DNA from: Sporomusa acidovorans | GTDB taxonomy: Bacteria; Bacillota; Negativicutes; Sporomusales; Sporomusaceae | Reading direction: 5' to 3' | DNA length: 64,000 nucleotides | Assembly (NCBI RefSeq): GCF_900101845.1 | Contig: NZ_FNAM01000003.1 | Span: forward strand, 1-64,000 | Part shown: piece by piece, positions 1-64,000 of the stretch | How the letters are laid out: each line of letters starts with the position of its first letter | How positions within the stretch are numbered: position 1 is the first letter of the stretch | Translations under genes and position numbers: made by a program | Notes under the pieces: model-generated | Told to the model about the DNA's origin: nothing | The model's database searches: none | Seen by the model: the letters and a program-made list of their open reading frames with translations, nothing else

Positions 1-170
1 GGGACGCTGAAGGAAAACGCGGGCCGGTGGAACAAGCGCTGATTGGTGTACCGGTGACTGATCCCGAAAACCTGATCGAGGTAGGGCGGGTGGTACGTTC
101 GTTCGATCCGTGTTTTACTTGTGCGGTGCACGCGCTGCAAGTTCCTAATGCCAAACCTATTTTCATATAA
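1..170 (+). CDS. NiFe hydrogenase large subunit, C-terminal end (partial)
   Basis: Only the last 55 codons are in the window (reading frame starts at base 3). The peptide contains RSFDPCFTCAVHAL, the C-terminal DPCxxCxxH motif whose two cysteines bind the NiFe centre of uptake-type hydrogenases. About 12 residues follow the His, which in this family form the C-terminal extension removed by a maturation protease. GPVEQALIGVPV, just upstream, is also typical of the family. A strong terminator follows at about 294-338, so this is the last gene of its operon. The subgroup cannot be decided from this fragment. Confidence 0.9.
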   Translation, partial: DAEGKRGPVEQALIGVPVTDPENLIEVGRVVRSFDPCFTCAVHALQVPNAKPIFI

Positions 171-293
171 GAAAATACATTACTAAACTTTTCGCTGGCA
201 ATGTTTGCAGTTTGTTAATAGTAAACAAGTAATCATAAACCTGCTTGATGGCATGGATATCGAAAGTGAATTTGAATGAAGATATAAGAGAGG

Positions 294-338
294 GGGCAGT
301 TTAGGTGATTTGTAATCACTTTAACTGCCCTACTTTTT
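294..338 (+). terminator. Rho-independent terminator of the hydrogenase operon
   Basis: GGGCAGTT pairs with AACTGCCC around an AT-rich loop that can pair further, followed by a T-rich tract. The rest of 171-444 shows no gene I can support. Confidence 0.75.
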
Positions 339-447
339 ATTATTGAGCATAACGATTCGACTGTAACGAAAGACCACTCATTTTACTGAAGAAAGGGCAA
401 ATGCTATCCGATGTACGATACATAGACTTTGATAAAAATATAAGTTC

Positions 448-490
448 TTCACCAAATATTCATAACTTCTTCATACGGAAAGAGTACAAT
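448..490 (+). promoter_or_regulatory. TTCATA-repeat promoter of the TPM gene
   Basis: Three hexamers, TTCACC (448), TTCATA (459) and TTCATA (470), are spaced exactly 11 bp. The -10 box TACAAT (485-490) begins 9 nt after the last hexamer. No -35 box is visible, which suggests an activator-dependent promoter. It lies 36 nt before the ATG at 526. Confidence 0.8.
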
Positions 491-525
491 TAGTCTAAAG
501 AGTTAGATAAAAGTAGGTGACTAGA

Positions 526-1275
526 ATGAAGAAGTTACTGGTTTGGCTCATACTTGTGATATCTTTGGCAGTGACTGCCGTAGCTTCAGCCCAGACGACA
601 ATACCGCCTGCACCGGTCAGCAGCCGGTATGTGCAGGATTATGCCGGTGTATTGTCTGATGAAACAAAAGTTAAGATCAATAAACTAGGCAGGAAAATAG
701 CAGAAAGTACTAAGGCGCAAGTGGTTGTTGTCACGGTGAATTCGTTAGAAGGTGTGCCGATTGAAGAGTATTCCCTCGGGATTCTCCGTAAGTGGGGGAT
801 TGGCGACAAGAACCAGAATAATGGTGTCCTACTACTGATTGCAGTAAATGACAAGCAGTCGCGAATTGAGGTTGGATATGGCTTGGAGGGAGTCCTTAAT
901 GACGCCAAGGCAGGTAGAATTTTGGATGAATCAGTACTGCCGTATTTTCAACAAGGTGACTACAATCGCGGCGTGTGGACAGGATACAAGGCGTTGGTCG
1001 GCACTATATCGGGGGAGTACGGTAAAGATGGACGCTCCAATGAAAAAAATAAAGCAGCCGATGCAAGCCTAGGTGTCGCTACTTGGTGGAACGGATTACC
1101 CGGATGGCTGCAAGTGATAGCTTTTGTTGGTTTGGCCGCACTGGTAGCAGGTGACTGGTTATTCTTCGGCGGCAGTATTACTTTACTCTTATTATCGTTG
1201 TTGCGTTTCCGTGGTGGTGGCGGCGGTTACGGAGGCGGGTCAGGCGGTGGCGGAGGCGCTGACCGCAAATGGTAG
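526..1275 (+). CDS. TPM-domain (YgcG-like) exported membrane protein with Gly-rich tail
   Basis: Predicted 249 aa. Residues 1-23 form a signal peptide ending near ASAQ. A TPM domain follows at about 35-150, with the motif YAGVLSDET, a central strand region VVVVTVNSLEG and GYGLEGVLNDAKAG. A hydrophobic segment lies at about 188-220, and the tail is nearly pure Gly followed by ADRKW. TPM proteins are envelope proteins, linked in some species to photosystem repair or to LemA; a LemA gene occurs at 8986 under the same promoter type. ATG 526 is preferred because AGGTG lies about 6 nt upstream; a GTG at 517 would overlap that site. Confidence 0.85.
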   Translation: MKKLLVWLILVISLAVTAVASAQTTIPPAPVSSRYVQDYAGVLSDETKVKINKLGRKIAESTKAQVVVVTVNSLEGVPIEEYSLGILRKWGIGDKNQNNGVLLLIAVNDKQSRIEVGYGLEGVLNDAKAGRILDESVLPYFQQGDYNRGVWTGYKALVGTISGEYGKDGRSNEKNKAADASLGVATWWNGLPGWLQVIAFVGLAALVAGDWLFFGGSITLLLLSLLRFRGGGGGYGGGSGGGGGADRKW

Positions 1276-1652
1276 GAATGACAAGGGCTGATAAGGTATT
1301 GGTTGTTTTAGTACTCCTGATAGCTATAGTCGGGATTGGGCTCAACATGTCCATAGTGGCTGCGGGTGGCGAGCAAAAAGCCGAAATATGGGTGGAGGGT
1401 ACCTTATATAAAACTGTGCCGCTCAAAGAGGGATATAAGCAAGAAATCCGGATTGGCGGCGACTCTCACTATGACATTATCGAGGTGCAGCACACCAGAA
1501 TTCGGGTGCGAGAAGCCGATTGTCCCAACCAGGACTGTATTAAGATGGGCTGGATCCAGCACGCACCGCAGCAAATTGTTTGTCTTCCTTATCGCATTGT
1601 CATCAAAATTGTGTCTTCGGCGCCAGTTGATACAGATACGATAGTTCGCTAG
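1269..1652 (+). CDS. NusG domain II-containing membrane-anchored protein
   Basis: Predicted 127 aa; the ATG overlaps the stop of the TPM gene, so the two are translationally coupled. One N-terminal membrane segment (about 6-30) is followed by a small beta-rich domain with the signature ADCPNQDCIKMGWI and QQIVCLPYRIVI. This is the stand-alone NusG_II family, found in many anaerobic Firmicutes and often near electron-transport or lipid genes. Its function is not established. A second ATG at 1278 could also be used. Confidence 0.85.
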   Translation: MVGMTRADKVLVVLVLLIAIVGIGLNMSIVAAGGEQKAEIWVEGTLYKTVPLKEGYKQEIRIGGDSHYDIIEVQHTRIRVREADCPNQDCIKMGWIQHAPQQIVCLPYRIVIKIVSSAPVDTDTIVR

Positions 1653-1658
1653 CAAAAA

Positions 1659-1697
1659 GTCCCCGTTACGTAAGCCGGCTGCTTAGGTGACGGGGGC
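1659..1697. terminator. Bidirectional terminator hairpin
   Basis: CCCCGTTACG pairs imperfectly with GTGACGGGG between two convergent genes, with T/A-rich flanks on both sides. Confidence 0.55.
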
Positions 1698-1706
1698 ATA
1701 TTGCTG

Positions 1707-2051
1707 TTACTGAGCCATTTTCCGGCACTCTGCCGCGCATGCCTTGCAAGCGTCGGCACACTGTTGACAATGGGGATCTTTGAATTGAGCGCAGTCACTG
1801 GCGCAAGCATCGCAAATGGTTGCGCAGAGAGAACATAGTTGTTTGGCATGATGGCTACCCCGGGCCATATATTGGGCAGACATGGCGCATATGTCAGCAC
1901 AGTCACGGAGCATATTGATACAGTGGGCTCTTGCTTTAACATCGGCTTCCTGCAGGCACAAAGACAAGCATTCCTCGCAGGCTTGCATACATCCGTTGCA
2001 AGCATCGATACATGTCTGCATCTTGTTTGGTGCAGTTAGTACTGTAGGCAT
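1707..2051 (-). CDS. Four-helix-bundle copper-binding protein (Csp/DUF326 family)
   Basis: Predicted 114 aa with 19 Cys, arranged mainly as CxxxC or CxxC turns (for example CIDACNGCMQACEEC and CSLCATICDACASDC). In Csp1/Csp3 such cysteines line the core of a four-helix bundle and bind many Cu(I) ions. There is no signal peptide, so it resembles the cytosolic Csp3 type. It diverges from the copper P-type ATPase locus. The start follows AGGAGGGATATCC. No TTCATA-type promoter is visible. Copper storage is inferred from the family. Confidence 0.9.
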   Translation of the reverse strand: MPTVLTAPNKMQTCIDACNGCMQACEECLSLCLQEADVKARAHCINMLRDCADICAMSAQYMARGSHHAKQLCSLCATICDACASDCAQFKDPHCQQCADACKACAAECRKMAQ

Positions 2052-2148
2052 GGATATCCCTCCTAATATAATTTACTCTCTTATTATTTCAACGGGTACG
2101 GTAATTATTCGGTATGGTTACTCTGCTTTTGTCTAGGCAAAACTAAAT

Positions 2149-2330
2149 GAAGGCCGCTATTGCGTAGATATTCTGCAGCAGATTATGGCGGCGAGGGTCG
2201 CACTCAATCAGGTAGCACTTATAATGATTGAAGTCATATTAAAAGTTGTGTGGTTGACGTTATAAAAGAAAACCGTATGGAAGAGGCTATTGATGAGTAG
2301 ATAGGCGTCTTATCCAAGTTTACAAAGTGA
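2149..2330 (+). pseudogene. csoR: Remnant of a CsoR-type copper-sensing repressor
   Basis: Frame 2149 reads EGRYCVDILQQIMAARVALN, the helix of CsoR/RcnR repressors containing the Cys of the metal site. The frame then breaks at about 2245. In the next frame SCVVDVIKENRMEEAIDE continues the CsoR sequence, then hits an in-frame TAG before IGVLSKFTK and the final TGA. The first helix (RLxRIEGQVRG) is missing. So it is truncated at the 5' end, frameshifted and interrupted by a stop. It sits directly before copA, the normal position of csoR. Confidence 0.8.
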
Positions 2331-2343
2331 AGGGGTGAAAGAA

Positions 2344-4767
2344 TTGACTGAGTCCAATAAAGCATCTGTAGAAAATATGCTTTTAAAAGTAGAAGGCATG
2401 ACTTGTGCCGCCTGCGCCAGCAGGGTGGAACACGGGCTCTCCAAACTAAAAGGAGTAGAAAAGGCTGCTGTTAATCTTGCCACTGAGAAGGCTTCGGTGA
2501 CCTACGACCCGAAACAAATCAGCCTTAGCGAGGTAGTAAAAAAAATAGAGGATTTAGGCTATCAGGTTATTAAGGATAAAATCGATTTAAAGATAACCGG
2601 CATGACCTGCGCGGCCTGCTCGGGTCGGGTGGAAAGAGGCTTGAATAAGCTGCCCGGCGTTGTGAGCGCCGTTGTCAACCTGGCGGTGGAGAAGGCTACG
2701 GTGGAGTATTATCCGGGCGTAATCAGCTTTAACGATATTAAGGGTAAAATTGAAACCCTTGGTTATGGTGTGCATGATGTAGCAGATACCGCCGCGGTAG
2801 ACAAAGAAAAGAAGGCCCGTGAAGCAGAGGTTAGCAGGCAGCGCTTTCGCTTGCTGGTAGCTACCGTGTTTTCCCTGCCGCTGCTGCTGGCGATGGCCAT
2901 GCATATGTTGGGGGTAATGGGCAGGGCTACCGAGTTACTGATGAATCCGTATCTTCAGTTGGTACTGGCAACGCCTGTCCAATTTATCGCCGGCTGGCAG
3001 TTTTACCGGGGTGCCTATCTAGCGATTAAGAACGGCAGCGCGAACATGGATGTTCTGGTGGCACTGGGAACATCGGCTGCTTATTTTTATAGCATAGCTA
3101 ACGTACTTCGCCAGGCACCCGACTTATATTTTGAAACATCGGCTATTTTGATAACGCTCATCATTTTGGGTAAATTGCTGGAAGCTACTGCCAAGGGGCG
3201 GACCTCTGAGGCCATTAAGGCCCTTATGGGGCTGCAGGCCAAGACGGCCAGAGTGTTACGTGATGGACAGGAAAGCGACATTCCGGTCGAATCGGTCCTG
3301 GTCGGCGATGTTGTAATAGTGCGTCCAGGCGAAAAAGTTCCGGTCGATGGGGTTATTGTTGAAGGGACATCCACGCTGGATGAGTCGATGCTTACCGGGG
3401 AAAGTTTGCCTGTTGATAAAAAAGTTGGTGACCAGGTAGTTGGCGCAACTATTAATAAATTGGGAACATTTAAATTCAAGGCTACTAAAGTTGGCAAAGA
3501 TACCGCCTTGGCACAGATTGTACGTATTGTTGAAGAAGCCCAAGGGTCGAAAGCGCCAATTCAGCGTTTTGCCGATGTGGTATCAGCATATTTTGTACCG
3601 GTCGTCGTAGGCTTGTCGGTGCTAACCTTTGCAGTATGGTTCTTTTTCCTGGACCCAGGCAATTTCTCGCGGGCGTTGGTTAATTTTACTGCCGTATTAG
3701 TTATCGCATGTCCCTGCGCACTTGGTTTAGCTACGCCGACCTCAATTATGGTAGGGACAGGTAAAGGCGCGGAAAACGGAATATTAATAAAAGGCGCTGA
3801 GCACTTAGAGAATGCCCATAGACTGACAACCATTGTTCTTGATAAAACAGGCACAATTACCAAAGGTGAACCTGAAGTTACTGATATTGTGGCGCTGGCT
3901 GGGCTTGCAGAAGTTGAACTAGTGAGGCTGGCTGTCAGGGCAGAGAAAAACTCCGAGCATCCCTTGGCCCAGGCTATTGTTAACTATGGTAAAAAGCAAG
4001 GTATATCTCCGGAAGACCCTGAGTCTTTCACTGCCATTCCGGGGCATGGGGTCGAGGTTACCATTGAAGGTAAACGAATTTTACTGGGTACTCGCAAGCT
4101 AATGCATGAAAATAATATTGAGTTTGCAGCAGCTGTTCCTCAAATTGAAGAGTTGGAGCTGCAGGGCAAGACAGTCATGCTGTTTGCCTTGGAAGACAAG
4201 CTAAGTGGTTTGTTCGCTGTAGCTGATACCGTAAAAGAGAATTCGGCTCAAGCTGTATCCGAACTGCAAAAGATGGGCATAGAAGTATGGATGATAACAG
4301 GAGATAATATTCGTACTGCTCAGGCCATGGCTCAAACGGTTGGCATAGACAATGTTATGGCCGAGGTACTGCCAGAGAATAAAGCTGAAAAGGTAGCGGC
4401 ACTCAAAAAAGAGGGCAAGGTTGTGGCTATGGTCGGGGACGGCATTAACGATGCACCGGCGCTGGCTACCGCCGATGTGGGCTTTGCGATTGGTACAGGT
4501 ACCGATGTTGCTATTGAGGCTGCCGATATTACGCTAATGCGGGGTGACCTGACCGGCATTGTGGCTGCCATTCGCTTAAGTAAGGCAACTATGCGCAATA
4601 TTAAGCAGAATCTATTCTGGGCGCTTGTCTATAATTCGCTGGGCATTCCAGTTGCGGCAATGGGCTACTTATCGCCAGTATTAGCAGGGGCAGCTATGGC
4701 TTTTAGTTCGGTTTCAGTGGTAACAAACGCGCTGAGACTGAAAGGGTTCAACCCGTATAGGGATTAA
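2344..4767 (+). CDS. copA: Copper-exporting P1B-type ATPase
   Basis: About 807 aa. Two N-terminal heavy-metal-associated domains carry GMTCAACAS and GMTCAACSG. Then come the actuator motif MLTGES, the membrane metal site CPC in IACPCALG, the phosphorylation motif DKTGTIT, the EHPLA motif and [11 protein letters not shown] together with the two CxxC domains indicates Cu(I) export from the cytoplasm using ATP. TTG 2344 lies 8 nt after AAGGGG; GTG 2335 is an in-frame alternative overlapping that site, and ATG 2380 is a later one. Upstream lies a dead csoR and downstream a broken copZ, so its regulation is unclear; no TTCATA promoter is present. Confidence 0.93.
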
Positions 4768-4808
4768 ACCAGGGACGTGTATATGACTGTTTTTTTAGGG
4801 GGGAGGTT

Positions 4809-4896
4809 GTGAGTCCAGCACCGGAAACAATATTGAAATTGAGGGCATGTCTTGCGGACATTGTAAAATGGCTGTTGAGAAAGCACTCCGTAAAGT
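4809..4896 (+). pseudogene. copZ: 5' fragment of a copper chaperone gene, frameshifted and truncated
   Basis: GTG 4809 follows GGGAGG and opens VSPAPETILK. One base appears lost in the following A-run, after which the +2 frame reads IEIEGMSCGHCKMAVEKALR, the HMA chaperone fold with its CxxC copper site. Similarity stops after about KVF (4896), where unrelated sequence begins. CopZ normally passes Cu(I) to CopA, the preceding gene. Confidence 0.75.
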
Positions 4897-4923
4897 TTTT
4901 AATAAAAACCTGCTCCGGGAAAA

Positions 4924-5190
4924 TCATTTATTTAAAATTTGTTGAATTTGCTGTTCTAATTCTTTTATTTGATTTTGCACATCGTCTGCCTGTTTTTCTT
5001 GCTGAAGGCTGGTCAATGCTTGTTCTTGAGCAACTATCATTGTCATCAAGGTTCCTACTGCAGCTAAAAAATTACCCAGTACGTTTATTTGATTTATATT
5101 TAACCCTTTAGAGAAGCCCAGAGCAACAAGAACCGCTAAGATAGTAAGTTCATCCGTAGATAACTCAAAGAAAAGCATTTCATTTTCCAT
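4924..5190 (-). CDS. Small hypothetical protein (88 aa), hydrophobic N-half and coiled-coil C-half
   Basis: The first half (ELSTDELTILAVLVALGFSKGLNINQ) is hydrophobic and the last 35 residues (QEKQADDVQNQIKELEQQIQ) look like a coiled coil. AAGGA lies upstream of the ATG. It shares the pattern LN-x-NE/NQ-x-x-ILG/VLG with the protein encoded at 5227-5553, so the two look like paralogues. Function unknown. Both genes lie between two broken copZ fragments on the opposite strand. Confidence 0.6.
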   Translation of the reverse strand: MENEMLFFELSTDELTILAVLVALGFSKGLNINQINVLGNFLAAVGTLMTMIVAQEQALTSLQQEKQADDVQNQIKELEQQIQQILNK

Positions 5191-5226
5191 TTTTTTATTC
5201 CTTATAAATAATAAATTTGGTAATGT

Positions 5227-5553
5227 TTATTTCTCATGCGAGCAGGTATTCTTTTTTGTTAATTCATCAACACGCTTTTGCAGCTTCTGTAACTCCAATT
5301 CTATTTCTACAAACTCAAGGGCTGCTTCTCTGTTTTGTTGACTTTTATTTTGAGGTTCAGCGTTTAAATCGGAACTTTTTATTAATATGTTTCCTAGCAC
5401 AATAAATAAACTGCCAAGGATTTCTTGCTCGTTAGGATTTAATTCTTCAGCTAATATTTTTGCAGCCTGAGCAGCCAATCGCATGACTTTTTCGGGATCT
5501 AATGGTTCAAGATGATTTGCCACTAATTTTATATACGGCGAAATCGAATACAT
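5227..5553 (-). CDS. Small hypothetical protein (108 aa), paralogue of the 4924 gene
   Basis: Preceded by GGGGGAGG 6 nt before the ATG. The central part (ILAEELNPNEQEILGSLFIVLG) matches the pattern of the neighbour encoded at 4924-5190; the C-terminus is charged and probably coiled coil (ELELQKLQKRVDELTKK). Transcribed first, with the 88-aa gene 36 nt downstream. No recognised domain and no function assigned. Confidence 0.6.
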   Translation of the reverse strand: MYSISPYIKLVANHLEPLDPEKVMRLAAQAAKILAEELNPNEQEILGSLFIVLGNILIKSSDLNAEPQNKSQQNREAALEFVEIELELQKLQKRVDELTKKNTCSHEK

Positions 5554-5695
5554 TATGCCTCCCCCTATTTTCCATACAATTATATATCAATTTAATAAGA
5601 GTATATGATGACAAATTTTATATTATCTCAAAATCTGTGAGAATTGTAGCCATAATCCGTGTAATTAAGGCGACCATACGAACTATTAAAAGTCA

Positions 5696-5827
5696 TGCGG
5701 TCAATGCAAAATGATTGCTGAAAAAGCACTCCAGGCCATTCCAGGAGTGGTAAGTGCCAGTGTTGATCTGGCAAAAAAAGAAGCGCTTGTGAAGGCTGTG
5801 GAAGACGCTGGCTTTGACGTGGTTTAA
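5696..5827 (+). pseudogene. copZ: 3' fragment of a second copper chaperone gene
   Basis: 43 codons read CGQCKMIAEKALQAIPGVVS and on to EDAGFDVV, the C-terminal two thirds of a CopZ/HMA domain. The start is missing, and an in-frame TAA lies just upstream of the CxxC motif. It overlaps the 4809 fragment in content (both encode CGxCKMxxEKAL), so the two are not halves of one gene split by an insertion; they look like remains of two paralogues. Confidence 0.75.
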
Positions 5828-5983
5828 TTACGGGATTAGAAAAAATATGCAGAAGCCTGCACAGTAGGCTTCTGCGTATTTTGGTTTAGGTCATCGGTGA
5901 ATGATACGGTCTGGATTGGGAAAGATAGATTATATCTATGTCGCTTATTTGTATTGGAGCTATCTAAGGGGGAGTAGGTCTTG

Positions 5984-6151
5984 GTGCTTGATCTTAGAAA
6001 GAATTTAGGTAACACGGATAGAATAATTCGAAGTATAATTGGTATAATTTTACTATGGTTGGTTATTTCCAAATCATTGACAGGCTGGTGGACAACCATT
6101 GCGCTGATTTTTGCAGTATTTCAGTTTGTAGAAGCAGTATGGGGCTACTGA
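5984..6151 (+). CDS. DUF2892 (YgaP-type transmembrane domain) small membrane protein
   Basis: Predicted 55 aa from GTG 5984 (TTG 5981 also possible), with AAGGGGGAG upstream. The sequence begins VLDLRKNLGNTDRIIRSIIG, the DUF2892 signature, followed by two membrane segments and an ending FQFVEAVWGY. The family is also found as the C-terminal part of rhodanese YgaP. Cellular role unknown. Confidence 0.85.
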   Translation: MLDLRKNLGNTDRIIRSIIGIILLWLVISKSLTGWWTTIALIFAVFQFVEAVWGY

Positions 6152-6219
6152 ATTGTCTATGATCTTATGGGTTGGTCAACCCGTTAAATAGCGGCTACAG
6201 AAACTTGATAATAAAGAAA

Positions 6220-6360
6220 GACTTAGCTTCAGGTGAGGTTTTAACCCCATCTGAAGTTTAGTCGACCTTATCCAGGGACTTAGACGCTCGCCTGTGCCCT
6301 TTGGGTATAACTCCCGCTTGTAGAAGCGGGAGTCTTAGAGCGACTTAGTCATCGGATAAA
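6220..6360. repeat. Structured intergenic repeat, copy 1 (two adjacent hairpins)
   Basis: Begins GACTTAGCTTCAGGTGAGG and ends near AGTCATCGGATAAA. The first hairpin pairs CTTCAGGTGAGG with CCCCATCTGAAG. The second is nested: TTATCC, GACTTAG, CGCTC and ACTCCCGCTT pair with AAGCGGGAGT, GAGCG, CTTAGTC and GGATAA. A related copy at 42234-42358 keeps the stems. It could be an IS200/IS605-type end, a MITE, or a structured RNA. Confidence 0.7.
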
Positions 6361-6367
6361 ACCAACA

Positions 6368-6405
6368 GAACGGACAAAGTCTTTTATAGATTTTGTTCGT
6401 TTTTT
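6368..6405 (+). terminator. Terminator after the structured repeat
   Basis: GAACGGACAAA pairs with TTTGTTCG, followed by six T. The remainder of 6152-6530 outside the repeat holds no gene I can support. Confidence 0.7.
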
Positions 6406-6544
6406 ATTAGGCAGAAATAGTTTACCTATGTTAAAGGTTACGATTGTGGCATTACGATAACTTCCACTATCATTCTCGTTTGGGAATAGGTTCACCGGTT
6501 ATCCTAGGTAGGTTTTGCAAATCGCACAAGTTCTTTAAGAAGTA

Positions 6545-6576
6545 TTCATAGGTTCTTCATAATGACTTGCTATAAT
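6545..6576 (+). promoter_or_regulatory. TTCATA-repeat promoter
   Basis: TTCATA at 6545 and 6556 (11-bp spacing), then a 9-nt gap and a perfect TATAAT at 6571. Drives the 6608 gene. Confidence 0.85.
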
Positions 6577-6607
6577 AAAGACAAATCCAAGCAAGGAGGA
6601 ACACAAA

Positions 6608-6916
6608 ATGAAAAAAGGTTTAATTATAGGTCTGGCCGCTTCACTGGTTATTACGCTAGGAGCCACCTTGGCTTTTGCGGAGTCGACTGCACCCGGTATG
6701 ATGGATAAAGGGCAAATGAACGAAATGCACAAAAAAATGGTGGAGCAGCATGTGAAAGACGGTGTGCTGACGCCGGAACAGGCCAAAGCCATGGATGAGC
6801 ATATGGCTAACATGGGTTCTATGATGAACGGCATGATGAGTGGTAACGGCGGAATGATGGGTGGCAATGCCAGTTGTCATTCCAGCCAGCAAAGTACTGA
6901 TATTCCTCAGCAATAG
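6608..6916 (+). CDS. Exported Met/His-rich small protein (DUF2680-like)
   Basis: Predicted 102 aa with the start after AAGGAGGA. Signal peptide 1-24 (ending AFAES). The mature part contains VKDGVLTPEQAKAMDEHM, a helix-turn motif also seen in DUF2680-type proteins, and many Met and His residues (MHKKMVEQH, MMNGMMSG), which could bind Cu(I)/Ag(I). A single Cys lies near the C-terminus (NASCHSS). It is transcribed alone from a TTCATA promoter and has its own terminator. Metal binding is inferred from composition only. Confidence 0.8.
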   Translation: MKKGLIIGLAASLVITLGATLAFAESTAPGMMDKGQMNEMHKKMVEQHVKDGVLTPEQAKAMDEHMANMGSMMNGMMSGNGGMMGGNASCHSSQQSTDIPQQ

Positions 6917-6926
6917 ATGTATGACG

Positions 6927-6963
6927 CAAACAGTCCTCACTTAGGAGGACTGTTTGTTTTTTT
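6927..6963 (+). terminator. Rho-independent terminator
   Basis: CAAACAGTCCT pairs with AGGACTGTTTG, followed by a run of seven T. Confidence 0.85.
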
Positions 6964-6984
6964 ATGCGAAAAAATCAAATTTTC

Positions 6985-7027
6985 TTCATACTATCTTCAT
7001 AGGTTCTTCATAAAAAGTTGCTATGAT
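6985..7027 (+). promoter_or_regulatory. TTCATA-repeat promoter before the 7134-lgt operon
   Basis: Three perfect TTCATA hexamers at 6985, 6996 and 7007, a 9-nt gap, then TATGAT at 7022. Confidence 0.85.
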
Positions 7028-7133
7028 TATAAGAAAGATAGCGCTCTAAAGCTCTACCTTACGAAACTGGCAGTGTTAGAGCAGGATAGCTCCAGATAAA
7101 GCGGCTTGGTTACTGGAATGAAGGAGGATTAGC

Positions 7134-7274
7134 ATGGAACAACATAAGCAGGATTTACCTACTGGTGATAACCAAGAAACGTACACACCTTGGCAGAATC
7201 TAATTTTAAAATTGCTAAAGTGGGGAGCATGGACAGCAAGCGCAGTGGCGATGGTCTATGCTATGCATTATTAA
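7134..7274 (+). CDS. Small membrane protein (46 aa) before lgt
   Basis: ATG 7134 follows AAGGAGGATTAGC. The peptide starts MEQHKQDLPTGDNQET and ends with one amphipathic or membrane segment (LKWGAWTASAVAMVYAMHY). The next gene, lgt, starts 19 nt downstream with its own AGGAGG, so they are probably co-transcribed. No family recognised. Confidence 0.65.
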   Translation: MEQHKQDLPTGDNQETYTPWQNLILKLLKWGAWTASAVAMVYAMHY

Positions 7275-7293
7275 ACTGTAGGAGGAAGTCATC

Positions 7294-8112
7294 TTGCAAC
7301 CAATCTTATTTACTATCGGGGAATTCGAAGTTCGTGCCTGGGGCCTAATGGTGGCTTTAGGCGTATTAGCTGGTTTATGGCTGGCAACACGGTTGGGAAA
7401 AAACAGTGAATTTACCGAAGATATTCTGCTAGAGTATGTAGTGTACGGCCTGTTTGCCGGAATCTTGGGGGCCAGGCTGTGGGAGGTTGTATTTTCTTGG
7501 GAACAATATGCTGCCAATCCGCTGCATGCCCTGATGTTCTGGGAAGGAGGCCTGTCCATACAGGGAGCGGTCATAGCCAATGTCTTACTGGCACTCAGGT
7601 ATTTTCCCCGCAAGGGATTATCGTTTAGGCGGTTTGTCGATATTGGCGCGCCGGCGCTGATTTTAGGTCAGGCCATTGGACGTATTGGGTGTTTGTTCAA
7701 TGGCGATGCCTATGGAAAACCCACTGATGCCTGGTATGGTGTGGTTTATCAGCCGGGAACTCCGGCGTATTCCGCCTGGGGGAACGTGCCGCTGGTACCG
7801 GCTGAACTGTTTGAGGCTGGGCTTGATATGGTAATCCTTTGGGTATTACTGTATTTATTTCCGCGTAAGCAATTTGACGGTCAGGTGGCGCTAGCCTATT
7901 TTGTGCTGTATTCACTGGCCAGGTTCGGGTTAGAGTTTTTACGCACAGATAGTCTCTTAATCGGCGGACTCAAGGCTGCGCAGCTTACAGCCTTACTCAC
8001 GGCATTGGCGGCCAGTTTGCTGTGGGCATGGTATGCGACCCGGACTAAGGTTGTCATACGAGAAGTAGGTTATCTCAGAAATTTGGATAGAAAAAAAGCG
8101 AAAGGGGTGTAG
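7294..8112 (+). CDS. lgt: Prolipoprotein diacylglyceryl transferase
   Basis: Predicted 272 aa from TTG 7294 after AGGAGGAAGTCATC. It is a polytopic membrane protein carrying the Lgt signature GRIGCLFNGDAYGKPTD, plus SIQGAV and the C-terminal ARFGLEFLR. Lgt moves diacylglycerol from phosphatidylglycerol onto the lipobox Cys of prelipoproteins. Here it lies in a TTCATA-controlled operon next to genes for lipoproteins of the same regulon (18570). It may be a second, regulon-specific copy; this cannot be tested from the window. Confidence 0.92.
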   Translation: MQPILFTIGEFEVRAWGLMVALGVLAGLWLATRLGKNSEFTEDILLEYVVYGLFAGILGARLWEVVFSWEQYAANPLHALMFWEGGLSIQGAVIANVLLALRYFPRKGLSFRRFVDIGAPALILGQAIGRIGCLFNGDAYGKPTDAWYGVVYQPGTPAYSAWGNVPLVPAELFEAGLDMVILWVLLYLFPRKQFDGQVALAYFVLYSLARFGLEFLRTDSLLIGGLKAAQLTALLTALAASLLWAWYATRTKVVIREVGYLRNLDRKKAKGV

Positions 8113-8118
8113 GTAGCA

Positions 8119-8760
8119 ATGGCACATTACGGTTTATGGCCGATAGTCATTATTAACTCATTGATTATTATTGTCTTTGTGTTTAGTTTTTCGCGGCCGC
8201 GTTCACTCAAAGATTGGCGTACCTTTGGTACGTTTTCGGCTTTTATTGTGGCGCTGTTTACCGAGATGTATGGTTTTCCGTTGACAATCTATTTGCTCTC
8301 AGGCTGGTTGGGAAGCCGTTATCCGGAGCTGGATATCTTTTCCCACGACTATGGACATCTTTGGTATACTTTGCTCGGATTTACCGGTGATCCGCATAGC
8401 AATCCCATTCATGGCGTTAGTGACATACTCATATCCGGGGGGCTAATTTTTCTTGGGTTTACGTGGATTTTCTTATATAGAGCGCAACGCAGGGGCGTAG
8501 TTGCGACTAGCGGGCCGTATGCCTATGTGCGTCACCCCCAGTATATTGCGTTTATCGCGGTCATGACCGGCTTCTTAATTCAATGGCCGACACTGCTTAC
8601 AGTGCTCATGTATCCGGTACTTATCCGTATGTATGTGTGGTTGGCGCGTCAGGAAGAAAAGGAAGCCCTGGAACAATTCGGGGAGGAATATGCCAGTTAT
8701 GCAGCTGTTACCCCCGGATTTATTCCCTTTAGCCGTTCCGGGATGCGTAAAGCCTCATAG
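8119..8760 (+). CDS. Isoprenylcysteine carboxyl methyltransferase/PEMT-like membrane protein
   Basis: Predicted 213 aa, starting 6 nt after lgt. About five membrane segments. The C-terminal half has the family signature GPYAYVRHPQYIAFIAVMTG and the Glu-rich EEKEALEQFGEEYASY typical of ICMT/NnrU/PEMT methyltransferases, which methylate lipid or prenyl substrates with SAM. The N-terminal half (KDWRTFGTFSAFIVALFTEMYGFPLTIY) is a common extension in bacterial members. Substrate unknown. A terminator follows. Confidence 0.8.
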   Translation: MAHYGLWPIVIINSLIIIVFVFSFSRPRSLKDWRTFGTFSAFIVALFTEMYGFPLTIYLLSGWLGSRYPELDIFSHDYGHLWYTLLGFTGDPHSNPIHGVSDILISGGLIFLGFTWIFLYRAQRRGVVATSGPYAYVRHPQYIAFIAVMTGFLIQWPTLLTVLMYPVLIRMYVWLARQEEKEALEQFGEEYASYAAVTPGFIPFSRSGMRKAS

Positions 8761-8774
8761 TTACACTAGGTTTT

Positions 8775-8802
8775 GCCTAGCTTTGAACAGCTAGGCTTTT
8801 TT
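8775..8802 (+). terminator. Rho-independent terminator
   Basis: GCCTAGCT pairs with AGCTAGGC, followed by six T; it closes the lgt operon. Confidence 0.85.
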
Positions 8803-8860
8803 AATAAGGGCATATAATACGCTGCTAATGTCTCAGTTCCTAGCAAAATATCACAATTTC

Positions 8861-8903
8861 TTCATGGCTTCTTCAAAACTTCTTCATAATTATGGTGTAT
8901 ACT
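8861..8903 (+). promoter_or_regulatory. TTCATA-repeat promoter of lemA
   Basis: TTCATG (8861), TTCAAA (8872) and TTCATA (8883), each 11 bp apart; 9-nt gap; TATACT at 8898. Confidence 0.82.
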
Positions 8904-8985
8904 GAAGTCATAAAATAAGTTCGAGCAACTAGCTTTCGGTCATATAGAGTGGCTGTTAGCAAGAACACTTTAAGGAGGAACTACT

Positions 8986-9540
8986 ATGAATAAAACAGTG
9001 TGGATTGTTTTGGCGGTTGTAGCGGTTATAGCAGTTAGTGTTTTTTCGGGATATAACAATTTAGTCGGCATGAGCGAGAATGTGAACGGCAAGTGGAGTC
9101 AAATCGAAAACCAGCTTCAGCGCCGGGCCGACTTGATTCCCAACCTGGTTAACACGGTAAAAGGCTACGCCGGTCATGAGCAGCAAACCATTCAAGCGGT
9201 AGCCGATGCGCGGGCTAAACTGGGCGGGGCCCAAGGACCTGCTGCTAAAGCACAGGCCAATAGCGAACTGAGTTCAGCTTTAAGCAGGCTACTGGTAATA
9301 TCGGAAAACTACCCTAACTTAAAAGCGGACAAAAACTTTCGGGCCCTCATGGATGAACTGGCAGGAACAGAAAACCGTCTAGCTGTCGCCCGTAAGGATT
9401 ACAATGAAAGCGTCCAAGGGTATAACACGTCTATCCGCTCATTGCCTGCCAGTATTATTGCCGGCCCGATGGGGTTTGGTCCCAAAGAGTATTTTAAAGC
9501 CGATGAGGGCGCAAAACAGGTGCCGCAGGTTAAATTTTAG
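8986..9540 (+). CDS. LemA family protein
   Basis: Predicted 184 aa. An N-terminal membrane anchor (about 4-22) is followed by the long helical LemA domain, with GYNNLVGMSENVNGKWSQIE, QLQRRADLIPNLVNTVKGYA and ENRLAVARKDYNESVQGYNT. LemA proteins are membrane-anchored coiled-coil proteins with the helical part outside. They often pair genetically with TPM proteins; a TPM gene (526) carries the same promoter type. AAGGAGG precedes the ATG. Biochemical function unknown. Confidence 0.92.
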   Translation: MNKTVWIVLAVVAVIAVSVFSGYNNLVGMSENVNGKWSQIENQLQRRADLIPNLVNTVKGYAGHEQQTIQAVADARAKLGGAQGPAAKAQANSELSSALSRLLVISENYPNLKADKNFRALMDELAGTENRLAVARKDYNESVQGYNTSIRSLPASIIAGPMGFGPKEYFKADEGAKQVPQVKF

Positions 9541-9561
9541 TAAGTTGGCTCTCAATAAGCA

Positions 9562-9583
9562 AGGCCCGGCAATCGCCGGGCCT
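9562..9583. terminator. Terminator hairpin between convergent genes
   Basis: AGGCCCGGC pairs perfectly with GCCGGGCCT; the T-tract is weak on both sides. Confidence 0.6.
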
Positions 9584-9603
9584 ATAACCTTACTGCTATG
9601 GGA

Positions 9604-10275
9604 TCACTTTGAAAATATAGTGCAATCTTTATGAACTTTTGCCCGGTACAGAGCCTGGTCGGCAAGAGCGAGCAGCGCATCACTGCCAGTGGCTGCTGTA
9701 CTGGAGACTATCCCAATACTGACGCTCGAATTATACTTGGCAAGCTTTGAATTAACTGTCTGCCGGATGGTTTCCGCCGTGGTACAGGCGGTCTCTTGCG
9801 TGGCATTTCGCAGAAGGAGGGCAAATTCGTCTCCGCCCAGCCGTGCCGCAACATCGGTGGGGTGTATATTGTTTTGTAATACCCTGGCAAGAGCTTTGAG
9901 CGCTTCATCACCTGCTTGATGACCAAACGTATCATTGATACACTTAAAATTATCCATATCCAGCATGAAGAGAAAGGTGGTTGCACTGGTGTCGGGACAG
10001 CGGAGTTCTTGCTTTAGTATTTCAAAAAAATACTTGCGGTTCCACAGCTGGGTTAAGCTGTCAGTATAGACGAAATGATAGAGCTTGCGGATCAGTAGGC
10101 CGTAGGCTATTCCGACAATTGCCTGAATAACAAAAAAGATGGACCAGTAAAAATAGTGCCACTCATTACTAATGGCATGCTTTTCTAACAGATAACAGCT
10201 TAGTCCGAATAATAGGCCGAGAATACCTAAGATGACGGGAAGACTTTTTAACATAATAGTGCGGTATCTGTACAT
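9604..10275 (-). CDS. Membrane-bound diguanylate cyclase (GGDEF)
   Basis: About 223 aa. Two membrane segments (about 7-27 and 38-60) precede a GGDEF domain that starts at TDSLTQLWNRKYF. The active-site motif is RLGGDEFALL, and MLDMDNFKCINDTFGHQAGD carries the metal-binding Asp; ALYRAK lies near the end. It makes c-di-GMP from two GTP. ATG 10275 lies 8 nt after AAAGGA; GTG 10281 lies too close to that site. It is divergent from the HD-GYP phosphodiesterase at 10398, so synthesis and breakdown of c-di-GMP are encoded side by side. Confidence 0.92.
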   Translation of the reverse strand: MYRYRTIMLKSLPVILGILGLLFGLSCYLLEKHAISNEWHYFYWSIFFVIQAIVGIAYGLLIRKLYHFVYTDSLTQLWNRKYFFEILKQELRCPDTSATTFLFMLDMDNFKCINDTFGHQAGDEALKALARVLQNNIHPTDVAARLGGDEFALLLRNATQETACTTAETIRQTVNSKLAKYNSSVSIGIVSSTAATGSDALLALADQALYRAKVHKDCTIFSK

Positions 10276-10397
10276 AATCACAGTCCTTTGCCCTAAATAT
10301 TCCAGGATGGTGATTTTATTATACTGTACAGCCTCGGAGCTGACTATATATTTTTAAGCTCGTGGGTTGCTTGTCTATTGAAGGGGGCGTTTATCCT

Positions 10398-11738
10398 TTG
10401 CCAACGCTAAAGTTTTCTTTGCAGACCAAACTGTTTGCCTCATTTTTTTTACTTTCGGCTATCATTACTATGGCAATTTCTTATACCTTATTTTTACATA
10501 TGCGCACAAATCACTTGGATACATTAAAACGTGATCTTGTAGTCACGGCCAACATGGCCGTCATGCATGTTGCCGGTGAAGCTCAACTAGAGCTTACCGG
10601 ACAGGTGCCGGAAGAGCCGGCCGATAAGCGGCTACGGCAGCTTATGCAGTCAATTGGCAAAAATAGTCCAGATATTGCCCGAGTATTTCTGCTGCAGCGT
10701 TTCGCCGATAATGAGCAATTGATAATACGTAGTGAATGGGATGCCCGGAATGATAACGGGCGGCAAATTGGTACGATACATAATGACCAGTCAGTTACTT
10801 TTTGGGATGGCAATCGACCTATGGTTACCGATAATAGTGAAACAGGTACTGTAACTGTGTATGCCCCGGTAAAGGTTGACTCGCGAACGGTGGCCTGGCT
10901 GGCACTTGAGGTAGATGCAGCCGCTGTGGCCAACGATACCCGTCATTTTGCCGAGCGGGTATTTATAGTTGCATCAGGAGCGGTTGCCGTGGTCGGGGTG
11001 TGCAGTTGGTTCCTTGCCAGGAATTTCGCCGCTAGAATTCAGAGGCTTGATTTAGCCATCGATCAAATTGCGGCCGGCAAGCATGATGTTCACCTGAGAG
11101 TAGAGGGGAGCGACGAGGTGTCCCTGCTTGCCGCTCGGATTAATAGTCTGGCCACTGCCCTACATGGTGAACGGGAAAGTTTGATGATGTCTACGATTGA
11201 ATCACTGGTAACGGCCCTGGAAGCCAAGGATGCTTATACCTATGGACACTCCTCCCAGGTTGCCAGTATAGCTGAGGCTATTGGACGCGAACTTGGGCTT
11301 GCTGAGGACGAACTATTAACCTTGCGGATTGCTGCGTTACTCCATGATATTGGCAAGATAGGCATTCCTGACCACATACTCAATAAGCCAGGCCGGCTGG
11401 ATGCGGAGGAGTGGGCCATAATTAAGCAGCATCCTGAAACCGGCGCTAAGATTATCGCTGGTATTCCTGCCCTTAAAGAGGTAGCCGAGAGTGTAAGACA
11501 TCATCACGCCCGCTGGGATGGAGAGGGATACCCAGAGGCTCTATCGCGAGACAATATACCGTTAGGAGCGCGTATTATTGCTGTGGCTGACACCTATCAG
11601 GCCATGATCTCAGATAGGCCGTACCGGACAGGTATGCCGGAAGAGGTGGCGCTAGAAGAGATTCGTCGTTGTATTGGTGACCAGTTTGACCCCCAGGTGG
11701 TGGACGCGTTTGTAAAAAGTGCACATGGGCTTAATTAG
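10398..11738 (+). CDS. HAMP/HD-GYP sensor phosphodiesterase
   Basis: About 446 aa from TTG 10398 (AAGGGGG 10 nt upstream; GTG 10362 is in frame but lacks a ribosome site). The order is TM1 (about 10-30), an extracytoplasmic sensor region of about 140 aa, TM2, a HAMP domain (ARIQRLDLAIDQIAAGKHDV) and an HD-GYP domain with LLHDIGKIGIPDHILNKPGRL and HHHARWDGEGYPEAL. HD-GYP enzymes hydrolyse c-di-GMP using a metal centre. The sensor part has no recognised signature. A terminator follows. Confidence 0.92.
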   Translation: MPTLKFSLQTKLFASFFLLSAIITMAISYTLFLHMRTNHLDTLKRDLVVTANMAVMHVAGEAQLELTGQVPEEPADKRLRQLMQSIGKNSPDIARVFLLQRFADNEQLIIRSEWDARNDNGRQIGTIHNDQSVTFWDGNRPMVTDNSETGTVTVYAPVKVDSRTVAWLALEVDAAAVANDTRHFAERVFIVASGAVAVVGVCSWFLARNFAARIQRLDLAIDQIAAGKHDVHLRVEGSDEVSLLAARINSLATALHGERESLMMSTIESLVTALEAKDAYTYGHSSQVASIAEAIGRELGLAEDELLTLRIAALLHDIGKIGIPDHILNKPGRLDAEEWAIIKQHPETGAKIIAGIPALKEVAESVRHHHARWDGEGYPEALSRDNIPLGARIIAVADTYQAMISDRPYRTGMPEEVALEEIRRCIGDQFDPQVVDAFVKSAHGLN

Positions 11739-11750
11739 GTGTAACGGGTA

Positions 11751-11773
11751 GGGCGGCAAAGGCCGCCCTTTGT
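11751..11773 (+). terminator. Rho-independent terminator
   Basis: GGGCGGC pairs with GCCGCCC, followed by TTTGTTTATTTT. Confidence 0.75.
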
Positions 11774-11800
11774 TTATTTTCTGGTTAGCAAGATTCAATT

Positions 11801-11854
11801 TACATAAGTTTTTCATAGATTCTTCAAAAGTTCTTCATATTAAAAGTGTATACT
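11801..11854 (+). promoter_or_regulatory. TTCATA-repeat promoter of two-component system 1
   Basis: TACATA (11801), TTCATA (11812), TTCAAA (11823) and TTCATA (11834) in 11-bp register; 9-nt gap; TATACT at 11849. If the encoded regulator binds here, the system is autoregulated. Confidence 0.83.
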
Positions 11855-11951
11855 GGTGTTAATTAGGGTACACTTGGTCAATTACAAACGATATTTTATA
11901 TTGCAGTAGTAGGAGTCACAAGGATACAGAAGTAATCGAGGAGGTACTACA

Positions 11952-12650
11952 ATGGCGCAAAATTCAGTGTTACTAGTGGACGATGATGCCAAATTGGTAA
12001 AATTGTTAAAAATATATTTTGAGAAGGATGGGTTTATTGCCTATACGGCGGCTGATGGCATTGATGCGTTAATGGCTGTGCGCGAACATCGGCCTGATAT
12101 TATGGTGCTTGACTTGATGATGCCTGGCATTGACGGCTGGGAAGTATGCCGGCGGCTGCGTAAAGATAATGATATTCCGATTATTATGCTTACTGCCCGG
12201 GATGAAGAAAGTGACCGGCTGGTGGGCCTGGAACTGGGCGCCGATGACTATGTGACTAAACCTTTTAGTTCCAAAGAGGTAGTGGCCCGTGCCAAGGCCA
12301 TATTGCGGCGTACCAATAGGGCCGTTTTACGCAAAGAGACCATTAAAATTGGTGGTTTGACAATTGACATGGATTCTTACCAGGTAAGCCGGGACGGCCA
12401 AGTGGTGGAGCTAACACCCACCGAATTTAAGATAGTAGAACTGCTGGCTACCAACCCGGGAAAGGTGTACAGCCGCCTTCAAATCGCCGAACAAGTTCAT
12501 GGTTACACGTTCGAGGGGTACGAACGGACCATTGATGCCCATATAAAAAACTTACGGCGCAAGCTGGAAGCTAACCCCAAAGAACCGCAGTATATCCAGA
12601 CCGTTTATGGGATGGGCTATAAATTAGCCGGGGTGGCCAAGGATGAATAG
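11952..12650 (+). CDS. OmpR/PhoP-family response regulator (system 1)
   Basis: Predicted 232 aa. The receiver domain (1-118) has the acidic pocket DDD at 10-12, phospho-acceptor D54 in LDLMMPG, and YVTKPF. A winged-helix DNA-binding domain follows (about 130-228) with VELTPTEFKIVELL, VYSRLQIAEQV and RTIDAHIKNLRRKLE. The ATG follows GAGGAGG. Its stop overlaps the kinase start by 8 nt. It is very similar to the regulator at 59435. OmpR-family dimers bind direct repeats spaced about 11 bp, so one or both paralogues are the best candidates to bind the TTCATA repeats. Confidence 0.95.
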   Translation: MAQNSVLLVDDDAKLVKLLKIYFEKDGFIAYTAADGIDALMAVREHRPDIMVLDLMMPGIDGWEVCRRLRKDNDIPIIMLTARDEESDRLVGLELGADDYVTKPFSSKEVVARAKAILRRTNRAVLRKETIKIGGLTIDMDSYQVSRDGQVVELTPTEFKIVELLATNPGKVYSRLQIAEQVHGYTFEGYERTIDAHIKNLRRKLEANPKEPQYIQTVYGMGYKLAGVAKDE

Positions 12651-13746
12651 CATTGTCTACCGGATTACCGGCCTCATGTTTTTATTTGTGGCCTTTACCG
12701 TGGTACTACTAATCTATCTTGCCGATTATCAGATGGATCAGCTCTTTCGGGAGTATTTGCTGGTTATGGGGCGCGGCGGCATGAGGCATCACATGGGGCA
12801 GGCTGAATTAACATTTTTAGCCTCTGTCCATAGGTCCCTAACTTGGGTAGGGGCCATACTCATTGTGCTAGGGTTAATGGCAAGCTATTCCTTAGCACGC
12901 AGTATCACCGTACCACTACGTAGACTTAGCCTAGCTGCCGAGGCTATTGAACAGGGGGATTTTGAGCAACGGGTACCGATTTCCTCAAAAGATGAGGTAG
13001 GACATCTGGCCAAAATTTTTAACCGGATGGCCAAAACGCTCGAAAATAACATGAAGTTAAGGCAGCAGCTATTGGCTAATATTGCCCATGAATTGAGGAC
13101 GCCAATTGCTATTATCAAGGGTCACCTGGAAGGCATGTTAGATGATGTGATTGACTTAAATAAAGAAGAAGTGGCGTCACTTCATGAGGAAACCATTCGG
13201 CTGAATCGCCTCATTACCGATCTCAAAGACTTGTCACTGGCTGAGGTTGGGCAGCTTTCCCTGGATAAGCAACCTACCAATATTAATTATCTCGTACGCC
13301 GGACTATTCAATTGATGAAAACAACGATTGACGAAAAGAAAATGGTTGTCCAGTGTAATTTAAATGATAAATTGCCTGAGATTCACGTCGACCCTGACCG
13401 GATTAGTCAGGTAATTAGCAATATTTTTGTTAACGCACTACGATATACCCCAGATAGGGGCAAAGTTTCGGCAACAACAGGATTAGAGAAAATGGAAGGT
13501 CGGCAGTGGGTAAAAATTGCTGTCAGTGATAACGGGCCAGGTATCGCGCCTGACGATATTCCCCACATCTTTGACCACTTTTACCGGGGCGAAAAATCCC
13601 GGGACCGCAAAAGCGGCGGTTCTGGGCTGGGATTAGCCATTGTGAAGCAATTGGTAGAATTCCACGGCGGTAAAGTCATGGTCGATAGTAGTCAAGGCGC
13701 GGGAACCACCTTTTTTGTATATTTACCCTATACTGTTGTAAGGTAA
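12643..13746 (+). CDS. HAMP histidine kinase with His/Met-bearing sensor loop (system 1)
   Basis: Predicted 367 aa. TM1 (about 8-27), a short extracytoplasmic loop of roughly 40 residues, TM2 (about 67-86), HAMP (about 83-135), HisKA with phospho-acceptor H149 in NIAHELRTP, and a HATPase with VFANAL-type N box (IFVNALRYT), DNGPGIAP, FDHFYRG and GGSGLGLAIVKQL. The loop contains MGRGGMRHHMGQAE, which suggests soft-metal sensing. It is co-transcribed with the overlapping regulator and is paralogous to the kinase at 60123. The ligand is inferred. Confidence 0.94.
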   Translation: MNSIVYRITGLMFLFVAFTVVLLIYLADYQMDQLFREYLLVMGRGGMRHHMGQAELTFLASVHRSLTWVGAILIVLGLMASYSLARSITVPLRRLSLAAEAIEQGDFEQRVPISSKDEVGHLAKIFNRMAKTLENNMKLRQQLLANIAHELRTPIAIIKGHLEGMLDDVIDLNKEEVASLHEETIRLNRLITDLKDLSLAEVGQLSLDKQPTNINYLVRRTIQLMKTTIDEKKMVVQCNLNDKLPEIHVDPDRISQVISNIFVNALRYTPDRGKVSATTGLEKMEGRQWVKIAVSDNGPGIAPDDIPHIFDHFYRGEKSRDRKSGGSGLGLAIVKQLVEFHGGKVMVDSSQGAGTTFFVYLPYTVVR

Positions 13747-13749
13747 CAA

Positions 13750-13776
13750 CCCGGCGCGGCCGGGTCTTTTCTTTTT
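13750..13776 (+). terminator. Rho-independent terminator
   Basis: CCCGGC pairs with GCCGGG, followed by TCTTTTCTTTTT; it ends the two-component operon. Confidence 0.8.
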
Positions 13777-13796
13777 GCAAGGTCTTCCTGGAAAAA

Positions 13797-13850
13797 TTCA
13801 TCAGATATTCATAATGTCTACATAAGAAATTCATATGAGTTTGCTATAGT
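13797..13850 (+). promoter_or_regulatory. TTCATA-repeat promoter of cytochrome operon A
   Basis: TTCATC (13797), TTCATA (13808), TACATA (13819) and TTCATA (13830) in 11-bp register; 9-nt gap; TATAGT at 13845. A leader of about 120 nt follows before the first ATG. Confidence 0.83.
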
Positions 13851-13976
13851 TAAACTAGAAGCATACAAGGGAGGGACAGCCTATTCGCACCAGGGTTCAT
13901 ACATAGGGCCATAGAGTAATATTTTAGCCAGAAAGAGTTCGGCCCAGCAGTATTTTATAACAATGGAGAGGATAAT

Positions 13977-15011
13977 ATGCGATTTTTCAAGGTGGTACTA
14001 TCAGGTATTCTGGTACTGGCGATGGCTGGGGGCGGCGTATACTGGGCCCAGATGAATGGCTGGAATGTGTTCGATCTGCCCATGCTTACCGGCGGACACA
14101 GTCAGCACCAGGCGAGCGCACCTCAAGGCCACAGTGGCCATGGCGGGGGCAGCACTCAACCGCCACTCAGTCCTTTTAACAATCTGGCCAGCCAGAATAA
14201 GGACAAGCTGGTACAAGCTAGTGTGGTATTAAATCAAGTTATGGAGCAAATCACCAATGACCCGTATTCGCAGATTACGGTAGGCCGCCGCACTGACAGT
14301 GGGGAAGGCAGCGGCAATATCAGTATCACCCCCCGTGAAGGTGTGACAATTAATATTGCCGGTGAGAAGGAAAAAGGCCATGAGCTGCCTCCTGGCACTA
14401 CTGCCGTGTATGACCAGGCCAAATTAGAGCAACTGCACTATGGGATTTTTAAATTCTCGCAAGCCATTGCCTTGATTAATGATCTCAACAATGATTTGAC
14501 TGATCAGAGTGTGTTGGTGGAGGCCAATCCGCCAGACCTGCAAACCTATGTAATGCGGTACAACTTGCTATTACAAAACCGTACTAAGCTTAATCAAGCC
14601 ACAAGGCTGCTGGGCGAATCCATGACACTAGTTAACATCAACCCTTATGCACCGGCTAGCGGTTATGTGTACAATAGCCAGCGGATGAAGGAGCTTCATC
14701 AGGGTATCGCAGAGCTGGCTCGCATTTCGTTACAGCTAAACAGACTAAATGAGGATATGAACCAACAGCTGATGCAGGCCGCCTATGACGCCAAGCTTGC
14801 CCGTGTTCAGGCTATGAACCCGATGCAGGCTGCCGGCATGAACCAGGCCCAGAATCATAGCGCCCACAACGCCCAATCTGGAACTGACTTTTTTAGTAAC
14901 AGTTCAGGGGTATTTAGTCTTGGCTTAATTGTCATAATCTTTGGCCTGGTATTGGGAGTACTTGTCCTGATTAAAAAGCTGATCCGTGAATTGATTGCGC
15001 CACAAGAATAG
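13977..15011 (+). CDS. Operon A, gene 1: large exported protein anchored at both ends
   Basis: Predicted 344 aa. N-terminal membrane segment (about 3-25), a His/Gly linker (HSQHQ, HSGHGGG at about 42-60), a helical body with SPFNNLASQNKDKLVQA, ITNDPYSQIT, QLHYGIFKFSQA and NDLTDQSV, a Met/His stretch, and a C-terminal membrane segment (about 313-335). The blocks named are conserved in the paralogue at 25320, while the linkers differ. No known domain recognised. It leads a five-gene operon with a b-type cytochrome, so it may be the exposed part of a membrane complex (inference). Confidence 0.8.
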   Translation: MRFFKVVLSGILVLAMAGGGVYWAQMNGWNVFDLPMLTGGHSQHQASAPQGHSGHGGGSTQPPLSPFNNLASQNKDKLVQASVVLNQVMEQITNDPYSQITVGRRTDSGEGSGNISITPREGVTINIAGEKEKGHELPPGTTAVYDQAKLEQLHYGIFKFSQAIALINDLNNDLTDQSVLVEANPPDLQTYVMRYNLLLQNRTKLNQATRLLGESMTLVNINPYAPASGYVYNSQRMKELHQGIAELARISLQLNRLNEDMNQQLMQAAYDAKLARVQAMNPMQAAGMNQAQNHSAHNAQSGTDFFSNSSGVFSLGLIVIIFGLVLGVLVLIKKLIRELIAPQE

Positions 15012-15076
15012 ATTGGCGCTAGTGACGTCCGGGCAAAGATTGTTACTTGATAAGCATAAGAGATGGAGGGTTATGT

Positions 15077-15730
15077 ATGGGTGATGCATTAAAAAAAGAT
15101 CCAATTTTAAAGACAGTTCTCGTAGTATTTCTGGGCTTGATTGTGTTTAGTTTCCTCTTTGGCTTTAACTTTGGCGGAACCGGCTATGATGCAAGTGCCA
15201 GCCAGGCTAGCCAACACGCCAGTCACCATGGCGGGATGGGTGCCGGGGCAGCCGGTGGCCCAGGCTATATGACTGGGATAATACCTGGGCTAATTCAGTT
15301 CCTTATCCAAATACTCATGGTATTACTGGTGTTTGCGCTCATTGCCGGGATTGTTATCGGCGTGAAAAACTTTGTCGCTAAACAGGATTCAGAAGCATTA
15401 AAAAAGTATCCTGTTATCGAATATATCAACCAGGACCCTGTGCTTAAGGTGCTCGTCATTGCTATCGCCGGTATCTTCGGGCTGTATCTAGTAACCGGCC
15501 TGTTGAGTGGTATTGGTTTTGGCTCAGGGTATAACGTCTCGCCTCAGTTTATGATTCTCAATCTGATTAATTTCCTGGTAAAACTTCTCATGATTGCTTT
15601 TGTGGCTTTCGGCAGTTTGGCTCTCTGGCAGTACTTCAAGAATCAGGCTCCCGCTCAGCCGCCGAAACAAGAGATAATTCAATTGGAGGCGTCCCGTCCT
15701 GCTCACAAGGCAGGGAACGAGCCTGAATAA
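15077..15730 (+). CDS. Operon A, gene 2: four-TM membrane protein
   Basis: Predicted 217 aa from ATG 15077, which follows GGAGGG (an in-frame start at 15047 lacks one). Starts MGDALKKDPILKTVLVVFLG. Four hydrophobic segments at about 10-30, 73-100, 123-150 and 158-188. A Gly/His/Ser-rich loop (SQHASHHGGMG) follows TM1. Two repeats of a DPxLK/DPVLKV motif open TM1 and TM3, so the protein looks internally duplicated. Paralogue at 26386. Function unknown. Confidence 0.8.
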   Translation: MGDALKKDPILKTVLVVFLGLIVFSFLFGFNFGGTGYDASASQASQHASHHGGMGAGAAGGPGYMTGIIPGLIQFLIQILMVLLVFALIAGIVIGVKNFVAKQDSEALKKYPVIEYINQDPVLKVLVIAIAGIFGLYLVTGLLSGIGFGSGYNVSPQFMILNLINFLVKLLMIAFVAFGSLALWQYFKNQAPAQPPKQEIIQLEASRPAHKAGNEPE

Positions 15731-15758
15731 ATAGACTCATGGTTTACAGGTGGTTATT

Positions 15759-16544
15759 ATGAAGTTGAAATTGGAGTTTGTTTTGCACTGGCTGATGGCC
15801 ATAACCTTTTCCATACTGGCCATCAGCGGTCTGGCCATGGCTGGGGCCCGGTTTGGTTGGATTCTCAATTATGATATTGCGACCGCCGACATCGTTCACC
15901 GGGTCACAGCCGTTATCTATGTAATCGTTACTTTGGCTTCTATTGGGCAAGAGGTTATGCGGGTATTGCGGTCAGACAGCAAAAAGGATTTGCCATGGTC
16001 AATTTTTGGGCGCAGCGGATACGGCTTTTTTACCCTTGTTACAACGCTGCTGTTTATCCTTACCGGGGTAATACTCTGGAAAAGCCATCATAGCAATATG
16101 GCAGCCGTCGCTTTTGCCATGTTTGTTCATGAGAACCTTACATATATTGTCCTAGCCAGCCTTGTCTGGCATATGTATCAAAAGGCGCATGGATTGTTGT
16201 GGCCGAAACAGGCAGTGGCCAATAATCTGATGACTCAGCGCTGGTTTAAGCTAGTTGTTTGGTTCATTACATCGTCATTTTTCTTTGCCGTAGCTGCCAT
16301 TATGGTATCCTTTGCCGGACCGCCGCCAGGTGGGCAGCAGATAAAGGCCTATATGGCCGGAATGATGCAGGCGATGGACAAATCGCTGATGGGACTAGCA
16401 AATATGGAGCCAGGGTTAACGGTTGCCGGACAGGTGACAGGCGTGCTCCCCATGTCGGCATCCATGCTGGTAATCCTTTTGATTCTAGCGTTTTTGCTGG
16501 CAATTGGCTTCTTGTGGGAGGGGCAGCAGAAAAATGAACGCTAA
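15759..16544 (+). CDS. Operon A, gene 3: b-type cytochrome-like membrane protein (cytochrome b561/DUF4405 type)
   Basis: About 261 aa; ATG 15759 lies 5 nt after AGGTGG. Around six membrane segments. Histidines at residues 10 (VLHWLMA), 47 (DIVHRVT), 110-111 (WKSHHSN), 124 (FVHENL), 138 (LVWHMYQ) and 144 are all kept at the same positions in the paralogue at 27079. The pattern resembles di-haem b-type electron carriers of the FdnI/b561 superfamily. It could pass electrons across the membrane for a partner encoded in the same operon. The C-terminal 100 residues (AYMAGMMQAMDKSLMG) are Met-rich and not known to me. Confidence 0.75.
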   Translation: MKLKLEFVLHWLMAITFSILAISGLAMAGARFGWILNYDIATADIVHRVTAVIYVIVTLASIGQEVMRVLRSDSKKDLPWSIFGRSGYGFFTLVTTLLFILTGVILWKSHHSNMAAVAFAMFVHENLTYIVLASLVWHMYQKAHGLLWPKQAVANNLMTQRWFKLVVWFITSSFFFAVAAIMVSFAGPPPGGQQIKAYMAGMMQAMDKSLMGLANMEPGLTVAGQVTGVLPMSASMLVILLILAFLLAIGFLWEGQQKNER

Positions 16545-16875
16545 AAAACATTTTTGGCAACTGGCTTTTGGTTTTTTATTGCTAGTAGTGCTAGCGCTGA
16601 TGAGTGCCTGGAATGAGCAACGAACTCAAGCCGGGATGATGGCGCAAATGATGGGGGGAAGCATGGGGGATATGATGCGTATGATGCATGCATCCAATAT
16701 TACCTTAGCCGATCTCTTAACCTGGAAAAGCGAGGTGGGAATGACCCAGGGAGCAAAACAGGCAGGTTCATTCTTAATGTGGGTACATACAGTTACAACA
16801 AACACCATCTTTTTGTTAGTTCCGGTAATTTTGGCCGGCACAGTATTTTTACTGATTGTCTGGCAGTTGAGGTGA
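16534..16875 (+). CDS. Operon A, gene 4: small two-TM protein with Met/His cluster
   Basis: Predicted 113 aa; the ATG overlaps the preceding stop by 11 nt. TM segments at about 7-25 and 88-110. Between them is SMGDMMRMMHASNIT, identical in the paralogue at 27839 and extremely rich in Met with one His. This invariance, while the rest drifts, suggests a metal or haem ligand site. Function unknown. Confidence 0.78.
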   Translation: MNAKKHFWQLAFGFLLLVVLALMSAWNEQRTQAGMMAQMMGGSMGDMMRMMHASNITLADLLTWKSEVGMTQGAKQAGSFLMWVHTVTTNTIFLLVPVILAGTVFLLIVWQLR

Positions 16876-16879
16876 AGGA

Positions 16880-17497
16880 ATGGGCTCTTTAGGTTTTTTG
16901 GGCTCGGTGTACATGTTCTTTTTACTAGCCCTCTTAGTTGTTGCCTTAGGGGCTGGGGCCAGCTACATTATCCAAACAGTGACCGGAGCAGTTGGCCAGA
17001 TGGCTGCTGCGCCAGCCGGTACCACGGTAAAATCAAAACAACTATTTGGAGGAGGAAACAATATTATGGAAAACAATCAATGGCTTAGGTATGCTCTATA
17101 CTCCTTTTTAGGAATTCTACTGCTCTTGGTTATCGGTGGGCTTGTCGCACCTAACCAGGCTATGTACGGCTACGGCCAGTATGGCCAAATGCCGATGGGT
17201 AACATGAACATGGGCCAAATGCCGATGGGTAACATGAACATGGGCCAAATGCCGATGGGTAACATGAACATGGGCCAAATGCCAATGGGCAACATGAACA
17301 TGGGTCAAATGCCAATGGGCAACATGAACATGGGCCAAATGCCGATGGGTAACATGAACATGGGCCAAATGCCGATGGGCAACATGAACATGGGCCAAAT
17401 GCCGATGGGCAACATGAACATGGGCCAGATGCCGATGGGCAATATGAACATGGGCCAAATGCAAGGTGGCGGCGGTATGGGTATGATGGGTATGTAA
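16880..17497 (+). CDS. Operon A, gene 5: membrane-anchored Met-rich decapeptide-repeat protein
   Basis: Predicted 205 aa. Two membrane segments (about 8-35 and 70-92) precede nine tandem copies of QMPMGNMNMG and a Gly/Met tail. MxM and MxxM patterns of this kind bind Cu(I)/Ag(I) in copper-resistance proteins; the function here is inferred. An in-frame ATG at 17066, 8 nt after GGAGGAGG, would make a 143-aa form with one membrane segment (start MENNQWLRYALYSF). The paralogue at 28198 has the same second start, and the relative at 23042 starts at the equivalent point. Confidence 0.85.
   Translation: MGSLGFLGSVYMFFLLALLVVALGAGASYIIQTVTGAVGQMAAAPAGTTVKSKQLFGGGNNIMENNQWLRYALYSFLGILLLLVIGGLVAPNQAMYGYGQYGQMPMGNMNMGQMPMGNMNMGQMPMGNMNMGQMPMGNMNMGQMPMGNMNMGQMPMGNMNMGQMPMGNMNMGQMPMGNMNMGQMPMGNMNMGQMQGGGGMGMMGM
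17066..17068 (+). promoter_or_regulatory. Internal translation start with strong ribosome site
   Basis: GGAGGAGG at 17048-17055 precedes an in-frame ATG within the 16880 gene. The arrangement is conserved in operon B (AGGGAGG 28361, ATG 28378), which argues for two protein forms from one gene. Confidence 0.65.
17186..17455 (+). repeat. Nine tandem 30-bp repeats (Met-rich array)
   Basis: Each unit encodes QMPMGNMNMG; units differ only at a few third positions. Near-identical units form the 14-copy array at 23177-23596. It lies in frame within the 16880 gene. Confidence 0.95.
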
Positions 17498-17531
17498 TTA
17501 GTTTTAGCATAGTAAATATATGTGAAGTACT

Positions 17532-17569
17532 TTCAGCCTCGCAACGCCAATTTGATTTGCGAGGCTGAA
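17532..17569 (+). terminator. Terminator-like hairpin after operon A
   Basis: TTCAGCCTCGCAA pairs with TTGCGAGGCTGAA; the T-tract is poor. Confidence 0.6.
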
Positions 17570-17587
17570 GTGTAAAATTTCCTAAAA

Positions 17588-17619
17588 TTCACAGGATATT
17601 CACAATTGTTTGCTATAAT
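17588..17619 (+). promoter_or_regulatory. TTCATA-repeat promoter
   Basis: TTCACA at 17588 and 17599; 9-nt gap; TATAAT at 17614. Precedes the SHOCT gene at 17718. Confidence 0.78.
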
Positions 17620-17717
17620 ATACACGAGGAGTCCGTTACTTTTTTGGTGACTGGAGGTGGCGGACGGCGGTATACTACTATGTGTAACAAAATACAAAAA
17701 GTAAGGAGGCGTAAGGT

Positions 17718-18011
17718 ATGGGTTATGGCATGATGAATTATGCAGGACAGGGCTATGGTTACGGGTACGGTTCTTCACTATTTGGCGGCTTATTCCATGG
17801 TGTATTTAGCCTGCTCTTTTGGGTATTGCTCTTGGCGGGACTGTACTTTCTAGTGCGATGGCTAATGGAAACAGTTTCCGGCAAATCTGCCTGTTTGCTT
17901 TCGGCAGCACCTGATGCAACTGGTTCCGCGATCGAGATACTTAAGCAGCGTTATGCTCGTGGCGAAATCAACCGTGAAGAATTTGAACGTATCAAACAGG
18001 ACTTGGCTTAG
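17718..18011 (+). CDS. SHOCT-domain small membrane protein
   Basis: Predicted 97 aa after AAGGAGGCG. A Gly/Tyr-rich N-terminus (GYGMMNYAGQGYGYGYG) is followed by one membrane segment (about 30-52) and a C-terminal SHOCT motif (AIEILKQRYARGEINREEFERI). SHOCT is a short helical motif thought to serve in oligomerisation. It is one of four SHOCT proteins in this block (also 22307, 22704 and 23668). The specific role is unknown. Confidence 0.88.
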   Translation: MGYGMMNYAGQGYGYGYGSSLFGGLFHGVFSLLFWVLLLAGLYFLVRWLMETVSGKSACLLSAAPDATGSAIEILKQRYARGEINREEFERIKQDLA

Positions 18012-18029
18012 CTATAGAAGTAAACGCAT

Positions 18030-18061
18030 AAAAAAACAGTGCTCTTGGGCGCTGTTTTTTT
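18030..18061 (+). terminator. Rho-independent terminator
   Basis: AAAAAACAGTGC pairs with GCGCTGTTTTTT. Confidence 0.8.
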
Positions 18062-18089
18062 GCTTAAACATGGTAAAATAGAGTAAAAT
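18060..18089 (+). promoter_or_regulatory. Possible ordinary promoter of the 18130 gene
   Basis: TTGCTT at 18060 and TAAAAT at 18084 with 18-nt spacing. A single TTCATA at 18099 lies without a second hexamer or a -10 at the right distance, so this gene is not counted in the regulon. Confidence 0.4.
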
Positions 18090-18129
18090 TGGTAATAATT
18101 CATAAAGATAGATAAAGGGAGGTTTTTCC

Positions 18130-18402
18130 ATGTTTAGTATGTTTAATTCGTTTTCAAATCCTTGGCTTAAAAAGGCAGCGTACTTCTTTTTGGGAGCCTT
18201 ACTTGTAGCCGCGTTAATGGATGCCGTTACTCCCAGATATGGTATGTATGGAGCCGGATATGGCGTTGTACCGCCAGGTCCTATGCCTGTCATGGGTCCC
18301 AGCTTTGGGGGATATTACTCTCATCATATGGGAATGCATGGGCAACATATGAATGGATATGCTGCACCAATGTACAGCAATCCATATTTTAGGCCATATT
18401 AA
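18130..18402 (+). CDS. Small membrane protein with Gly/Tyr/Met/His-rich tail
   Basis: Predicted 90 aa, start after AGGGAGGTTTTTCC. N-terminus SNPWLKKAAYFFLGALLVAAL is one membrane segment and resembles the NPWLRYALYSFLGILLL segment of the Met-repeat proteins (28378, 17066, 23042). The tail is rich in Tyr, Pro, Met and His (YYSHHMGMHGQHMNGY). Probably a short relative of that family without the repeat array. Function unknown. Confidence 0.75.
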   Translation: MFSMFNSFSNPWLKKAAYFFLGALLVAALMDAVTPRYGMYGAGYGVVPPGPMPVMGPSFGGYYSHHMGMHGQHMNGYAAPMYSNPYFRPY

Positions 18403-18430
18403 TTCCATTAGCACATAAATGTATTACCGT

Positions 18431-18465
18431 AATGCGGCTCTGGCTTACAGCGCCGCATTTTTTTT
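18431..18465 (+). terminator. Rho-independent terminator
   Basis: AATGCGGC pairs with GCCGCATT, followed by eight T. Confidence 0.8.
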
Positions 18466-18491
18466 GCAAATAACAAAAAAACGATTCCCTC

Positions 18492-18523
18492 TTCATAAGT
18501 TCTTCATAATGAGCTGCTATAAT
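18492..18523 (+). promoter_or_regulatory. TTCATA-repeat promoter
   Basis: TTCATA at 18492 and 18503; 9-nt gap; TATAAT at 18518. Precedes the lipoprotein gene at 18570. Confidence 0.85.
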
Positions 18524-18569
18524 AAGACCGAAAGGCGTAACAGCTTATACATACTTGAGGAGGATGCTC

Positions 18570-19049
18570 GTGAAAAAAGTAAAAGTCGTATTAGGTGGTA
18601 TCGCGCTATTATTAACCGTGTCGCTGACAGCTGGTTGTGGTTCCAGTCAGCCGACTTCGCAACTGGCACAACAGGCGGCTCCTCAGCAGGCAGCCAGTCA
18701 GGAACATTCTCAGGGGCATAATCAGCAAATCCATTCTATGCCGGCAGGAGATCCGATGCCGTTCTTGGCCGATATGGAGAAACAGCTAGCTGACGTGGCC
18801 GCTAAGCAAAAAGCAAGCCAAACAGCTGAGGCACAGAAAGTGGCTGCACAACTTGTTCAGACTGCCGATAAGCTAGTGCCTCATATCATGGATGATGGAT
18901 TAAAGAATAAGACCCGCCAAAGTGCTGTGGCCATTAAAGATGCCGTTCATGCAGCCAAAGTCGATCAGGCTGGCCTTGATGTCAAGATTAAGGAGCTTCA
19001 AGAATTATTGCTAAAAGTTAAGGGCGACTTAAGTAGTCATAAGCACTAA
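18570..19049 (+). CDS. Lipoprotein, helical, His/Gln-rich
   Basis: Predicted 159 aa from GTG 18570, 6 nt after GAGGAGG; ATG 18564 and TTG 18555 are too close to that site. The signal peptide ends in the lipobox LTAGC. A Gln/Ala/His linker (SQEHSQGHNQQIHS) precedes a helical domain, PMPFLADMEKQLADVAAKQ to the end. The domain is paralogous to the lipoprotein at 28976 (PNPIMAQMNQALDDVAAKS), which ends operon B. Function unknown; it would be a substrate for Lgt. Confidence 0.82.
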   Translation: MKKVKVVLGGIALLLTVSLTAGCGSSQPTSQLAQQAAPQQAASQEHSQGHNQQIHSMPAGDPMPFLADMEKQLADVAAKQKASQTAEAQKVAAQLVQTADKLVPHIMDDGLKNKTRQSAVAIKDAVHAAKVDQAGLDVKIKELQELLLKVKGDLSSHKH

Positions 19050-19081
19050 AATAAGAGAATCTATCTCGATACATTTTGTTT

Positions 19082-19110
19082 GACCTCTGCGCTTGCGTAG
19101 AGGTCTTTTA
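19082..19110 (+). terminator. Rho-independent terminator
   Basis: GACCTCTGCGC pairs with GTAGAGGTC, then TTTTA. Confidence 0.7.
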
Positions 19111-19128
19111 GCAAAATCACATAAATAA

Positions 19129-19171
19129 TTCGTGTCTTCTTCATAACTTATTCACATTTTTGTGGTACTAT
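19129..19171 (+). promoter_or_regulatory. TTCATA-repeat promoter
   Basis: TTCGTG (19129), TTCATA (19140) and TTCACA (19151) in 11-bp register; 9-nt gap; TACTAT at 19166. Precedes the 19240 gene. Confidence 0.75.
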
Positions 19172-19239
19172 TTGTATAAGTAAATGAAGGGTACTCACCC
19201 AAGCCCTCATGTCATTGTCAATACAAAGGAGCTGGATGT

Positions 19240-19422
19240 ATGAATAAGATGGTATCTAAGTTAGTAGTAGCACTAATGATGGGAGCATTTGTAGCGACCT
19301 CCGGGATAGTTTCGCCGATTATACTCGCTGCTGAGCAAACCAATACTCAGCAAACTGAGCAGCAAGTGCCGCCACCTACTGATGGAAATAATCAGTCAAA
19401 CGAGCATAGCGGCCACCACTAA
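19240..19422 (+). CDS. Small exported Gln/His-rich peptide
   Basis: Predicted 60 aa. Signal peptide about 1-30 (ending ILAAE); the mature part is about 30 residues, rich in Gln, Thr and Asn, ending SNEHSGHH. It is paralogous to the 24929 gene (ending SQEHKSH). AAAGGAG lies upstream. The His-rich end could bind metal, but no family is known. Confidence 0.72.
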   Translation: MNKMVSKLVVALMMGAFVATSGIVSPIILAAEQTNTQQTEQQVPPPTDGNNQSNEHSGHH

Positions 19423-19430
19423 GATACACC

Positions 19431-19479
19431 AAAAGACGAATCCTTCCTGCAATAGGCAAAGGTTTCGTCTTTTTTCTTT
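19431..19479 (+). terminator. Rho-independent terminator
   Basis: AAAAGACGAA pairs with TTTCGTCTTTT, followed by a T-rich tract. Confidence 0.75.
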
Positions 19480-19492
19480 TTCCAGGAGAATC

Positions 19493-19524
19493 TTCATTAA
19501 ATCTTCATTTTTGTTTGGTATACT
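19493..19524 (+). promoter_or_regulatory. TTCATA-repeat promoter of a small RNA
   Basis: TTCATT at 19493 and 19504; 9-nt gap; TATACT at 19519. The predicted transcript runs into a terminator about 60 nt later without a plausible reading frame. Confidence 0.75.
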
Positions 19525-19530
19525 AAATAC

Positions 19531-19606
19531 ATCCTCAGTAAATATAAATTTTTTTACGTTCCAACCATGGAAGCAGCTTGCCGGGAGTACCTCCCGGCTT
19601 TTTTTT
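19531..19606 (+). ncRNA. Predicted small RNA of about 76 nt under the TTCATA regulon
   Basis: The start is inferred about 7 nt after the -10 box. The 3' end is a perfect terminator, GCCGGGAG-TAC-CTCCCGGC followed by eight T. The only ATG inside (19567) has no ribosome site and reads through the terminator. The 5' part is A/T-rich and single-stranded (AAATATAAATTTTTTTACG), as in Hfq-type sRNAs. It is insulated by the 19431 terminator upstream and by the next promoter (19652) downstream. Confidence 0.6.
19580..19606 (+). terminator. Terminator of the predicted small RNA
   Basis: Eight perfect G/C-rich pairs, a 3-nt loop and eight T. Confidence 0.85.
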
Positions 19607-19651
19607 GCGCAAAAAATAGGAGTAGTACTTTTGTCAGAATTCAAGGTTATC

Positions 19652-19683
19652 TTCATTAGATCTTCATATTGATTTGGTACAAT
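19652..19683 (+). promoter_or_regulatory. TTCATA-repeat promoter
   Basis: TTCATT (19652) and TTCATA (19663); 9-nt gap; TACAAT at 19678. Precedes the 19739 gene. Confidence 0.8.
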
Positions 19684-19738
19684 GTACATAGGCGGATGGA
19701 AATGTCTGACCAAGCTTAAAAATGGGAGGAATACGAAA

Positions 19739-19930
19739 ATGAATATGTCAAATGTATCAGCAGGTGGTTCAGCAAGTGGCATGGCAGGTATGTCCGGGTG
19801 CAGCGGGTCTCAGCATAGCCAGATGACTGCTGGCAAAAATACAGCAGCAACTGAAAAAGCTACGACTAGCAGCACTAAGCAGCTTAGTGTCGATCCGAAA
19901 TTAGGTAAGACAGTAGATATTTCTGTATAA
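19739..19930 (+). CDS. Small Ser/Gly/Thr-rich protein (63 aa)
   Basis: ATG 19739 follows GGGAGGAATACGAAA. Low-complexity sequence (SAGGSASGMAGMSGCSGSQHSQM) with one Cys, then a charged stretch ending LGKTVDISV. No signal peptide or membrane segment is visible. It is included because it has its own TTCATA promoter and a strong ribosome site. No family recognised. Confidence 0.6.
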   Translation: MNMSNVSAGGSASGMAGMSGCSGSQHSQMTAGKNTAATEKATTSSTKQLSVDPKLGKTVDISV

Positions 19931-19947
19931 GAGATTACTGCGAAAAT

Positions 19948-20001
19948 TACATAAGTTCTTCATCTCGTATTCATAAGATATTCATTTTAGTTTGTTATAC
20001 T
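19948..20001 (+). promoter_or_regulatory. TTCATA-repeat promoter
   Basis: TACATA (19948), TTCATC (19959), TTCATA (19970) and TTCATT (19981) in 11-bp register; 9-nt gap; TATACT at 19996. Precedes the Met-rich gene at 20049. Confidence 0.83.
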
Positions 20002-20048
20002 TGACGTAGAGGCAAGTCAATAGAGAAAAAAATTAGGGAGGTTCTAAC

Positions 20049-20549
20049 ATGATGATGATGATGGGTGGCATGGGTGGTGGCCAAGGTATGAGTCAAGGCA
20101 TGAACCAAGGCATGAGTCAAGGCATGAACCAAGGTATGAACATGGGCATGAGTGGCATGAACCAGGGCATGAACATGGGTATGAATGGTATGAACCAAGG
20201 CATGAACATGGGCATGAACGGTATGAATCAAGGCATGAACATGGGTATGAACCAAGGTATGGGTTACATGAATCATGGTGTGGACGCGTATAACCAAATG
20301 GGGAATATGGCGATGACTAATCATGCAGGCATGGCCAACATGGCAAGTGTGCCTGGTATGATTCCGGGTTCTGGATTTGAGTCTATTTTGGGTAATCTTG
20401 CGGGCATTGCTATCACACTGCTGTTCTGGGCACTCCTTATCGGTGGTTCAGTATTCTTAGCAAGAGGCCTATGGGAGTTGTTTAAACCGAAAAAGACGGT
20501 GCAAGCCGCTCCGGTTGTAGTAGCCAAGCAAGTGGAAGTGCTTGATTAA
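20049..20549 (+). CDS. Met/Gln/Gly-repeat protein with C-terminal membrane segment
   Basis: Predicted 166 aa. The first 80 residues are built from GMNQGMNMGMN and GMSQGMNQ repeats (11-residue and shorter units). A spacer with Met/Asn/His follows, then one membrane segment (AGIAITLLFWALLIGGSVFLA region, about 117-140) and a cytoplasmic tail ending AKQVEVLD. There is no signal peptide, so the Met-rich part is probably outside with an N-out orientation (inference). Paralogue at 37275 with the same membrane segment and tail. Likely a soft-metal binding surface protein. Confidence 0.8.
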   Translation: MMMMMGGMGGGQGMSQGMNQGMSQGMNQGMNMGMSGMNQGMNMGMNGMNQGMNMGMNGMNQGMNMGMNQGMGYMNHGVDAYNQMGNMAMTNHAGMANMASVPGMIPGSGFESILGNLAGIAITLLFWALLIGGSVFLARGLWELFKPKKTVQAAPVVVAKQVEVLD

Positions 20550-20558
20550 CTAATATAA

Positions 20559-20592
20559 CAGAAAAAGTCAGCCTTATGGCTGGCTTTTTCTG
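20559..20592 (+). terminator. Rho-independent terminator
   Basis: CAGAAAAAGTCAGCC pairs with GGCTGGCTTTTTCTG. Confidence 0.85.
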
Positions 20593-20605
20593 TTGAGCCC
20601 TAAAT

Positions 20606-20648
20606 TTCTATTCGAATTCATTAGAAATTCATATTCATCGTGTATAAT
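20606..20648 (+). promoter_or_regulatory. TTCATA-repeat promoter
   Basis: TTCTAT (20606), TTCATT (20617) and TTCATA (20628) in 11-bp register; 9-nt gap; TATAAT at 20643. Precedes the DUF2231 gene. Confidence 0.82.
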
Positions 20649-20755
20649 AAAATGGCTTATGATAGTTTAGGCTGGGAGGGGGAAAGGTCACAGGAGGAAT
20701 AGCCTGCATTGTTGAGAGTAATAACCGACCTATTTATATGAAAAGGAGTCATTGT

Positions 20756-21361
20756 ATGCAAAACCTTCATCCTGCAGTGATACATTTTCCTATCGCTTTG
20801 CTGTTAATCGGTTTTTTATTTGATATAGTAAGCGTAGTCCTAAAAAAAGACTCATTACGCTCGGCCGGTTGGTGGTGTTTGCTTATAGGCGTTATGTCTA
20901 TGGCCGTTGCCATTGGTTCAGGAATTTATGCAGAAAATACGGCTGGGCATAATGATGCGTCTCATGTTATTATGGAGCGTCATAAAAATATTGAGTATGC
21001 CGCCGCAGTTCTTTTTGGTTTCATGTTGGTTTGGCGTAGTATTAAAAAAACATTATTGCCTGGGACGGTAAGTCAGTTAGTTATCTATTTCGCTATTGGC
21101 GTATTGGCCGTAGGCACAATGACATATGGTGCCCATTTGGGCGGGCGTCTGGTTTATGAATTCGGTGTCGGGGTGGCGGCTGTACCGCAAGCGACCGGCA
21201 CACATGAGCACGGCCATGGTGACGGAGCAGAGCATCATCACACCCCGCCGCCAGCCCCCGCCTCTAACAACACTGCAACGACGCCTCAGCCCAGTGCGAC
21301 TAATGCCCCCAAGTCGGGCGAGACTCATGTACACAGTGACGGAGCGACTCATACACATTAA
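20756..21361 (+). CDS. DUF2231 membrane protein with His-rich tail
   Basis: About 201 aa; ATG 20756 lies after AAAAGGAG. It starts MQNLHPAVIHFPIALLLIGF, the DUF2231 signature with two His facing the membrane; four membrane segments lie between about 8 and 135. The C-terminal 55 residues are periplasmic or cytoplasmic low complexity with many His (HEHGHGDGAEHHHT, HVHSDGATHTH), which probably binds metal. DUF2231 proteins are linked to respiratory and redox membrane systems in other bacteria, but their function is not established. Confidence 0.85.
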   Translation: MQNLHPAVIHFPIALLLIGFLFDIVSVVLKKDSLRSAGWWCLLIGVMSMAVAIGSGIYAENTAGHNDASHVIMERHKNIEYAAAVLFGFMLVWRSIKKTLLPGTVSQLVIYFAIGVLAVGTMTYGAHLGGRLVYEFGVGVAAVPQATGTHEHGHGDGAEHHHTPPPAPASNNTATTPQPSATNAPKSGETHVHSDGATHTH

Positions 21362-21371
21362 CCTTATGTAC

Positions 21372-21403
21372 AAAGCCAGCCGGTGACCCGGCTGGCTTGT
21401 TTG
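21372..21403 (+). terminator. Rho-independent terminator
   Basis: AAGCCAGCCGG pairs with CCGGCTGGCTT, then GTTTG. Confidence 0.75.
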
Positions 21404-21491
21404 CATAGGACATAGGGCAGACACTGTTTGACTGGGTGCTGACGCGGGGATAATGTATACCAGATGTACATGTTCTAGGAGGAAGACTATC

Positions 21492-22112
21492 ATGACTAAA
21501 AAAACACCGAAAAGCCATACCGATACCATCCGAAGAAGGTATAATCGGACTGCCCTGTTTTACGATTGGATGGATAAAATGATTCCGGTAAAACTTCGCC
21601 GTAAGGCCGTTGAGCAGGCTACAGGTAAGGTATTAGAGGTGGGGGTAGGCACCGGCGCTAATCTGGAATTTTACTTACCTGGTTGCCAAGTAACAGGGAT
21701 TGATTTTAGTCCAGGCATGCTAAAAAAAGCCAAGCAAAAACTAACAAAGGCCAGGATACCTGTTACTCTGTTAGAGATGGATGCTCAACATATGACCTTT
21801 CCTGACAATACTTTTGATACTGTGATTGCTACCTGCGTTTTTTGTTCTGTACCCGATCCGGTTCAAGGCTTAAAAGAAGTTAAACGGGTATGCAAGCCAG
21901 GCGGGCGGATCATTTTGCTTGAGCATGTACGCAGTGAAAACCCGTTTTTAGGGTGGCTAATGGATGTTCTTAATCCGGTAGCTTTACATGTCATCGGTTC
22001 GAATATTAACAGGGAAACAGTAAAGAACGTGAATGAGGCAGGCATACAGCCGTATTCGATTGAGGAGTATTCAGGTAAGATAATTAAACTTATTGTGGCA
22101 TCGCCAGTCTGA
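21492..22112 (+). CDS. SAM-dependent methyltransferase (UbiE/phospholipid methyltransferase type)
   Basis: Predicted 206 aa with ATG 21492 after AGGAGGAAGACTATC. Class I fold: motif I LEVGVGTGANLEFY, acidic residue in TGIDFSPGML, DAQHMTFPDNTFDTVIATCVF, and LKEVKRVCKPGGRIILLEH. It resembles UbiE/PmtA-type enzymes that methylate quinones or phospholipids. It is isolated between two terminator/promoter units, without a TTCATA site; GATAATG or TATACC upstream could serve as an ordinary -10. Substrate undetermined. Confidence 0.85.
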   Translation: MTKKTPKSHTDTIRRRYNRTALFYDWMDKMIPVKLRRKAVEQATGKVLEVGVGTGANLEFYLPGCQVTGIDFSPGMLKKAKQKLTKARIPVTLLEMDAQHMTFPDNTFDTVIATCVFCSVPDPVQGLKEVKRVCKPGGRIILLEHVRSENPFLGWLMDVLNPVALHVIGSNINRETVKNVNEAGIQPYSIEEYSGKIIKLIVASPV

Positions 22113-22153
22113 ATCGGTTTTTGAACAACTGCAATTTTAATAACGAGTAAAGT

Positions 22154-22207
22154 TTCATAGGATTTACATCTAACCTTCATGAGATATTCACATAGACTTG
22201 ATACAAT
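22154..22207 (+). promoter_or_regulatory. TTCATA-repeat promoter
   Basis: TTCATA (22154), TACATC (22165), TTCATG (22176) and TTCACA (22187) in 11-bp register; 9-nt gap; TACAAT at 22202. Leader of about 95 nt before the 22307 gene. Confidence 0.82.
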
Positions 22208-22306
22208 AACTGTAACGGCAGGACGGTGGCGTTTAAATGGGTCATGGACCCAAACTGTCTCCGATACCGGCCCAGTTTTGATTATATTTATTAGGAGGCT
22301 TAGAAA

Positions 22307-22516
22307 ATGATTATTATGTTACTATTATGGGTGGTTACGCTTGCAGGTGCGGTTTACTTAGCTAGGTGGGCTTGGGAGGCTTACGGGCATAAACTGAGAC
22401 TTCCGAAAGTCGAGATAGATGCTCTTGAACTTGCTAAGCGTCGTTATGCCAGCGGGGAAATTGACCGTGATGAGTATCTTTCGATCAAGCAAGAATTGGC
22501 TGGGGCTCAGCACTAA
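22307..22516 (+). CDS. SHOCT-domain small membrane protein
   Basis: Predicted 69 aa. One membrane segment at the N-terminus (IMLLLWVVTLAGAVYLARWAWE) and a SHOCT motif (LELAKRRYASGEIDRDEYLSI). The shortest of the four SHOCT proteins here, lacking the Gly/Tyr leader. AGGAGGC precedes the ATG. Confidence 0.87.
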   Translation: MIIMLLLWVVTLAGAVYLARWAWEAYGHKLRLPKVEIDALELAKRRYASGEIDRDEYLSIKQELAGAQH

Positions 22517-22551
22517 CTCTTAGGCGAGTGCAATTGAATAAGTCTTTTCCC

Positions 22552-22585
22552 ATTACCCGGTAATTGTACCGGGTAATTGCTTTTT
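22552..22585 (+). terminator. Rho-independent terminator
   Basis: ATTACCCGGTA pairs with TACCGGGTAAT, then GCTTTTTC. Confidence 0.82.
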
Positions 22586-22629
22586 CTCACAAAATAAAAG
22601 TGGTTTAATATTGCAAAATCTAGCCAATC

Positions 22630-22661
22630 TTCATAGGTTATTCATATTGAATTGGTATAAT
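22630..22661 (+). promoter_or_regulatory. TTCATA-repeat promoter
   Basis: TTCATA at 22630 and 22641; 9-nt gap; TATAAT at 22656. Drives the 22704-23042-23668 operon. Confidence 0.85.
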
Positions 22662-22703
22662 ACAGGTACGGAAGATAAATCAACAGAGAAGGGGGGGAAG
22701 AGG

Positions 22704-23000
22704 ATGGGTCACTACACAACACCGATGTATTCCTATGCCGGCTACGGATATGATGGACTGTCATTTGTCGGTAATATTGCCCACCTGGTGATAACCGTGT
22801 TACTGTGGGTATTTGTTATCGCAATGATTTATCGTCTGTTGGGCTGGGTTTTAGACTTGGTTAGCTCCCGGCAACCCATTGCAATCTACAAATCATCTAT
22901 GGCAACCGGGGCTACTAGGATACTCTATGAACGCTACGCCCGCGGCGACATTACCCGGGAGGAGCTTCAACAAATGAAACGCGATATGACAGGCATATGA
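22704..23000 (+). CDS. SHOCT-domain small membrane protein
   Basis: Predicted 98 aa from ATG 22704 (the upstream in-frame ATG at 22611 lies before the promoter). Tyr/Gly-rich leader (YSYAGYGYDG), one membrane segment (about 28-52), and a SHOCT motif (ATRILYERYARGDITREELQQM). First gene of an operon with the 14-unit Met-repeat protein and another SHOCT protein. Confidence 0.87.
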   Translation: MGHYTTPMYSYAGYGYDGLSFVGNIAHLVITVLLWVFVIAMIYRLLGWVLDLVSSRQPIAIYKSSMATGATRILYERYARGDITREELQQMKRDMTGI

Positions 23001-23041
23001 TTGGGCGTTAGCAAAATAAGAAATAGAGGGAGGTAGAAAAG

Positions 23042-23644
23042 ATGGGTAAGAACATATGGCTGCGTTATGCAGTGTACTCTTTCTTCGGCTTGCTGCTGCT
23101 CATGATTGTATCCTCAGCCGTTTTACCGGCGCTGAGCATGAATGCAGTTCAAGGCGGAATGGCGGGTAACATGGGTCAGATGCCGGTGGGTTACACGAAC
23201 ATGGGGCAGATGCCGATGGGTTACACGAACATGGGTCAGATGCCGGTGGGTAACATGAACATGGGCCAAATGCCGGTGGGTAACATGAACATGGGTCAAA
23301 TGCCAATGGGTTACACGAACATGGGCCAAATGCCGATGGGTAACATGAACATGGGTCAGATGCCGGTGGGTTACACGAACATGGGTCAGATGCCGATGGG
23401 TTACACGAACATGGGCCAAATGCCGATGGGTAACATGAACATGGGCCAAATGCCGGTGGGTAACATGAACATGGGCCAGATGCCGGTGGGTAACATGAAC
23501 ATGGGTCAGATGCCGGTGGGTAACATGAACATGGGCCAAATGCCGGTGGGTAACATGAACATGGGTCAAATGCCAATGGGTAACATGAACATGGGTCAAT
23601 CGTCTATGGGGATGAGTTCCAGCAGCGGTATGATGGGAATGTAA
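23042..23644 (+). CDS. Membrane-anchored Met-rich protein with 14 decapeptide repeats
   Basis: Predicted 200 aa; AGGGAGG precedes the ATG. One membrane segment (IWLRYAVYSFFGLLLLMIV) is followed by 14 copies of QMP(M/V)G(NMN/YTN)MG and a Ser/Met tail. It corresponds to the short form of the operon A and B repeat proteins (starting MENNQWLRYALYSF and MENNPWLRYALYSF). Likely exported Cu(I)/Ag(I)-binding surface protein (inference from Met motifs). The units YTNMG and NMNMG are shuffled, which suggests recombination among repeats. Confidence 0.85.
   Translation: MGKNIWLRYAVYSFFGLLLLMIVSSAVLPALSMNAVQGGMAGNMGQMPVGYTNMGQMPMGYTNMGQMPVGNMNMGQMPVGNMNMGQMPMGYTNMGQMPMGNMNMGQMPVGYTNMGQMPMGYTNMGQMPMGNMNMGQMPVGNMNMGQMPVGNMNMGQMPVGNMNMGQMPVGNMNMGQMPMGNMNMGQSSMGMSSSSGMMGM
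23177..23596 (+). repeat. Fourteen tandem 30-bp repeats (Met-rich array)
   Basis: Units alternate between encoding QMPVG or QMPMG and NMNMG or YTNMG. The DNA of NMN units is nearly identical to the nine-unit array at 17186-17455. There are no spacers, so it is not a CRISPR. Confidence 0.95.
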
Positions 23645-23667
23645 TTATTCAAATGGAGGGATGATTT

Positions 23668-23922
23668 ATGTATTATTGGGGCTATTCGGGAGGCAGTTAC
23701 GTAGGAAGCTTGCTATCAACTCTTGCGTCATTTCTTTTCTGGGCACTAGTGATAGTCGGCTTTGCCTATCTTATACGCTGGGCGTGGGACTTGGCCGGTG
23801 AAAAATTTGGTCAGCCAAAACCTGTAACCAATTCCCTGGAAATCGTCAAAAGACGTTACGCCAATGGGGAATTAAGCCGGGAAGAATATTTAGCTATAAG
23901 GGAAGAGTTACGTTCTTTGTAA
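23668..23922 (+). CDS. SHOCT-domain small membrane protein
   Basis: Predicted 84 aa; start 23 nt after the repeat gene, with TGGAGGG upstream. Tyr/Gly-rich leader (YYWGYSGGSY), one membrane segment (about 18-38), and a SHOCT motif (LEIVKRRYANGELSREEYLAI). Third gene of the 22704 operon; terminator follows. Confidence 0.87.
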   Translation: MYYWGYSGGSYVGSLLSTLASFLFWALVIVGFAYLIRWAWDLAGEKFGQPKPVTNSLEIVKRRYANGELSREEYLAIREELRSL

Positions 23923-23939
23923 CAAGTAGAGCTAACCAA

Positions 23940-23978
23940 GCAAACAGCGTCGTGAATAACGGCGCTGTTTGCTTTTTT
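23940..23978 (+). terminator. Rho-independent terminator
   Basis: GCAAACAGCG pairs with CGCTGTTTGC, followed by six T. Confidence 0.82.
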
Positions 23979-24058
23979 GTACTGTCATATTTGGAAAACT
24001 ACCAACATATCATCAATAATGCGATTGCCCATATTTAAGCATAGGGGGCTGAATAAAA

Positions 24059-24772
24059 GTGCGTTTGGCTACAGTAACTATACAGCGATTCAGGTTGTTT
24101 TCCGTTGTGCTACTGTTAGTATTAGTACCAATTGTTAACTTCCTGGCTGAAGAAGACCCGCTGGAAAACCCGCCTATTGCCGCAGTCCAAACACAGCCCA
24201 GCCAACCACCGCAGGGAGAAATAAATATAGTTGTCAAAATACCTGAGCGTGTACTTGAACTACATGATAGTACCGGATTATATAAAAAGTATCGGATTGC
24301 GGTTGGCAAAAGTGAAACACCAACACCGATCGGCGACTTTAAAGTAGTATGGAAGGATTATAACTGGGGAACCGGGTTTGGTACAAGATGGATGGGGATA
24401 AACGTACCGTGGGGAATCTATGGAATCCATGGTACGAATAAGCCGTGGTCTATTGGCAAGTACGCAAGTCATGGCTGTATTCGTATGCGAAACAGCGATA
24501 TAGAACAGTTATTTGAGTGGGTACCGCTAGGTACTATAGTTCGCATTGAAGGGCCGATAAACAAAGTCAAGAGAGAATTAAAACATAAGATGTCAGGGCA
24601 AGATGTAGTGCTCCTGCAGCGCAAATTAAAAGACATGGGCTATCTTTCTGACAGGGCGGATGGAATTTTTGGCAAAGCCACCGAGGAGGCAGTTAAAAAG
24701 TACCAGGAAGCCAACAATCTACAACCCACTGGTGTTGTAGATAATGGACTCGTTAACCTCCTGCAGATTTGA
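24059..24772 (+). CDS. L,D-transpeptidase (YkuD) with peptidoglycan-binding domain
   Basis: Predicted 237 aa from GTG 24059. Membrane anchor at about 12-32, a Pro/Gln linker, a YkuD domain (about 55-165) with the catalytic motif HGTNKPWSIGKYASHGCIRM (nucleophile Cys), and a C-terminal peptidoglycan-binding domain (VVLLQRKLKDMGY, GIFGKATEEAVKKYQ). It cross-links peptidoglycan stem peptides by 3-3 bonds or attaches proteins. It is the only gene of this type in the block; no TTCATA promoter precedes it. Confidence 0.92.
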   Translation: MRLATVTIQRFRLFSVVLLLVLVPIVNFLAEEDPLENPPIAAVQTQPSQPPQGEINIVVKIPERVLELHDSTGLYKKYRIAVGKSETPTPIGDFKVVWKDYNWGTGFGTRWMGINVPWGIYGIHGTNKPWSIGKYASHGCIRMRNSDIEQLFEWVPLGTIVRIEGPINKVKRELKHKMSGQDVVLLQRKLKDMGYLSDRADGIFGKATEEAVKKYQEANNLQPTGVVDNGLVNLLQI

Positions 24773-24822
24773 AAGACGCATTGTTGTTTTTAATATAGAA
24801 GAAAAACTAGCAATAGTAAAAA

Positions 24823-24865
24823 ATCATAATTTATTCATTAGAAATTCACATTGCTATGATAATAT
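24823..24865 (+). promoter_or_regulatory. TTCATA-repeat promoter
   Basis: ATCATA (24823), TTCATT (24834) and TTCACA (24845) in 11-bp register; 9-nt gap; TAATAT at 24860. Precedes the 24929 gene. Confidence 0.72.
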
Positions 24866-24928
24866 ACAAATATACCCAAGAAAAGGGAAGCTACGGTAAA
24901 TTAAGAAAGCAGCAGGAGGAGAATGTTT

Positions 24929-25108
24929 ATGAAAAAATTAATGGGTAAGGTTTTGTTCGCTTTATTAGTAGGTATGTTTGTGGCTAATGCCGCTATCGGT
25001 CCTGTTAATATTGTATCGGCTAACGAGCAGCATAACAGCCATTCCGAGCAGCAACAGGAGCAGGTACCGTCGAACGGCGATAAGAGCCAGGAACATAAAT
25101 CACACTAA
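24929..25108 (+). CDS. Small exported Gln/His-rich peptide
   Basis: Predicted 59 aa from ATG 24929, 9 nt after AGGAGG (ATG 24923 is too close). Signal peptide about 1-28, then a Gln/Glu/His-rich peptide (NEQHNSHSEQQQEQ) ending EHKSH. Paralogue of the 19240 gene in both signal peptide and composition. It precedes operon B as the other lies near operon A. Confidence 0.72.
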   Translation: MKKLMGKVLFALLVGMFVANAAIGPVNIVSANEQHNSHSEQQQEQVPSNGDKSQEHKSH

Positions 25109-25149
25109 GTTCAGGTAAAAAGTTAAAAGATATGCTTTAAAGCACTAAG

Positions 25150-25193
25150 GGCTAAGAAGAATCCTACGGTGGGTTACTTCTTGGCCTTTTTCT
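25150..25193 (+). terminator. Rho-independent terminator
   Basis: GGCTAAGAAG pairs with CTTCTTGGCC, then TTTTTCTG. Confidence 0.7.
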
Positions 25194-25199
25194 GTATAA

Positions 25200-25221
25200 C
25201 CGGGCGCAGGCCCGGTTTTTT
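25200..25221 (+). terminator. Second terminator hairpin
   Basis: CCGGGC pairs with GCCCGG, followed by six T, just after the previous hairpin. Between it and 25320 I see no clear promoter for operon B. Confidence 0.75.
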
Positions 25222-25319
25222 GCTGTTCTGTCGAAAGTTTGTGGCTGTTATAAAAAAACGCATAAAGCCAAGGCAATATTGTCATATTAACCTTGAAACC
25301 ATGAGTTGGAGTTGATGTG

Positions 25320-26348
25320 ATGAGGTTCCTGTTTTTTCTTGTTATTGTTGTATTAATTGCTGGTGTAGCGCTATACGGCGCGCAGATGATGGGGATTCAG
25401 ATTCCGTATGTGTCCCAGTTTTTTGCCAATATGGCCCCTGGTGGCGGCCATGGCGGCCATCAGATGCCTGGCATGCAGGGCGGAAATGTGATGCCGCCCA
25501 GCCCGTTCAATAATTTGGCCAGTCAGAATAAAGACAGGCTGGTACAAGCCACTACCATACTGAATCAGGCGATGGAGCTTATAACTAATGATCCGTATTC
25601 CCAGATTACCCAACCCAGTCAGACAACCCCGCCTACGCGGGATAGTGGCACAGGGGCAATTACTATCCCCCCGCGCGACGGTGTAACCATTAACATTAAT
25701 CCAGGTAAAGAGCGGCGGGATTTTCCGCCCAATACAGGCAATATTGTGTATGATCAAACAAAACTAGAGCAGCTGCACAACGGCATCTTTAAGTTTTCGC
25801 AGGCCATGATGCTGCTTAACGAACTCAATAACGATTTAACCGACCAGAGTGTTATGCCTGAAGCCAATCCCCCTACGGCTGACACCTATGTTGTCAGATA
25901 CAACCTGATTCAGCAGAACCGGGCTAAACTGGTTCAGGCCAACCGACTGCTCCAGGAATCGGTAGCCATGGCCAACGTAAACCCGTATGCCCCTGCTGAT
26001 GGCTATGTGTATAATACCCAAAAGATGCAGCAGCTGCATCAGGGCATTTACGAATTGGCGCGTAGTGCACTCATCTTGAGTCGGTTAAGTGACGATTTGA
26101 ACCAGCAAATGACCCAAATGGCTTATGAGGCCAGGCAGGCCAGGGTACAAATGCCGGCTAACTCCATGGCCGGTATGAGCGGCATAGCTGGTATGAATAC
26201 CATGACCAACATGCAGCATGGGTCGATGACTGGGGGAGACAGTTCCTGGATATTTAATCTAGCGATCATTATCATTGCGTTTGGTATGGTGCTGGGGGTC
26301 TTGATTCTCATCAAGCGGCTGATTAATGATGTGAAAGCCTCCCAGTAA
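25320..26348 (+). CDS. Operon B, gene 1: large exported protein anchored at both ends
   Basis: About 342 aa; ATG 25320 lies 8 nt after GGAG (GTG 25317 possible). Paralogue of the 13977 product: N-terminal membrane segment, Gly/His/Met linker (GGGHGGHQMPGMQGG), conserved SPFNNLASQNKDRLVQA, TNDPYSQIT, QLHNGIFKFSQA and NDLTDQSV, and a C-terminal membrane segment (about 312-333). First gene of operon B. Unlike operon A, there is no TTCATA promoter upstream, so the two copies are probably expressed under different conditions. Confidence 0.8.
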   Translation: MRFLFFLVIVVLIAGVALYGAQMMGIQIPYVSQFFANMAPGGGHGGHQMPGMQGGNVMPPSPFNNLASQNKDRLVQATTILNQAMELITNDPYSQITQPSQTTPPTRDSGTGAITIPPRDGVTININPGKERRDFPPNTGNIVYDQTKLEQLHNGIFKFSQAMMLLNELNNDLTDQSVMPEANPPTADTYVVRYNLIQQNRAKLVQANRLLQESVAMANVNPYAPADGYVYNTQKMQQLHQGIYELARSALILSRLSDDLNQQMTQMAYEARQARVQMPANSMAGMSGIAGMNTMTNMQHGSMTGGDSSWIFNLAIIIIAFGMVLGVLILIKRLINDVKASQ

Positions 26349-26385
26349 CCATTTACCATAAATTAAAAAGAAAGGAAGGGACAGT

Positions 26386-27069
26386 ATGGGTGATACAACA
26401 AAAGGGGATCCCATTTTAAGAGTAGTCCTCATTGTCTTTGTGGGACTGCTGGTCTTCGGTTTCTTGTTTGGCAGTAATTTCGGCGGGACTGGTTATGCTG
26501 GCAATAATGCCGGGCATCACGGTATGGCGGCTGCTGGCGGCTATGGGGGAGGAGCCTTCTTCGACGGTTTAATCCCAGGGCTCATCGGGTTTCTCATGCA
26601 TCTATTGGTCTTGGTGCTGGTGTTTGCGCTGATTGCCGGGTTAATTATGGGCATCCGCAAATTCATCAATCAGCCGGACGGTTTTGTAAAGTCGTCCAAG
26701 GCCATGGAGTATGTTAATCAAGATCCGGTGCTTAGAACCATGGCCGTCGTGCTCGCCGTAGTGTTTGGTCTATACTTTATTACGGCGCTCTTTAATGGTA
26801 TGCAGTCTGGCGGCGGGTATGGTGCGTCACCACAGGTCATGTTGTTCATGCTCATTGGGTTCTTAGTTAAGCTCCTAATGCTGGCGCTTGTCATCACCTT
26901 AACGGTGGCTTTGGTGCAGTATTTGAAAGCCCAATTTGATAACGAACAGGTTAGTCAACAGGCAAGCGGTGCTAGCACGATTCAGGTTGAACCGCCGGCG
27001 CAACTGTCTTCGCCGCCTTCTTTTAACCCAAATGGTAATAAACCGGGAGATAAACGCGAAGGGAAATAG
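26386..27069 (+). CDS. Operon B, gene 2: four-TM membrane protein
   Basis: Predicted 227 aa, paralogue of the 15077 product: MGDTTKGDPILRVVLIVFVG at the start, a Gly/His-rich loop (NNAGHHGMAAAGG), four membrane segments, and the internal DPVLRT repeat at the third. AAAGGAAGGG precedes the ATG. Function unknown. Confidence 0.8.
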   Translation: MGDTTKGDPILRVVLIVFVGLLVFGFLFGSNFGGTGYAGNNAGHHGMAAAGGYGGGAFFDGLIPGLIGFLMHLLVLVLVFALIAGLIMGIRKFINQPDGFVKSSKAMEYVNQDPVLRTMAVVLAVVFGLYFITALFNGMQSGGGYGASPQVMLFMLIGFLVKLLMLALVITLTVALVQYLKAQFDNEQVSQQASGASTIQVEPPAQLSSPPSFNPNGNKPGDKREGK

Positions 27070-27852
27070 TTGGTAACCGTGAAACTTCGACTGGAATTTG
27101 TTGTGCATTGGCTGTTAACTGTTATTTTTGCCGTACTTGCCATCAGTGGCTTGGCTATGGTTGGTGCCAGATTTGCTTGGGTACTTAACTATGACATTGC
27201 TACTGCCGACTTTGTCCACAGGGTAATCGCTGTTCCCTATGTAGTGCTAGCTTTCCTTGCCCTTGGACAGGAGTTGGCCCGGGTGCTTAAAGATGACAGT
27301 CAGCGTGATTTAGGCTGGGGAATATTTGGCAGGCAAGGATACGGGTTGTTTACTCTGCTGACAACTTTATTATTCATTGTCACTGGCATTATCCTCTGGA
27401 AAAGCCATCATGGCAACAAGGCTGCCCTGGCATTTGCTATGTTTGTACACGAAAAATTGACCTATATTGTACTGGCTAGCTTAGTATGGCATATGTACCA
27501 GAAAGCACACGCCCTGCTATGGCCAAAACAGCAAACGTCTGGTAATCTGATGACCCAGCAATGGTTCAAGGTAGTCATATGGTTTATTGCCTCTGCTTTT
27601 TTCTTTGCGGTGGCAGTCAGCATGATAGCGTTTGGCGGGCCTGACCCTAGTAAGCAGCAGGTGGAGGCATTTATGGCCGGCATGATGCAAGCCATGAAAA
27701 ACTCGCTGATGGGCATAGCGGCTATGGATTCAAGTGGGCAAAGCGGTGTAGTGGAGCTGTCGGTGCCGCTGTTTACCGATTTGCTGGTGATAGCGCTGGT
27801 TTTGGCGGCTTACCTGGTGTGGAGGAGCGCGAAATCGAATGAACCAGGCTAA
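27070..27852 (+). CDS. Operon B, gene 3: b-type cytochrome-like membrane protein
   Basis: 260 aa from TTG 27070 (AAGGGA 5 nt upstream) or 257 from GTG 27079, which matches the start of the operon A paralogue. Counting from 27079, His 10, 47, 110, 111, 124, 138 and 144 are all conserved with the 15759 product (VVHWLL, FVHRVI, WKSHHGN, FVHEKL, VWHMYQKAH). About six membrane segments. Probable haem-b electron carrier; family placement in the b561/DUF4405 group is by motif only. Confidence 0.75.
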   Translation: MVTVKLRLEFVVHWLLTVIFAVLAISGLAMVGARFAWVLNYDIATADFVHRVIAVPYVVLAFLALGQELARVLKDDSQRDLGWGIFGRQGYGLFTLLTTLLFIVTGIILWKSHHGNKAALAFAMFVHEKLTYIVLASLVWHMYQKAHALLWPKQQTSGNLMTQQWFKVVIWFIASAFFFAVAVSMIAFGGPDPSKQQVEAFMAGMMQAMKNSLMGIAAMDSSGQSGVVELSVPLFTDLLVIALVLAAYLVWRSAKSNEPG

Positions 27853-28192
27853 ACTTCATTTCTGGCAACTATCCTTTATATTTTTGCTGGTTGTTGTCTT
27901 GGTATTGCTCAACGTATGGCAAAATCATCAGGCTGAGACCAGTAACATGATGACCCAGATGATGGGGCAAAGCATGGGCGATATGATGCGCATGATGCAT
28001 GCATCCAATATCACACTCTCTGATCTCCTGGTCTGGAAGCAGGAAATGGCCCAGTCTATGACCATGAACATGCATGACCAGGGCGGTTATTTGCGGTGGG
28101 TGCATGACTTTACCACAAACATCATTTTTTTCCTCACGCCGTTTATTTTGTCCATAACTCTATTTTTGTTAATCGTGTGGCACTTGAGGTGA
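27839..28192 (+). CDS. Operon B, gene 4: small two-TM protein with Met/His cluster
   Basis: Predicted 117 aa; overlaps the preceding stop by 14 nt. Two membrane segments flank SMGDMMRMMHASNIT, identical to the operon A copy at 16534, followed by SDLLVWK. An extra Met/His stretch (SMTMNMHDQ) is present here. Function unknown. Confidence 0.78.
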   Translation: MNQAKLHFWQLSFIFLLVVVLVLLNVWQNHQAETSNMMTQMMGQSMGDMMRMMHASNITLSDLLVWKQEMAQSMTMNMHDQGGYLRWVHDFTTNIIFFLTPFILSITLFLLIVWHLR

Positions 28193-28197
28193 ATGTA

Positions 28198-28974
28198 TTG
28201 AGCAGTCTTGGCTTCCTGGGATCAATGTATATGTTTTTCCTGATCGCTTTGCTGGTAGTGGCGCTGGGCGCAGGGGCTAATTATTTGGCTCATAGCGTTG
28301 TTAGCGTACTAGGCAAGCCGGATACCGCGCCTTCCAACACGAATTACACTACAAAATTTAAGGGAGGATATAAACTTATGGAAAACAATCCGTGGCTCAG
28401 ATATGCCTTGTATTCGTTTCTGGGTATCTTGCTGTTAATGGCTGTTGTTGGTCTGCTTGCGCCGAATCAACAATCGATGTATGGCCAGTCGTATGGCCGC
28501 GGTCAGATGATGCCAGGTATGAATGCCGGTTTTGCCGGTAATATGCAAATGCCGTATGGTAATGCCGCATTTAACGGTGGCATGATGGTGCCGGTCATTA
28601 TGGTACCTGTCAACAGTATGCCAATGGGTAATATGATGGGCCAGATGCCGATGGGCCAAATGTCTATGGGGCAAATGCCAATGGGTATGCAAGGCGGCAA
28701 TATGGGTATGATGGGTATGCCGATGGGTATGCAAGGTGGTAATATGGGCATGATGGGACAGATGCCAATGGGCATGCAAGGCGGCGGTATGGGTATGATG
28801 GGTATGCCAATGGGTATGCAAGGCGGCGGTGGTATGGGTAATATGCAAGGTGGCGGTGGCATGGGCATGATGAACATGTCGAGTGGTGGCGGTATGTCCG
28901 GTATGTCGAGCGGCAGTTCTGCTGGCGGCGGTATGTCTGGCGGTTCCTCTGGCGGCGGTATGGGCATGATGTAG
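28198..28974 (+). CDS. Operon B, gene 5: membrane-anchored Met/Gly-rich protein
   Basis: About 258 aa from TTG 28198, aligned with the ATG of the operon A copy (both preceded by GAGGTG). Two membrane segments, then a Met/Gly/Gln-rich region with irregular units such as GQMPMGMQGGNMGMMGMPMG and a Ser/Gly/Met tail. Unlike the operon A copy, the repeats are degenerate. An internal ATG at 28378, 10 nt after AGGGAGG, gives a 198-aa form starting MENNPWLRYALYSF. Likely soft-metal binding (inference). Confidence 0.82.
   Translation: MSSLGFLGSMYMFFLIALLVVALGAGANYLAHSVVSVLGKPDTAPSNTNYTTKFKGGYKLMENNPWLRYALYSFLGILLLMAVVGLLAPNQQSMYGQSYGRGQMMPGMNAGFAGNMQMPYGNAAFNGGMMVPVIMVPVNSMPMGNMMGQMPMGQMSMGQMPMGMQGGNMGMMGMPMGMQGGNMGMMGQMPMGMQGGGMGMMGMPMGMQGGGGMGNMQGGGGMGMMNMSSGGGMSGMSSGSSAGGGMSGGSSGGGMGMM
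28378..28380 (+). promoter_or_regulatory. Internal translation start with strong ribosome site
   Basis: AGGGAGG at 28361-28367 precedes an in-frame ATG; the same arrangement exists at 17066 in operon A. Confidence 0.65.
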
Positions 28975-28975
28975 T

Positions 28976-29416
28976 ATGCGTAAACTTTTTATAGCAGTTT
29001 GCGTAGTAAGTTTACTACTGATAGCTGGTTGCAGTGGTCAAAAGAGCCAGACGCCGCCAGCTCCTCCTGCTCAGCAGCAGGGCGGCGGACAACAAGCTCA
29101 GCACAACATGGCCAATATGGAAGACCCCAATCCTATTATGGCGCAAATGAATCAAGCGCTTGATGATGTGGCCGCCAAGTCACAAGCCAATAAGCTTACC
29201 GAAGCCAGACCTTCGGCAGGTAATCTGGTTACCCTCAATAATCGCCTGTCATCCCATTTTTCGGATACTGGGTTTCGAGATCGTTTAAGTCAAGCCATTA
29301 CGGCTCTGAATAGCGAAGTCAACAAACCCTCACCTGATAAGGCGGCGGTAGATAAGCAAGTCGAAACGATAAGAGGTCTAATTAAAGAAGCTCCCAGCAA
29401 AATGATGCCCCATTAA
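28976..29416 (+). CDS. Operon B, gene 6: helical lipoprotein
   Basis: Predicted 146 aa, starting 1 nt after the preceding stop. Signal peptide with lipobox LIAGC, a Pro/Gln-rich linker, a short Met/His stretch (QHNMANMEDPNPIMAQM), then a helical domain paralogous to the lipoprotein at 18570. In operon A the paralogue is separated and has its own TTCATA promoter. Function unknown. Confidence 0.82.
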   Translation: MRKLFIAVCVVSLLLIAGCSGQKSQTPPAPPAQQQGGGQQAQHNMANMEDPNPIMAQMNQALDDVAAKSQANKLTEARPSAGNLVTLNNRLSSHFSDTGFRDRLSQAITALNSEVNKPSPDKAAVDKQVETIRGLIKEAPSKMMPH

Positions 29417-29423
29417 CTGTTAG

Positions 29424-29456
29424 GAAAAGCCTTTGCACAGCGCAAAGGCTTTTTCT
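29424..29456. terminator. Bidirectional terminator between operon B and adhE
   Basis: AAAAGCCTTTGC pairs with GCAAAGGCTTTT, with T-tracts in both directions. Confidence 0.85.
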
Positions 29457-29466
29457 TATGTTTTTA

Positions 29467-32061
29467 TCATTCACCTTTATAAGCTTGCTGGTAAATTTCC
29501 TTTAACTCCGATACTAATGGCATTCTTGGATTAGCGGTGGTGCATTGGTCTTCAAAAGCCTTGTCTGCCAATTCATCCAAAACCTTTGAAAACTTACTTT
29601 CCGGTATGCCGCAAGCTTGTATAGTCAAAGGCATGTGCAGTTTCTTCATCAGGTCTTTTATAGCATCTATCAGACTATTTATGCCTTCTTCGGTAGTGTG
29701 GCTGTTTAATCCTAAGTATTTCGCTATTTCCGCATATTTTTCATCAGCGACATAGTGCTCGTATTTCGGGAAGGCATTAAACTTAGTGGGCTTGGTAGAA
29801 TTGTATCTGATTACATATGGCAGCAAGACAGCGTTTGCTTTGCCATGGGGAATATGGAATTCTCCACCCAGTTTATGGGCTAAACTGTGGTTAATTCCCA
29901 AGAAAGCGTTAGTAAAGGCCATTCCGGCAATACATGACGCATTATGCATCTTTTCACGGGCTATTTTGTCTTCTCCATTTTGATAGGCTCGCGGGAGATA
30001 TTCAAAGACCAGTTGGATGGCTTTCATCGCCAGCGCGTCCGTATAGTCGGAAGCCATAACCGACGCATACGCTTCAATTGCGTGCGTTAAAACGTCCATT
30101 CCGGTATCAGCGGTTACCGTGTGTGGCACTGATTGAACAAAGTCCGGGTCGATGATGGCAACGTCCGGGGTCAGTTCATAATCTGCCAAAGGATATTTGA
30201 TTTCTCTTTTCGGGTCAGTAATAACAGTAAAGGAAGAAACCTCAGAGCCTGTACCCGAAGTGGTGGGTATAGCCACAAACTTGGCTTTTATCCCAAGGGG
30301 CGGATACTTAACCACTTTCTTGCGGATATCCATAAATTTCATACGAAGGTCAGCAAAATCAGTTTCAGGATGTTCATAAAATAGCCAGATTGCTTTCGCG
30401 GCATCAATCGCTGAGCCGCCTCCGAGAGCAATAATTACGTCCGGTTGGAATTTGCTGATGGCATCAACGCCTTTAAGCACTGTTTCGACAGTCGGATCTG
30501 GCTGGACTTCGGCAAAGATTTCTGAATGGACATAACTCCTACCGTCCCGATTGCGTAAGTGGTGAAGAACTTTGTCCACATAACCCAGCTCTACCATGAT
30601 TTTGTCAGTAACAATAAAGGCTTTTGAAATATTGGGCATCTTGGCAAGATACTGGACAGAACCGGGCGCGAAATAAATTTTTTCCGGTATTTTAAACCAT
30701 TGCATATTATACCTTCTCTTGACAACACGTTTTTTATTAATCAAATTAACAGCCGTGACATTTGCTGTTGTACTGTTTCGGCCGAATGATCCACAACCTA
30801 ACGTAAGAGACGGCATACTCGTGTTATAAATATCGCCGATGGCGCCATGGCTGGAAGGCTGATTGATAATAATTCTGCCGGTATTGGCCTTTTCCGCATA
30901 CTGATTGATAACAGCGTCATCATTGGAATGAATGACTGCCGAATGTCCCGCCCCGCCGAAATTGATCATTTCTACTGCTCGCTGGATGCCTTCCTTAGAA
31001 TCCGTAACTTTATAACAGGCCAACACCGGGCTTAATTTTTCTCTGGACAAGGGATACTCGGGCCCGACTCCTGCTAATTCAGCAATAAGTATTTTGATGT
31101 CTGTTGGAACTTCAAATCCGGACATTTGGGCAATGGTGTAAGCCGACTGGCCAACAATTTCGGGATTCACATTGCCTGAGCTTTCATCGAAAACAGTCTT
31201 CTCTAATTTTCCTCGTTCTTCATCATTGACAAAATAGCAGCTATGACGCTTCATATAGTCTGTAACAGCGTCATAGATGGCGGCATCAATGATTACGGCC
31301 TGCTCTGAGGCACAAATCATACCATTGTCTAAGGTCTTGGATACTATCAAGTCGGTTACTGCCCGCTTTACATCTGCGGTCTTTTCAATATAGCAAGGCA
31401 CATTGCCAGGTCCAACCCCTAACGCTGGTTTGCCTGCGCTATAGGCGGCTTTGACCATGGATGAACCGCCAGTAGCCAGGATCAGGGAAATGCCATCATT
31501 TTTCATTAACGCCTGGGTTGATTCCAGGGAAGGCTCGTCCGTCCATTGAATGCAATATTCCGGCGCGCCGGCTTTAATGGCAGCTTCGCGCATCACTTTG
31601 GCGGCTGCTACACTGCATTCCTGGGAATGGGGATGAAAGGCAAATATAATCGGATTTCTTGTTTTCATTGCAATAATGGATTTAAACAGGGTTGTTGAAG
31701 TAGGATTGGTGACCGGTGTAATGCCGGCAATGATTCCCACCGGTTCAGCTATTTCAAAATAGTCTTCTTCTTCGTTGTCTTCCAGTATCCCTACCGTTTT
31801 TTGGTATTTGATACTGTGATAAACATACTCTGTAGCAAACAGATTTTTAATAATCTTATCTTCATAAACGCCTTTTTTGGTTTCTTCGACAGCCATTTTA
31901 GCCAGTTTCATATGGTTTTCCAGCCCGGCCAGAGCCATTGCTTTAACAATATGATCTACCTGTTCCTGGCTAAGTTTGACCATTGCCGTGAGTGCGTTTT
32001 TTCCGTTTTCTACTAAAATCTCTATCCTGTCAGGTATGTTCTTGTGATTGTTGTCAGTCAT
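29467..32061 (-). CDS. adhE: Bifunctional acetaldehyde/alcohol dehydrogenase
   Basis: About 864 aa, the normal AdhE size. The N-terminal aldehyde dehydrogenase half has GPGNVPCYIE and the catalytic Cys in DNGMICASEQ. The C-terminal iron-dependent alcohol dehydrogenase half starts at about 455 (WFKIPEKIYFAPGSV), with the nucleotide-binding GGGSAIDAAK and iron-ligand region GINHSLAHKLGGEFHIPHG. It converts acetyl-CoA to ethanol with NADH, and the reverse. ATG 32061 lies 6 nt after AGGAGG; the in-frame TTG 32067 abuts it. Independent of the metal regulon as far as can be seen. Confidence 0.97.
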   Translation of the reverse strand: MTDNNHKNIPDRIEILVENGKNALTAMVKLSQEQVDHIVKAMALAGLENHMKLAKMAVEETKKGVYEDKIIKNLFATEYVYHSIKYQKTVGILEDNEEEDYFEIAEPVGIIAGITPVTNPTSTTLFKSIIAMKTRNPIIFAFHPHSQECSVAAAKVMREAAIKAGAPEYCIQWTDEPSLESTQALMKNDGISLILATGGSSMVKAAYSAGKPALGVGPGNVPCYIEKTADVKRAVTDLIVSKTLDNGMICASEQAVIIDAAIYDAVTDYMKRHSCYFVNDEERGKLEKTVFDESSGNVNPEIVGQSAYTIAQMSGFEVPTDIKILIAELAGVGPEYPLSREKLSPVLACYKVTDSKEGIQRAVEMINFGGAGHSAVIHSNDDAVINQYAEKANTGRIIINQPSSHGAIGDIYNTSMPSLTLGCGSFGRNSTTANVTAVNLINKKRVVKRRYNMQWFKIPEKIYFAPGSVQYLAKMPNISKAFIVTDKIMVELGYVDKVLHHLRNRDGRSYVHSEIFAEVQPDPTVETVLKGVDAISKFQPDVIIALGGGSAIDAAKAIWLFYEHPETDFADLRMKFMDIRKKVVKYPPLGIKAKFVAIPTTSGTGSEVSSFTVITDPKREIKYPLADYELTPDVAIIDPDFVQSVPHTVTADTGMDVLTHAIEAYASVMASDYTDALAMKAIQLVFEYLPRAYQNGEDKIAREKMHNASCIAGMAFTNAFLGINHSLAHKLGGEFHIPHGKANAVLLPYVIRYNSTKPTKFNAFPKYEHYVADEKYAEIAKYLGLNSHTTEEGINSLIDAIKDLMKKLHMPLTIQACGIPESKFSKVLDELADKAFEDQCTTANPRMPLVSELKEIYQQAYKGE

Positions 32062-32203
32062 ATCCAACCTCCTAGTATTGCTTCTACTAGTGTGTTAGAT
32101 AATGCCAGGTTTTATTAATGTTTAGGCAATTGCTCCAATCCACCGGAGCCAGGTTTAAATGCAACCGAAATGGTTATATTATACCTGGATGGGGGGTGAG
32201 ATC

Positions 32204-32383
32204 ATGGCAAACAGACAGCAGATCCAACAATGTATCACTGATTGTACCAACACGGCCAATATGCTGCGGACAGCGGCCAACGCTGTTCCTAACGCCGGGG
32301 TGAGGGAAATGGTTACATTTGGCGCAACTCATGTTGAAATGTGTATTCGCCAGTGTGAACATGCGTCCATGCAAGCCCAATAA
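32204..32383 (+). CDS. Small paired-Cys helical protein (59 aa)
   Basis: ATG 32204 follows GGGGGGTGAG. It contains two CxxxC motifs, QQCITDCTNT near the N-terminus and MCIRQCEHA near the C-terminus, separated by a His-bearing helix, consistent with a two-helix hairpin. The next gene encodes a relative. CxxxC helices with Cys facing each other recall half of a Csp/DUF326 four-helix copper bundle. Metal binding is inferred. Confidence 0.65.
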   Translation: MANRQQIQQCITDCTNTANMLRTAANAVPNAGVREMVTFGATHVEMCIRQCEHASMQAQ

Positions 32384-32426
32384 GATTCAATTTTATACAA
32401 TCATTAAAGAAAGAGGTGAACCATGT

Positions 32427-32627
32427 ATGGCAGCTAATCCTGCTAATGACATTCAACAATGTGTGCAGCAATGTCAGCAAACAGCTGGGCAGCTTCGTTC
32501 AATGGCAACTCAGGAGAACAATACACAGGTAAAGATGATGTTGAACGAAGGAGCGCATCATCTTGATCTGTGCATCGAGGAATGTCAATATTCGTTAAGT
32601 CAGCTTCAGACCCCGGCTATGGTATAA
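32427..32627 (+). CDS. Small paired-Cys helical protein (66 aa), relative of the 32204 product
   Basis: ATG 32427 lies 8 nt after AAAGAGGTG. Two CxxxC motifs, QQCVQQCQQT and LCIEECQYS, match the spacing of the preceding product; ATQENNTQVKMMLNEGAHH aligns with its middle. The pair could form a homo- or heterodimeric four-helix bundle. Related also to the CxxxC pattern of the 1707-2051 protein. No function known. Confidence 0.65.
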   Translation: MAANPANDIQQCVQQCQQTAGQLRSMATQENNTQVKMMLNEGAHHLDLCIEECQYSLSQLQTPAMV

Positions 32628-32635
32628 GATTTAAG

Positions 32636-32667
32636 CAAAAAAGCCAATTTATGGCTTTTTTCTTTTT
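32636..32667 (+). terminator. Rho-independent terminator
   Basis: AAAAAAGCCA pairs with TGGCTTTTTT, then CTTTTTG. Confidence 0.82.
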
Positions 32668-32802
32668 GATAATAAAACTTACGTGGTGATAACGTAAGCT
32701 TCGACGGTATACAAAAATAGTTTAGTATACATACTTTACTTAAGTCATTATAATAACTGACCGAATGATCATGATGTCATCTTTTTAGGGGAGGTTTATC
32801 CT

Positions 32803-33321
32803 ATGGAAGGAAAAGAGCTCTTACACACAATATCCGGCACATTACATATCCTGGCCGCCGTTACCTGGATCGGCAGCATGATATACAGCGAGTTTGCCGT
32901 TAAGCCGGCATTAAAGCCGTTGCCGGATATGAAGGCCCATGCGATTAATGGCATGGCCATGAAAAATTTCTCCATGCTTACCTGGACCAGCCTTGTTCTG
33001 CTCATCCTTACCGGCAGCTACGCCATCTTTGATAAGCAAAAGGAACTCACCCCGCTGCTGGAAGAACCGTCGGGTATTGTTTTGACGATCAAACTTATTT
33101 TAGTAGCAATCATGATTGGCATTTTGCTGTTTCAGGTTTTTAGTTTGGGCCCTAAAATGAGCAGTCTGATTAATCCGTCGACACCGCAAAACCAAGAAAA
33201 TCAAATGCAAATGACGCGAGTCTCCAATTCAGCAACCACTTTATCAAAAATTCATTTATATGCCGGTGTTCTTATTGTCATTCTGGCAGTGATTCTTTCA
33301 GCGTTACTGGAAAAAAGTTAA
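32803..33321 (+). CDS. CopD-like four-TM membrane protein
   Basis: Predicted 172 aa. Four membrane segments, at about 9-27, 60-80, 95-118 and 147-168. The first contains TLHILAAVTWIGSMIYSEFA, a His-bearing motif typical of the CopD/DUF2269-type superfamily (also HemJ-like). A Met/Gln-rich loop (NQENQMQM) precedes the last segment. GGGGAGG precedes the ATG. A role in copper uptake or haem-linked electron transfer is possible but not established. It heads the DUF421 cluster. Confidence 0.65.
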   Translation: MEGKELLHTISGTLHILAAVTWIGSMIYSEFAVKPALKPLPDMKAHAINGMAMKNFSMLTWTSLVLLILTGSYAIFDKQKELTPLLEEPSGIVLTIKLILVAIMIGILLFQVFSLGPKMSSLINPSTPQNQENQMQMTRVSNSATTLSKIHLYAGVLIVILAVILSALLEKS

Positions 33322-33355
33322 TTAACCATTTTCGCTGATTTAGGAGGAAATATTT

Positions 33356-34054
33356 TTGGAATGGAAGGCTTTTTGGGAAGGAAGTAAGGAACTGTCTACC
33401 TTAGCCTTGGTGATTCGGGCTATTGTCCTATATATTGCTTTAATAATTGCTACTCGCATGATGGGACACCGCCAGGTGGGAATTTTATCAGGCCACAATT
33501 ATCTGGTAGCAGCCGGCATCGTGAGTTTGGCTGCCGTCCGGATGGTCTCCCCGGAATCTTCACTCGTTTCCGGCCTTGTAATTGTTTTCGTTTACGCAGG
33601 TGTGAATGTTTTGTTATCCTATTTGGATATCAAATGGCCGAAAGGTATTGACCGGCAGCCTACCATCTTAATGCAAGGAGGACGATTGCTCAAAGAAAAT
33701 TTGCTGGACTGTCATGTGACCATAGATAACCTTTTAGGCCAGTTAAGATTGAAAGGAGCGCATAGTCTTTCAGAAATTGATACTATTGTCTTGGAGCCTT
33801 ATGGCAAAATCAGCGTTGTAAAGAAACCAGAGGCTCTACCTATTACCAGAAAGCAAATGAATCTGCCGCCAAAGTTGGCAGCACTGTCTACTATTCTTAT
33901 CTATGATGGCGTTATCGACGAAGCTAATTTGCATCAGTTGGGGTTAGATCACAAATGGTTGCTAACAAAATTGGGCGAAAAAGGAATTACTAATCCGCAA
34001 GATGTATTTTTGGCTATGCTGGAGGCTCATGGGACAGTCTATACAAGTGTATGA
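33356..34054 (+). CDS. DUF421 (YetF-type) membrane protein
   Basis: Predicted 232 aa from TTG 33356 after TTTAGGAGG. Three N-terminal membrane segments (RAIVLYIALIIATRMMGHRQVGIL) and a cytoplasmic alpha/beta domain ending with the typical GITNPQDVFLAMLEAHGTVYTS. The family is common in spore formers, usually next to small partner genes. Function unknown. Confidence 0.88.
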   Translation: MEWKAFWEGSKELSTLALVIRAIVLYIALIIATRMMGHRQVGILSGHNYLVAAGIVSLAAVRMVSPESSLVSGLVIVFVYAGVNVLLSYLDIKWPKGIDRQPTILMQGGRLLKENLLDCHVTIDNLLGQLRLKGAHSLSEIDTIVLEPYGKISVVKKPEALPITRKQMNLPPKLAALSTILIYDGVIDEANLHQLGLDHKWLLTKLGEKGITNPQDVFLAMLEAHGTVYTSV

Positions 34055-34061
34055 AGAAGGG

Positions 34062-34793
34062 ATGAATTTGGAGGACCTGTTAAAGGAAGTATTCGGAACT
34101 GCCGAGAAAATCAGTCCGTTCATTTTTGTGCTTCGGACTCTGGTGGTTGGCATTATGCTGTATGTTGAAGGCAAAGTCTTGCCCCACAGGTCGGGCGGTC
34201 AATTTGCCGGGTATGACTTCGCTTTTTTCTGGATGATGGGCGGACTAACCGCCGCTCCTTTGTTTGAACCCAAAATAAGTATTATCAATACTGTTGCGGT
34301 AGTAGCGGTGATTTACCTTCTGCACTATCTTATCTCCTATATTGCCGTAAAAAACAGGACGTTTGCCAGGTTGGTATTAGGGCAAGCGGTGCCATTGATT
34401 GCAGGAGGTAAAATTCTGCGCGAGAATATGGCCAAAACGTTCTTTCCCTTGGAACTTTTGTTATCAGACCTACGGACAGTAGACGCTCCGAATTTTAATG
34501 AGGTAGAGGTAGCAGTGCTGGAAACCAGCGGACATGTCAGCGTTCTAAAAAAATCCGATTATCAGCCGGTAACACCCAAGGACTTAAACAGGAAAACCAT
34601 GGGAGGAGGTCTGCCGACCATTTTAATTACGGAGGGAAAGGTTTTAGCAGAAAACCTGCATGCATTAGGCTATGATGAAAAATGGTTAAATGAGCAGCTG
34701 CTGAAAAAAGGCATCACCAACATCAAGGATGTTTATGTTGCGCTGATAGATGCTGCCGGTGAATTATACTATTCGGTAAAAACCCAAGGCTAA
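34062..34793 (+). CDS. DUF421 membrane protein
   Basis: About 243 aa from ATG 34062 after AAGAAGGG; earlier in-frame ATGs would overlap the preceding gene. Membrane part RTLVVGIMLYVEGKVLPHRS and a C-terminal domain ending GITNIKDVYVALIDAAGELYYS. Paralogue of the flanking DUF421 genes (33356, 35294), probably in the same operon. Confidence 0.87.
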   Translation: MNLEDLLKEVFGTAEKISPFIFVLRTLVVGIMLYVEGKVLPHRSGGQFAGYDFAFFWMMGGLTAAPLFEPKISIINTVAVVAVIYLLHYLISYIAVKNRTFARLVLGQAVPLIAGGKILRENMAKTFFPLELLLSDLRTVDAPNFNEVEVAVLETSGHVSVLKKSDYQPVTPKDLNRKTMGGGLPTILITEGKVLAENLHALGYDEKWLNEQLLKKGITNIKDVYVALIDAAGELYYSVKTQG

Positions 34794-34807
34794 GGAGGCA
34801 ATACAAT

Positions 34808-35008
34808 ATGCTCACTGAACAAGAAATGATGAATAACGCGTTTAAGGAAATGTTGGCTCATGAGGAGAGTATGGCGAAAAAGTATGCTGATCTTTCCCAG
34901 AAGATTACCGATCCTATTCATCAGCAGATGCTCAAAGGGATGGAGCAGGGTGCTCGCAATCACTATAGTACACTGTCACAGGCCATGTCTAAGCTCGGAA
35001 TTGTATAA
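34808..35008 (+). CDS. Small helical protein (66 aa), ferritin-like/spore-coat-like
   Basis: AAGGAGG precedes the ATG. It starts MLTEQEMMNNAFKEMLAHEE, with an HEES motif and a second helix with GARNHYSTLSQ, compatible with a short ferritin-like or CotF-like hairpin. Sits between two DUF421 genes. Family not certain. Confidence 0.6.
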   Translation: MLTEQEMMNNAFKEMLAHEESMAKKYADLSQKITDPIHQQMLKGMEQGARNHYSTLSQAMSKLGIV

Positions 35009-35026
35009 AAGGAGTTGTGGAATATA

Positions 35027-35221
35027 ATGAATACCGTTGACTATTTAACAGATGTTATGCAAGATGAAAAGATGATGCAGTCCATGTACAATAAGAACAT
35101 GATGGATATTACCAATCCCGAAGTGCGGCAGCTCTTTACCCAACTCAGAGATGCAAAAATGCAAAACCTTTCGCAATTGCAGCAGGAAATCCAAACGCTG
35201 ATGGGGCAAGGGCAAAATTAA
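35027..35221 (+). CDS. Small helical protein (64 aa), possible coat-associated
   Basis: ATG 35027 with AAAGGAG 12 nt upstream (TTG 35015 abuts that site). Sequence VDYLTDVMQDEKMMQSMYNK, then a second helix. It resembles short CotF-type proteins of spore formers, but I cannot assign it firmly. Adjacent to the 34808 gene and probably co-translated. Confidence 0.6.
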   Translation: MNTVDYLTDVMQDEKMMQSMYNKNMMDITNPEVRQLFTQLRDAKMQNLSQLQQEIQTLMGQGQN

Positions 35222-35293
35222 TAACCAAATACGTCAAACGGATAAAAGAGAGGTGGAACAACTACCTTTCTTTTTTGATAAGGGGGTGTTCAG

Positions 35294-36019
35294 GTGGAAG
35301 ACATTATGGACATTGTCATACGTACATCGCTGGGCTTTGTAATATTATTTATACTAACACATATAGCAGGGCGCAAAGCAGTTTCCCAATTAACCTTTTT
35401 CGACTATGTCAATGGTATTACCATCGGTTCTATCGCCGCAGCGATGGCGGTTGACAGCAGCATCGGCATGGTAGCAGGCGTAGTAAGTCTGGGTGTTTGG
35501 ACTGTATGGATTATGATTATCAATTTTATTACATTAAAGAGTGTTCCTGCCAGAAAACTGATTGATTCGGAGCCGATCATGGTAATCCATAACGGTAAGA
35601 TACTGGAAGATAATCTGGGCAAGAGATATTTTAATGTGCACCATCTCTTAAAGCAACTGAGGATGCGCGGTGTATTCGACCCTAATGAAATAGAAGTCGG
35701 TATAATGGAATCCAACGGACACTTAAGTATATTGAAAAAGGCTCAATTTCAACCCGTTACGGCGAAGGACTTAAATCTTTCTTCCCGAGGCGCGGCAGCT
35801 AGCCAATTTGTTGGTAAGGAACTGGTGGTTGACGGAACAGTAATCGAAAAGAACTTAACGGAAAGCGGGTTAACCCGACAGTGGTTGGAGAGCCAGTTAC
35901 AATCACAAGGAGTAACTGATTTAAATGAAGTAACGTTAGCCACTATAAATCCCGACGGCACGCTTTATGTAGATAAAAAAAGCGACCAGGCGCCGCTTAA
36001 TCAACATGTAAAAAAGTAA
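35294..36019 (+). CDS. DUF421 membrane protein
   Basis: Predicted 241 aa from GTG 35294. Membrane segments (LGFVILFILTHIAGRKAVSQ, IGMVAGVVSLGVWTVWIMII) and the soluble domain with SEPIMVIHNGKILEDNLGKR and GVTDLNEVTLATINPDGTLY. Third DUF421 copy in 2.7 kb. Confidence 0.9.
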   Translation: MEDIMDIVIRTSLGFVILFILTHIAGRKAVSQLTFFDYVNGITIGSIAAAMAVDSSIGMVAGVVSLGVWTVWIMIINFITLKSVPARKLIDSEPIMVIHNGKILEDNLGKRYFNVHHLLKQLRMRGVFDPNEIEVGIMESNGHLSILKKAQFQPVTAKDLNLSSRGAAASQFVGKELVVDGTVIEKNLTESGLTRQWLESQLQSQGVTDLNEVTLATINPDGTLYVDKKSDQAPLNQHVKK

Positions 36020-36087
36020 AGAAAACGGGTAGCAGGCGACAGACTCAGCGAATATTATGTAACATAAGAGCGCGAGGAGTGATTTGC

Positions 36088-36985
36088 TTGGTTGTTTCTC
36101 CGGATATTCCTGATCTTCCTTATGTAATAAAAGGCGGTATTAAATTCTTTGAATTTGTCGCAGAACCTGTAGCAAGAGAGGTATTACCCGGATTATCTAT
36201 TAAAGGCTGGGGATATTAACGGTTGTATTCCCGGACCAACGATTAAAGTGTATCCCGGTGATTATGTGAATATTAGGGTATATAACTGCTTGCCTGAGTC
36301 GACCAGCGTGCACTGGCATGGTCTGGATGTACCCAACATTATGGATGGGGTACCCGATGTTCAGGCTTCACCGGCGATAAAACCCGGCTGTTATTTTGAT
36401 TATCATTTTAGAATCATCAATCCCCCCGGCACACATATGTACCACGCGCATCACAATACGGCAAAACAAGAGATGCTGGGATTAGCCGGCGGTCTAATCA
36501 TTTTGGATCCTAACTCAGATTGCCTGCCAGTTGATCGCGATTATTCGCTAATTATTCAGGAATTCGCTGTGATTGGCTTAGAGCATGGAATGGTAAAGCT
36601 AGGCACATATAATATTAACCCGCTTAGTGACGATTTAAACTTTTTCACCATTAACGGACGAAGTTTTCCCTATACATCCCCCTTGGAAGTTAATCGTGGT
36701 GAACTAATCCGGGTTAGATTAGCTAATCCTGGAGATCAAGTGCACCCTATTCATCTTCATGGACATCACTTCTCTATTGTAGCTTCCGATGGCAATAGCA
36801 TTCATCCCTGCTCTCGATTACGAAAAAATACAATCCCGGTGGCCTCGGGGGAAACATTTGATTTAGAATTTGCCGCCGATAACCCCGGAGTCTGGCCGCT
36901 TCATTGTCATATTCCTCATCATATGTCTAATAATCATATGAAACAAACAGGCGGCATGTTTACTACTGTTATGTATATAGATTAA
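36088..36985 (+). pseudogene. Two-domain multicopper oxidase (laccase-like) with a single frameshift
   Basis: TTG 36088 (8 nt after GAGGAG) opens a frame ending IKGWGY at TAA 36217. Removing one T there gives WGYNGCIPGPTIKV, the usual MCO sequence, and the frame then continues to 36985. The intact part has all copper motifs: HWHGL, HMYHAHH, HPIHLHGHH and HCHIPHHM. About 298 aa if repaired, the size of two-domain laccases; no signal peptide is visible. It could be a recent pseudogene, a sequencing error, or a frameshifted but expressed gene. Confidence 0.85.
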
Positions 36986-36986
36986 G

Positions 36987-37035
36987 CCAAAAACAAGTCC
37001 GTATCACTTTGGGGTAGTACGGACTTGTTTTTGGG
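36987..37035 (+). terminator. Rho-independent terminator
   Basis: CCAAAAACAAGTCCGTA pairs with TACGGACTTGTTTTTGG. Confidence 0.85.
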
Positions 37036-37161
37036 AATTGAACCTAGTACTCCATAATTTTCTTTTTGGGGACAACCCCGTTCATTGTTTCTTAATCTGC
37101 ATACAATTGAGTTTAGTACACTTGGTAAGATTATCAGCAGTACTGTCTAACCTCAAAAAAT

Positions 37162-37215
37162 TTCACAAGATTTTCATAGGGTATTCATAAGATATTCATT
37201 TGGGTTTGTTATACT
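37162..37215 (+). promoter_or_regulatory. TTCATA-repeat promoter
   Basis: TTCACA (37162), TTCATA (37173), TTCATA (37184) and TTCATT (37195) in 11-bp register; 9-nt gap; TATACT at 37210. Very close in sequence to the promoter of its paralogue at 19948-20001. Confidence 0.85.
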
Positions 37216-37274
37216 TAAAACAAATCAGAACCACTGATAAATAGATAAACAAAATATAAAGGAGGACTTCTAAC

Positions 37275-37691
37275 ATGATGATGATGAATCAAGGTATGGG
37301 TGGCATGAACCAAGGTATGAACATGGGTATGGGTGGCATGAATCAAGGCATGAGCCAGGGGATGAATGGTATGGGACAAGGCATGGGCGTTATGAATCAA
37401 GGCGTAGATGCGTATGGCCAAATGGGTAACATGGCTATGTATAACCACGGTAACATGGCCAATATGACTAACATGGCAAGCATGCCTGGTATGCTGCCTG
37501 GTTCAGGTTTCGAAAGCTTTCTTGGCAATTTAGCCGGTGTAGCCATTACCCTCTTATTCTGGGCTCTCCTCATTGGCGGTTCGGTATTCTTGGCCAGAGC
37601 ACTGTGGGAAGTGTTTAAAACCAGGAAGGCTGCGACCCAGACACAAGGTCCGGTCATAGTAGCTAAACAAGTAGAGGTTCTAGACAACTAG
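37275..37691 (+). CDS. Met/Gln/Gly-repeat protein with C-terminal membrane segment
   Basis: Predicted 138 aa, paralogue of the 20049 product. Met-rich repeats (GMNQGMNMGMGG, GMSQGMNGMGQ), a Met/Asn/His spacer, a membrane segment (AGVAITLLFWALLIGGSVFL) and tail AKQVEVLDN. Fewer repeats than the paralogue. AAGGAGG precedes the ATG. It is 17 kb away from the paralogue but keeps the same promoter structure. Confidence 0.8.
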   Translation: MMMMNQGMGGMNQGMNMGMGGMNQGMSQGMNGMGQGMGVMNQGVDAYGQMGNMAMYNHGNMANMTNMASMPGMLPGSGFESFLGNLAGVAITLLFWALLIGGSVFLARALWEVFKTRKAATQTQGPVIVAKQVEVLDN

Positions 37692-37700
37692 GTTATCAAT

Positions 37701-37733
37701 AAAAAACAGTCAGCTTGTGCTGACTGTTTTTTA
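37701..37733 (+). terminator. Rho-independent terminator
   Basis: AAAAAACAGTCAGC pairs with GCTGACTGTTTTTT. Confidence 0.85.
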
Positions 37734-37854
37734 TTTACACGATTTTTTTGTAAGATAGTACGCTTGTGGTATATAATGAGTTATCACATAGCTAGAGATA
37801 ATAGGTTTGGGCATCTATGAGTGGTACTAGGTTATGCAGTTTGGAGGAATTATT

Positions 37855-39537
37855 TTGGCAACATGGCAAAGAAATGATGCAGTACGCGAACGGGCGAGGG
37901 AGATTGCCGGGGTTTTTATTAAAAACGGGTTTGGTTTTCTGGTAAAAGATTTGGGCCTACGCCGGTTTATGGCCTTTGGTGTGCTCAGTGGTGCAGGGGA
38001 TTTAGAAAAAACTCTAAAGAGCGAAGAGTTTCGCCGTCTGGTGCAAAGATTGCCGGGAATGCTGGAAGAACTTGGCCCGACATTTATTAAGTTAGGGCAA
38101 TTTTTAAGCAGCCGCCCGGATATTATTCCTGATTTTGTTACCGATGCCCTGAAAAGCCTACAAGAGCAAGTAACACCGGTTGCTTTTGAGCGAATTGAAC
38201 AGTTGATTGCCGAAAACTTGCCAGAGTATAAGAATATTTTTACGTACATAGATCCTCAGCCGCTAGGGGTGGCCTCGATTGCCCAGACTCATACCGCTAC
38301 TTTGGCTGACAGGCGCAAGGTAGTGATAAAGGTTCGCAAACCAGAGGTTATCAATAAGACTGAATTGGATTTGCGGATAATGCAAAAAATAGTTACCTTT
38401 TTAGCAGAACAGCCAGAAGTCAACAACCTAATGGATATAGAAAATAGCTTTGCTATTTTCGCCCATTCTCTCAAAAAAGAATTTGATTTATCGGTAGAGG
38501 CGGGAAATATCCAGTTGTTCCGCAATCTCTTAGCCGATGCCGGGTTGGCCCGTGCACCGAGGGTAGAATGGGAGTTAAGTAACGAGAATTTGCTGACTAT
38601 GGAGTATATTGAGGGAATTAGTATTGAACAGGCAGCTGAAACTCAAAATCCTGCTGTCCGCAAGGAATTAGCCAGGAAATTTCTGGACAGTTTCTTACGT
38701 CAAGTGATTTTATGCGGCGTATTTCACGGCGATCCCCATTCAGGCAATATTCGTCTTACTAAGGCGGGAGAAATAGTCTACCTTGATTTCGGTATTGTGG
38801 GGCGAATTGATTCGCGCATGACAGAGCGGTTAATTGAAAACTTCACCGCCATTCAAAATTCCGATGTAGATAAGTTGATGAATGTGGCACTAGAAATGGG
38901 CCATTCCACAGGGGAAACAAACTGGCAAAATTATTATGAAGATATGGCAGAGCTAATGTTTGTATCCCAGAATATGTCTCAAGGCAATGTTGAAATAGGA
39001 AAGATGATTTTCGGTATGATGCATATTTCTCAAAAGTATGGTATTCGCATGCCTGAGCGCCTGCTGTTATTAGGCAAGGCGTTTGCTATTGCGGAAGGAA
39101 ATGCTCGCAAAATCGATCCAGATGTTAACTTTCTGGAGATAGCCCGGCCTATTATTGCGATCTTCCTCCAAAGCAATATTATGCCCCAGGTAAGTGAAGC
39201 GGCCATGTTGGCAAATGTACTGGATGTCAAGAAGAAGCTGCGAATACTCTTTAGTGAGCTACCCACATTCATTTCTGGTATGACCAGAGGGGAGAAGAAA
39301 ATTCCTTTATCGATCAGTGGTATGGAGTTTCTTGGCGATAAACTTGACAAGTCCATCAACCGTATTGCCTATAGTCTGATAATCTCCAGTATGCTATTAA
39401 CTTCAGCCATTATGATGCACTCTGGTACGGGTCCTCTACAGGCTGAAATTCATTACACAGGTTATTATTTATTAATAGCCTCAATGATTGGTACGGTATA
39501 TTTGTTCTTTAAGATATTCCGGCAAGTTAAGCATTAA
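37855..39537 (+). CDS. ABC1/UbiB-family atypical kinase
   Basis: About 560 aa from TTG 37855, 8 nt after GGAGG (ATG 37834 lies before that site). UbiB signatures: KLGQFLSSRPDIIP, QPLGVASIAQTH (Ala-rich loop), VVIKVRKP with the catalytic Lys, HGDPHSGNI and LDFGIVG (metal-binding DFG). Two C-terminal membrane segments at about 500-555. UbiB-type ATPases support quinone or other lipid metabolism in the membrane. Preceded by a normal-looking TATAAT promoter. Confidence 0.92.
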   Translation: MATWQRNDAVRERAREIAGVFIKNGFGFLVKDLGLRRFMAFGVLSGAGDLEKTLKSEEFRRLVQRLPGMLEELGPTFIKLGQFLSSRPDIIPDFVTDALKSLQEQVTPVAFERIEQLIAENLPEYKNIFTYIDPQPLGVASIAQTHTATLADRRKVVIKVRKPEVINKTELDLRIMQKIVTFLAEQPEVNNLMDIENSFAIFAHSLKKEFDLSVEAGNIQLFRNLLADAGLARAPRVEWELSNENLLTMEYIEGISIEQAAETQNPAVRKELARKFLDSFLRQVILCGVFHGDPHSGNIRLTKAGEIVYLDFGIVGRIDSRMTERLIENFTAIQNSDVDKLMNVALEMGHSTGETNWQNYYEDMAELMFVSQNMSQGNVEIGKMIFGMMHISQKYGIRMPERLLLLGKAFAIAEGNARKIDPDVNFLEIARPIIAIFLQSNIMPQVSEAAMLANVLDVKKKLRILFSELPTFISGMTRGEKKIPLSISGMEFLGDKLDKSINRIAYSLIISSMLLTSAIMMHSGTGPLQAEIHYTGYYLLIASMIGTVYLFFKIFRQVKH

Positions 39538-39842
39538 ATAATAGGAATGGCCGAGCTGCGGGAGATTCCCTAGCGAGTTCGGCAAAATCCCCTAATGGAA
39601 TTACCTTTAAGTCGTAAAGTAGAAATAGAGGGCAATAGGGATTCGAAATAAGAATATATTGCTGCGACTGCCTGGCACATGGTGCTGGGCTTTTTACTTT
39701 CCTAAGCTGTGGAAGAAGACTCAATGCGGCATTGATATAGCCGTTGCCTGTACGCTTCATGCTTGATTTCACACCATACTTTAGAAGCCATTCTCAAATT
39801 TAGATAAAGACTGGTAAAATAGCACAAGTTTTACACAATTCC
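39538..39842. other. Gene-less stretch, possibly degraded sequence
   Basis: One hairpin is visible at 39549-39584 (GCCGA with TTCGGC). On the minus strand a short frame reads VWCEIKHEAYRQRLYQCRIE, loosely like an IS66 accessory protein, but too short and uncertain to call. Nothing else supported. Confidence 0.3.
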
Positions 39843-39874
39843 TTCAAGAGATATTCATATTGGCTAGGTATAAT
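39832..39874 (+). promoter_or_regulatory. TTCATA-repeat promoter
   Basis: TACACA (39832), TTCAAG (39843) and TTCATA (39854) in 11-bp register; 9-nt gap; TATAAT at 39869. Precedes the triple-repeat gene at 39905. Confidence 0.8.
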
Positions 39875-39904
39875 ATGGATAAAGAAATCAAGGAGGTAAT
39901 GAAA

Positions 39905-40585
39905 ATGAAAAAGACTTTTATAACAGCAACTTTACTGATGAGCATGATGGTAGCGGGTGTGGCTTCGGCCAACGAATTTCTTCCGGAAACCAACAAAATT
40001 AAATCAGACCTGCAAACAGTCATGGTTAAGCCGGGCAGCACTAAGAATGGTCCAGAATATGTTACGATCGACCGTAATCCCACTGGGTATAACAAACAGG
40101 TAGTTGACGGTCACACCATTGAGGGCTGGATCAAAGACGGTGTGGCATATACCGCTATTGACGGAGTCACTACCAAGGCTTATCGTATTAATAAAGACCT
40201 GCAAACAGTCATGGTTAAGCCGGGCAGCACTAAAAACGGTCCAGAATATGTCACGATCGACCGTAATCCTACTGGGTATAACAAACAGGTAGTTGGCGGT
40301 CAAACTATTGAGAGCTGGATCAAAGACGGTGTTGCATACACGGCCGTTGACGGAGTCACTACCAAGGCTTATCGTATCAATAAAGACCTGCAAACAGTCA
40401 TGGTTAGGCCGGGCAGCACTAAAAACGGTCCAGAATATGTTGTGATTGACCGTAACCCTACTGGATACAAAAAACAGGTAATGGGTGGTCATACCATCGA
40501 GGGCTGGATCAAAGACGACGTAGTTTACACCGCAGTGGACGGAGTTATTGTAAAAAAGGGAACACAGTCGGCAGGGGTAAAGTAG
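39905..40585 (+). CDS. Exported protein of three 63-residue tandem repeats
   Basis: About 226 aa from ATG 39905, 8 nt after AGGAGG. Signal peptide 1-21 (ending ASANE). Three copies of a 63-aa unit begin DLQTVMVKPGSTKNGPEYVT, contain IDRNPTGYNKQVV, and end WIKDGVAYTAIDGVTTKAYR. The DNA repeat is 189 bp with starts at 40007, 40196 and 40385 and is highly conserved, so the duplication is recent. The IKDGVAY pattern faintly recalls copper-amine-oxidase N-terminal-like repeats, but I do not assign a family. Confidence 0.8.
   Translation: MKKTFITATLLMSMMVAGVASANEFLPETNKIKSDLQTVMVKPGSTKNGPEYVTIDRNPTGYNKQVVDGHTIEGWIKDGVAYTAIDGVTTKAYRINKDLQTVMVKPGSTKNGPEYVTIDRNPTGYNKQVVGGQTIESWIKDGVAYTAVDGVTTKAYRINKDLQTVMVRPGSTKNGPEYVVIDRNPTGYKKQVMGGHTIEGWIKDDVVYTAVDGVIVKKGTQSAGVK
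40007..40573 (+). repeat. Three tandem 189-bp coding repeats
   Basis: Units start at 40007, 40196 and 40385 with gacctgcaaacagtcatggt in each. Differences are mostly single bases; the third unit is the most diverged. Confidence 0.95.
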
Positions 40586-40626
40586 TATAAGAAATAGGTG
40601 CTCTGCTTGGCAGGTTGAAAAGCAAG

Positions 40627-40658
40627 ACAGGACAAACGTGTAAAGCGTTTGTCCTGTA
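40627..40658. terminator. Bidirectional terminator
   Basis: ACAGGACAAACG pairs with CGTTTGTCCTGT between convergent genes. Confidence 0.8.
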
Positions 40659-40659
40659 A

Positions 40660-40995
40660 TTATTTGGGGTTTTGGTATTTTTTCAGATTAACATCCTCAA
40701 CAAAGCGGGCGTAAGCCCGCTTTTCTTCTACCTTGACAACGGTGTAGCGTTTGTTGGTGTCTGTGACCAGTTCATCACCTACGGTAGGTGGTACAGAGAT
40801 TTGCATTAAGGTTTCACCGGTTGTTTCCTCTAAGATAACGAAAGAGGTATAGCTTGGGGATTGGGGTGCCGGCAGTGGTTTCTGCTCCGGGGTGGCAGGT
40901 TGGCTTGTCACATATAAGCCAAGGCTTACGGCCAGTAATACTGCACCAATTACTAATGTAGAGCGAGAAATACAGAAAAACCGGCGATTTTTCAT
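40660..40995 (-). CDS. Membrane-anchored protein with a SpoIIP-like N-terminal domain
   Basis: Predicted 111 aa. One membrane segment (about 13-30), a Pro-rich linker, then FVILEETTGETLMQISVPPT, VGDELVTDTNKRYTVVKVEE. This matches the region before the amidase domain of the upstream SpoIIP gene (VTITDTLGKIIFQTGLAVHPGDEFIDEDNRVYAV). It therefore looks like a stand-alone copy of that small domain, 16 nt after SpoIIP. Confidence 0.7.
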   Translation of the reverse strand: MKNRRFFCISRSTLVIGAVLLAVSLGLYVTSQPATPEQKPLPAPQSPSYTSFVILEETTGETLMQISVPPTVGDELVTDTNKRYTVVKVEEKRAYARFVEDVNLKKYQNPK

Positions 40996-41011
40996 GGCTT
41001 ACTACTCCTCA

Positions 41012-42148
41012 TTATTTTCGTTTTTTCCATGACCGGAAGATGTCACCAAACTCATATTTACCAAAACGGAGGAGTTTGGATTTGGCTTCTTTAAAACTGC
41101 CTGTACTAAGAAAAAGGAAAGCACCTGTACCCGCAACTAATGCGCCAATAATAAGGAGGGTATCTTGGCGTGGGCCGGGATCATTGTTGGCAACAATATC
41201 TGGTGATACCGAAGGTGTTGCTTGAGCAACCGGAGCTTGACTCGCTGGAGCCTGAGTGGTGGGTGCAAGAAAAGAAGGGACTACATCAGCAAAGAGAGCG
41301 GCGCTGCGGTCGGCGGCTTCCCGGCTGTTATACTGGGTGCCGATTTCAATCAGAATACTACGAGGGTTTAAGTCTTGGTTATAGCCGCTTTTAGCGATAA
41401 AGATACCACGTACTAAGCCTTTGTATTTTGCATCAGCGGCTGCTTTAATGGTTTTGGCATAATTCATGGTGGTATTGATGTTCTGATTCTGGCGGCCAAC
41501 GACTAGTAATATTTTGGTGGCATCCTGGCCGTTGACTTGAAAGTTATATATTTTGGCTGGCGCGCTGTCGCGATGGATATCAAATAACGCGGCCGGCTGT
41601 TGTTGAAGCAGCTTCATTACGGTTCGCCGGGAGCGCTGATAGGCGTTGGCGTCATGGGGATCATGAAGGGTTTTATCATGAGTGGTCTGGTAACCGACTT
41701 CAGATAACCGTTTACTAAAGGCTTCTCCTACAAGCAGGATGCTACCGTCACCCTTGACGGTAGCTTTACCGTCGGTAGGAATATAGGATTCATCTGTGTG
41801 TGTATGATAGATGCTCACCAGTTGACTTGCCGGCTGTGCGGGTGCTTGCACAGGTACAGTTTGCGGCCATAGGCCGCTAATAGATTCTTCGCGAACATAT
41901 TCTGCTGTAGCAGATGTCCCTTGAACGGAAGTAACAGCATAGACCCGGTTATCCTCATCGATAAATTCATCACCAGGATGGACGGCAAGGCCAGTTTGAA
42001 AGATGATTTTGCCCAGTGTATCTGTAATTGTCACAAAGCCGTCGTTTACTTCTGTGGCGCTATCGACTGGCGCTGCTACACTATTACTGACGTTTAGTGA
42101 TGCTAGTATCATCACGGAAACCATAGTAAATAAACGCAGAATTGGCAT
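41012..42148 (-). CDS. spoIIP: Stage II sporulation protein P
   Basis: Predicted 378 aa. Signal peptide 1-25; a small N-terminal domain (about 35-95); SpoIIP amidase/endopeptidase domain (about 108-300) with VSIYHTHTDESYIPTDGK, FDIHRDSAP and SGYNQDLNPRSILIEIGTQYN; a C-terminal membrane segment (about 330-348). SpoIIP acts with SpoIID and SpoIIM to degrade septal peptidoglycan during engulfment. The HTHTDESY and E(I)G motifs hold the zinc and catalytic residues. Evidence that the organism makes endospores. Confidence 0.92.
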   Translation of the reverse strand: MPILRLFTMVSVMILASLNVSNSVAAPVDSATEVNDGFVTITDTLGKIIFQTGLAVHPGDEFIDEDNRVYAVTSVQGTSATAEYVREESISGLWPQTVPVQAPAQPASQLVSIYHTHTDESYIPTDGKATVKGDGSILLVGEAFSKRLSEVGYQTTHDKTLHDPHDANAYQRSRRTVMKLLQQQPAALFDIHRDSAPAKIYNFQVNGQDATKILLVVGRQNQNINTTMNYAKTIKAAADAKYKGLVRGIFIAKSGYNQDLNPRSILIEIGTQYNSREAADRSAALFADVVPSFLAPTTQAPASQAPVAQATPSVSPDIVANNDPGPRQDTLLIIGALVAGTGAFLFLSTGSFKEAKSKLLRFGKYEFGDIFRSWKKRK

Positions 42149-42233
42149 AAGTCACCTCGTGAACAGATAATTACTGGTAGCTTGACCTGGTTTTACAATT
42201 TATATGCTAAAGTATGTTAAGCCAGATAAAGTA

Positions 42234-42358
42234 GACTTAGCTTCAGGTGGGGTTTTAACCCCATCTGAAGGTTAGTCGCCCTTATCCAGGGACTTAGCCG
42301 CTCTTAACTCCCACTTGTAGAAGATGGGAGTCTTAGAGCGGGTTAGTCTCAGGATAAA
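42234..42358. repeat. Structured intergenic repeat, copy 2
   Basis: GACTTAGCTTCAGGTGGGG with its pair CCCCATCTGAAG, then a nested hairpin in which TTATCC, GACTTAGC, CGCTCTTA and ACTCCC pair with GGGAGT, CTTAGAGCG, GTTAGTC and GGATAA. Compared with copy 1 (6220-6360), about 20 nt are missing inside the loop side, and stem bases change while pairing is largely kept. Confidence 0.7.
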
Positions 42359-42447
42359 GAAAACACGGCTTGCGCCGAGCCTTAGCGAAAGCGGAAGCCG
42401 ATGTTGCCCTTATCCAGACGGAAAGTTATACTTTCTTACAGGACAAT

Positions 42448-42483
42448 GAAAAACCTGTAAGGAAGATTCCCTACAGGTTTTTA
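42448..42483 (-). terminator. Rho-independent terminator of the CAP gene
   Basis: AAAAACCTGTA pairs with TACAGGTTTTT; placed just after the stop of the minus-strand gene. Confidence 0.75.
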
Positions 42484-42490
42484 AGGCTGG

Positions 42491-43186
42491 CTAGTCAATA
42501 AAGTTTTGTACAACATAAACAGAGCCTTGGGGGCTATAGCGCACACCAATACCAACTTGTTTATATTTGGCATTAAGGATATTCGCTCTGTGGCCGGGGC
42601 TGTTCATGAAAGCTTGTTCGGCCGCGGTAACGTTACGGTTAATGGCTAAGTTTTCGCCAGCATAGCCGAAGGAGATACCAGCGCTGCGCATCCGGTCAAA
42701 GGGAGACTTGCCATCCGGATTGACGTGGGCGAAGAAATTCCGGTTAATTTGGTCCTGCGCATGCTGCCGAGCGACTGCAGTTACCGCTAGGTTGAGTTTA
42801 AGCGGCGGCAGCCCGTTAGCGGCGCGGTCAGCATTTAATAAATTAACGGCGAGCTGTTCATCGGCAGTGACACCGCTAACCTGAGGTGCTTGTGGTGCAG
42901 AGGGTGTTGGGTTAGTTGCTGGTGGGGACGCAGGCGCGGTACCTTTCGCCGGGGCAGCACCATCGGAGTTATCACCCTGGTTAGTTAGGGCAGCGATAAG
43001 ACCTATCGCCAATAGCCCCCCGAGAATGGTATTCGTTGTTCCATTACTAGGTGCAGTAATTTCTGTGGCTTGCTCATCGGCGGCAGCCGCTTGCGCGGTA
43101 GCCCAGGCTCCCCCCCATGATGTTGTAACAAGCGACAGAGTCAGGAGACTTAAGGTTAATGTTTTACATAGTTTGCGTTTGAACAT
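42491..43186 (-). CDS. Exported CAP/SCP-domain protein (YkwD-like)
   Basis: Predicted 231 aa. Signal peptide 1-33, a membrane-like or Gly/Leu stretch (about 53-68), a Pro/Ala linker, then a CAP domain from about 105 with AVNLLNADRAANGLPPL, HAQDQINRNFFAHVNPDG, GENLAINR and NSPGHRANILNAKYKQVGIG. CAP proteins of this type are secreted; members occur in sporulation and cell-wall contexts in Firmicutes. Function unproven. Confidence 0.9.
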   Translation of the reverse strand: MFKRKLCKTLTLSLLTLSLVTTSWGGAWATAQAAAADEQATEITAPSNGTTNTILGGLLAIGLIAALTNQGDNSDGAAPAKGTAPASPPATNPTPSAPQAPQVSGVTADEQLAVNLLNADRAANGLPPLKLNLAVTAVARQHAQDQINRNFFAHVNPDGKSPFDRMRSAGISFGYAGENLAINRNVTAAEQAFMNSPGHRANILNAKYKQVGIGVRYSPQGSVYVVQNFID

Positions 43187-43248
43187 TAGGTTCCTGCTTT
43201 CTAGTTTTAGCTAAAGTCAAATGGTATGGGTTTATTACCGTATATCCG

Positions 43249-43341
43249 GTTATTCGCCCCTACCAAGCCAATAACCTTTGGTAAGGTTCGCCAAAACGGT
43301 GTACCAGGCAAAATAGGCCTTGTCGGATTTAGGCGAATAAC
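43249..43341. repeat. Inverted-repeat-bounded stretch (about 90 bp)
   Basis: GTTATTCGCC at 43250 and GGCGAATAAC at 43332 form a perfect 10-bp inverted repeat around a stretch that contains further small inverted repeats. Could be a MITE or a structured leader. No gene supported in 43187-43556. Confidence 0.45.
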
Positions 43342-43351
43342 TCAGTGAGAA

Positions 43352-43388
43352 TGCCCCAAGCTTCCATTCGAAAGCTTGGGGTGTTTTA
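43352..43388 (+). terminator. Repeated hairpin (copy 1 of 3)
   Basis: CCCCAAGCTT pairs with AAGCTTGGGG, then TGTTTT. Related hairpins at 44148 and 45004. Confidence 0.65.
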
Positions 43389-43556
43389 GGCCAGTTGCGT
43401 AAAGAATAAGAGCATATGTAAGCGCAATTGCCTGTTGGCGAATTTACCATTAGGCAAAACTTAGCTTATTCCCAAAATAATTAATGTGGGAATTGTAATA
43501 CTAAATATGGGGATGTCTACCCACTGTCTTAGCTATTGAGGGAAACGTAGAAACTC

Positions 43557-44037
43557 ATGGTGAAAAATGAGAATACAGGTGGTAAGGATGCAAAACAAGT
43601 TCGTGAGGTTATCTGTCAGGGACAGCTGCCGGAGTAGTAATGGCTGCAGTAAATCTGATATCCTATACACTCGGTATCGCCAAGGTTAGATATCTCGATA
43701 TAGCAGCAATAGTGGTATGGGGTGATTTTCCGGAATCGATGCGGGAAGAAATCTTCGCGCAGATACTTCAAATAGCGGCTGCAGGTCTGCTGGGTATTGT
43801 ATTGTGTATTTGCTCCCAAAATTAAAAAACAGTTATCCACTAATTTCAGGCTCTACCTATGGGGCGGCAGTCTGGGTTATAATCCACACACTAGGTACAA
43901 TTTTCCATATACCCATGTTGGAACACGCTACGGCGGAATCAAATTTATCACACCTTTTCACTGCAATGACATATGGTCTAGTTCTTACTGTGGTCCTTGC
44001 TTGGTTAGATTGCTATGCCGAGCGCTGTAAACACTAG
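43557..44037 (+). pseudogene. Frameshifted YqhR/DUF1440-like membrane protein
   Basis: Three frames carry one continuous protein. ATG 43557 reads VKNENTGGKDAKQVREV; the next frame reads LSGTAAGVVMAAVNLISYTL to LQIAAAGLLGIV (about 43615-43800); the third reads YLLPKLKNSYPLISGSTYGA to the end at 44037. Each junction corresponds to loss of one base (or gain of two). The pattern, with several membrane segments and IHTLGTIFHIP, resembles the YqhR/DUF1440 family; family assignment is tentative. Confidence 0.65.
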
Positions 44038-44147
44038 AATCCGTTCAAGCTTCTCTTTGGCACTTATTTGCATTGACAGCCGAGCTGTCGAGCCTTCACT
44101 TATATTAGGCACCCTTGTTGTACTGTTGTTACGTGGAATGATACTTG

Positions 44148-44186
44148 AATGCCCCAAGCTTTCCTTGGCGAAAGCTTGGGGCATTC
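44148..44186. terminator. Repeated hairpin (copy 2 of 3), bidirectional
   Basis: AATGCCCCAAGCTTTC pairs with GAAAGCTTGGGGCATT between convergent genes. Confidence 0.75.
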
Positions 44187-44253
44187 ATTCTTTGGAGCCG
44201 GTTAAGGAATAATTTTAAAGCAACCGCCAGTTGGAGTTGCCTGTGAGTTCCGG

Positions 44254-44805
44254 TTAGTTGCCATGATGCGTGGAGTGCATGTTCTGAGGCATAGAGTTTT
44301 GCAAAGAGATACGATTTTGATCTTTGGTAAACTTGCGTTCGCCGGCGAAAACTTCTTTCCAGTCATTTACCATCTTTTCTGAAACTTTCCAGGTAAGCGT
44401 ATTTTTGTTGTAGAAGGAGACACGAAGCGAGACTTTTTTAGCACTTTGTATACTGGCGATTTGTGCCGGCGTGAATTCAAAAATGCCAAGGTCGTTATTA
44501 CGATCCCTGTATGTATCAACTAGCTTCAAATCAGAAACCACGCCGTCGATAACTAATGTTGTTTTGTCAGAAAACAAATAATACGTCGGGTTATTGTACG
44601 AAGGATCGGCTATGCTAAGTGTAATGGTTGGTAAAGATTTTTCTTTGGTATATTGTACTTTTATGGAATCCCAAGGACCACTTAAGTATGTTTGGCTAAT
44701 GTAGGTGGTTGTATCGTCTTTATTAACCTTAGTACTGACAGCGGCATCAGCGGAGAGTGAAAACAATAATGATGCGGTAACTAAAATCCCTGCTACTTTT
44801 TTCAT
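44254..44805 (-). CDS. Exported protein of unknown family, tandem duplicate 2
   Basis: Predicted 183 aa. Signal peptide 1-21 (ending SADAA). The body is beta-rich with SGPWDSIKVQYTKEKSLPTI, YYLFSDKTTLVIDGVVSDLK, FEFTPAQIASIQSAKKVSLR and TWKVSEKMVNDWKEV; a short Met/His tail (MPQNMHSTHHGN). Paralogue of the 45046 product, about half of residues matching by eye in the blocks quoted. Preceded by a TTCATA promoter. Function unknown. Confidence 0.8.
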   Translation of the reverse strand: MKKVAGILVTASLLFSLSADAAVSTKVNKDDTTTYISQTYLSGPWDSIKVQYTKEKSLPTITLSIADPSYNNPTYYLFSDKTTLVIDGVVSDLKLVDTYRDRNNDLGIFEFTPAQIASIQSAKKVSLRVSFYNKNTLTWKVSEKMVNDWKEVFAGERKFTKDQNRISLQNSMPQNMHSTHHGN

Positions 44806-44856
44806 GTGTAAATCCTCCTAGATTTGGTTGTTAGGAATATCGTCTTCCTGTGCTTA

Positions 44857-44899
44857 ATTATAGCTGCATCGTATGAATTTATAATGAATAGCCTGTGAA
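44857..44899 (-). promoter_or_regulatory. TTCATA-repeat promoter (minus strand)
   Basis: Read on the minus strand: TTCACA, TTCATT and TTCATA at 11-bp spacing, 9-nt gap, TATAAT (44862-44857). Drives the 44254-44805 gene. Confidence 0.85.
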
Positions 44900-45003
44900 T
44901 AAATTACGCTTTTTCTTCGGGTGTTACTGATAACTCTGCTGTGCCATACCCTCATGTATGCATTGGAATGTTGCCTGACGGGGTTTTATAGCCGTATAAT
45001 AAG

Positions 45004-45040
45004 AATACCCCAGCTTTCCCTTGCAAAAGCTGGGGTATTG
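45004..45040 (-). terminator. Repeated hairpin (copy 3 of 3)
   Basis: AATACCCCAGCTTT pairs with AAAGCTGGGGTATT just after the stop of the 45046-45591 gene. Confidence 0.75.
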
Positions 45041-45045
45041 CCTGT

Positions 45046-45591
45046 TTAAGGCTGATTACCTGTGATAGGTGAGTGATTATCTATGCTAATGGGAGTTTTT
45101 TGCAAAGAAACCTGACTTTGTCCTCTAGCTAAGATTTCTTTCCATTCATTCAGTACTTTTTCTGAGACCTTCCAAGTTATCGTACTCGTGTTGCGGAAAG
45201 ACACTTGTAATGATACATTTTTGGCGTTTTGAATGCTGGCTATCTGTGTCGGGGTAAATTCGTAGCGACCCAGGCTGCTGGTTTGTGTTCTGAAGCCTGT
45301 AGGATTCCGGTATGTAGCCATGAGTTTCAAATCAGAAGCCACTCCATCAGTAACCAGTTGTGTTCTATCAGAAAACAAATAATCCCTGGAGTCGGTTTTG
45401 GTCAGCGTAAGGATGGGTAAAGTTTTATCATTTGTGTATTGTACTCTAATCGAACTCCACGGACCGGTATTAGTTATTTGGCTAACATAGGTACTAGTGT
45501 TAGAAGAATTAGCCTTTGTGCTGATAGAAGCATCTGCGGCAAGTGGCAATAAGAGCAACGAAGAAACTAGAATCCCTGCTATCTGTTTCAT
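45046..45591 (-). CDS. Exported protein of unknown family, tandem duplicate 1
   Basis: Predicted 181 aa; signal peptide 1-21 (ending AADAS). Shares TGPWSSIRVQYTNDKTLPIL, YLFSDRTQLVTDGVASDLKL, YEFTPTQIASIQNAKNVSLQ and TWKVSEKVLNEWKEI with the neighbour at 44254. The tail lacks the Met/His run of that copy. Has its own TTCATA promoter, so both duplicates remain in the regulon. GGAGG lies upstream of the ATG. Confidence 0.8.
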   Translation of the reverse strand: MKQIAGILVSSLLLLPLAADASISTKANSSNTSTYVSQITNTGPWSSIRVQYTNDKTLPILTLTKTDSRDYLFSDRTQLVTDGVASDLKLMATYRNPTGFRTQTSSLGRYEFTPTQIASIQNAKNVSLQVSFRNTSTITWKVSEKVLNEWKEILARGQSQVSLQKTPISIDNHSPITGNQP

Positions 45592-45640
45592 TGTGAAGCC
45601 TCCCTTAGATATGTGTTATGAAGTATGTCTCCATGGGGTA

Positions 45641-45683
45641 ATTATAACGAACTATTGTGAAGTTATCATGAATAACCCGTGAA
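45641..45683 (-). promoter_or_regulatory. TTCATA-repeat promoter (minus strand)
   Basis: Minus strand: TTCACG, TTCATG and TTCACA at 11-bp spacing, 9-nt gap, TATAAT (45646-45641). Drives the 45046-45591 gene. Confidence 0.82.
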
Positions 45684-45718
45684 GAAATTGTGGTTTTTTT
45701 GGAGTACACATAACGCAC

Positions 45719-45783
45719 TTCATAAAAATAGCATAATTTCTTCATAGGAAATTCATGGGATATTCATAATAACTTGGTATTAT
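45719..45783 (+). promoter_or_regulatory. TTCATA-repeat promoter of the SLH porin
   Basis: TTCATA (45719), AGCATA (45730), TTCATA (45741), TTCATG (45752) and TTCATA (45763) in 11-bp register; 9-nt gap; TATTAT at 45778. A leader of about 200 nt follows, including a hairpin around CAAGTCT/AGACTTG. Confidence 0.83.
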
Positions 45784-45986
45784 GAATACATCGCCTGGGA
45801 AATTCCACAGTTCTCTGATGGTAATTGCCAGTGAAGAAGCGAGAGAAGCTTTCATTAGCAGCCAAAAAGGGACTAATCCAAGGTGAGTGTAAACATGCAT
45901 TCGCGACGCGGAAGCAAGTCTAAATAACGCAAAAACGTAAGACTTGGGTTTACACAATTATTAATAATTTAATTGGAGGAATACAA

Positions 45987-47129
45987 ATGAAAAAGAAATT
46001 GTTTAGAACTGCTATTTGCACAGCACTAACTGTGGCTTTCGCCGTACCGGCGTTTGCAAATCCTTTTGCCGATGTTCCCGCAAAGCACTGGGCTTACGAT
46101 GCAGTAAATAAACTGGCTGCCGCCGGTATTGTAGGCGGGTATGGAGATGGTACCTTCAAAGGCGAGAAAACACTTACTCGGTATGAAATGGCGCAAATCG
46201 TCGCCACCGCCATGGGAAAAGTTTCTACCGTTGACCAAAAAGTAATTGTGGATAAATTAGCCAGTGAGTTTGCTACTGAACTTAACAGCCTGGGAGTTAA
46301 AGTTGACGGTATCCAAAAACAACTGGATAATCAAATCAAATTCAGCGGCGAAGCACGAGTCCAGTATGACAATAACACTGAAGATGCCTCCTACCGTTTC
46401 CGTCTTGGTGCAACAGGCAAAATTAATGACGATACTAAGTTAAATGCCCGTTTAACCACAGCGGACGAGGATGGAATAGACCAGACTTCTATTGATAAGT
46501 TTGGTTCCCCTAGAATTGACAGATTTAACGTTGAAACCAAGCTAGGAGCTGTTGATACTGTTTTAGGTAAACAAGACCTAAAACTTGGACAAGGTCTTCT
46601 GTATAACTCCTATGAAGTCGATGGCGCTGCGATTACGGGTGCCAAGGCAAAGTTAGGTGGGCTGACGTTGGCCTATGATAATAGCGGCGACACCAGCGTT
46701 CAGGCCGCAGAATATCAGAACCGACTCTTTGGAACCAACGTGGCGGCTGATTATCTCAAAATAGATAACGCAGGTACGGCAAACGAGTATGCTGCCTTGA
46801 GCACAGATGTCAGCGTGTTCGGTAAAAAAGTGGGAGCAGAATATGTCCGTAATGTTTCGCAGAAAGCCAATGCCTACCGTGTAGGTACTGATATCTTAGG
46901 TGCGCGGGTAAGTTATATTAACTTTGATGCCAATGCCCTACCAGAACAATCGGGCTTTAACTTTGCCGGTACTACTTCTACCGGTTTTGGCAGCAACAGC
47001 CAAAAAGACAAAGGATTCCAAGTTACCTATGGCAGGGATTTAGCGAAGAATGTAAATCTTGAGCTTGACTATAAGAATCTGGACGCAGCCGGCGAACAAA
47101 CCAAAGCTACTGTGAACGTTAAATTCTAA
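45987..47129 (+). CDS. SLH-domain outer-membrane porin (OmpM-like)
   Basis: Predicted 380 aa. Signal peptide 1-24 (ending AFAN). One SLH domain (about 25-85) with FADVPAKHWAYDAVNKLAAAG and TLTRYEMAQIVA, a short coiled coil (SEFATELNSLGVKVDGIQ), then a beta-barrel of alternating strands ending TVNVKF with terminal Phe. In Negativicutes, OmpM proteins anchor the outer membrane to peptidoglycan polyamines through the SLH domain and act as porins. This gene is the clearest marker of a diderm Firmicute. GGAGG lies before the ATG. Confidence 0.93.
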   Translation: MKKKLFRTAICTALTVAFAVPAFANPFADVPAKHWAYDAVNKLAAAGIVGGYGDGTFKGEKTLTRYEMAQIVATAMGKVSTVDQKVIVDKLASEFATELNSLGVKVDGIQKQLDNQIKFSGEARVQYDNNTEDASYRFRLGATGKINDDTKLNARLTTADEDGIDQTSIDKFGSPRIDRFNVETKLGAVDTVLGKQDLKLGQGLLYNSYEVDGAAITGAKAKLGGLTLAYDNSGDTSVQAAEYQNRLFGTNVAADYLKIDNAGTANEYAALSTDVSVFGKKVGAEYVRNVSQKANAYRVGTDILGARVSYINFDANALPEQSGFNFAGTTSTGFGSNSQKDKGFQVTYGRDLAKNVNLELDYKNLDAAGEQTKATVNVKF

Positions 47130-47133
47130 AAAA

Positions 47134-47169
47134 ATAAAGAGGCTCCGGCTAAACCGGAGCCTCTTTATT
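47134..47169 (+). terminator. Rho-independent terminator
   Basis: AATAAAGAGGCTCCGG pairs with CCGGAGCCTCTTTATT. Confidence 0.88.
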
Positions 47170-47290
47170 GCTAAAGACTTAACGTAAATCAGGTTAACGA
47201 CGGGACAAAACGGGTTATTCTTAGGTAACAAGAATCCCTTTTACCTCGTAGTGTTTGGTGCCGCAATCATTATTGAGGGAGGGGATTTCT

Positions 47291-48511
47291 ATGTTTGGTC
47301 TGGTACTTATTGCTATCCTAGGTATTATGGGCGGTGCCATCGCCTATATTGGTGACAAGATTGGTACTAAGGTGGGAAAAAAGAAGCTGTCTTTGTTTGG
47401 ACTGCGGCCCAAGTACACCTCGATTATCGTAGCCGTAACCACCGGAATTCTTATTACCGCATCCACCCTTACCATCCTAACTATTGTGTCCTACGATGTC
47501 CGGACAGCCTTGTTTGGTATGGAGAAAATACGCGGCGAATTGACGGCGCTTTCTTCGGAAGTAACCCAAAAGAACCGACAACTTGAGGACAATCAGCTCC
47601 TGTTACAGGCAAAAGAGCAGGAGTACAACCATCTTGTAAGCCAAATTAATGCCGTAACCAACCAGCTTTCGCATGCAAGAACCGAGTTGGTCAACGCACT
47701 GGAAGAGCATGACCAGACAATGGCAGCACTCACTAAAGTTCAGGTGGACTTAGCAAAAGCCAATACGGATATTGCGGCACTGGAAACCACGAAAGGGAAG
47801 TTGGATACGCGCATTGCTGAATTAACCAGGGTACGGGATACGTTAAAAAGCGATGCTGACCGGCTCTCTAAAACAACAGCTCAACTGAACTCTGGGATTA
47901 AATACCTGCGAGCGGAAACTGTGCTCTACAGAGCCAATGAAGTGTTGGCTACTGCGGTTATCGACACCTCTGTCGAGCAAGTGCAAAACGAATTATTGCG
48001 CGTTATTTCTGAGACCAATCGGAAAGTTCTGCAGAAAATAGGAAAACAGGGTACAGAGGCCGAAGTGTTGTGGATTAGTCAAGCCGACTTCCAAAATGCA
48101 ACCAAGGCTTTGCAAAAGTCTGATAGCAGTATGGTTGTGCGGATTGTTGCCCACGAGAATACAGTATGGAATGAAGCAGTCATTGCGTATCTGGAAGTGT
48201 ATCCTAATAAACAAATCTTCGCTAAAGGCGAAACGATTGCTAAAACAACGATTAATGTACAAGAAAATAGAGGTAGTATAGAGCCGGTGGTATTACAGTT
48301 TTTACAGCAAGTGAACCGAATTGCTGTGGAGAAAGGAGTACTAGCTGATCCGCTGCAGGGTACAGTAGGCTCAATCAGTGGGACTGAACTATTCAATGTG
48401 GTAAACCAGCTTGAGAAGAAAGGGGGCATCGTGCAGTTACGCGCGGTTGCGCTTGCAGATACTTCGGTGGCTGGCCCATTAGAAATCAAGATTGTTATAG
48501 AACATCCATAA
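47291..48511 (+). CDS. DUF3084 membrane/coiled-coil protein
   Basis: About 406 aa from ATG 47291 after GAGGGAGGGG. N-terminal signature GGAIAYIGDKIGTKVGKKKL, LFGLRPKYTS; two membrane segments (about 2-20 and 45-70); a long coiled coil (about 80-205); then a folded C-terminal domain with VRIVAHENTVWNEAVIAYLEV. DUF3084 proteins are common in Negativicutes and cyanobacteria, and function is unknown. No TTCATA promoter. Confidence 0.88.
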   Translation: MFGLVLIAILGIMGGAIAYIGDKIGTKVGKKKLSLFGLRPKYTSIIVAVTTGILITASTLTILTIVSYDVRTALFGMEKIRGELTALSSEVTQKNRQLEDNQLLLQAKEQEYNHLVSQINAVTNQLSHARTELVNALEEHDQTMAALTKVQVDLAKANTDIAALETTKGKLDTRIAELTRVRDTLKSDADRLSKTTAQLNSGIKYLRAETVLYRANEVLATAVIDTSVEQVQNELLRVISETNRKVLQKIGKQGTEAEVLWISQADFQNATKALQKSDSSMVVRIVAHENTVWNEAVIAYLEVYPNKQIFAKGETIAKTTINVQENRGSIEPVVLQFLQQVNRIAVEKGVLADPLQGTVGSISGTELFNVVNQLEKKGGIVQLRAVALADTSVAGPLEIKIVIEHP

Positions 48512-48573
48512 AAAATTAAATTTCAAGTAGCGTACATACTGGTATTCGGCGGCCGGTGGGTGTACGTCGCATT

Positions 48574-48616
48574 CAAAAGATTGCCCTGCAATGGTGAAGT
48601 GCAGGGCAATCTTTTG
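48574..48616 (+). terminator. Rho-independent terminator
   Basis: CAAAAGATTGCCCTGCA pairs with TGCAGGGCAATCTTTTG. Confidence 0.8.
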
Positions 48617-48639
48617 TGCACAAAACCTCTTAGCACCGT

Positions 48640-48749
48640 TCACAACATCCTCGCAATCGGCAGCCATGCAAGAGGTGGCTGCTGCAAGCCAAGCACTGGC
48701 GAGGATGGCAGAAGAGTTGCATACAGCACTGGCAGAATTTAAAATATAG
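48640..48749 (+). pseudogene. Remnant of a chemoreceptor C-terminus
   Basis: The frame through ATG 48666 reads SQSAAMQEVAAASQALARMA then EELHTALAEFKI and stop. This is the end of the signalling domain of a methyl-accepting chemotaxis protein, like that of the gene at 57653 ([20 protein letters not shown]). Nothing of the rest of such a gene is present upstream, where a terminator lies. Confidence 0.7.
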
Positions 48750-48794
48750 TCTGTTATCTATATTAGAGATATCCTGGGGGTTGTTATCGGTGAG

Positions 48795-48890
48795 CTAGTT
48801 GACTCGCTGCCGGCAAGCAAGTAATTTCAACTTAACGCTAATTAAAATATAGACCGTTCCTAGCAACCATAATTTTGTTACTTGACTCAT
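48795..48890 (-). CDS. Possible tiny membrane protein (31 aa)
   Basis: MSQVTKLWLLGTVYILISVK then a short basic tail; GGAGAGGAG lies upstream of the ATG on the minus strand. One membrane segment. Too short for firm support. The rest of 48512-49224 holds the terminator and chemoreceptor remnant listed, and nothing else I can support. Confidence 0.35.
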   Translation of the reverse strand: MSQVTKLWLLGTVYILISVKLKLLACRQRVN

Positions 48891-49224
48891 GGCTGTCGCT
48901 CCTCTCCTGTTTTCCCCAGTATATGCTGCTTCACAAAAATTGCCACAGAGACAAGTGGCCCAGGCAACATGATCATAGTAAAATAGCATAACAAGTTTGT
49001 GGGAGGGAGAGACTGATGGCCCGTCTTGCGAGCGTTACAGAAGTATCACTAATAGGCTGCTCTCCGATCGATGCAGGAACCCCCAAAGTATGAAAAGTGT
49101 TATTCGGAGGGAATCCTCATAATTGCGGGAGAGTTTCTTTATGGCTAGATAAGTATTGCGTAGGACAAAATAGCAGTGAAACTATATGCCCCGTATATCT
49201 ATAGTCTATGAGAGGATGATTTCT

Positions 49225-50283
49225 ATGAAATTACGCAATGTACTAATTTGCGGTTCATTAGTTATGGCGATGGCGGTCTCTGCTTGCGCTGGAACTAAAA
49301 ACCAAACTCCGCCGTCGCAGACACCAAAGCAGTCGACGCAAGAAACGCCGCCGGTTGTTTTAAAAAGCATCTATTATACGGCCAACGAAGGAGGCGGCAT
49401 TACTAGAATTGACGCTGCCACCAATACGGTAATGGATACCATTCCCTTAGATGGTGCGGTACATAATGTGCAGATATCACCGGATGGTAAAGTGCTGGGA
49501 GCCACCTTAGTGCCCAAGATGCAAGGTCATGGAAACATGGAGATGAACGGCTTTGCCATGTTTTACGACACCATGACCAATAATCTTATCAAAAAAGTCG
49601 AGATTGGCGCTCATCCGGCACATGTTGTCTTTACCCAGGATGGTAAATATATACTAACAACCAACAACGCGTCCAATAATGTGACAGTCATTGATGCCAA
49701 AAACTATAATGTTGTGCAAACAGTTCCCACCGGTAAAGGCCCTCACGGGTTTCGCATTTCTCAGGACAGCAAAACAGCCTACATCGCCAATATGGGGGAA
49801 GATACAGTCAGTGTGATTGATATTCCCACATGGAAAGAAACACGTAAAATCACAGTTGGCAAAGCGCCGGTAACCACTGCTATAACGAGTGATGGCAAAA
49901 TACTTGTCGCTACCGCCAATGCCGAGAACATACTGGCCATCGTGGACTTAACCAGCGATAAGGTGGAAAAGATAGCAGTAGGTAAGGGGCCAGCCCAAGT
50001 CTTTATCCAGTATGATAACAAGTACGCTTTTGTTGCCAATCAAGGCACTGAGCAGAGTCCGTCCAATACCGTTTCCAAAGTGGATCTGGCTACAAAGAAA
50101 GTAGTGGCAACCCTAGAAGTTGGCAAAGGTGCTCATGGCGTAGTGACAAGTAATGACAACAAGTTTGTCTATATTACCAATATGTATGAAAACACAGTGA
50201 GTATCATTGATAATACAACCGACAAGGTTGTTGGCAAGGTCGAGGTAGGCAAAATTCCCAATGGAATTACGTTTAAGCAGTAA
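49225..50283 (+). CDS. YVTN-type beta-propeller lipoprotein
   Basis: About 352 aa from ATG 49225 (GAGAGGATG upstream). Signal peptide with lipobox VSAC at about residue 20, a Thr/Pro/Gln linker, then a seven-bladed propeller made of repeats such as NNVTVIDAKNYNVVQTVPTG, DTVSVIDIPTWKETRKITVG and NTVSIIDNTTDKVVGKVEVG. A Met/His insertion is visible (VPKMQGHGNMEMNG). Similar propellers serve in surface binding or in nitrous-oxide and cytochrome cd1 folds; catalytic haem motifs are absent here. Confidence 0.88.
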   Translation: MKLRNVLICGSLVMAMAVSACAGTKNQTPPSQTPKQSTQETPPVVLKSIYYTANEGGGITRIDAATNTVMDTIPLDGAVHNVQISPDGKVLGATLVPKMQGHGNMEMNGFAMFYDTMTNNLIKKVEIGAHPAHVVFTQDGKYILTTNNASNNVTVIDAKNYNVVQTVPTGKGPHGFRISQDSKTAYIANMGEDTVSVIDIPTWKETRKITVGKAPVTTAITSDGKILVATANAENILAIVDLTSDKVEKIAVGKGPAQVFIQYDNKYAFVANQGTEQSPSNTVSKVDLATKKVVATLEVGKGAHGVVTSNDNKFVYITNMYENTVSIIDNTTDKVVGKVEVGKIPNGITFKQ

Positions 50284-50305
50284 ATAGAAATACCACTGGT
50301 GGATG

Positions 50306-50346
50306 AAAAATATCCTGTAAGGACATTTCCCTACAGGATATTTTTT
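50306..50346. terminator. Rho-independent terminator
   Basis: AAATATCCTGTA pairs with TACAGGATATTT, followed by more T; lies between convergent genes. Confidence 0.8.
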
Positions 50347-50380
50347 GCTATCACCGCAAAAAGTTTTGTATTATATATTT

Positions 50381-51493
50381 TTATGGATCTTCGGATGGAG
50401 CTGTTCCCTCTCGCCCAGTATTCGGATGTATTGCATGTTTCTCTGGCTGTTCGTCAATTTTAAGCGCTTCTTCGATATCGGCTTGCGTAGTAAGGCGGAT
50501 AATTTTTGGCGTACCTAGGATAAACCCGTGCATAAACGGCGGCATGGGGGGCATACGAAAAGGCGGTTTGAGGTATTGCAGATAATTCAGCACTACCGGG
50601 GGAGCGCAATCAGCTTCGACAAGCAGAAGAGGGGTATGCTTTCCCTGATGGGACAGGGCCGAGGCGGCGAGAATTAAGTCCCAGCGGGTAAGGTTGCCGA
50701 ACGTAAAGGCATCGCCTAACCCTTTACGATTTCGGTTCCAGCCAAGTTTAGTTACCGGGTCGTAGTAGGTGGAAAACTCAACCGATGTTGCAAAGGGGTC
50801 CTCGCCAGCAATGCGCCGGACAGGTGGTTTTACGATAGAACTGATTTCCCGGGCGACGTTATCGGACACAGAATATCTGCTGCCGATAATATACACGTTT
50901 TTATCAGTCATGTCCTGTAAGGCTGTAGCTGTTGACCGGGGGAGCCGGTCCTTATGAGTAAGTAGTATCGGCACACCGGAATGTGTCGCATAATAGGTTG
51001 CCAATATGCCTTCGTAGGGATTATCGGCGGACACGATAAATAAGCTCACCGGACCTTCGGGTGATTCGGGTGTTAGTTGTTCTCTTAGTTTCGCCACTTT
51101 AACGGCAGTGGCAAAGACGTTTTTCCCGGTGATGTGAAGCACGTCATATCCCATACTCTCGATTTCGCGAATGACTTGAGCGGTAAAAGGGCCAACAGCT
51201 ATAATTGGCGGCACGGAGTCGGTACCTGGAGGGTCAAGGCGTTCTATTTCTTCGCGGGTAAGCGAAGCAAGCTCGTCAACTGGCGTAAGTAATAAGTTGC
51301 CCATAATGGGGTCATGCACCAAACTGGTCGCAGCAAAGGCGTAAGGAAAATGCTCATCTGGTACCAGTATGAGCACCTTGGGAGCTTTCTCCATATCAGG
51401 CTTAGGCCACTGCATGCGTGATACGGCAACCGACAGGTCAACTGCCGTATCGTAAGGAATGCGCGTTGTATCCACTGTATTTAATGGAAACAT
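50381..51493 (-). CDS. Cell-wall-binding repeat 2 (CWB2)-like protein
   Basis: About 370 aa from ATG 51493, 9 nt after GAGGTG. Domains resemble CWB2: DTTRIPYDTAVDLSVAVSRM, PIIAVGPFTAQVIREI, ATAVKVAKLRE, VYIIGSRYSVSDNVAREI, VRRIAGEDPFATSVEFSTYY. No signal peptide is seen, so it may act inside the cell or in the forespore, unlike typical surface CWB2 proteins. It lies next to the YIEGIA genes and has a shared direction, but a terminator separates them. Confidence 0.75.
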   Translation of the reverse strand: MFPLNTVDTTRIPYDTAVDLSVAVSRMQWPKPDMEKAPKVLILVPDEHFPYAFAATSLVHDPIMGNLLLTPVDELASLTREEIERLDPPGTDSVPPIIAVGPFTAQVIREIESMGYDVLHITGKNVFATAVKVAKLREQLTPESPEGPVSLFIVSADNPYEGILATYYATHSGVPILLTHKDRLPRSTATALQDMTDKNVYIIGSRYSVSDNVAREISSIVKPPVRRIAGEDPFATSVEFSTYYDPVTKLGWNRNRKGLGDAFTFGNLTRWDLILAASALSHQGKHTPLLLVEADCAPPVVLNYLQYLKPPFRMPPMPPFMHGFILGTPKIIRLTTQADIEEALKIDEQPEKHAIHPNTGREGTAPSEDP

Positions 51494-51608
51494 CCTGAAG
51501 ATCACCTCGTTCTGCTGTATTCATATAGATTCATATAGAATGGTATTGTTTCTGTATATATTTTATGCAAGATGCGTAGTAGTTGCTTTACAATTCGCTC
51601 ATAAATAA

Positions 51609-51639
51609 GAAAAAGGAGTCTCGGCGAGACTCCTTTTTA
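51609..51639 (-). terminator. Rho-independent terminator
   Basis: AAAAAGGAGTCTC pairs with GAGACTCCTTTTT; ends the minus-strand YIEGIA operon. Confidence 0.85.
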
Positions 51640-51712
51640 GATGCCCACGATAAAGAAAGATTTGCATCCTGTGATATTTGTATCACCCGGCACCTCCGTA
51701 ATTTTAATTTAA

Positions 51713-51901
51713 CTATCCTATCAAGATAAAGATGCCATTACTTAATTTAACTACATCGGCCTTAAGTGCTTTGGCGATATCTTGCATGAGCGTATATTGT
51801 TCTTCCTCGGTACTTGCTTCAATCATAAAGGCTCCGCCCGAGCCTGGCACTTTATGGTGGGGAAGGGTGATGGCAGCAACAATCGTAGTATTTTGCTTCA
51901 T
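51713..51901 (-). CDS. Capping complex subunit for YIEGIA (small partner protein)
   Basis: Predicted 62 aa, 6 nt after the stop of the YIEGIA gene. Sequence TTIVAAITLPHHKVPGSGGAF then IEASTEEEQYTLMQDIAKAL and KLSNGIFILIG. Size, composition and gene order match the small partner of YIEGIA proteins in spore formers. The role is not established. Confidence 0.75.
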   Translation of the reverse strand: MKQNTTIVAAITLPHHKVPGSGGAFMIEASTEEEQYTLMQDIAKALKADVVKLSNGIFILIG

Positions 51902-51907
51902 TTAATC

Positions 51908-52825
51908 TTACTCTCCCCAAATAGTAGATTTCATTACCGAGTGGCTTTTCTTTACCGACTCTAATAAGGGTGTGTGGCGTACTACGTTTATCAGCTTTTC
52001 TGCATCCCGTAGCAGTGGTACAAGAACAATGACTGTTTTGCCGCTTTCATAATCTTTCCGGGTGTAGTGGTACCTTTTTACTCCAATGCTACGGGTAGCT
52101 TCAAATAACATGGCTTTGCGCTGGCCGAAGTTATCCAAGGTCACTCGATAATGCTCTTCGGTTGGTTCAATTACTACGGCTAACCCTTCGGCCTGTACCA
52201 TTTTTTGCGCGTTCTTTGTGCCGAGGGTGTTGCTAACAAAAACTCCGTCAACATATAATTCGGACCCTCTAACTTCGATTACCCCGGGTTTAATCGAAGC
52301 GATGTCACCTACCGTCTTACCCTGCGAAAAGCGACTTATGCCAAAAAACACCAAATAGCCGGCGATGATGCCGGCAGCGATTTGAATAACGTTAGCAAAG
52401 CCCAGATATCTTATAAACTCGATAGTTGCAGCGGTAGTTAACGCCACAATAAGTGAAAAATAGTTTCTTGATTCAAAGGTTTTGGCAATGCCATCAATAT
52501 ACGCTTCTCCACGGGGTGTGAATTCGGTACATTCCAGGTCTTTCAGGCTTTCCCGCTCTGTTTTCCGGACATCCCGGAAATGCTGGATGGCGAGTGCTAA
52601 AAAGGTTACTGCTGTATAATTATTGCTTTTTATGGCCGGTATGGCCACAGCGCCGATTGCGGCAGCGATAAAGGCAATCACCAGGTGAATAAGGTAACCG
52701 TTGGGGTGAGAAGGGTATTGGCGGTAGTCAACTTTCAGGGAAAGATAACGGGCTAGCGTGCCCATTGCCGTTGCAATGAGAATTAAGATAAGATCTTCAG
52801 GCGAAATGGCGCCTTTGCCCTCCAT
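51908..52825 (-). CDS. YIEGIA-family membrane protein
   Basis: Predicted 305 aa. Several membrane segments in the first 170 residues; the family-defining motif appears as AYIDGIAKTFESRNYFSLIV. A soluble C-terminal part follows (ELYVDGVFVSNTLGTKNAQK, GVKRYHYTRKDYESGKTVIV). YIEGIA proteins are typical of endospore formers and may act in sporulation. Gene pair with the capping subunit at 51713. Confidence 0.85.
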   Translation of the reverse strand: MEGKGAISPEDLILILIATAMGTLARYLSLKVDYRQYPSHPNGYLIHLVIAFIAAAIGAVAIPAIKSNNYTAVTFLALAIQHFRDVRKTERESLKDLECTEFTPRGEAYIDGIAKTFESRNYFSLIVALTTAATIEFIRYLGFANVIQIAAGIIAGYLVFFGISRFSQGKTVGDIASIKPGVIEVRGSELYVDGVFVSNTLGTKNAQKMVQAEGLAVVIEPTEEHYRVTLDNFGQRKAMLFEATRSIGVKRYHYTRKDYESGKTVIVLVPLLRDAEKLINVVRHTPLLESVKKSHSVMKSTIWGE

Positions 52826-52848
52826 GTTTTAGCCTCCCTACTGTTTTC

Positions 52849-52902
52849 TTCATTAGAACTCCATATTTCCTTCACGAGAATCGCACAATGTCTTGGTATA
52901 GT
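52849..52902 (+). promoter_or_regulatory. TTCATA-repeat promoter (degenerate)
   Basis: TTCATT (52849), TCCATA (52860), TTCACG (52871) and CGCACA (52882) in 11-bp register; 9-nt gap; TATAGT at 52897. Its first hexamer overlaps the 5' region of the divergent YIEGIA gene. Confidence 0.65.
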
Positions 52903-52942
52903 ATTCGTAGTACCTTATATCAAACGTTGAAGGAGACGTAAA

Positions 52943-53643
52943 ATGATGAATAAAATAAATCGCGAAGTAGTAGTTAAACTTGCCGCTGTCGTGGTGCTGG
53001 CGGTCATGATTGCGGGCGCTTACCTGGCCAGACCGGATTTGTTTGCGACTATCTGGTATTTGGCAACAAGCGGCGATATAAATGGCACAATTGAATTTCT
53101 CCGTTCTTTCGGGGCGTGGGCCATTGTCATTAGTATTGTTATCGATATACTCATAAATATGGTAGGTTTTTGCCTTCCATTTTCATATCTACTGCCAACG
53201 GCATAGTCTTCGGCATTGGACCCGGTATTGTGATTTCTTGGTTTGCCGAGACTGTTGGTGTAATTTTAAGTTTTATTTTAATGCGAACGGTGCTGCGCAG
53301 CTCGGCGGAGGAACTAATCAAGAAGAGCAATATGCTGCAGAAAATCGATGAATTTAGCGGTGCCAGCGGTTTCAAGATGATGCTCTTTGCCCGGATGTTA
53401 CCCTATTTCCCTTCCGGAATCATTACCGCCTTAGGTGCAGTGAGCCGTATATCACTGAAGGATTATATTATGGCTAACTTTCTTGGCAAGTTGCCTTCAA
53501 CTGCGTTAGAAGTAGTGGTGGGCTATGATGTTGTAAACTATCAGGAAAATCTGTTGCGTCTTACCCTGGTTGTTGTTGGGGTAACAGTTACCTATGGTCT
53601 TTTATGGTGGTACAACAGACGTAAATTGGTAAATGGCTACTAA
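52943..53643 (+). pseudogene. TVP38/TMEM64 (VTT-domain) membrane protein with one frameshift
   Basis: The first frame runs from ATG 52943 to IDILINMVGF and then leaves the protein. The second continues LPSIFISTANGIVFGIGPG to TYGLLWWYNRRKLVNGY (stop 53643). The break lies in the run GGTTTTTGCC at about 53166-53171; one more T restores GFLPSIF. The conserved VTT motif (FARMLPYFPSGIITALGAVS) is intact. It is either a recent pseudogene, a slippery homopolymer that may switch, or a read error. About 233 aa if repaired. Confidence 0.85.
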
Positions 53644-53697
53644 ACTAAACGACAGACATGGGCGGGAATTGTTGCCGGCCTGGGAACAACTTGCACT

Positions 53698-54387
53698 TTA
53701 GTTTACCGGAGTAAGGATAGCAAGCTTGTGGTATTTGTTTAGCCGGCCCCATTGATGGATGCCTAAGTCCTGGTCAAAATCAATCAGTCGAATATGCCAG
53801 CGGCCATTATTAAATACATGCAGGCTTTTTGGCCGGTAATATACAAGAGTTATCGTTTTAGCGTGCGCCAGTTTAGTGATATGTGATTCAAAATCATAGA
53901 ACTTTTCGCGGGAAAAGGGGTTATAGAGATAAAAGACGGTTCCGTCCTGGGGGAGATTCTTGATAGCATCACCAGGTAAGATGGTAACATTAGCCCAAGC
54001 GCCGAACTGCTCAGCCGTTTCCTGGGCCACAACTGGGTCAAGTTCAAGGCCATATATTTTATTGGTATATCCCTGGCTGAGCCAGTAGTTAATGACGCGT
54101 CCTTTACCGCAGCCGACATCAACCAATACGTCATGTGGCGTGATCGTTACTTGGTCAAAAATGATCGACATGGCCGAGTATTCAGTATGATATACATCAT
54201 TTGCACCAAGGTGCTTATAGGCGGTAGGGAGATGCCCTGTCAGCAGCCGACCGCTGTACTTTAGGTCAAGTATGGCGTCTTGTAGTGATGATTTTATTCC
54301 ATCCCAGCCAGCATAGCCGAGATACTTAATGGTTTTTCCCAGTCCTTCGGCTTGTATTCTGCGTGCTAAGCGAGCAAGTATGTTCAT
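53698..54387 (-). CDS. Class I SAM-dependent methyltransferase
   Basis: About 229 aa from ATG 54387, 6 nt after GGGGAGTG. Motif I VLVDVGCGKGRVINYWLSQG, acidic strand IYGLELDPVVAQ, VTILPGDAIKNLP and VFYLYNPFSREKFYDF (motif IV region). An N-terminal helical extension of about 80 residues. The substrate is not apparent. The flanking genes give no hint. Confidence 0.82.
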   Translation of the reverse strand: MNILARLARRIQAEGLGKTIKYLGYAGWDGIKSSLQDAILDLKYSGRLLTGHLPTAYKHLGANDVYHTEYSAMSIIFDQVTITPHDVLVDVGCGKGRVINYWLSQGYTNKIYGLELDPVVAQETAEQFGAWANVTILPGDAIKNLPQDGTVFYLYNPFSREKFYDFESHITKLAHAKTITLVYYRPKSLHVFNNGRWHIRLIDFDQDLGIHQWGRLNKYHKLAILTPVN

Positions 54388-54538
54388 AGGCTGCACTCCC
54401 CGTTGTAGGTTCAAAGCGGTATTGGTTATATGGTAGCCTGTACTTTATAATTTATGTAAGGGGTAGTGCAATCTAAAGGAGTTTTCCTGAGCGGTATGCT
54501 CTGAAACCTGGAAATTAATATACAAAAAACGCCATTTC

Positions 54539-54570
54539 TTCATAAATAATTCACATTCGTTTGCTATACT
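54539..54570 (+). promoter_or_regulatory. TTCATA-repeat promoter of the selenoprotein gene
   Basis: TTCATA (54539) and TTCACA (54550); 9-nt gap; TATACT at 54565. Confidence 0.82.
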
Positions 54571-54595
54571 GAAGCCAAAACCACGATATCGGGAG

Positions 54596-54904
54596 GTGAA
54601 TAAAATAAATATCATTATTGAGCCTGATGCCCTTAATTATATAATGAAAAATAATAAGGATAAGGCCATCACCGTTACCGTTGCCAAACGACCAGGCAGT
54701 GTCTGAAAGGGCGGCCGCGAGGCGCAGCTCCCGTCCGTGCGACTGGGAATTGATCAGGGGAAGGTTCAAAGCTATCCAAAGGTTGTAGTAGATGGTATAG
54801 ACGTGTACTACGTTGACAGTGTGGCAACGAGCTTTAAAACTGTTAGAGTAAAAGTAGAAAAGCTGTTGTTTTTTAAAAAGCTAGTTGCTGTCAGTGAAAG
54901 ATAG
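54596..54904 (+). CDS. CC/Se-motif family selenoprotein (in-frame TGA read as Sec)
   Basis: The frame continues across an in-frame TGA at 54704: KRPGSV-U-KGGREAQLPSVRLG, then VVVDGIDVYYVDSVA to the TAG at 54902. About 102 residues. The layout (short beta domain, Sec or Cys followed by KGG/GG, P-S-V-R-L-G, then VDGIDVYY) fits the small CC/Se-motif (seleno)protein family of anaerobes. GTG 54596 overlaps the ribosome site GGGAGG; a rare ATA at 54605 (giving INIIIEPDALNYI) lies at better spacing, so the true start is uncertain. A SECIS-like hairpin should follow the TGA; the G/C-rich stretch GGGCGGCCGCGAGGCGCAGC is a candidate. Confidence 0.7.
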
Positions 54905-54948
54905 GGGGAGCGCAAGCTGAGTAACAGATAGGGACTTAATGGAAAAAC

Positions 54949-54982
54949 AAAGAGGCTGCCCGCAATAGGGAAAGCCTCTTTA
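54949..54982. terminator. Bidirectional terminator
   Basis: AAAGAGGCT pairs with AGCCTCTTT between convergent genes. Confidence 0.7.
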
Positions 54983-54997
54983 TAGTATAGCTAGTCT

Positions 54998-55330
54998 TTA
55001 CCGTTTAAGCATGTGACGGCGGATAATGGCCAGGTTTTGAAAAATGCGTAGACCGAACGCCAACAGCGCCACGTAATAGAGGTCAATGCCGATACGCTCG
55101 CCTATATAGACTAAAACAGCTGCCATAAGAGCATTGGTGAAGAATCCGGTGCTAAAGACAACATTATCAAAATGACTGCTCAGTACGGCCCGCAGTCCGC
55201 CAAACACCGAATCCAGCGAGGCCAAGAGTGCAATCGACATGAATTTGGCGTATTGTACAGGAACCGTTATGGGAAAGGCCATGCCTATGCCAAGGCCGAG
55301 GGCAGCAAAGGCTATACCATTGACTGACAT
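54998..55330 (-). CDS. Small basic protein (DUF1290 family)
   Basis: Predicted 110 aa with three or four membrane segments. Contains IALLASLDSVFGGLRAVLSS, FFTNALMAAVLVYIGERIG and AFGLRIFQNLAIIRRHMLKR, the DUF1290 signature. In many Firmicutes it lies next to division genes (ftsZ/divIVA area), but here it stands alone. Function unknown. Confidence 0.88.
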   Translation of the reverse strand: MSVNGIAFAALGLGIGMAFPITVPVQYAKFMSIALLASLDSVFGGLRAVLSSHFDNVVFSTGFFTNALMAAVLVYIGERIGIDLYYVALLAFGLRIFQNLAIIRRHMLKR

Positions 55331-55368
55331 GGATTGTCCATTTTGGCATTGCTAAATATCTTGTACAG

Positions 55369-55411
55369 GTCATAGCAAGTTCATAAGTTCTTCATATTTT
55401 TATGATAAACT
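55369..55411 (+). promoter_or_regulatory. TTCATA-repeat promoter of the multicopper oxidase
   Basis: GTCATA (55369), TTCATA (55380) and TTCATA (55391) in 11-bp register; 9-nt gap; TAAACT at 55406. Confidence 0.78.
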
Positions 55412-55475
55412 TGTTATAAGAATATCTGCAATACAAACTCGATACTATCGGAACATTCGGATAGGGGGATTTATT

Positions 55476-56897
55476 ATGGTATCTAAAAAATCGGTTGCGC
55501 TCAGTCTGCTGGCAGCATCTGCCGCCATTGCTTTTTTCTTCAGCACCTTTACAGGCCAGGCCGCCAACATCAAGTTGGATATGAAAGAGGTTAACTGGGA
55601 GATCAAGCCGGGATTGACTACTAAGGTTTGGAGTTATGGCGGGACTGTACCGGGAACGCCCATTATCGTAAAAAAAGGTGAGACAGTCAACGTTTCCGGT
55701 GTGAATAATTTGCCTTCAACAACAACCATTCACTGGCACGGCCTGGTGATACCAAACGACCAGGATGGCCCGGGAAAAACCATCAAACCGGGTGAAAAGT
55801 ACGCCTACTCCTTTACAGTCAACGAATCCGGTACCTATTGGTATCATTCTCACTACCGCCCGGTGCTTGACCAGGTTGACAATGGACTATATGCGCCGAT
55901 TATCGTCAAGGCTCCGGAAGATGATAAGTACAGCGGCGATCATATCTATGTCTTAGATGACTGGTACCTTGACGCAAACGGCAATCGCCTCCAAGGAACA
56001 GCCAGAGGCGACATGGAGCGGTTCGGTAATATCGAGACAGTAAACGGCAAATCAGGTTCAGCGATAGAACCATTAGTCATGAAGAAAGGCGAACTTCACA
56101 AGCTGCGGTTTATTAACGCGTCAACCGCTGCCGTTCACACCATTAAAATAGCAGGTCACCGCTTCCGCGTTACCCATACGGATGGACATCCTCTGCCCCA
56201 GCCATACGAGACTGACGTACTGACCTTATCGCCTGGCGAGCGCCTTGATGCTGAAGTGGCAGCAGTCGGTGATGCAGGGCAATCCTATACAATGGAAAGC
56301 GAGCGCAGTGAACTAGGGATTAAAATTCCCATACAATACCAACAAGGGCAAGTCGCCATGGTAGCATCACCTTTTGTCGCGCCCCAAGCGAAAGGGTTTG
56401 CCGGCATTGAAAACCGCACCCCTGACTTTTCGCTTGACTTAAATTCAGTGATGGATATGCCGTCTCATGGTACCAAGCCTGCGCCTGCCGCACCGGCGGG
56501 CGGGCATGCCGGACATGGAGTACCGGCTCCAAGTATAACCAATGAGATGCAGATGCAGGGCGGCATGCGTTGGACCATTAACGGCAAATCGTATCCTGAT
56601 GTTCCTGCATTGCAGGTCAAGCTTGGACAAATTGTAAAGGTTCGGATTGTCAACAACGACATCAGCACAGCCGAGAAAATGGATCACCCCATCCACATTC
56701 ACGGCACTGAATTCCAGATTGTATCTCAAAACGGCAAAGCTCCCGAACGGGAAATATGGAAAGATACCGTTAATGTACCAGCTGGCGAGTATGTAGATAT
56801 TGCCTTTACGATGACTAACCCTGGCACCTGGATGCTTCACTGCCACATTCTCGATCACGAAGATGGCGGCATGATGACTACTGTTGTAGCTAAATAG
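55476..56897 (+). CDS. Three-domain multicopper oxidase (exported)
   Basis: Predicted 473 aa. Signal peptide 1-29 (ending GQAAN). Copper motifs in order: HWHGLV, WYHSHYR, HPIHIHGTEF and HCHILDHEDGGMM; the last holds the type 1 copper His-Cys-His and an axial Met (DGGMM). A Met/His-rich insert (MDMPSHGTK, GGHAGHG, NEMQMQGGM at about 325-365) recalls CueO/CopA-type copper-resistance oxidases. It probably oxidises Cu(I) or phenols outside the cytoplasmic membrane, and would need some oxygen. Carries a TTCATA promoter, which supports a metal-stress role of the regulon. Confidence 0.94.
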   Translation: MVSKKSVALSLLAASAAIAFFFSTFTGQAANIKLDMKEVNWEIKPGLTTKVWSYGGTVPGTPIIVKKGETVNVSGVNNLPSTTTIHWHGLVIPNDQDGPGKTIKPGEKYAYSFTVNESGTYWYHSHYRPVLDQVDNGLYAPIIVKAPEDDKYSGDHIYVLDDWYLDANGNRLQGTARGDMERFGNIETVNGKSGSAIEPLVMKKGELHKLRFINASTAAVHTIKIAGHRFRVTHTDGHPLPQPYETDVLTLSPGERLDAEVAAVGDAGQSYTMESERSELGIKIPIQYQQGQVAMVASPFVAPQAKGFAGIENRTPDFSLDLNSVMDMPSHGTKPAPAAPAGGHAGHGVPAPSITNEMQMQGGMRWTINGKSYPDVPALQVKLGQIVKVRIVNNDISTAEKMDHPIHIHGTEFQIVSQNGKAPEREIWKDTVNVPAGEYVDIAFTMTNPGTWMLHCHILDHEDGGMMTTVVAK

Positions 56898-56908
56898 GGT
56901 AGAGAATA

Positions 56909-56957
56909 AACCAGGATATTCATGCCGAAACCGGCTTGGATATCCTGGTTCTATTTT
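56909..56957 (+). terminator. Rho-independent terminator
   Basis: AACCAGGATAT pairs with ATATCCTGGTT, with an inner CCG/CGG stem, then CTATTTT. Confidence 0.8.
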
Positions 56958-57005
56958 GGCTTTCGACGATTGCTTTGGTACTGGGACGGTCAGTTCTCAG
57001 CAAAA

Positions 57006-57059
57006 CTCATAATATCTTCATACCATATTCATAAGATCTTCATATTTAATTTGTATAAT
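57006..57059 (+). promoter_or_regulatory. TTCATA-repeat promoter of rseC-like gene
   Basis: CTCATA (57006) and TTCATA at 57017, 57028 and 57039 in 11-bp register; 9-nt gap; TATAAT at 57054. One of the best matches to the consensus. Confidence 0.88.
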
Positions 57060-57101
57060 ATAGGTAAATGAGTAATGAAATTAGAACGGAGAGTGAAAAG
57101 A

Positions 57102-57527
57102 ATGGATAAACAGCAAGAAGGTATCATCCTGGAAGTAATCGGTAAGATGGCCAAGGTTAAGGCTAGCCGGCATAGCGACTGTGAGAATTGCGGCTCATGC
57201 CCAGGCAATACGGCCATCGTTGTGGAAGCCCTAAACTCGGTTGAGGCTAAACCAGGTCAGCGAGTAGCTATTGAGATTCGCGAGGTGAATATGCTCAAGG
57301 CGGCATTTATTGTCTATATGGCGCCATTACTTGCGGCTTTTGCCGGTGCGCTGGCAGGAAATTATGCAGTTTCCTATATAGGGATAGACAGCTTGCTGAC
57401 ATCGATAGCCGGGGGTGTTGGCTTTTTTACACTTGCGGTGTGGTATGTCAAACACTTTGATCATATGGCGCGTACCGATGAGCGGATGCGGCCGGTGATA
57501 GTAGCAATATTATCCAAAAACATCTAA
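57102..57527 (+). CDS. RseC/MucC-family (SoxR-reducing system) membrane protein
   Basis: About 141 aa from ATG 57102, 9 nt after GGAGAG. A small N-terminal domain with four Cys (CENCGSCPGNT region, HSDCENC) likely binds an iron-sulfur or metal centre. Two membrane segments (about 70-92 and 98-122) and a short basic tail follow. In other bacteria RseC helps the Rsx/Rnf system reduce SoxR, or modulates RseB/SigE signalling. No rnf or soxR genes are in the window. Regulon member. Confidence 0.88.
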   Translation: MDKQQEGIILEVIGKMAKVKASRHSDCENCGSCPGNTAIVVEALNSVEAKPGQRVAIEIREVNMLKAAFIVYMAPLLAAFAGALAGNYAVSYIGIDSLLTSIAGGVGFFTLAVWYVKHFDHMARTDERMRPVIVAILSKNI

Positions 57528-57652
57528 GATTTTCGCTATAGTGACAAAGTAAAAGGATATAGAACATAATGTAACGAAATCAATAATACTTTTCCTTATA
57601 TATAAATATACCAATGGTAGTGTATCTAGAAATGGTGAGAGGGGTTTAAAGG

Positions 57653-59371
57653 ATGATGCAATGGTTTCGAAATTTGCCAACAGCGCGGAAAATACTTAGT
57701 TTAGTACTCATGATGGTGTTTTTTTCGGGCATAATCGGTTATGTAGGTTTTAAGGCAACCACCCATATTAAAAAGTCGCAAGATGACATGTATGCCAAAA
57801 ATCTGCTGCCAGTCAAATGGGTCAATGCCGCCCGCAGCCAGTCGCAGGCTGCGCTGGGCATTACGATGGAAGTTCTCCTGGCCCATATGGATAAAACCAA
57901 AGAAAATAAGCTGCTTGCTGAAGCCAAGACCCGGATGGACGATGTTGAACAGCTATTTAAGCAATACGAGACGGTAGTTCATGATGATGAAAAAGAAAAG
58001 CTGATGCAGATTGAGAAAATGTTCAATACCTATCATCAGGAACGACATAAGGCAATCGAATTGGCGTTGGCGGGTAAGAAACAGGAAGCCTACGCCTATT
58101 TTGAAAAAAATGCTGCCGGGCATGTTGAGCATGCGAACAGCATGCTGGAGGAATTGGCCAACAACGAGGCTAAGCAAGCTGCTACTCGGGCAGAGCACAG
58201 CGCTAAGGAGGCAGCTGAGGCAATTACCTGGATTGTCGCTATAACTATGATTGCCATGGTAGCCGCATTTGGCCTGGGGCGCTATATTGCCCAGGTTATT
58301 GTCAATCCGCTACAAAACATGGTTACACGGGCCGAAGAAATGGCCAAAGGAGATTTCACCGGCAAGACCGTTGTCGCCCTATCCCAAGACGAGATTGGGC
58401 ATCTTGGTCAAGCGTTTAATATTATGACAGAAAACCTGCGTAAACTAGTGTCGCAGGTTACAGACTCAGTCGAGCAGGTAGCCGCCGCCTCAGCCGTTCT
58501 GACTGAGGGCGCTGAGCAATCAGCTCAAGCGGCAACCCAAGTTGCCACGTCGGTAATGGAAGTCGCTCACGGTACACAAGAGCAGTCCCAAGCGGTAAAC
58601 GAAACGTCTGGCATAGTAGATAAGATGTCAGCCAGTATTCAGCATGTAGCCGAAAACGCCGGTACTGTAGTTGGGGTTGCCAACCAAGGGGCTAATACTG
58701 CCCAAGAAGGTAATAAGGCTGTAGCAGCGGCTGTACGGCAAATGGCCAGCATTGAAGGAACGGTGGCTAATCTGGCAACACTAGTGACCAAACTAGGCGT
58801 GCGGTCAAATGAGATTGGTCAGATTGTTGATACCATTGCCGGTATCGCCAGCCAGACGAATCTACTGGCACTTAACGCCGCCATTGAAGCTGCCAGAGCC
58901 GGGGAACAGGGGCGCGGTTTTTCCGTAGTTGCCGAAGAAGTGCGCAAGCTTGCCGAACAATCCCAAGAGGCGGCTAAGCAGATAGCCGGACTCATTAGTG
59001 AAATCCAGGGTGATACCACACAAGCTGTTACCGCCATGGAATCGGGAACCAAGGAAGTTAGAGCAGGTACCGAGGTGGTAAACACAGCCGGATACGCGTT
59101 TGAACAAATCATGGTGCTTGTAGAGCAGGTATCCACCCAAGTCACCGATATATCGGCTTCCATTCATGAAGTAGCCGGCGGCAGCCGGCAGATAGTAAGC
59201 TCTATTCAAAATATCGAACAAATCAGTAAGAATACCGCCGCTGAAGCACAAACCATCTCGGCCGCAACGGAGGAGCAGTCGGCTTCCATGGAAGAAATGG
59301 CAGCGTCCAGCCAACGCTTGGCCCACATGGCTCAGCAACTCGAGGATGCCGTGCAAAAGTTTAAAGTCTAA
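57653..59371 (+). CDS. Methyl-accepting chemotaxis protein (4HB sensor)
   Basis: Predicted 572 aa. TM1 (about 12-32), a four-helix-bundle ligand domain (about 33-190) with His/Met-bearing helices, TM2 (about 190-212), HAMP ([20 protein letters not shown]), and a signalling domain with the conserved hairpin tip [45 protein letters not shown]. Receptor for an unknown ligand. It sits directly before two-component system 2 with a terminator between. GAGAGGGG precedes the ATG. Confidence 0.95.
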
Positions 59372-59373
59372 AT

Positions 59374-59407
59374 AAAGACTGGCGTCTGTATCGGGCGCCA
59401 GTCTTTG
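59374..59407 (+). terminator. Rho-independent terminator
   Basis: AAAGACTGGCG pairs with CGCCAGTCTTT. The next gene starts 28 nt later, so some read-through into the two-component system is possible. Confidence 0.8.
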
Positions 59408-59434
59408 CTAAAGGATACTACTGGAGGGAAGAAC

Positions 59435-60130
59435 ATGACACAAAGGTCGGTTTTAATTGTTGATGATGATGTAAAGTTGGTAGAGTTGCTAGAATTGTAT
59501 TTTCAGAAAGATGGGTTTATCGTATATACTGCCAATGATGGTCTGGCTGCTTTGAAAACAGCCCGGGACAAACAACCCGATATCCTGGTGCTTGACTTAA
59601 TGTTGCCAGGGATGGATGGCTGGGATATCTGCAGGACGCTCAGGCGGGACAGCGAGGTGCCTATCTTAATGCTGACTGCCAGGGATGAAGAGAGTGACAG
59701 ATTAGTCGGCCTGGAAATTGGCGCCGATGATTATGTGACGAAACCCTTTAGCCCTAAAGAAGTGGTGGCCCGCGCCAAAGCTATCTTACGCCGGACAAAG
59801 CGGGCAACGGTGAAAACTGAACCGGTTCGAATGGGCGATGTAGTCATTGACCTGGGACAATATCAGGTAACAAAAGGCGGACAGCCTGTTGAGCTCACGC
59901 CGACCGAGTTTAAGATACTGGAACTGTTGGCGGCGAACCCGGGTAGAGTATTTAGCCGGCTGCAAATCGTCGAGCAGATCCAGGGCTATTCCTTCGAAGG
60001 CTATGAACGCACTGTTGACGCGCATGTCAAGAATCTGCGACGTAAGATTGAGGATAATCCCAAAGAGCCGGTATACATCCAAACCGTTTACGGTGTAGGT
60101 TACCGTATGGCAGGTAGCCAAAATGAATAG
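59435..60130 (+). CDS. OmpR/PhoP-family response regulator (system 2)
   Basis: About 231 aa from ATG 59435 after GGAGGG. Receiver pocket DDD 10-12 and D54 in VLDLMLPG, YVTKPF, then a winged-helix domain with VELTPTEFKILELL, VFSRLQIVEQI and RTVDAHVKNLRRKIE. Very similar to the regulator at 11952, including near-identical recognition-helix residues (YERTI/VDAHI/VKNLRRK), so both may bind the same TTCATA repeats. Overlaps the kinase by 8 nt, as in system 1. It has no TTCATA promoter of its own that I can find. Confidence 0.95.
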   Translation: MTQRSVLIVDDDVKLVELLELYFQKDGFIVYTANDGLAALKTARDKQPDILVLDLMLPGMDGWDICRTLRRDSEVPILMLTARDEESDRLVGLEIGADDYVTKPFSPKEVVARAKAILRRTKRATVKTEPVRMGDVVIDLGQYQVTKGGQPVELTPTEFKILELLAANPGRVFSRLQIVEQIQGYSFEGYERTVDAHVKNLRRKIEDNPKEPVYIQTVYGVGYRMAGSQNE

Positions 60131-61337
60131 CATTATCTATCGGATTACAGGCCTCATGTTCCTGGCGGTAGCCATAACCGTATTTTTACTTATCTATTTG
60201 GCTAACTCGCAAATGACCGATTTGTTCCAGGAGTATGTTACCGTTCAGCACATGGAGATGCACCGCAGTATGATGACTCACATGAACCCTGGCGGTCATG
60301 GGCAGGCTGTCATGATGGGGATACCAGAACAAAACTTCCTAACATCAGTACATCAATCACTTATTTGGGTTGGCGTAGCCCTATTAGTAGCCGGGTTGGC
60401 GGCAAGCTATGCCTTGGCCCGCAGTATTACCATACCTTTGCGAAAAGTAAGCGCCGCTGCTCTGGAGATTGAGCGGGGTAATTTTGCTCAGAAAGTACCC
60501 GTAACCTCCAAGGATGAAGTCGGAAGCCTTGCCCTGATATTTAACAGCATGGCGGAAACGCTGGATAATAACAATAAGCTCAGGCAGCAGTTTCTCGCCA
60601 ACATAGCCCATGAACTCAGAACACCGCTTGCTGTTATCCAAGGCCACCTGGAGGGAATGATTGATGGCATCATTGAGCCTAACCAAAAACAGTTAACTTC
60701 CCTCCACGAAGAGGCTGTCCGCTTATCGCGCCTAATCAAAGACTTGAAGGACTTGTCGCTTGCCGAAGTGCGCCAACTGTCATTAGAGGTCAAAGAGGTT
60801 GCCGTCAATCAGACAATTGAGCAGGCCTTGTATATGCTAAAACCTCTTGCTGACGAAAAAGAGATCATAATAAAGCAAAACTTGACCCAAGAACTGCCCC
60901 CCATTACGGCTGATGCGGATAGAATATGCCAGATTTTCTATAACCTTATTACTAACGCTATTCGCTATACTGCGACCGGTGGGGAGGTAACTGTTTCCAC
61001 TGAACTAACAACGCTAGAAGAGCAGGACTGGGTAAAGGTTACTGTTGCCGATAATGGGCCAGGTATTAACGCTTTTGATTTACCTTATATCTTTGACCAT
61101 TTTTACCGGGGCGATAAGTCGCGGGATAGAAAAAGTGGGGGTACAGGCCTTGGTCTGGCTATCGTTAAGCAACTTGCAGAGATTCACGGTGGTAAAGTAC
61201 AGGTAGAGAGCACAGTAGGCAAGGGTAGCTCTTTCTATGTTATGTTACCGGCAAAAGTTCACGAAAATACCATAATATCTTCATCAGTTCTTCACAGTGA
61301 TCGTGTATTATATACCTATCAAGACAAAGCGAACTAA
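60123..61337 (+). CDS. HAMP histidine kinase with a strongly Met/His-rich sensor loop (system 2)
   Basis: Predicted 404 aa. TM1 (about 8-27), an extracytoplasmic loop of about 50 residues with VQHMEMHRSMMTHMNPGGHG followed by AVMMG (His 43, 47, 53, 59; Met 44, 46, 50, 51, 54, 64, 65), TM2 (about 80-98), HAMP, HisKA with H163 in NIAHELRTP, and HATPase with DNGPGIN, FDHFYRGDKSRDRKSGG and GTGLGLAIVKQL. The loop is a good candidate for Cu(I)/Ag(I) sensing. Its last 25 codons also carry a TTCATA promoter (61280-61311). Confidence 0.94.
   Translation: MNSIIYRITGLMFLAVAITVFLLIYLANSQMTDLFQEYVTVQHMEMHRSMMTHMNPGGHGQAVMMGIPEQNFLTSVHQSLIWVGVALLVAGLAASYALARSITIPLRKVSAAALEIERGNFAQKVPVTSKDEVGSLALIFNSMAETLDNNNKLRQQFLANIAHELRTPLAVIQGHLEGMIDGIIEPNQKQLTSLHEEAVRLSRLIKDLKDLSLAEVRQLSLEVKEVAVNQTIEQALYMLKPLADEKEIIIKQNLTQELPPITADADRICQIFYNLITNAIRYTATGGEVTVSTELTTLEEQDWVKVTVADNGPGINAFDLPYIFDHFYRGDKSRDRKSGGTGLGLAIVKQLAEIHGGKVQVESTVGKGSSFYVMLPAKVHENTIISSSVLHSDRVLYTYQDKAN
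61280..61311 (+). promoter_or_regulatory. TTCATA-repeat promoter inside the kinase coding region
   Basis: TTCATC (61280) and TTCACA (61291); 9-nt gap; TATTAT at 61306. It lies in the last codons of the kinase and would drive the tiny gene at 61361. Confidence 0.75.
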
Positions 61338-61360
61338 ATGTAGCGGAGTGATGAAAGATA

Positions 61361-61456
61361 ATGTGGATTCTGTTTTTTATGAACTTGTTTGTAATAATTT
61401 ATGTTATCAATATAATTGCAAAATTGAAGGCGAACGAAGAGGCAGAATATAAATAA
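61361..61456 (+). CDS. Tiny membrane protein (31 aa)
   Basis: MWILFFMNLFVIIYVINIIA then a charged tail (KLKANEEAEYK). One membrane segment with N-out/C-in type charges. GGAG lies 12 nt upstream. ATG 61351 in another frame would give a 33-aa Cys-bearing peptide but with too short a spacing. Supported by its own TTCATA promoter and a terminator. Possibly a small modulator of the adjacent kinase (inference). Confidence 0.5.
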   Translation: MWILFFMNLFVIIYVINIIAKLKANEEAEYK

Positions 61457-61459
61457 CTA

Positions 61460-61488
61460 CCCAGATAGCTAACTCTATCTGGTTTATA
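61460..61488 (+). terminator. Hairpin after the tiny gene
   Basis: CCAGATAG pairs with CTATCTGG, then TTTATAT. Confidence 0.6.
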
Positions 61489-61515
61489 TAAATCAACTTC
61501 CTCCCCTATTTATAG

Positions 61516-61540
61516 AACCCTAGCCAAGGCTAGGGTTCGT
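61516..61540 (+). terminator. Second hairpin
   Basis: AACCCTAGCC pairs perfectly with GGCTAGGGTT. Confidence 0.65.
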
Positions 61541-61620
61541 TGCTTGTTTGCAGATAGACAAAAATTTGTAAGTGTATAAATATATGATAGATATATTATA
61601 CACACTGATAATAAGGTATT

Positions 61621-61660
61621 AAAAAGTGCCCTGCCACAAAATAGGCAAGGCACTTTGCTG
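61621..61660 (-). terminator. Hairpin at the 3' end of the deacetylase remnant
   Basis: AAAGTGCC pairs with GGCACTTT; on the minus strand it is followed by T-rich sequence. Confidence 0.55.
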
Positions 61661-61672
61661 ACTACAGCAATA

Positions 61673-62220
61673 TTAAATTCCGAGCTTACTATAAACAACA
61701 GCTTTGGTCAATCGGGCCTGAAAACTCCAGATGTCATATTTGGGGCGCAATATCGAAATCCGTTTTAGCTGGTAGGTATTTGCATCAGTAAAATTTAAGC
61801 CTGCCACCCCGGAGAAAGCTCCTTGATAACCGGAAGATGTAAGAAGTTCAAACAAGGCCACGTCAAACTTACCGTGCGGGTAGGCTATGAACTCAATTGG
61901 TTTTTTCAGGTGAGCATCCTGGATCGATTTAGACTGCAGGACTTCACGTTCTCTTTGAGTGGGGGAAATGTCGGTTAACGCGGCGTGCGACAGGGTGTAA
62001 GAACCAATATCTACCCCGCGTGCCTGTATGTCGTTGATTTGTTGCCAAGACAGGTAGCCAGGCTGGCCAGCTTTGTCAACTGTAAGAAGATAGCTGCGCG
62101 CAACCCATACTTTTCCAGGATAGGCAGTGCAGTGGTGTAGTTATCCAGATAGCCGTCATCGAATAACAACCGGTTTGTCTGGAAGATTTTCTTTACCGGC
62201 AAGGCCAGCAGCCATTTGTC
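61673..62220 (-). pseudogene. Polysaccharide deacetylase (NodB) remnant, truncated and frameshifted
   Basis: From about 62220 the minus strand reads [20 protein letters not shown], then [19 protein letters not shown] (the NodB FDDGY motif) to AAIFL. There the frame slips near 62077 and continues VDKAGQPGYLSWQQINDIQA, GSYTLSHAALTDISPTQRER, AYPHGKFD, ending WSFQARLTKAVVYSKLGI. The SHAALT and YPHGK motifs are the second and later NodB signatures. The N-terminal region is absent because the sequence switches to lspA at 62220. Confidence 0.8.
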
Positions 62221-62423
62221 GAGCGAGTGGCGCGATGGGTAATCTAATTGACCGGGTAACGACAGGTTATGTGGTGGACTCTCTCGATTTTCGCATCTGG
62301 CCGGTGTTTAATTCGGCCGATGTAGCCATTGTCACCGGGGTGGGCTGCCTGATGTATATCATGCTGTTTTTGTCGGAAACGCTGCCGGGTGGCAGCCCGG
62401 GTAGGCTGGAGAAAGAGGGTTGA
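62220..62423 (+). pseudogene. lspA: 3' half of a signal peptidase II gene
   Basis: The plus strand reads [40 protein letters not shown] and a last membrane segment, then ends EKEG at 62423. This is the LspA C-terminal half with both catalytic Asp regions (GNLIDR and FNSAD). The N-terminal half is missing; it starts at the junction with the deacetylase remnant. Confidence 0.8.
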
Positions 62424-62752
62424 AGGAGCGGACGGTGATTGCGGGCGTATTTTTCAACCGCCTGAAACAGGGTATGCCGCTGCAGTCCTGTCCGACGGTG
62501 CAGTACATTTTAGGTTATCCTAAGGCCGAGCTTACGATTGCCGATACCCAAATCGCGTCACCGTATAACACCTACCAGAACCCTGGACTGCCGCCAGGAC
62601 CCATTGCCAGTCCCGGCATGGCCGCTATCCAGGCGGTGCTGTATCCGGCAGACACGCCTTATTACTACTTTGTCGTGGCCGAGGACGGCTCTCACTGTTT
62701 CAGTAAAACGTATGAAGAGCACCTGGCTGCTGTTGATGCGGTGGACAAGTAG
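62420..62752 (+). pseudogene. mltG: 3' part of an endolytic transglycosylase gene
   Basis: Frame from TTG 62420 reads KERTVIAGVFFNRLKQGMPL, QSCPTVQYILGYPKAELTIA, SPYNTYQNPGLPPGPIASPG and HCFSKTYEEHLAAVDAVDK. These are the C-terminal YceG/MltG motifs; the catalytic Glu region in ERTVIAGVF is at the very start. About two thirds of the gene is absent. It is fused head-on to the end of the lspA fragment. Confidence 0.82.
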
Positions 62753-62809
62753 TTTACGAAAAACAAGCACACTCTCTGCAAATGTTTCTGCGGGGGGGTG
62801 CTTACTATA

Positions 62810-62847
62810 TAGTATGCCTAGAGCTATAAACGACGCTAGGCATACTA
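62810..62847 (+). terminator. Hairpin after the mltG fragment
   Basis: TAGTATGCCTAG pairs with CTAGGCATACTA; weak T-tract. Confidence 0.5.
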
Positions 62848-63000
62848 CGTCCGAGTTTAGTTTTAACTACATGGCAATCGCGACAGATAGTGCGTGGCGG
62901 CAAAAATGTCCTCCTTCGCGATTTTATGTAACCCATTATCTATAAACAACATAAAATATTACATAAGATATTATGTACATTATATCTTGGAGGGATAATT

Positions 63001-63189
63001 TTGAAAAAATTTTGGGATGATCCGGAAATAGAAGAATGGCCTGCTGAATTTGAACTGCGGCAAACATGTGCGCCCAATTGCATGCCAAATTGTTTGCCAA
63101 ACTGTATGCCACTTTGTTATCCTTCGTGCAGACCGAGAAAACCGCCTGCCTGCAGCCCTGCTTTTACGAAGTGTTACCCTTATTATTAG
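63001..63189 (+). CDS. Small Cys-rich protein with Cys-x-Pro-x-Cys-type repeats
   Basis: Predicted 62 aa from TTG 63001, 7 nt after GGAGGG. An acidic N-terminus (FWDDPEIEEWPAEFELRQ) is followed by TCAPNCMPNCLPNCMPLCYP, a perfectly regular C-x-P-x-C spacing, then SCRPRKPPACSPAFTKCYPY. Eight Cys in total. It could be a spore-coat or metal-binding peptide; no family recognised. No signal peptide. Confidence 0.6.
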   Translation: MKKFWDDPEIEEWPAEFELRQTCAPNCMPNCLPNCMPLCYPSCRPRKPPACSPAFTKCYPYY

Positions 63190-63250
63190 TGTGCATCTCG
63201 CCTGCATTTGTTTCCTCCTGTTCCGGCAATTGTAAATGAACCCCAAATTC

Positions 63251-63895
63251 TTAACCAATCAGCTCGAAAAAGAGTAACACCCCACTGATTGCCAGCAGTA
63301 TACCGGTCATGCGCTGCACCATATTCATCCGGCGTGAAAAGAGGCGTATCCTACTTAGATACCGCTCCAATGTAACTGCCAGCAAGGCGAAGGGAAGACA
63401 AAACCCCAAGGCGTAAACGAAAAAGAGGGCAACTCCTTGTAATAAGGATGGTGAAGTGATGGCATATACGAATACCGGTGCCAGCAGCGGGCCGTTGCAG
63501 GGAGTCCAGGCGGCAGTGGAGGCCACACCCAGGAGGAAAATTCCCCAGGGTTCGGCACTGGCTGGAAAGCGCAGCCGGAACTTACAGCTAGCTATAGAGA
63601 AAGAAATGAGTCCGCTAAGCTGTAAGCCCATTACGGTCATGAAAGCTGCCCCAATTTTACTAATGACGTGCTGATAACTATGCAGGGCTTGATCCAGATA
63701 GGCTGCGCCGGCACCAATCACAAGAAAGACAACGATAAACCCGCTTAAGAAAATACCAATATTAACCCACAACTGCCACACGCGGGGACAGTGAATGGCT
63801 CTGCCCGCACCGCCTAAAAATGCCGTACAGGTCGGCAAAACAGCCAAAACGCAGGGGGATAGAAAGGAAATGATCCCGGAGGTGAAGGCGGTCAA
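63251..63895 (-). CDS. CcdA-type thiol-disulfide transmembrane protein
   Basis: About 214 aa from TTG 63895, with six membrane segments. The two conserved Cys-Pro motifs are SFLSPCVLAVLPTC and AWTPCNGPLLAP. CcdA carries electrons from thioredoxin across the membrane to reduce periplasmic thiols for cytochrome c maturation or similar. The frame stays open upstream without a good start, so the true start is not certain. Confidence 0.88.
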   Translation of the reverse strand: MTAFTSGIISFLSPCVLAVLPTCTAFLGGAGRAIHCPRVWQLWVNIGIFLSGFIVVFLVIGAGAAYLDQALHSYQHVISKIGAAFMTVMGLQLSGLISFSIASCKFRLRFPASAEPWGIFLLGVASTAAWTPCNGPLLAPVFVYAITSPSLLQGVALFFVYALGFCLPFALLAVTLERYLSRIRLFSRRMNMVQRMTGILLAISGVLLFFELIG

Positions 63896-63909
63896 AAGCG
63901 CAGCATGAC

Positions 63910-64000
63910 CTAGCTGACATGCCCGGTAACGGGAATATCCATTATCGCCGAAGTCAATACCGGCGTCTCGCCTAACGGGGACAGATTATCACCAATCGAA
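63910..64000 (-). CDS. C-terminal end of a gene upstream of ccdA (partial)
   Basis: The minus strand frame reads LSPLGETPVLTSAIMDIPVT then GHVS and TAG, running off the window edge. It ends 14 nt before the CcdA start, which suggests one operon. Too short to identify. Confidence 0.4.
   Translation of the reverse strand, partial: SIGDNLSPLGETPVLTSAIMDIPVTGHVS

Follow-up and report, generated by a model that had tools for sequence, protein, structure and literature searches.

Promoters of the PhoB, PhoP (Bacillus subtilis) and MtrA type carry direct repeats of the 11-bp type near the -10 box, and direct repeats of 11-bp period beside the -10 box, with no -35, are a usual design for the OmpR/PhoB family. 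The half-site of HssR, GTTCATATT-N2, also recurs at an 11-bp period and contains the hexamer TTCATA. The CusR box is a dyad. For the heme-related HssR of Staphylococcus aureus and Bacillus anthracis, a direct repeat at the target promoter has been described (PMC3968170), and CusS of Escherichia coli is described as sensing copper via Met and His residues of its periplasmic part (PMC10100754). The CopRS system of Corynebacterium glutamicum uses a direct repeat with an 11-bp period, TGAAGATTTnnTGAAGATTT, and has a multicopper oxidase and a Cu-ATPase as targets; its regulator is reported to have one intergenic binding region genome-wide (PMC3140484). AgrR of Cupriavidus metallidurans (silver/copper) has been presented as a probable type II activator with several operators and positive autoregulation (PMC7380067).

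We analysed a window of 64,000 nucleotides, the whole stretch taken from a 207,755-bp contig of Sporomusa acidovorans, whose candidate regulon resembles each of these systems in part. It shares with CusRS-CusCBA the Met and His residues in the periplasmic part of the kinase and a CusA-type pump with three Met ligands, a TolC-type outer-membrane partner and an adaptor. Unlike in CusRS-CusCBA, the response regulators RR1 and RR2 do not pass the heavy-metal model TIGR01387 (180.2 and 179.4 bits, cutoff 279.2) and the kinases HK1 and HK2 do not pass TIGR01386 (180.4 and 188.2 bits, cutoff 292.55). Furthermore, the loop between the two membrane helices of the kinases comprises roughly 15-33 residues, which are Met/His-rich in most members, instead of about 150, and direct repeats at tens of promoters replace the dyad. 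The locus is similar to CopRS in its proposed copper two-component type, its 11-bp direct repeat and a multicopper oxidase target, but has another half-site and 43 strong sites on one contig. As with AgrR, there is an OmpR-family regulator with several putative operators and probable autoregulation, whereas the AgrR operator is an inverted 6-4-6 repeat (ATKACA-N4-TGTMAT). HssR, a Gram-positive heme system driving HrtAB, is alike by its direct repeat and half-site; no ABC transporter was detected among 50 window ORFs scanned with Pfam. The 11-bp-type direct repeats near the -10 box are also those of PhoB-, PhoP- and MtrA-type promoters; RR1 nevertheless scores below the equivalog cutoffs for PhoB (233.7/296.2) and MtrA (240.3/300), and likewise for BaeR (235.4/380) and YycF (230.5/340).

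Promoter sites of fixed geometry

A sequence-only reading had described 26 sites with TTCATA-like hexamers at 11-bp period, a constant 9-nt gap to a -10 box and no visible -35. All 26 could be read directly in the sequence at the coordinates given below, and their hexamers fit TTCATA-N5-TTCATA-N9-TANNNT. TANNNT lies exactly 9 nt downstream of the last hexamer in 26 of 26 cases, and a TTGACA-like hexamer (at most two mismatches, spacer 15-19) was present at just four sites. This is the arrangement of class II promoters, in which the activator site abuts a -10 box that lacks a consensus -35. Two features had escaped the earlier reading, namely an extended -10 (TG in 17 of the 26 sites, the G alone in 20) and a conserved spacer between the hexamers with the consensus RGWTM. 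The site at 52849 was re-registered to a core at 52871-52902 owing to a poor last hexamer (CGCACA).

A matrix scan of the window (one hit per 40 bp) returned above 11 bits exactly the same 26 sites. On the whole contig, 44 hits exceeded 18 bits compared to a mean of 0.0 in 15 order-2 Markov simulations, with a matrix trained on 26 of the contig's own sites. The computational grid of periods and gaps therefore serves as the independent test: the combination of period 11 and gap 9 gave 47 matches on the contig (at most one mismatch per hexamer, plus TANNNT), while every other combination (period 8-15, gap 4-14) gave 0-6. A whole-genome scan, which the sequence-only reading had proposed as a check, yielded 51 matches to the pattern (at most one mismatch; overlapping registers included, 41 of them on the window's contig as counted from the listing) against one for the reversed pattern. 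Chance or low-complexity AT-rich repeats, in favour of which nothing was found, were ruled out by these two comparisons together with 62 matches against 0 in the order, and their probability is negligible.

It is also improbable that the regulator represses by blocking the polymerase beside the -10 box and that copper relieves this block. The last hexamer lies just 9 nt from the -10 box and thus within the polymerase footprint, as such a mechanism would have it, but 22 of the 26 sites have no -35, so these promoters would need an activator, and the sites sit where class II activators, AgrR among them, are described to bind (PMC7380067).

Conservation of the motif and its likely regulator group

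Of 32 site-gene pairs for which Sporomusa malonica has an ortholog, 29 keep a site there, compared to 7 of 60 other genes. Hexamers and TA..T are 97% identical between the two genomes, a figure biased because both partners were picked for having a site; identity is 57% upstream and 74% downstream. Across the order, the 62 exact matches to the motif are spread over 18 of 28 genomes. We propose a small order-wide regulon that has grown into two clusters in S. acidovorans and S. malonica. The earlier reading had missed both the conservation in the order and the second, paralogous cluster of the window's contig.

Two regulator-kinase pairs are encoded in the window, all on the plus strand. RR1 (11952..12650), the proposed activator, consists of a receiver and a winged helix and is followed by HK1 (12643..13746) with its very short Met/His-rich loop; RR2 (59435..60130) is a paralogue of RR1 with 70% identity and is followed by HK2 (60123..61337), the Met/His-rich loop of which reads HMEMHRSMMTHMNPGGHGQAVMM. 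Response_reg and Trans_reg_C domains are present in both regulators, which places them in the OmpR/PhoB type. They belong to a distinct group with four copies on the contig, a fifth elsewhere in the genome and relatives throughout most of the order (25 of 28 genomes). D10, D11, D54, T81 and K103 are invariant across the four paralogues, and we take these residues to include the phospho-acceptor Asp and the conserved Lys of the receiver. Both pairs look autoregulated, judging from the position of the sites: site 5 (11801..11854, +) directly precedes RR1, and site 25 (57006..57059, +) heads a gene run of an RseC-like gene (57075), a gap of 126 nt, an MCP gene (57653), RR2 and HK2.

The motif was found within 2 kb upstream of 31 of 41 group members. 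Among the remaining OmpR-type regulators that the genus has, 23 out of 28 listed were compared, and none had the motif in this range. It also precedes 12 of the 14 closest loci, which overlap the 41 group members, and none of 61 more distant relatives. Because the motif tracks the group in this way, the sites are likely read by one group of OmpR/PhoB-type regulators. The alternative is that a different, unlinked transcription factor reads them and that the linkage reflects a shared neighbourhood alone. Binding by the group is inferred and 10 of the 41 members have no site within 2 kb; RR2, RR2' and a counterpart in S. malonica, three of the ten, are probably late genes of a site-led run. We regard an unlinked factor as very improbable, given that the association persists at dispersed loci away from the two clusters and is absent from the control regulators and distant relatives, and that many OmpR-family regulators are described to bind direct repeats (PMC7380067).

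Putative target genes and the metal theme

Every one of the 26 sites precedes an ORF. A called start lies at most 215 nt from 23 of them, and the other three precede small ORFs absent from the gene calls. The following sites lie on the plus strand unless noted, and single numbers denote gene starts. Site 1 (array and -10 box, 448..490) precedes genes for a TPM-domain (526) and a NusG_II-domain protein (1269) and is kept at the S. malonica ortholog. Site 2 (6545..6576) stands before a Met/His-rich DUF2680 protein (6608), site 3 (6985..7027) before a 46-aa protein (7134), an Lgt-like (7294) and an ICMT/PEMT-like protein (8119), and site 4 (8861..8903) before a LemA-family gene (8986). A five-gene Met-rich/cytochrome b561-like operon (13977-17497) follows site 6 (13797..13850) and ends in a Met-rich (MGQMPMGNMN)n membrane protein (16880..17497, +); the best S. 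malonica hit of the gene behind this site (55% identity) has no site. Site 7 (17588..17619) precedes an uncalled 97-aa membrane ORF (17718-18011), and site 8 (18492..18523) a lipoprotein-like gene (18570), the best S. malonica hit of which (46% identity) is also without a site. A 60-aa exported protein (19240) follows site 9 (19129..19171), and a 63-aa protein (19739) follows the tandem sites 10 (19493..19524, 215 nt before the gene) and 11 (19652..19683).

Further along, site 12 (19948..20001) precedes a Met-rich membrane protein (20049), an S. malonica ortholog of which was not found in the regions compared, site 13 (20606..20648) a DUF2231 protein (20756) and site 14 (22154..22207) a 69-aa protein (22307). 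The TTG start called at site 15 (22630..22661) overlaps the site and is wrong; for the SHOCT-domain protein behind it, the likely start, read by hand, is an ATG at 22704, and the second gene encodes a pentapeptide-type, Met-rich (MGQMPVGNMN)n membrane protein (23042..23644, +). Site 16 (24823..24865) precedes a 61-aa exported protein (24923; S. malonica homologue with 39% identity), site 17 (37162..37215) a Met-rich membrane protein (37275) and site 18 (39832..39874) a repeat-containing exported protein (39905). Sites 19 (44857..44899) and 20 (45641..45683) lie on the minus strand before exported proteins (44805-44254 and 45591-45046), and site 21 (45719..45783), with five hexamers, precedes an SLH-domain envelope protein (45987). 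The weakest site, site 22 (52849..52902, 22.8 bits), stands before genes at 52943 and 53230 (VTT-domain) and is kept in S. malonica. Site 23 (54539..54570) precedes an uncalled UGA-containing CC/Se-motif (seleno)protein ORF (54605-54904), and site 24 (55369..55411) a multicopper oxidase (55476..56897, +). Site 26 (61280..61311) overlaps the 3' end of HK2 and precedes an uncalled 31-aa membrane peptide (61361-61456); a similar small ORF is also site-led in S. malonica.

A metal theme, not noticed in the earlier reading, emerges from these and other genes. First genes behind sites contain 5.0% Met compared to 3.0% in other genes (p = 4e-10). A TolC-adaptor-CusA-type efflux operon, located on this contig but beyond the window, is site-led and is the target found most widely after the regulator itself. 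Its RND pump (C20:123532-126717, C20 being the window's contig) belongs to the CusA/CzcA family (TIGR00914, 1164.8 bits, cutoff 701.45), and an alignment to 3t51_A places Met at all of CusA M573, M623 and M672, the metal-ligand methionines. In 11 other genomes, 12 hits have a site in front of the TolC-type gene; in 11 of the 12 stretches an adaptor and an RND pump with 78-93% identity to that of C20 follow, and the remaining stretch breaks off at the TolC gene. A CopA ATPase and a CsoR/RicR-like repressor are found in the neighbourhood. Against a copper reading, neither Cu-ATPase on the contig lies directly behind a site, including the Cu-type P-ATPase at 2335..4767 (+; TIGR01511, 641 bits, cutoff 397), and the loops of the kinases G013, G025a and G027, all members of the group, contain little Met and His. 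His is not enriched in the targets (p = 0.94), only 27 of 159 first genes have at least 8% Met (35 of 754 among the others), and regulators and kinases score below the heavy-metal models. We know of no copper role for many of the targets (Lgt, LemA, TPM and SLH). For many of the small target proteins a family was not found.

Part of this gene content could also fit a regulon for general envelope stress, functionally like BaeRS, where the kinase reads envelope damage and metal defence is one part. BaeR and BaeS are among the closest models of the regulators and kinases, all below cutoff; Lgt, LemA and SLH genes occur in site-led units, and 29 of the 32 genes in these units encode a hydrophobic segment. 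We consider this unlikely in view of the very short loops, Met/His-rich in most kinases, the wide occurrence of the efflux operon as a target and the CusA methionines kept in its pump. The claim that one regulator controls most exported and membrane genes of the window holds insofar as one regulator group is likely; 'most' was overstated, as 55 called genes have a hydrophobic segment and site-led units contain 29 of them, or about half. The earlier interpretation is thus partly supported.

A candidate regulon for periplasmic metal defence

We favour, with a probability of roughly 0.73, a two-component regulon for periplasmic metal defence and envelope remodelling, in which a single regulator group would act at class II promoters. 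Periplasmic Cu(I)/Ag(I) is the probable signal, as the loops and targets suggest. A membrane kinase with a tiny Met/His-rich periplasmic loop would bind Cu(I) (or Ag(I)) and phosphorylate its OmpR/PhoB-type partner, which would then occupy two to five TTCATA half-sites in head-to-tail order, at a spacing of about one helical turn, and recruit sigma-70 RNA polymerase to an extended -10 without its own -35. The computation shows the sites with their geometry and conservation, their association with the regulator group and the gene content; DNA binding, activation and metal as inducer are what we infer here. The output would comprise the CusCBA-like efflux operon outside the window and, within it, the multicopper oxidase, the selenoprotein-family ORF and envelope factors. 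Met-rich target proteins may serve as metal sponges, and both regulator-kinase pairs among the outputs would provide positive feedback.

It may be speculated, at a low probability, that the contig is a copper island, where an ancestral Cus-like regulon took over two paralogous clusters and tens of promoters in some Sporomusa. Its Met-rich envelope (repeat proteins, b561-like membrane operon, multicopper oxidase, selenoprotein) would then store or electronically use Cu(I) rather than merely support export, and the contig's genes for mobility might have spread it. Tn7-like and conjugative genes are present on the same contig.

The sequence-only reading had called so dense a regulon of fixed geometry undescribed. 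No description was found in the literature searched, judged by title and the start of the abstract among the matches listed; the geometry itself is usual for the family. The parts are of known kinds and the scale is unusual, with 43 strong sites and two paralogous clusters on one contig compared to the single site reported for one published copper regulator. With TTCATAAGWTM repeats, a 9-nt gap and an extended -10, the promoters follow a code that can be read from the sequence. The regulon is large and apparently undescribed, and its hosts are acetogens, which find use in electrosynthesis, for example S. ovata (PMC9253864). The regulon model predicts the signal, the sensor and the targets; the latter number in the dozens, and many are small proteins. 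The locus would also be a natural example of how a two-component regulon of local reach can expand to over 40 promoters within a single contig.

Arrays of a single geometry

The 26 arrays of TTCATA hexamers listed by the sequence-only reading could all be read directly and are real and complete, and a scan of the window with a matrix built from them (>11 bits, one match per 40 bp) returned exactly the same 26. Aligned on their last two hexamers, they define a 32-bp core, TTCATA-RGWTM-TTCATA-N9-TANNNT, in which the hexamer bases are mostly near invariant and the five-base spacer between the hexamers is conserved too. The fixed 9-nt gap that had been described was present throughout, with TANNNT at this distance from the last hexamer in 26 of 26 sites, and the absence of a -35 box was borne out, a TTGACA-like element being found in only four of 26. 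The last three bases of N9 resemble the TGN of an extended -10, with TG in 17 and the G in 20 of the 26 sites.

On the whole 207,755-bp contig (C20), whose first 64 kb form the window, we counted hexamer pairs with at most one mismatch each plus TANNNT for periods of 8-15 and gaps of 4-14. Period 11 with gap 9 gave 47 pairs, every other combination tested 0-6. Matrix matches above 18 bits numbered 44 on C20 compared to a mean of 0.0 in 15 Markov simulations. The genome-wide scan proposed earlier yielded 51 matches with at most one mismatch, overlapping registers included, compared to one for the reversed control; 41 of the 51 lay on C20 in a genome of 6.0 Mb and 126 contigs. Sites above 18 bits (one per 40 bp) amount to 43 on C20; stretches of two S. 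malonica contigs contain 27 (80 kb) and 8 (30 kb). Across the order, 18 of 28 genomes together contained 62 exact matches, and the control gave none. In the class, they occurred in 44 of 150 sampled genomes, 15 of these from the order (control 7 matches in 150 genomes), and S. acidovorans had the most, 14, followed by 9 and 9. Since the class-wide scan suggests that chance or coding repeats account for part of the lone exact matches beyond the order, these were not counted as evidence. An origin of the arrays in chance or AT-richness was rejected on the geometry, reversed-pattern, Markov and order-wide controls, and a reading as RNA elements was dropped after a search of the 64-kb window at gathering scores returned no Rfam match.

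A second, paralogous site-rich cluster lies at 115-152 kb of C20. Many of its genes are similar to those of the window, including second copies of both regulator-kinase pairs (RR1-HK1, starting at 11952 and 12643 in the window, and RR2-HK2, at 59435 and 60123). Tn7-like TnsA, TnsC/TniB-like and TnsD/TniQ genes are found at C20:95635-102057 and 153070-155502 (L010, L013), and the second TniB-like/TniQ pair of the contig lies just past the second cluster. Because topoisomerase, ParA-like and VirB4/TraG-like genes are present (C20:70892-72877, 85783-87719 and 177483-179885), C20 may be a plasmid or an integrative element.

The regulator group that accompanies the motif

Domain matches identify RR1 and RR2 as OmpR/PhoB-type regulators. 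The three paralogues of RR1 on C20 are 66-88% identical to it, and the C-terminal stretch, which presumably holds the recognition helix, is almost identical in all four. The closest relatives of the regulator are found in S. malonica DSM 5090 (97%), then in Pelosinus, S. ovata, S. silvacetica and others. Within the genus a gap delimits the group, whose members score 380-484 bits and the next regulators at most 255 bits. A member is present in 25 of 28 order genomes (E <= 1e-78); S. acidovorans has five, S. malonica four and the remaining seven genus genomes one each. The fifth S. acidovorans copy, at 11915-13095 of contig C86 (genome G000), sits behind a site-led gene resembling the DUF2680 protein at 6608, and is possibly the ancestral locus.

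Of the 41 group members, 31 have a site of at least 16 bits in the 2 kb upstream, compared to 0 of 23 control regulators, which are OmpR-type proteins of the genus outside the group (23 of its 28 non-group regulators, one with just 189 bp upstream); within 300 bp, the counts were 21 and 0. Among the ten members without a site within 2 kb are RR2, its second-cluster copy RR2' and a counterpart from S. malonica. In the window, the run behind site 25 (57006) begins with an RseC-like and a chemoreceptor gene, after which come RR2 and HK2. Among related loci, 12 of the 14 closest (L055-L068, which overlap the 41 group members) have a site compared to 0 of 61 more distant ones (best 14.8 bits), with L131-L134 left out, L104 dropped (short upstream DNA) and several loci having less than 2 kb upstream. 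Sites precede most group members and are absent from controls and distant relatives, and so the motif belongs to the RR1-type group, not to OmpR-type regulators generally. This association supports the OmpR-type regulon postulated before; a direct-repeat design is normal for the OmpR family.

Genes behind the sites and their conservation

By genome count, a TolC-type outer-membrane protein is the most widespread site-led family after the regulator. It was recounted separately, as single-linkage clustering had merged unrelated families (TolC and a small Cys/Met protein), which gave 12 site-led matches in 11 genomes besides S. acidovorans (G001 twice, G002, G003, G004, G007, G010, G013, G017, G019, G020 and G023). 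After the TolC gene, an adaptor and an RND pump come next in 11 of the 12 stretches, with pump identities to the C20 protein of 78-93%; the G023 pump is cut by the stretch end, and the G013 stretch ends at the TolC gene. The S. acidovorans TolC gene begins 431 nt behind a site. S. ovata, which has one regulator-kinase pair, carries a site-led TolC-adaptor-RND operon (L041). The C20 pump belongs to the CusA/CzcA family (1164.8 bits, cutoff 701) and has Met aligned with all three positions of the CusA metal site.

The multicopper oxidase at 55476 is among the putative direct targets in the window, together with Met-rich proteins (6608, 20049, 37275) and LemA, DUF2231 and SLH proteins. Further Met-rich proteins (16880, 23042) are encoded further down site-led units, of which Lgt and VTT proteins are second genes. 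Of the window genes with a hydrophobic segment, 29 of 55 lie in site-led units; the claim that most exported and membrane genes are controlled was therefore about half right. Neither Cu-ATPase gene of C20 (2335, 117643) lies directly behind a site. In 50 order stretches, chosen for pattern matches or group regulators, 187 sites exceeded 18 bits, and for 159 of them a start was called between -30 and 300 nt downstream (median distance 49 nt) by a home-made gene caller that missed small genes and some starts. First genes behind sites contain on average 5.0% Met compared to 3.0% in other genes (p = 4e-10), and at least 8% Met was reached by 27 of 159 first genes compared to 35 of 754 others; His was not enriched in first genes of these 50 stretches (p = 0.94).

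Behind site 54539, a UGA-containing ORF (54605-54904, plus strand) passes NF041239, CC/Se motif (seleno)protein, with 44 bits (cutoff 40) when UGA is read as Sec. Its apparent start is ATA; Met is the first residue of the S. malonica ORF. A tRNA-Sec was found in the genome at 73.9 bits, but 5 of 14 control genomes also have a match above the cutoff of this Rfam model. Site 26 (61280) precedes a 31-aa single-helix peptide (61361-61456, plus strand), and S. malonica has a similar site-led ORF. A five-gene operon (conserved protein, small membrane protein, cytochrome b561-like, 117-aa-type protein, Met-rich protein) occurs in three copies, at 13977-17497 and 25320-28974 of the window and C20:137529-141209, and might encode a Cu- or electron-handling membrane complex; its first gene has no Pfam match in the two window copies. 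A multicopper-oxidase gene at 36088-36985 is split or shorter compared to its paralogue (C20:143853-144737), and three YetF/DUF421 membrane protein genes, none directly site-led, cluster at 33356-36019.

Starting from proteins, an ortholog was found in the S. malonica stretches retrieved for 32 of 38 C20 site-gene pairs (pairs, not genes, with three genes counted twice), and in 29 of the 32 a site lay upstream of it, mostly at similar distance; C20 paralogues often map to one shared match, and for 5 of the 43 sites on C20 the caller placed no start within 450 nt. Among the other cluster genes, 60 of 77 had an ortholog, 7 of the 60 with a site within 450 bp, namely four second genes of site-led units, one regulator and two 31%-identity matches to another oxidase. 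This comparison is fairer than site-sequence identities between the two species, which are biased because a site is required in both partners.

Sensor kinases, probable signal and proposed mode of activation

The partner kinases apparently have two membrane helices separated by a tiny loop, MGRGGMRHHMGQ and HMEMHRSMMTHMNPGGHGQAVMM in the two window kinases. Kinases were usable for 36 of 41 group members (four had none, one was out of frame and dropped), and the loop as shortened by our parser contains three or more Met/His in 29 of the 36 (median 25% Met+His). Four of the other seven were truncated by the parser and are rich by eye; three (G013, G025a, G027) are really poor. Control kinases, recovered for 11 of 23 regulators and mostly one orthologous family, have a median of 0 Met+His in residues 31-90. 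In E. coli CusS, copper sensing is reported to require periplasmic Met and His residues in combination (PMC10100754). Based on the Met/His-rich loops and these CusS residues, Cu(I)/Ag(I) is the most likely signal. Filing the system under CusRS, PhoB, MtrA or BaeR was rejected because scores stayed below the curated cutoffs. Heme regulation by an HssR relative, first suggested by the HssR half-site, was set aside because gene content and kinase loops indicate Cu/Ag.

We consider it probable (roughly 0.73) that a metal-sensing kinase and the RR1-type group activate class II promoters at the TTCATA arrays, a confidence that was raised slightly, and that in one rival explanation lowered slightly, because the pump operon behind a site was confirmed in further genomes. 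Metal would bind the kinase loop and the kinase would then phosphorylate the regulator, tandem copies of which would fill the array and recruit polymerase from a class II position to the extended -10. The arrays occupy the place at which a -35 would be contacted, in keeping with the missing -35, and affinity may be set by the number of hexamers, which ranges from two to five.

Direct repeats are usual for OmpR-family regulators (PMC7380067), and C. glutamicum CopR also uses one of 11-bp period; however, CopR is reported to bind a single intergenic region (PMC3140484), whereas C20 carries more than 40 promoters. An OmpR-type regulon is of a known kind. The subfamily, its motif and the link to a Cus-like pump in the order appear undescribed in the literature searched, and so, most notably, does the dense arrangement of more than 40 such promoters on one contig.
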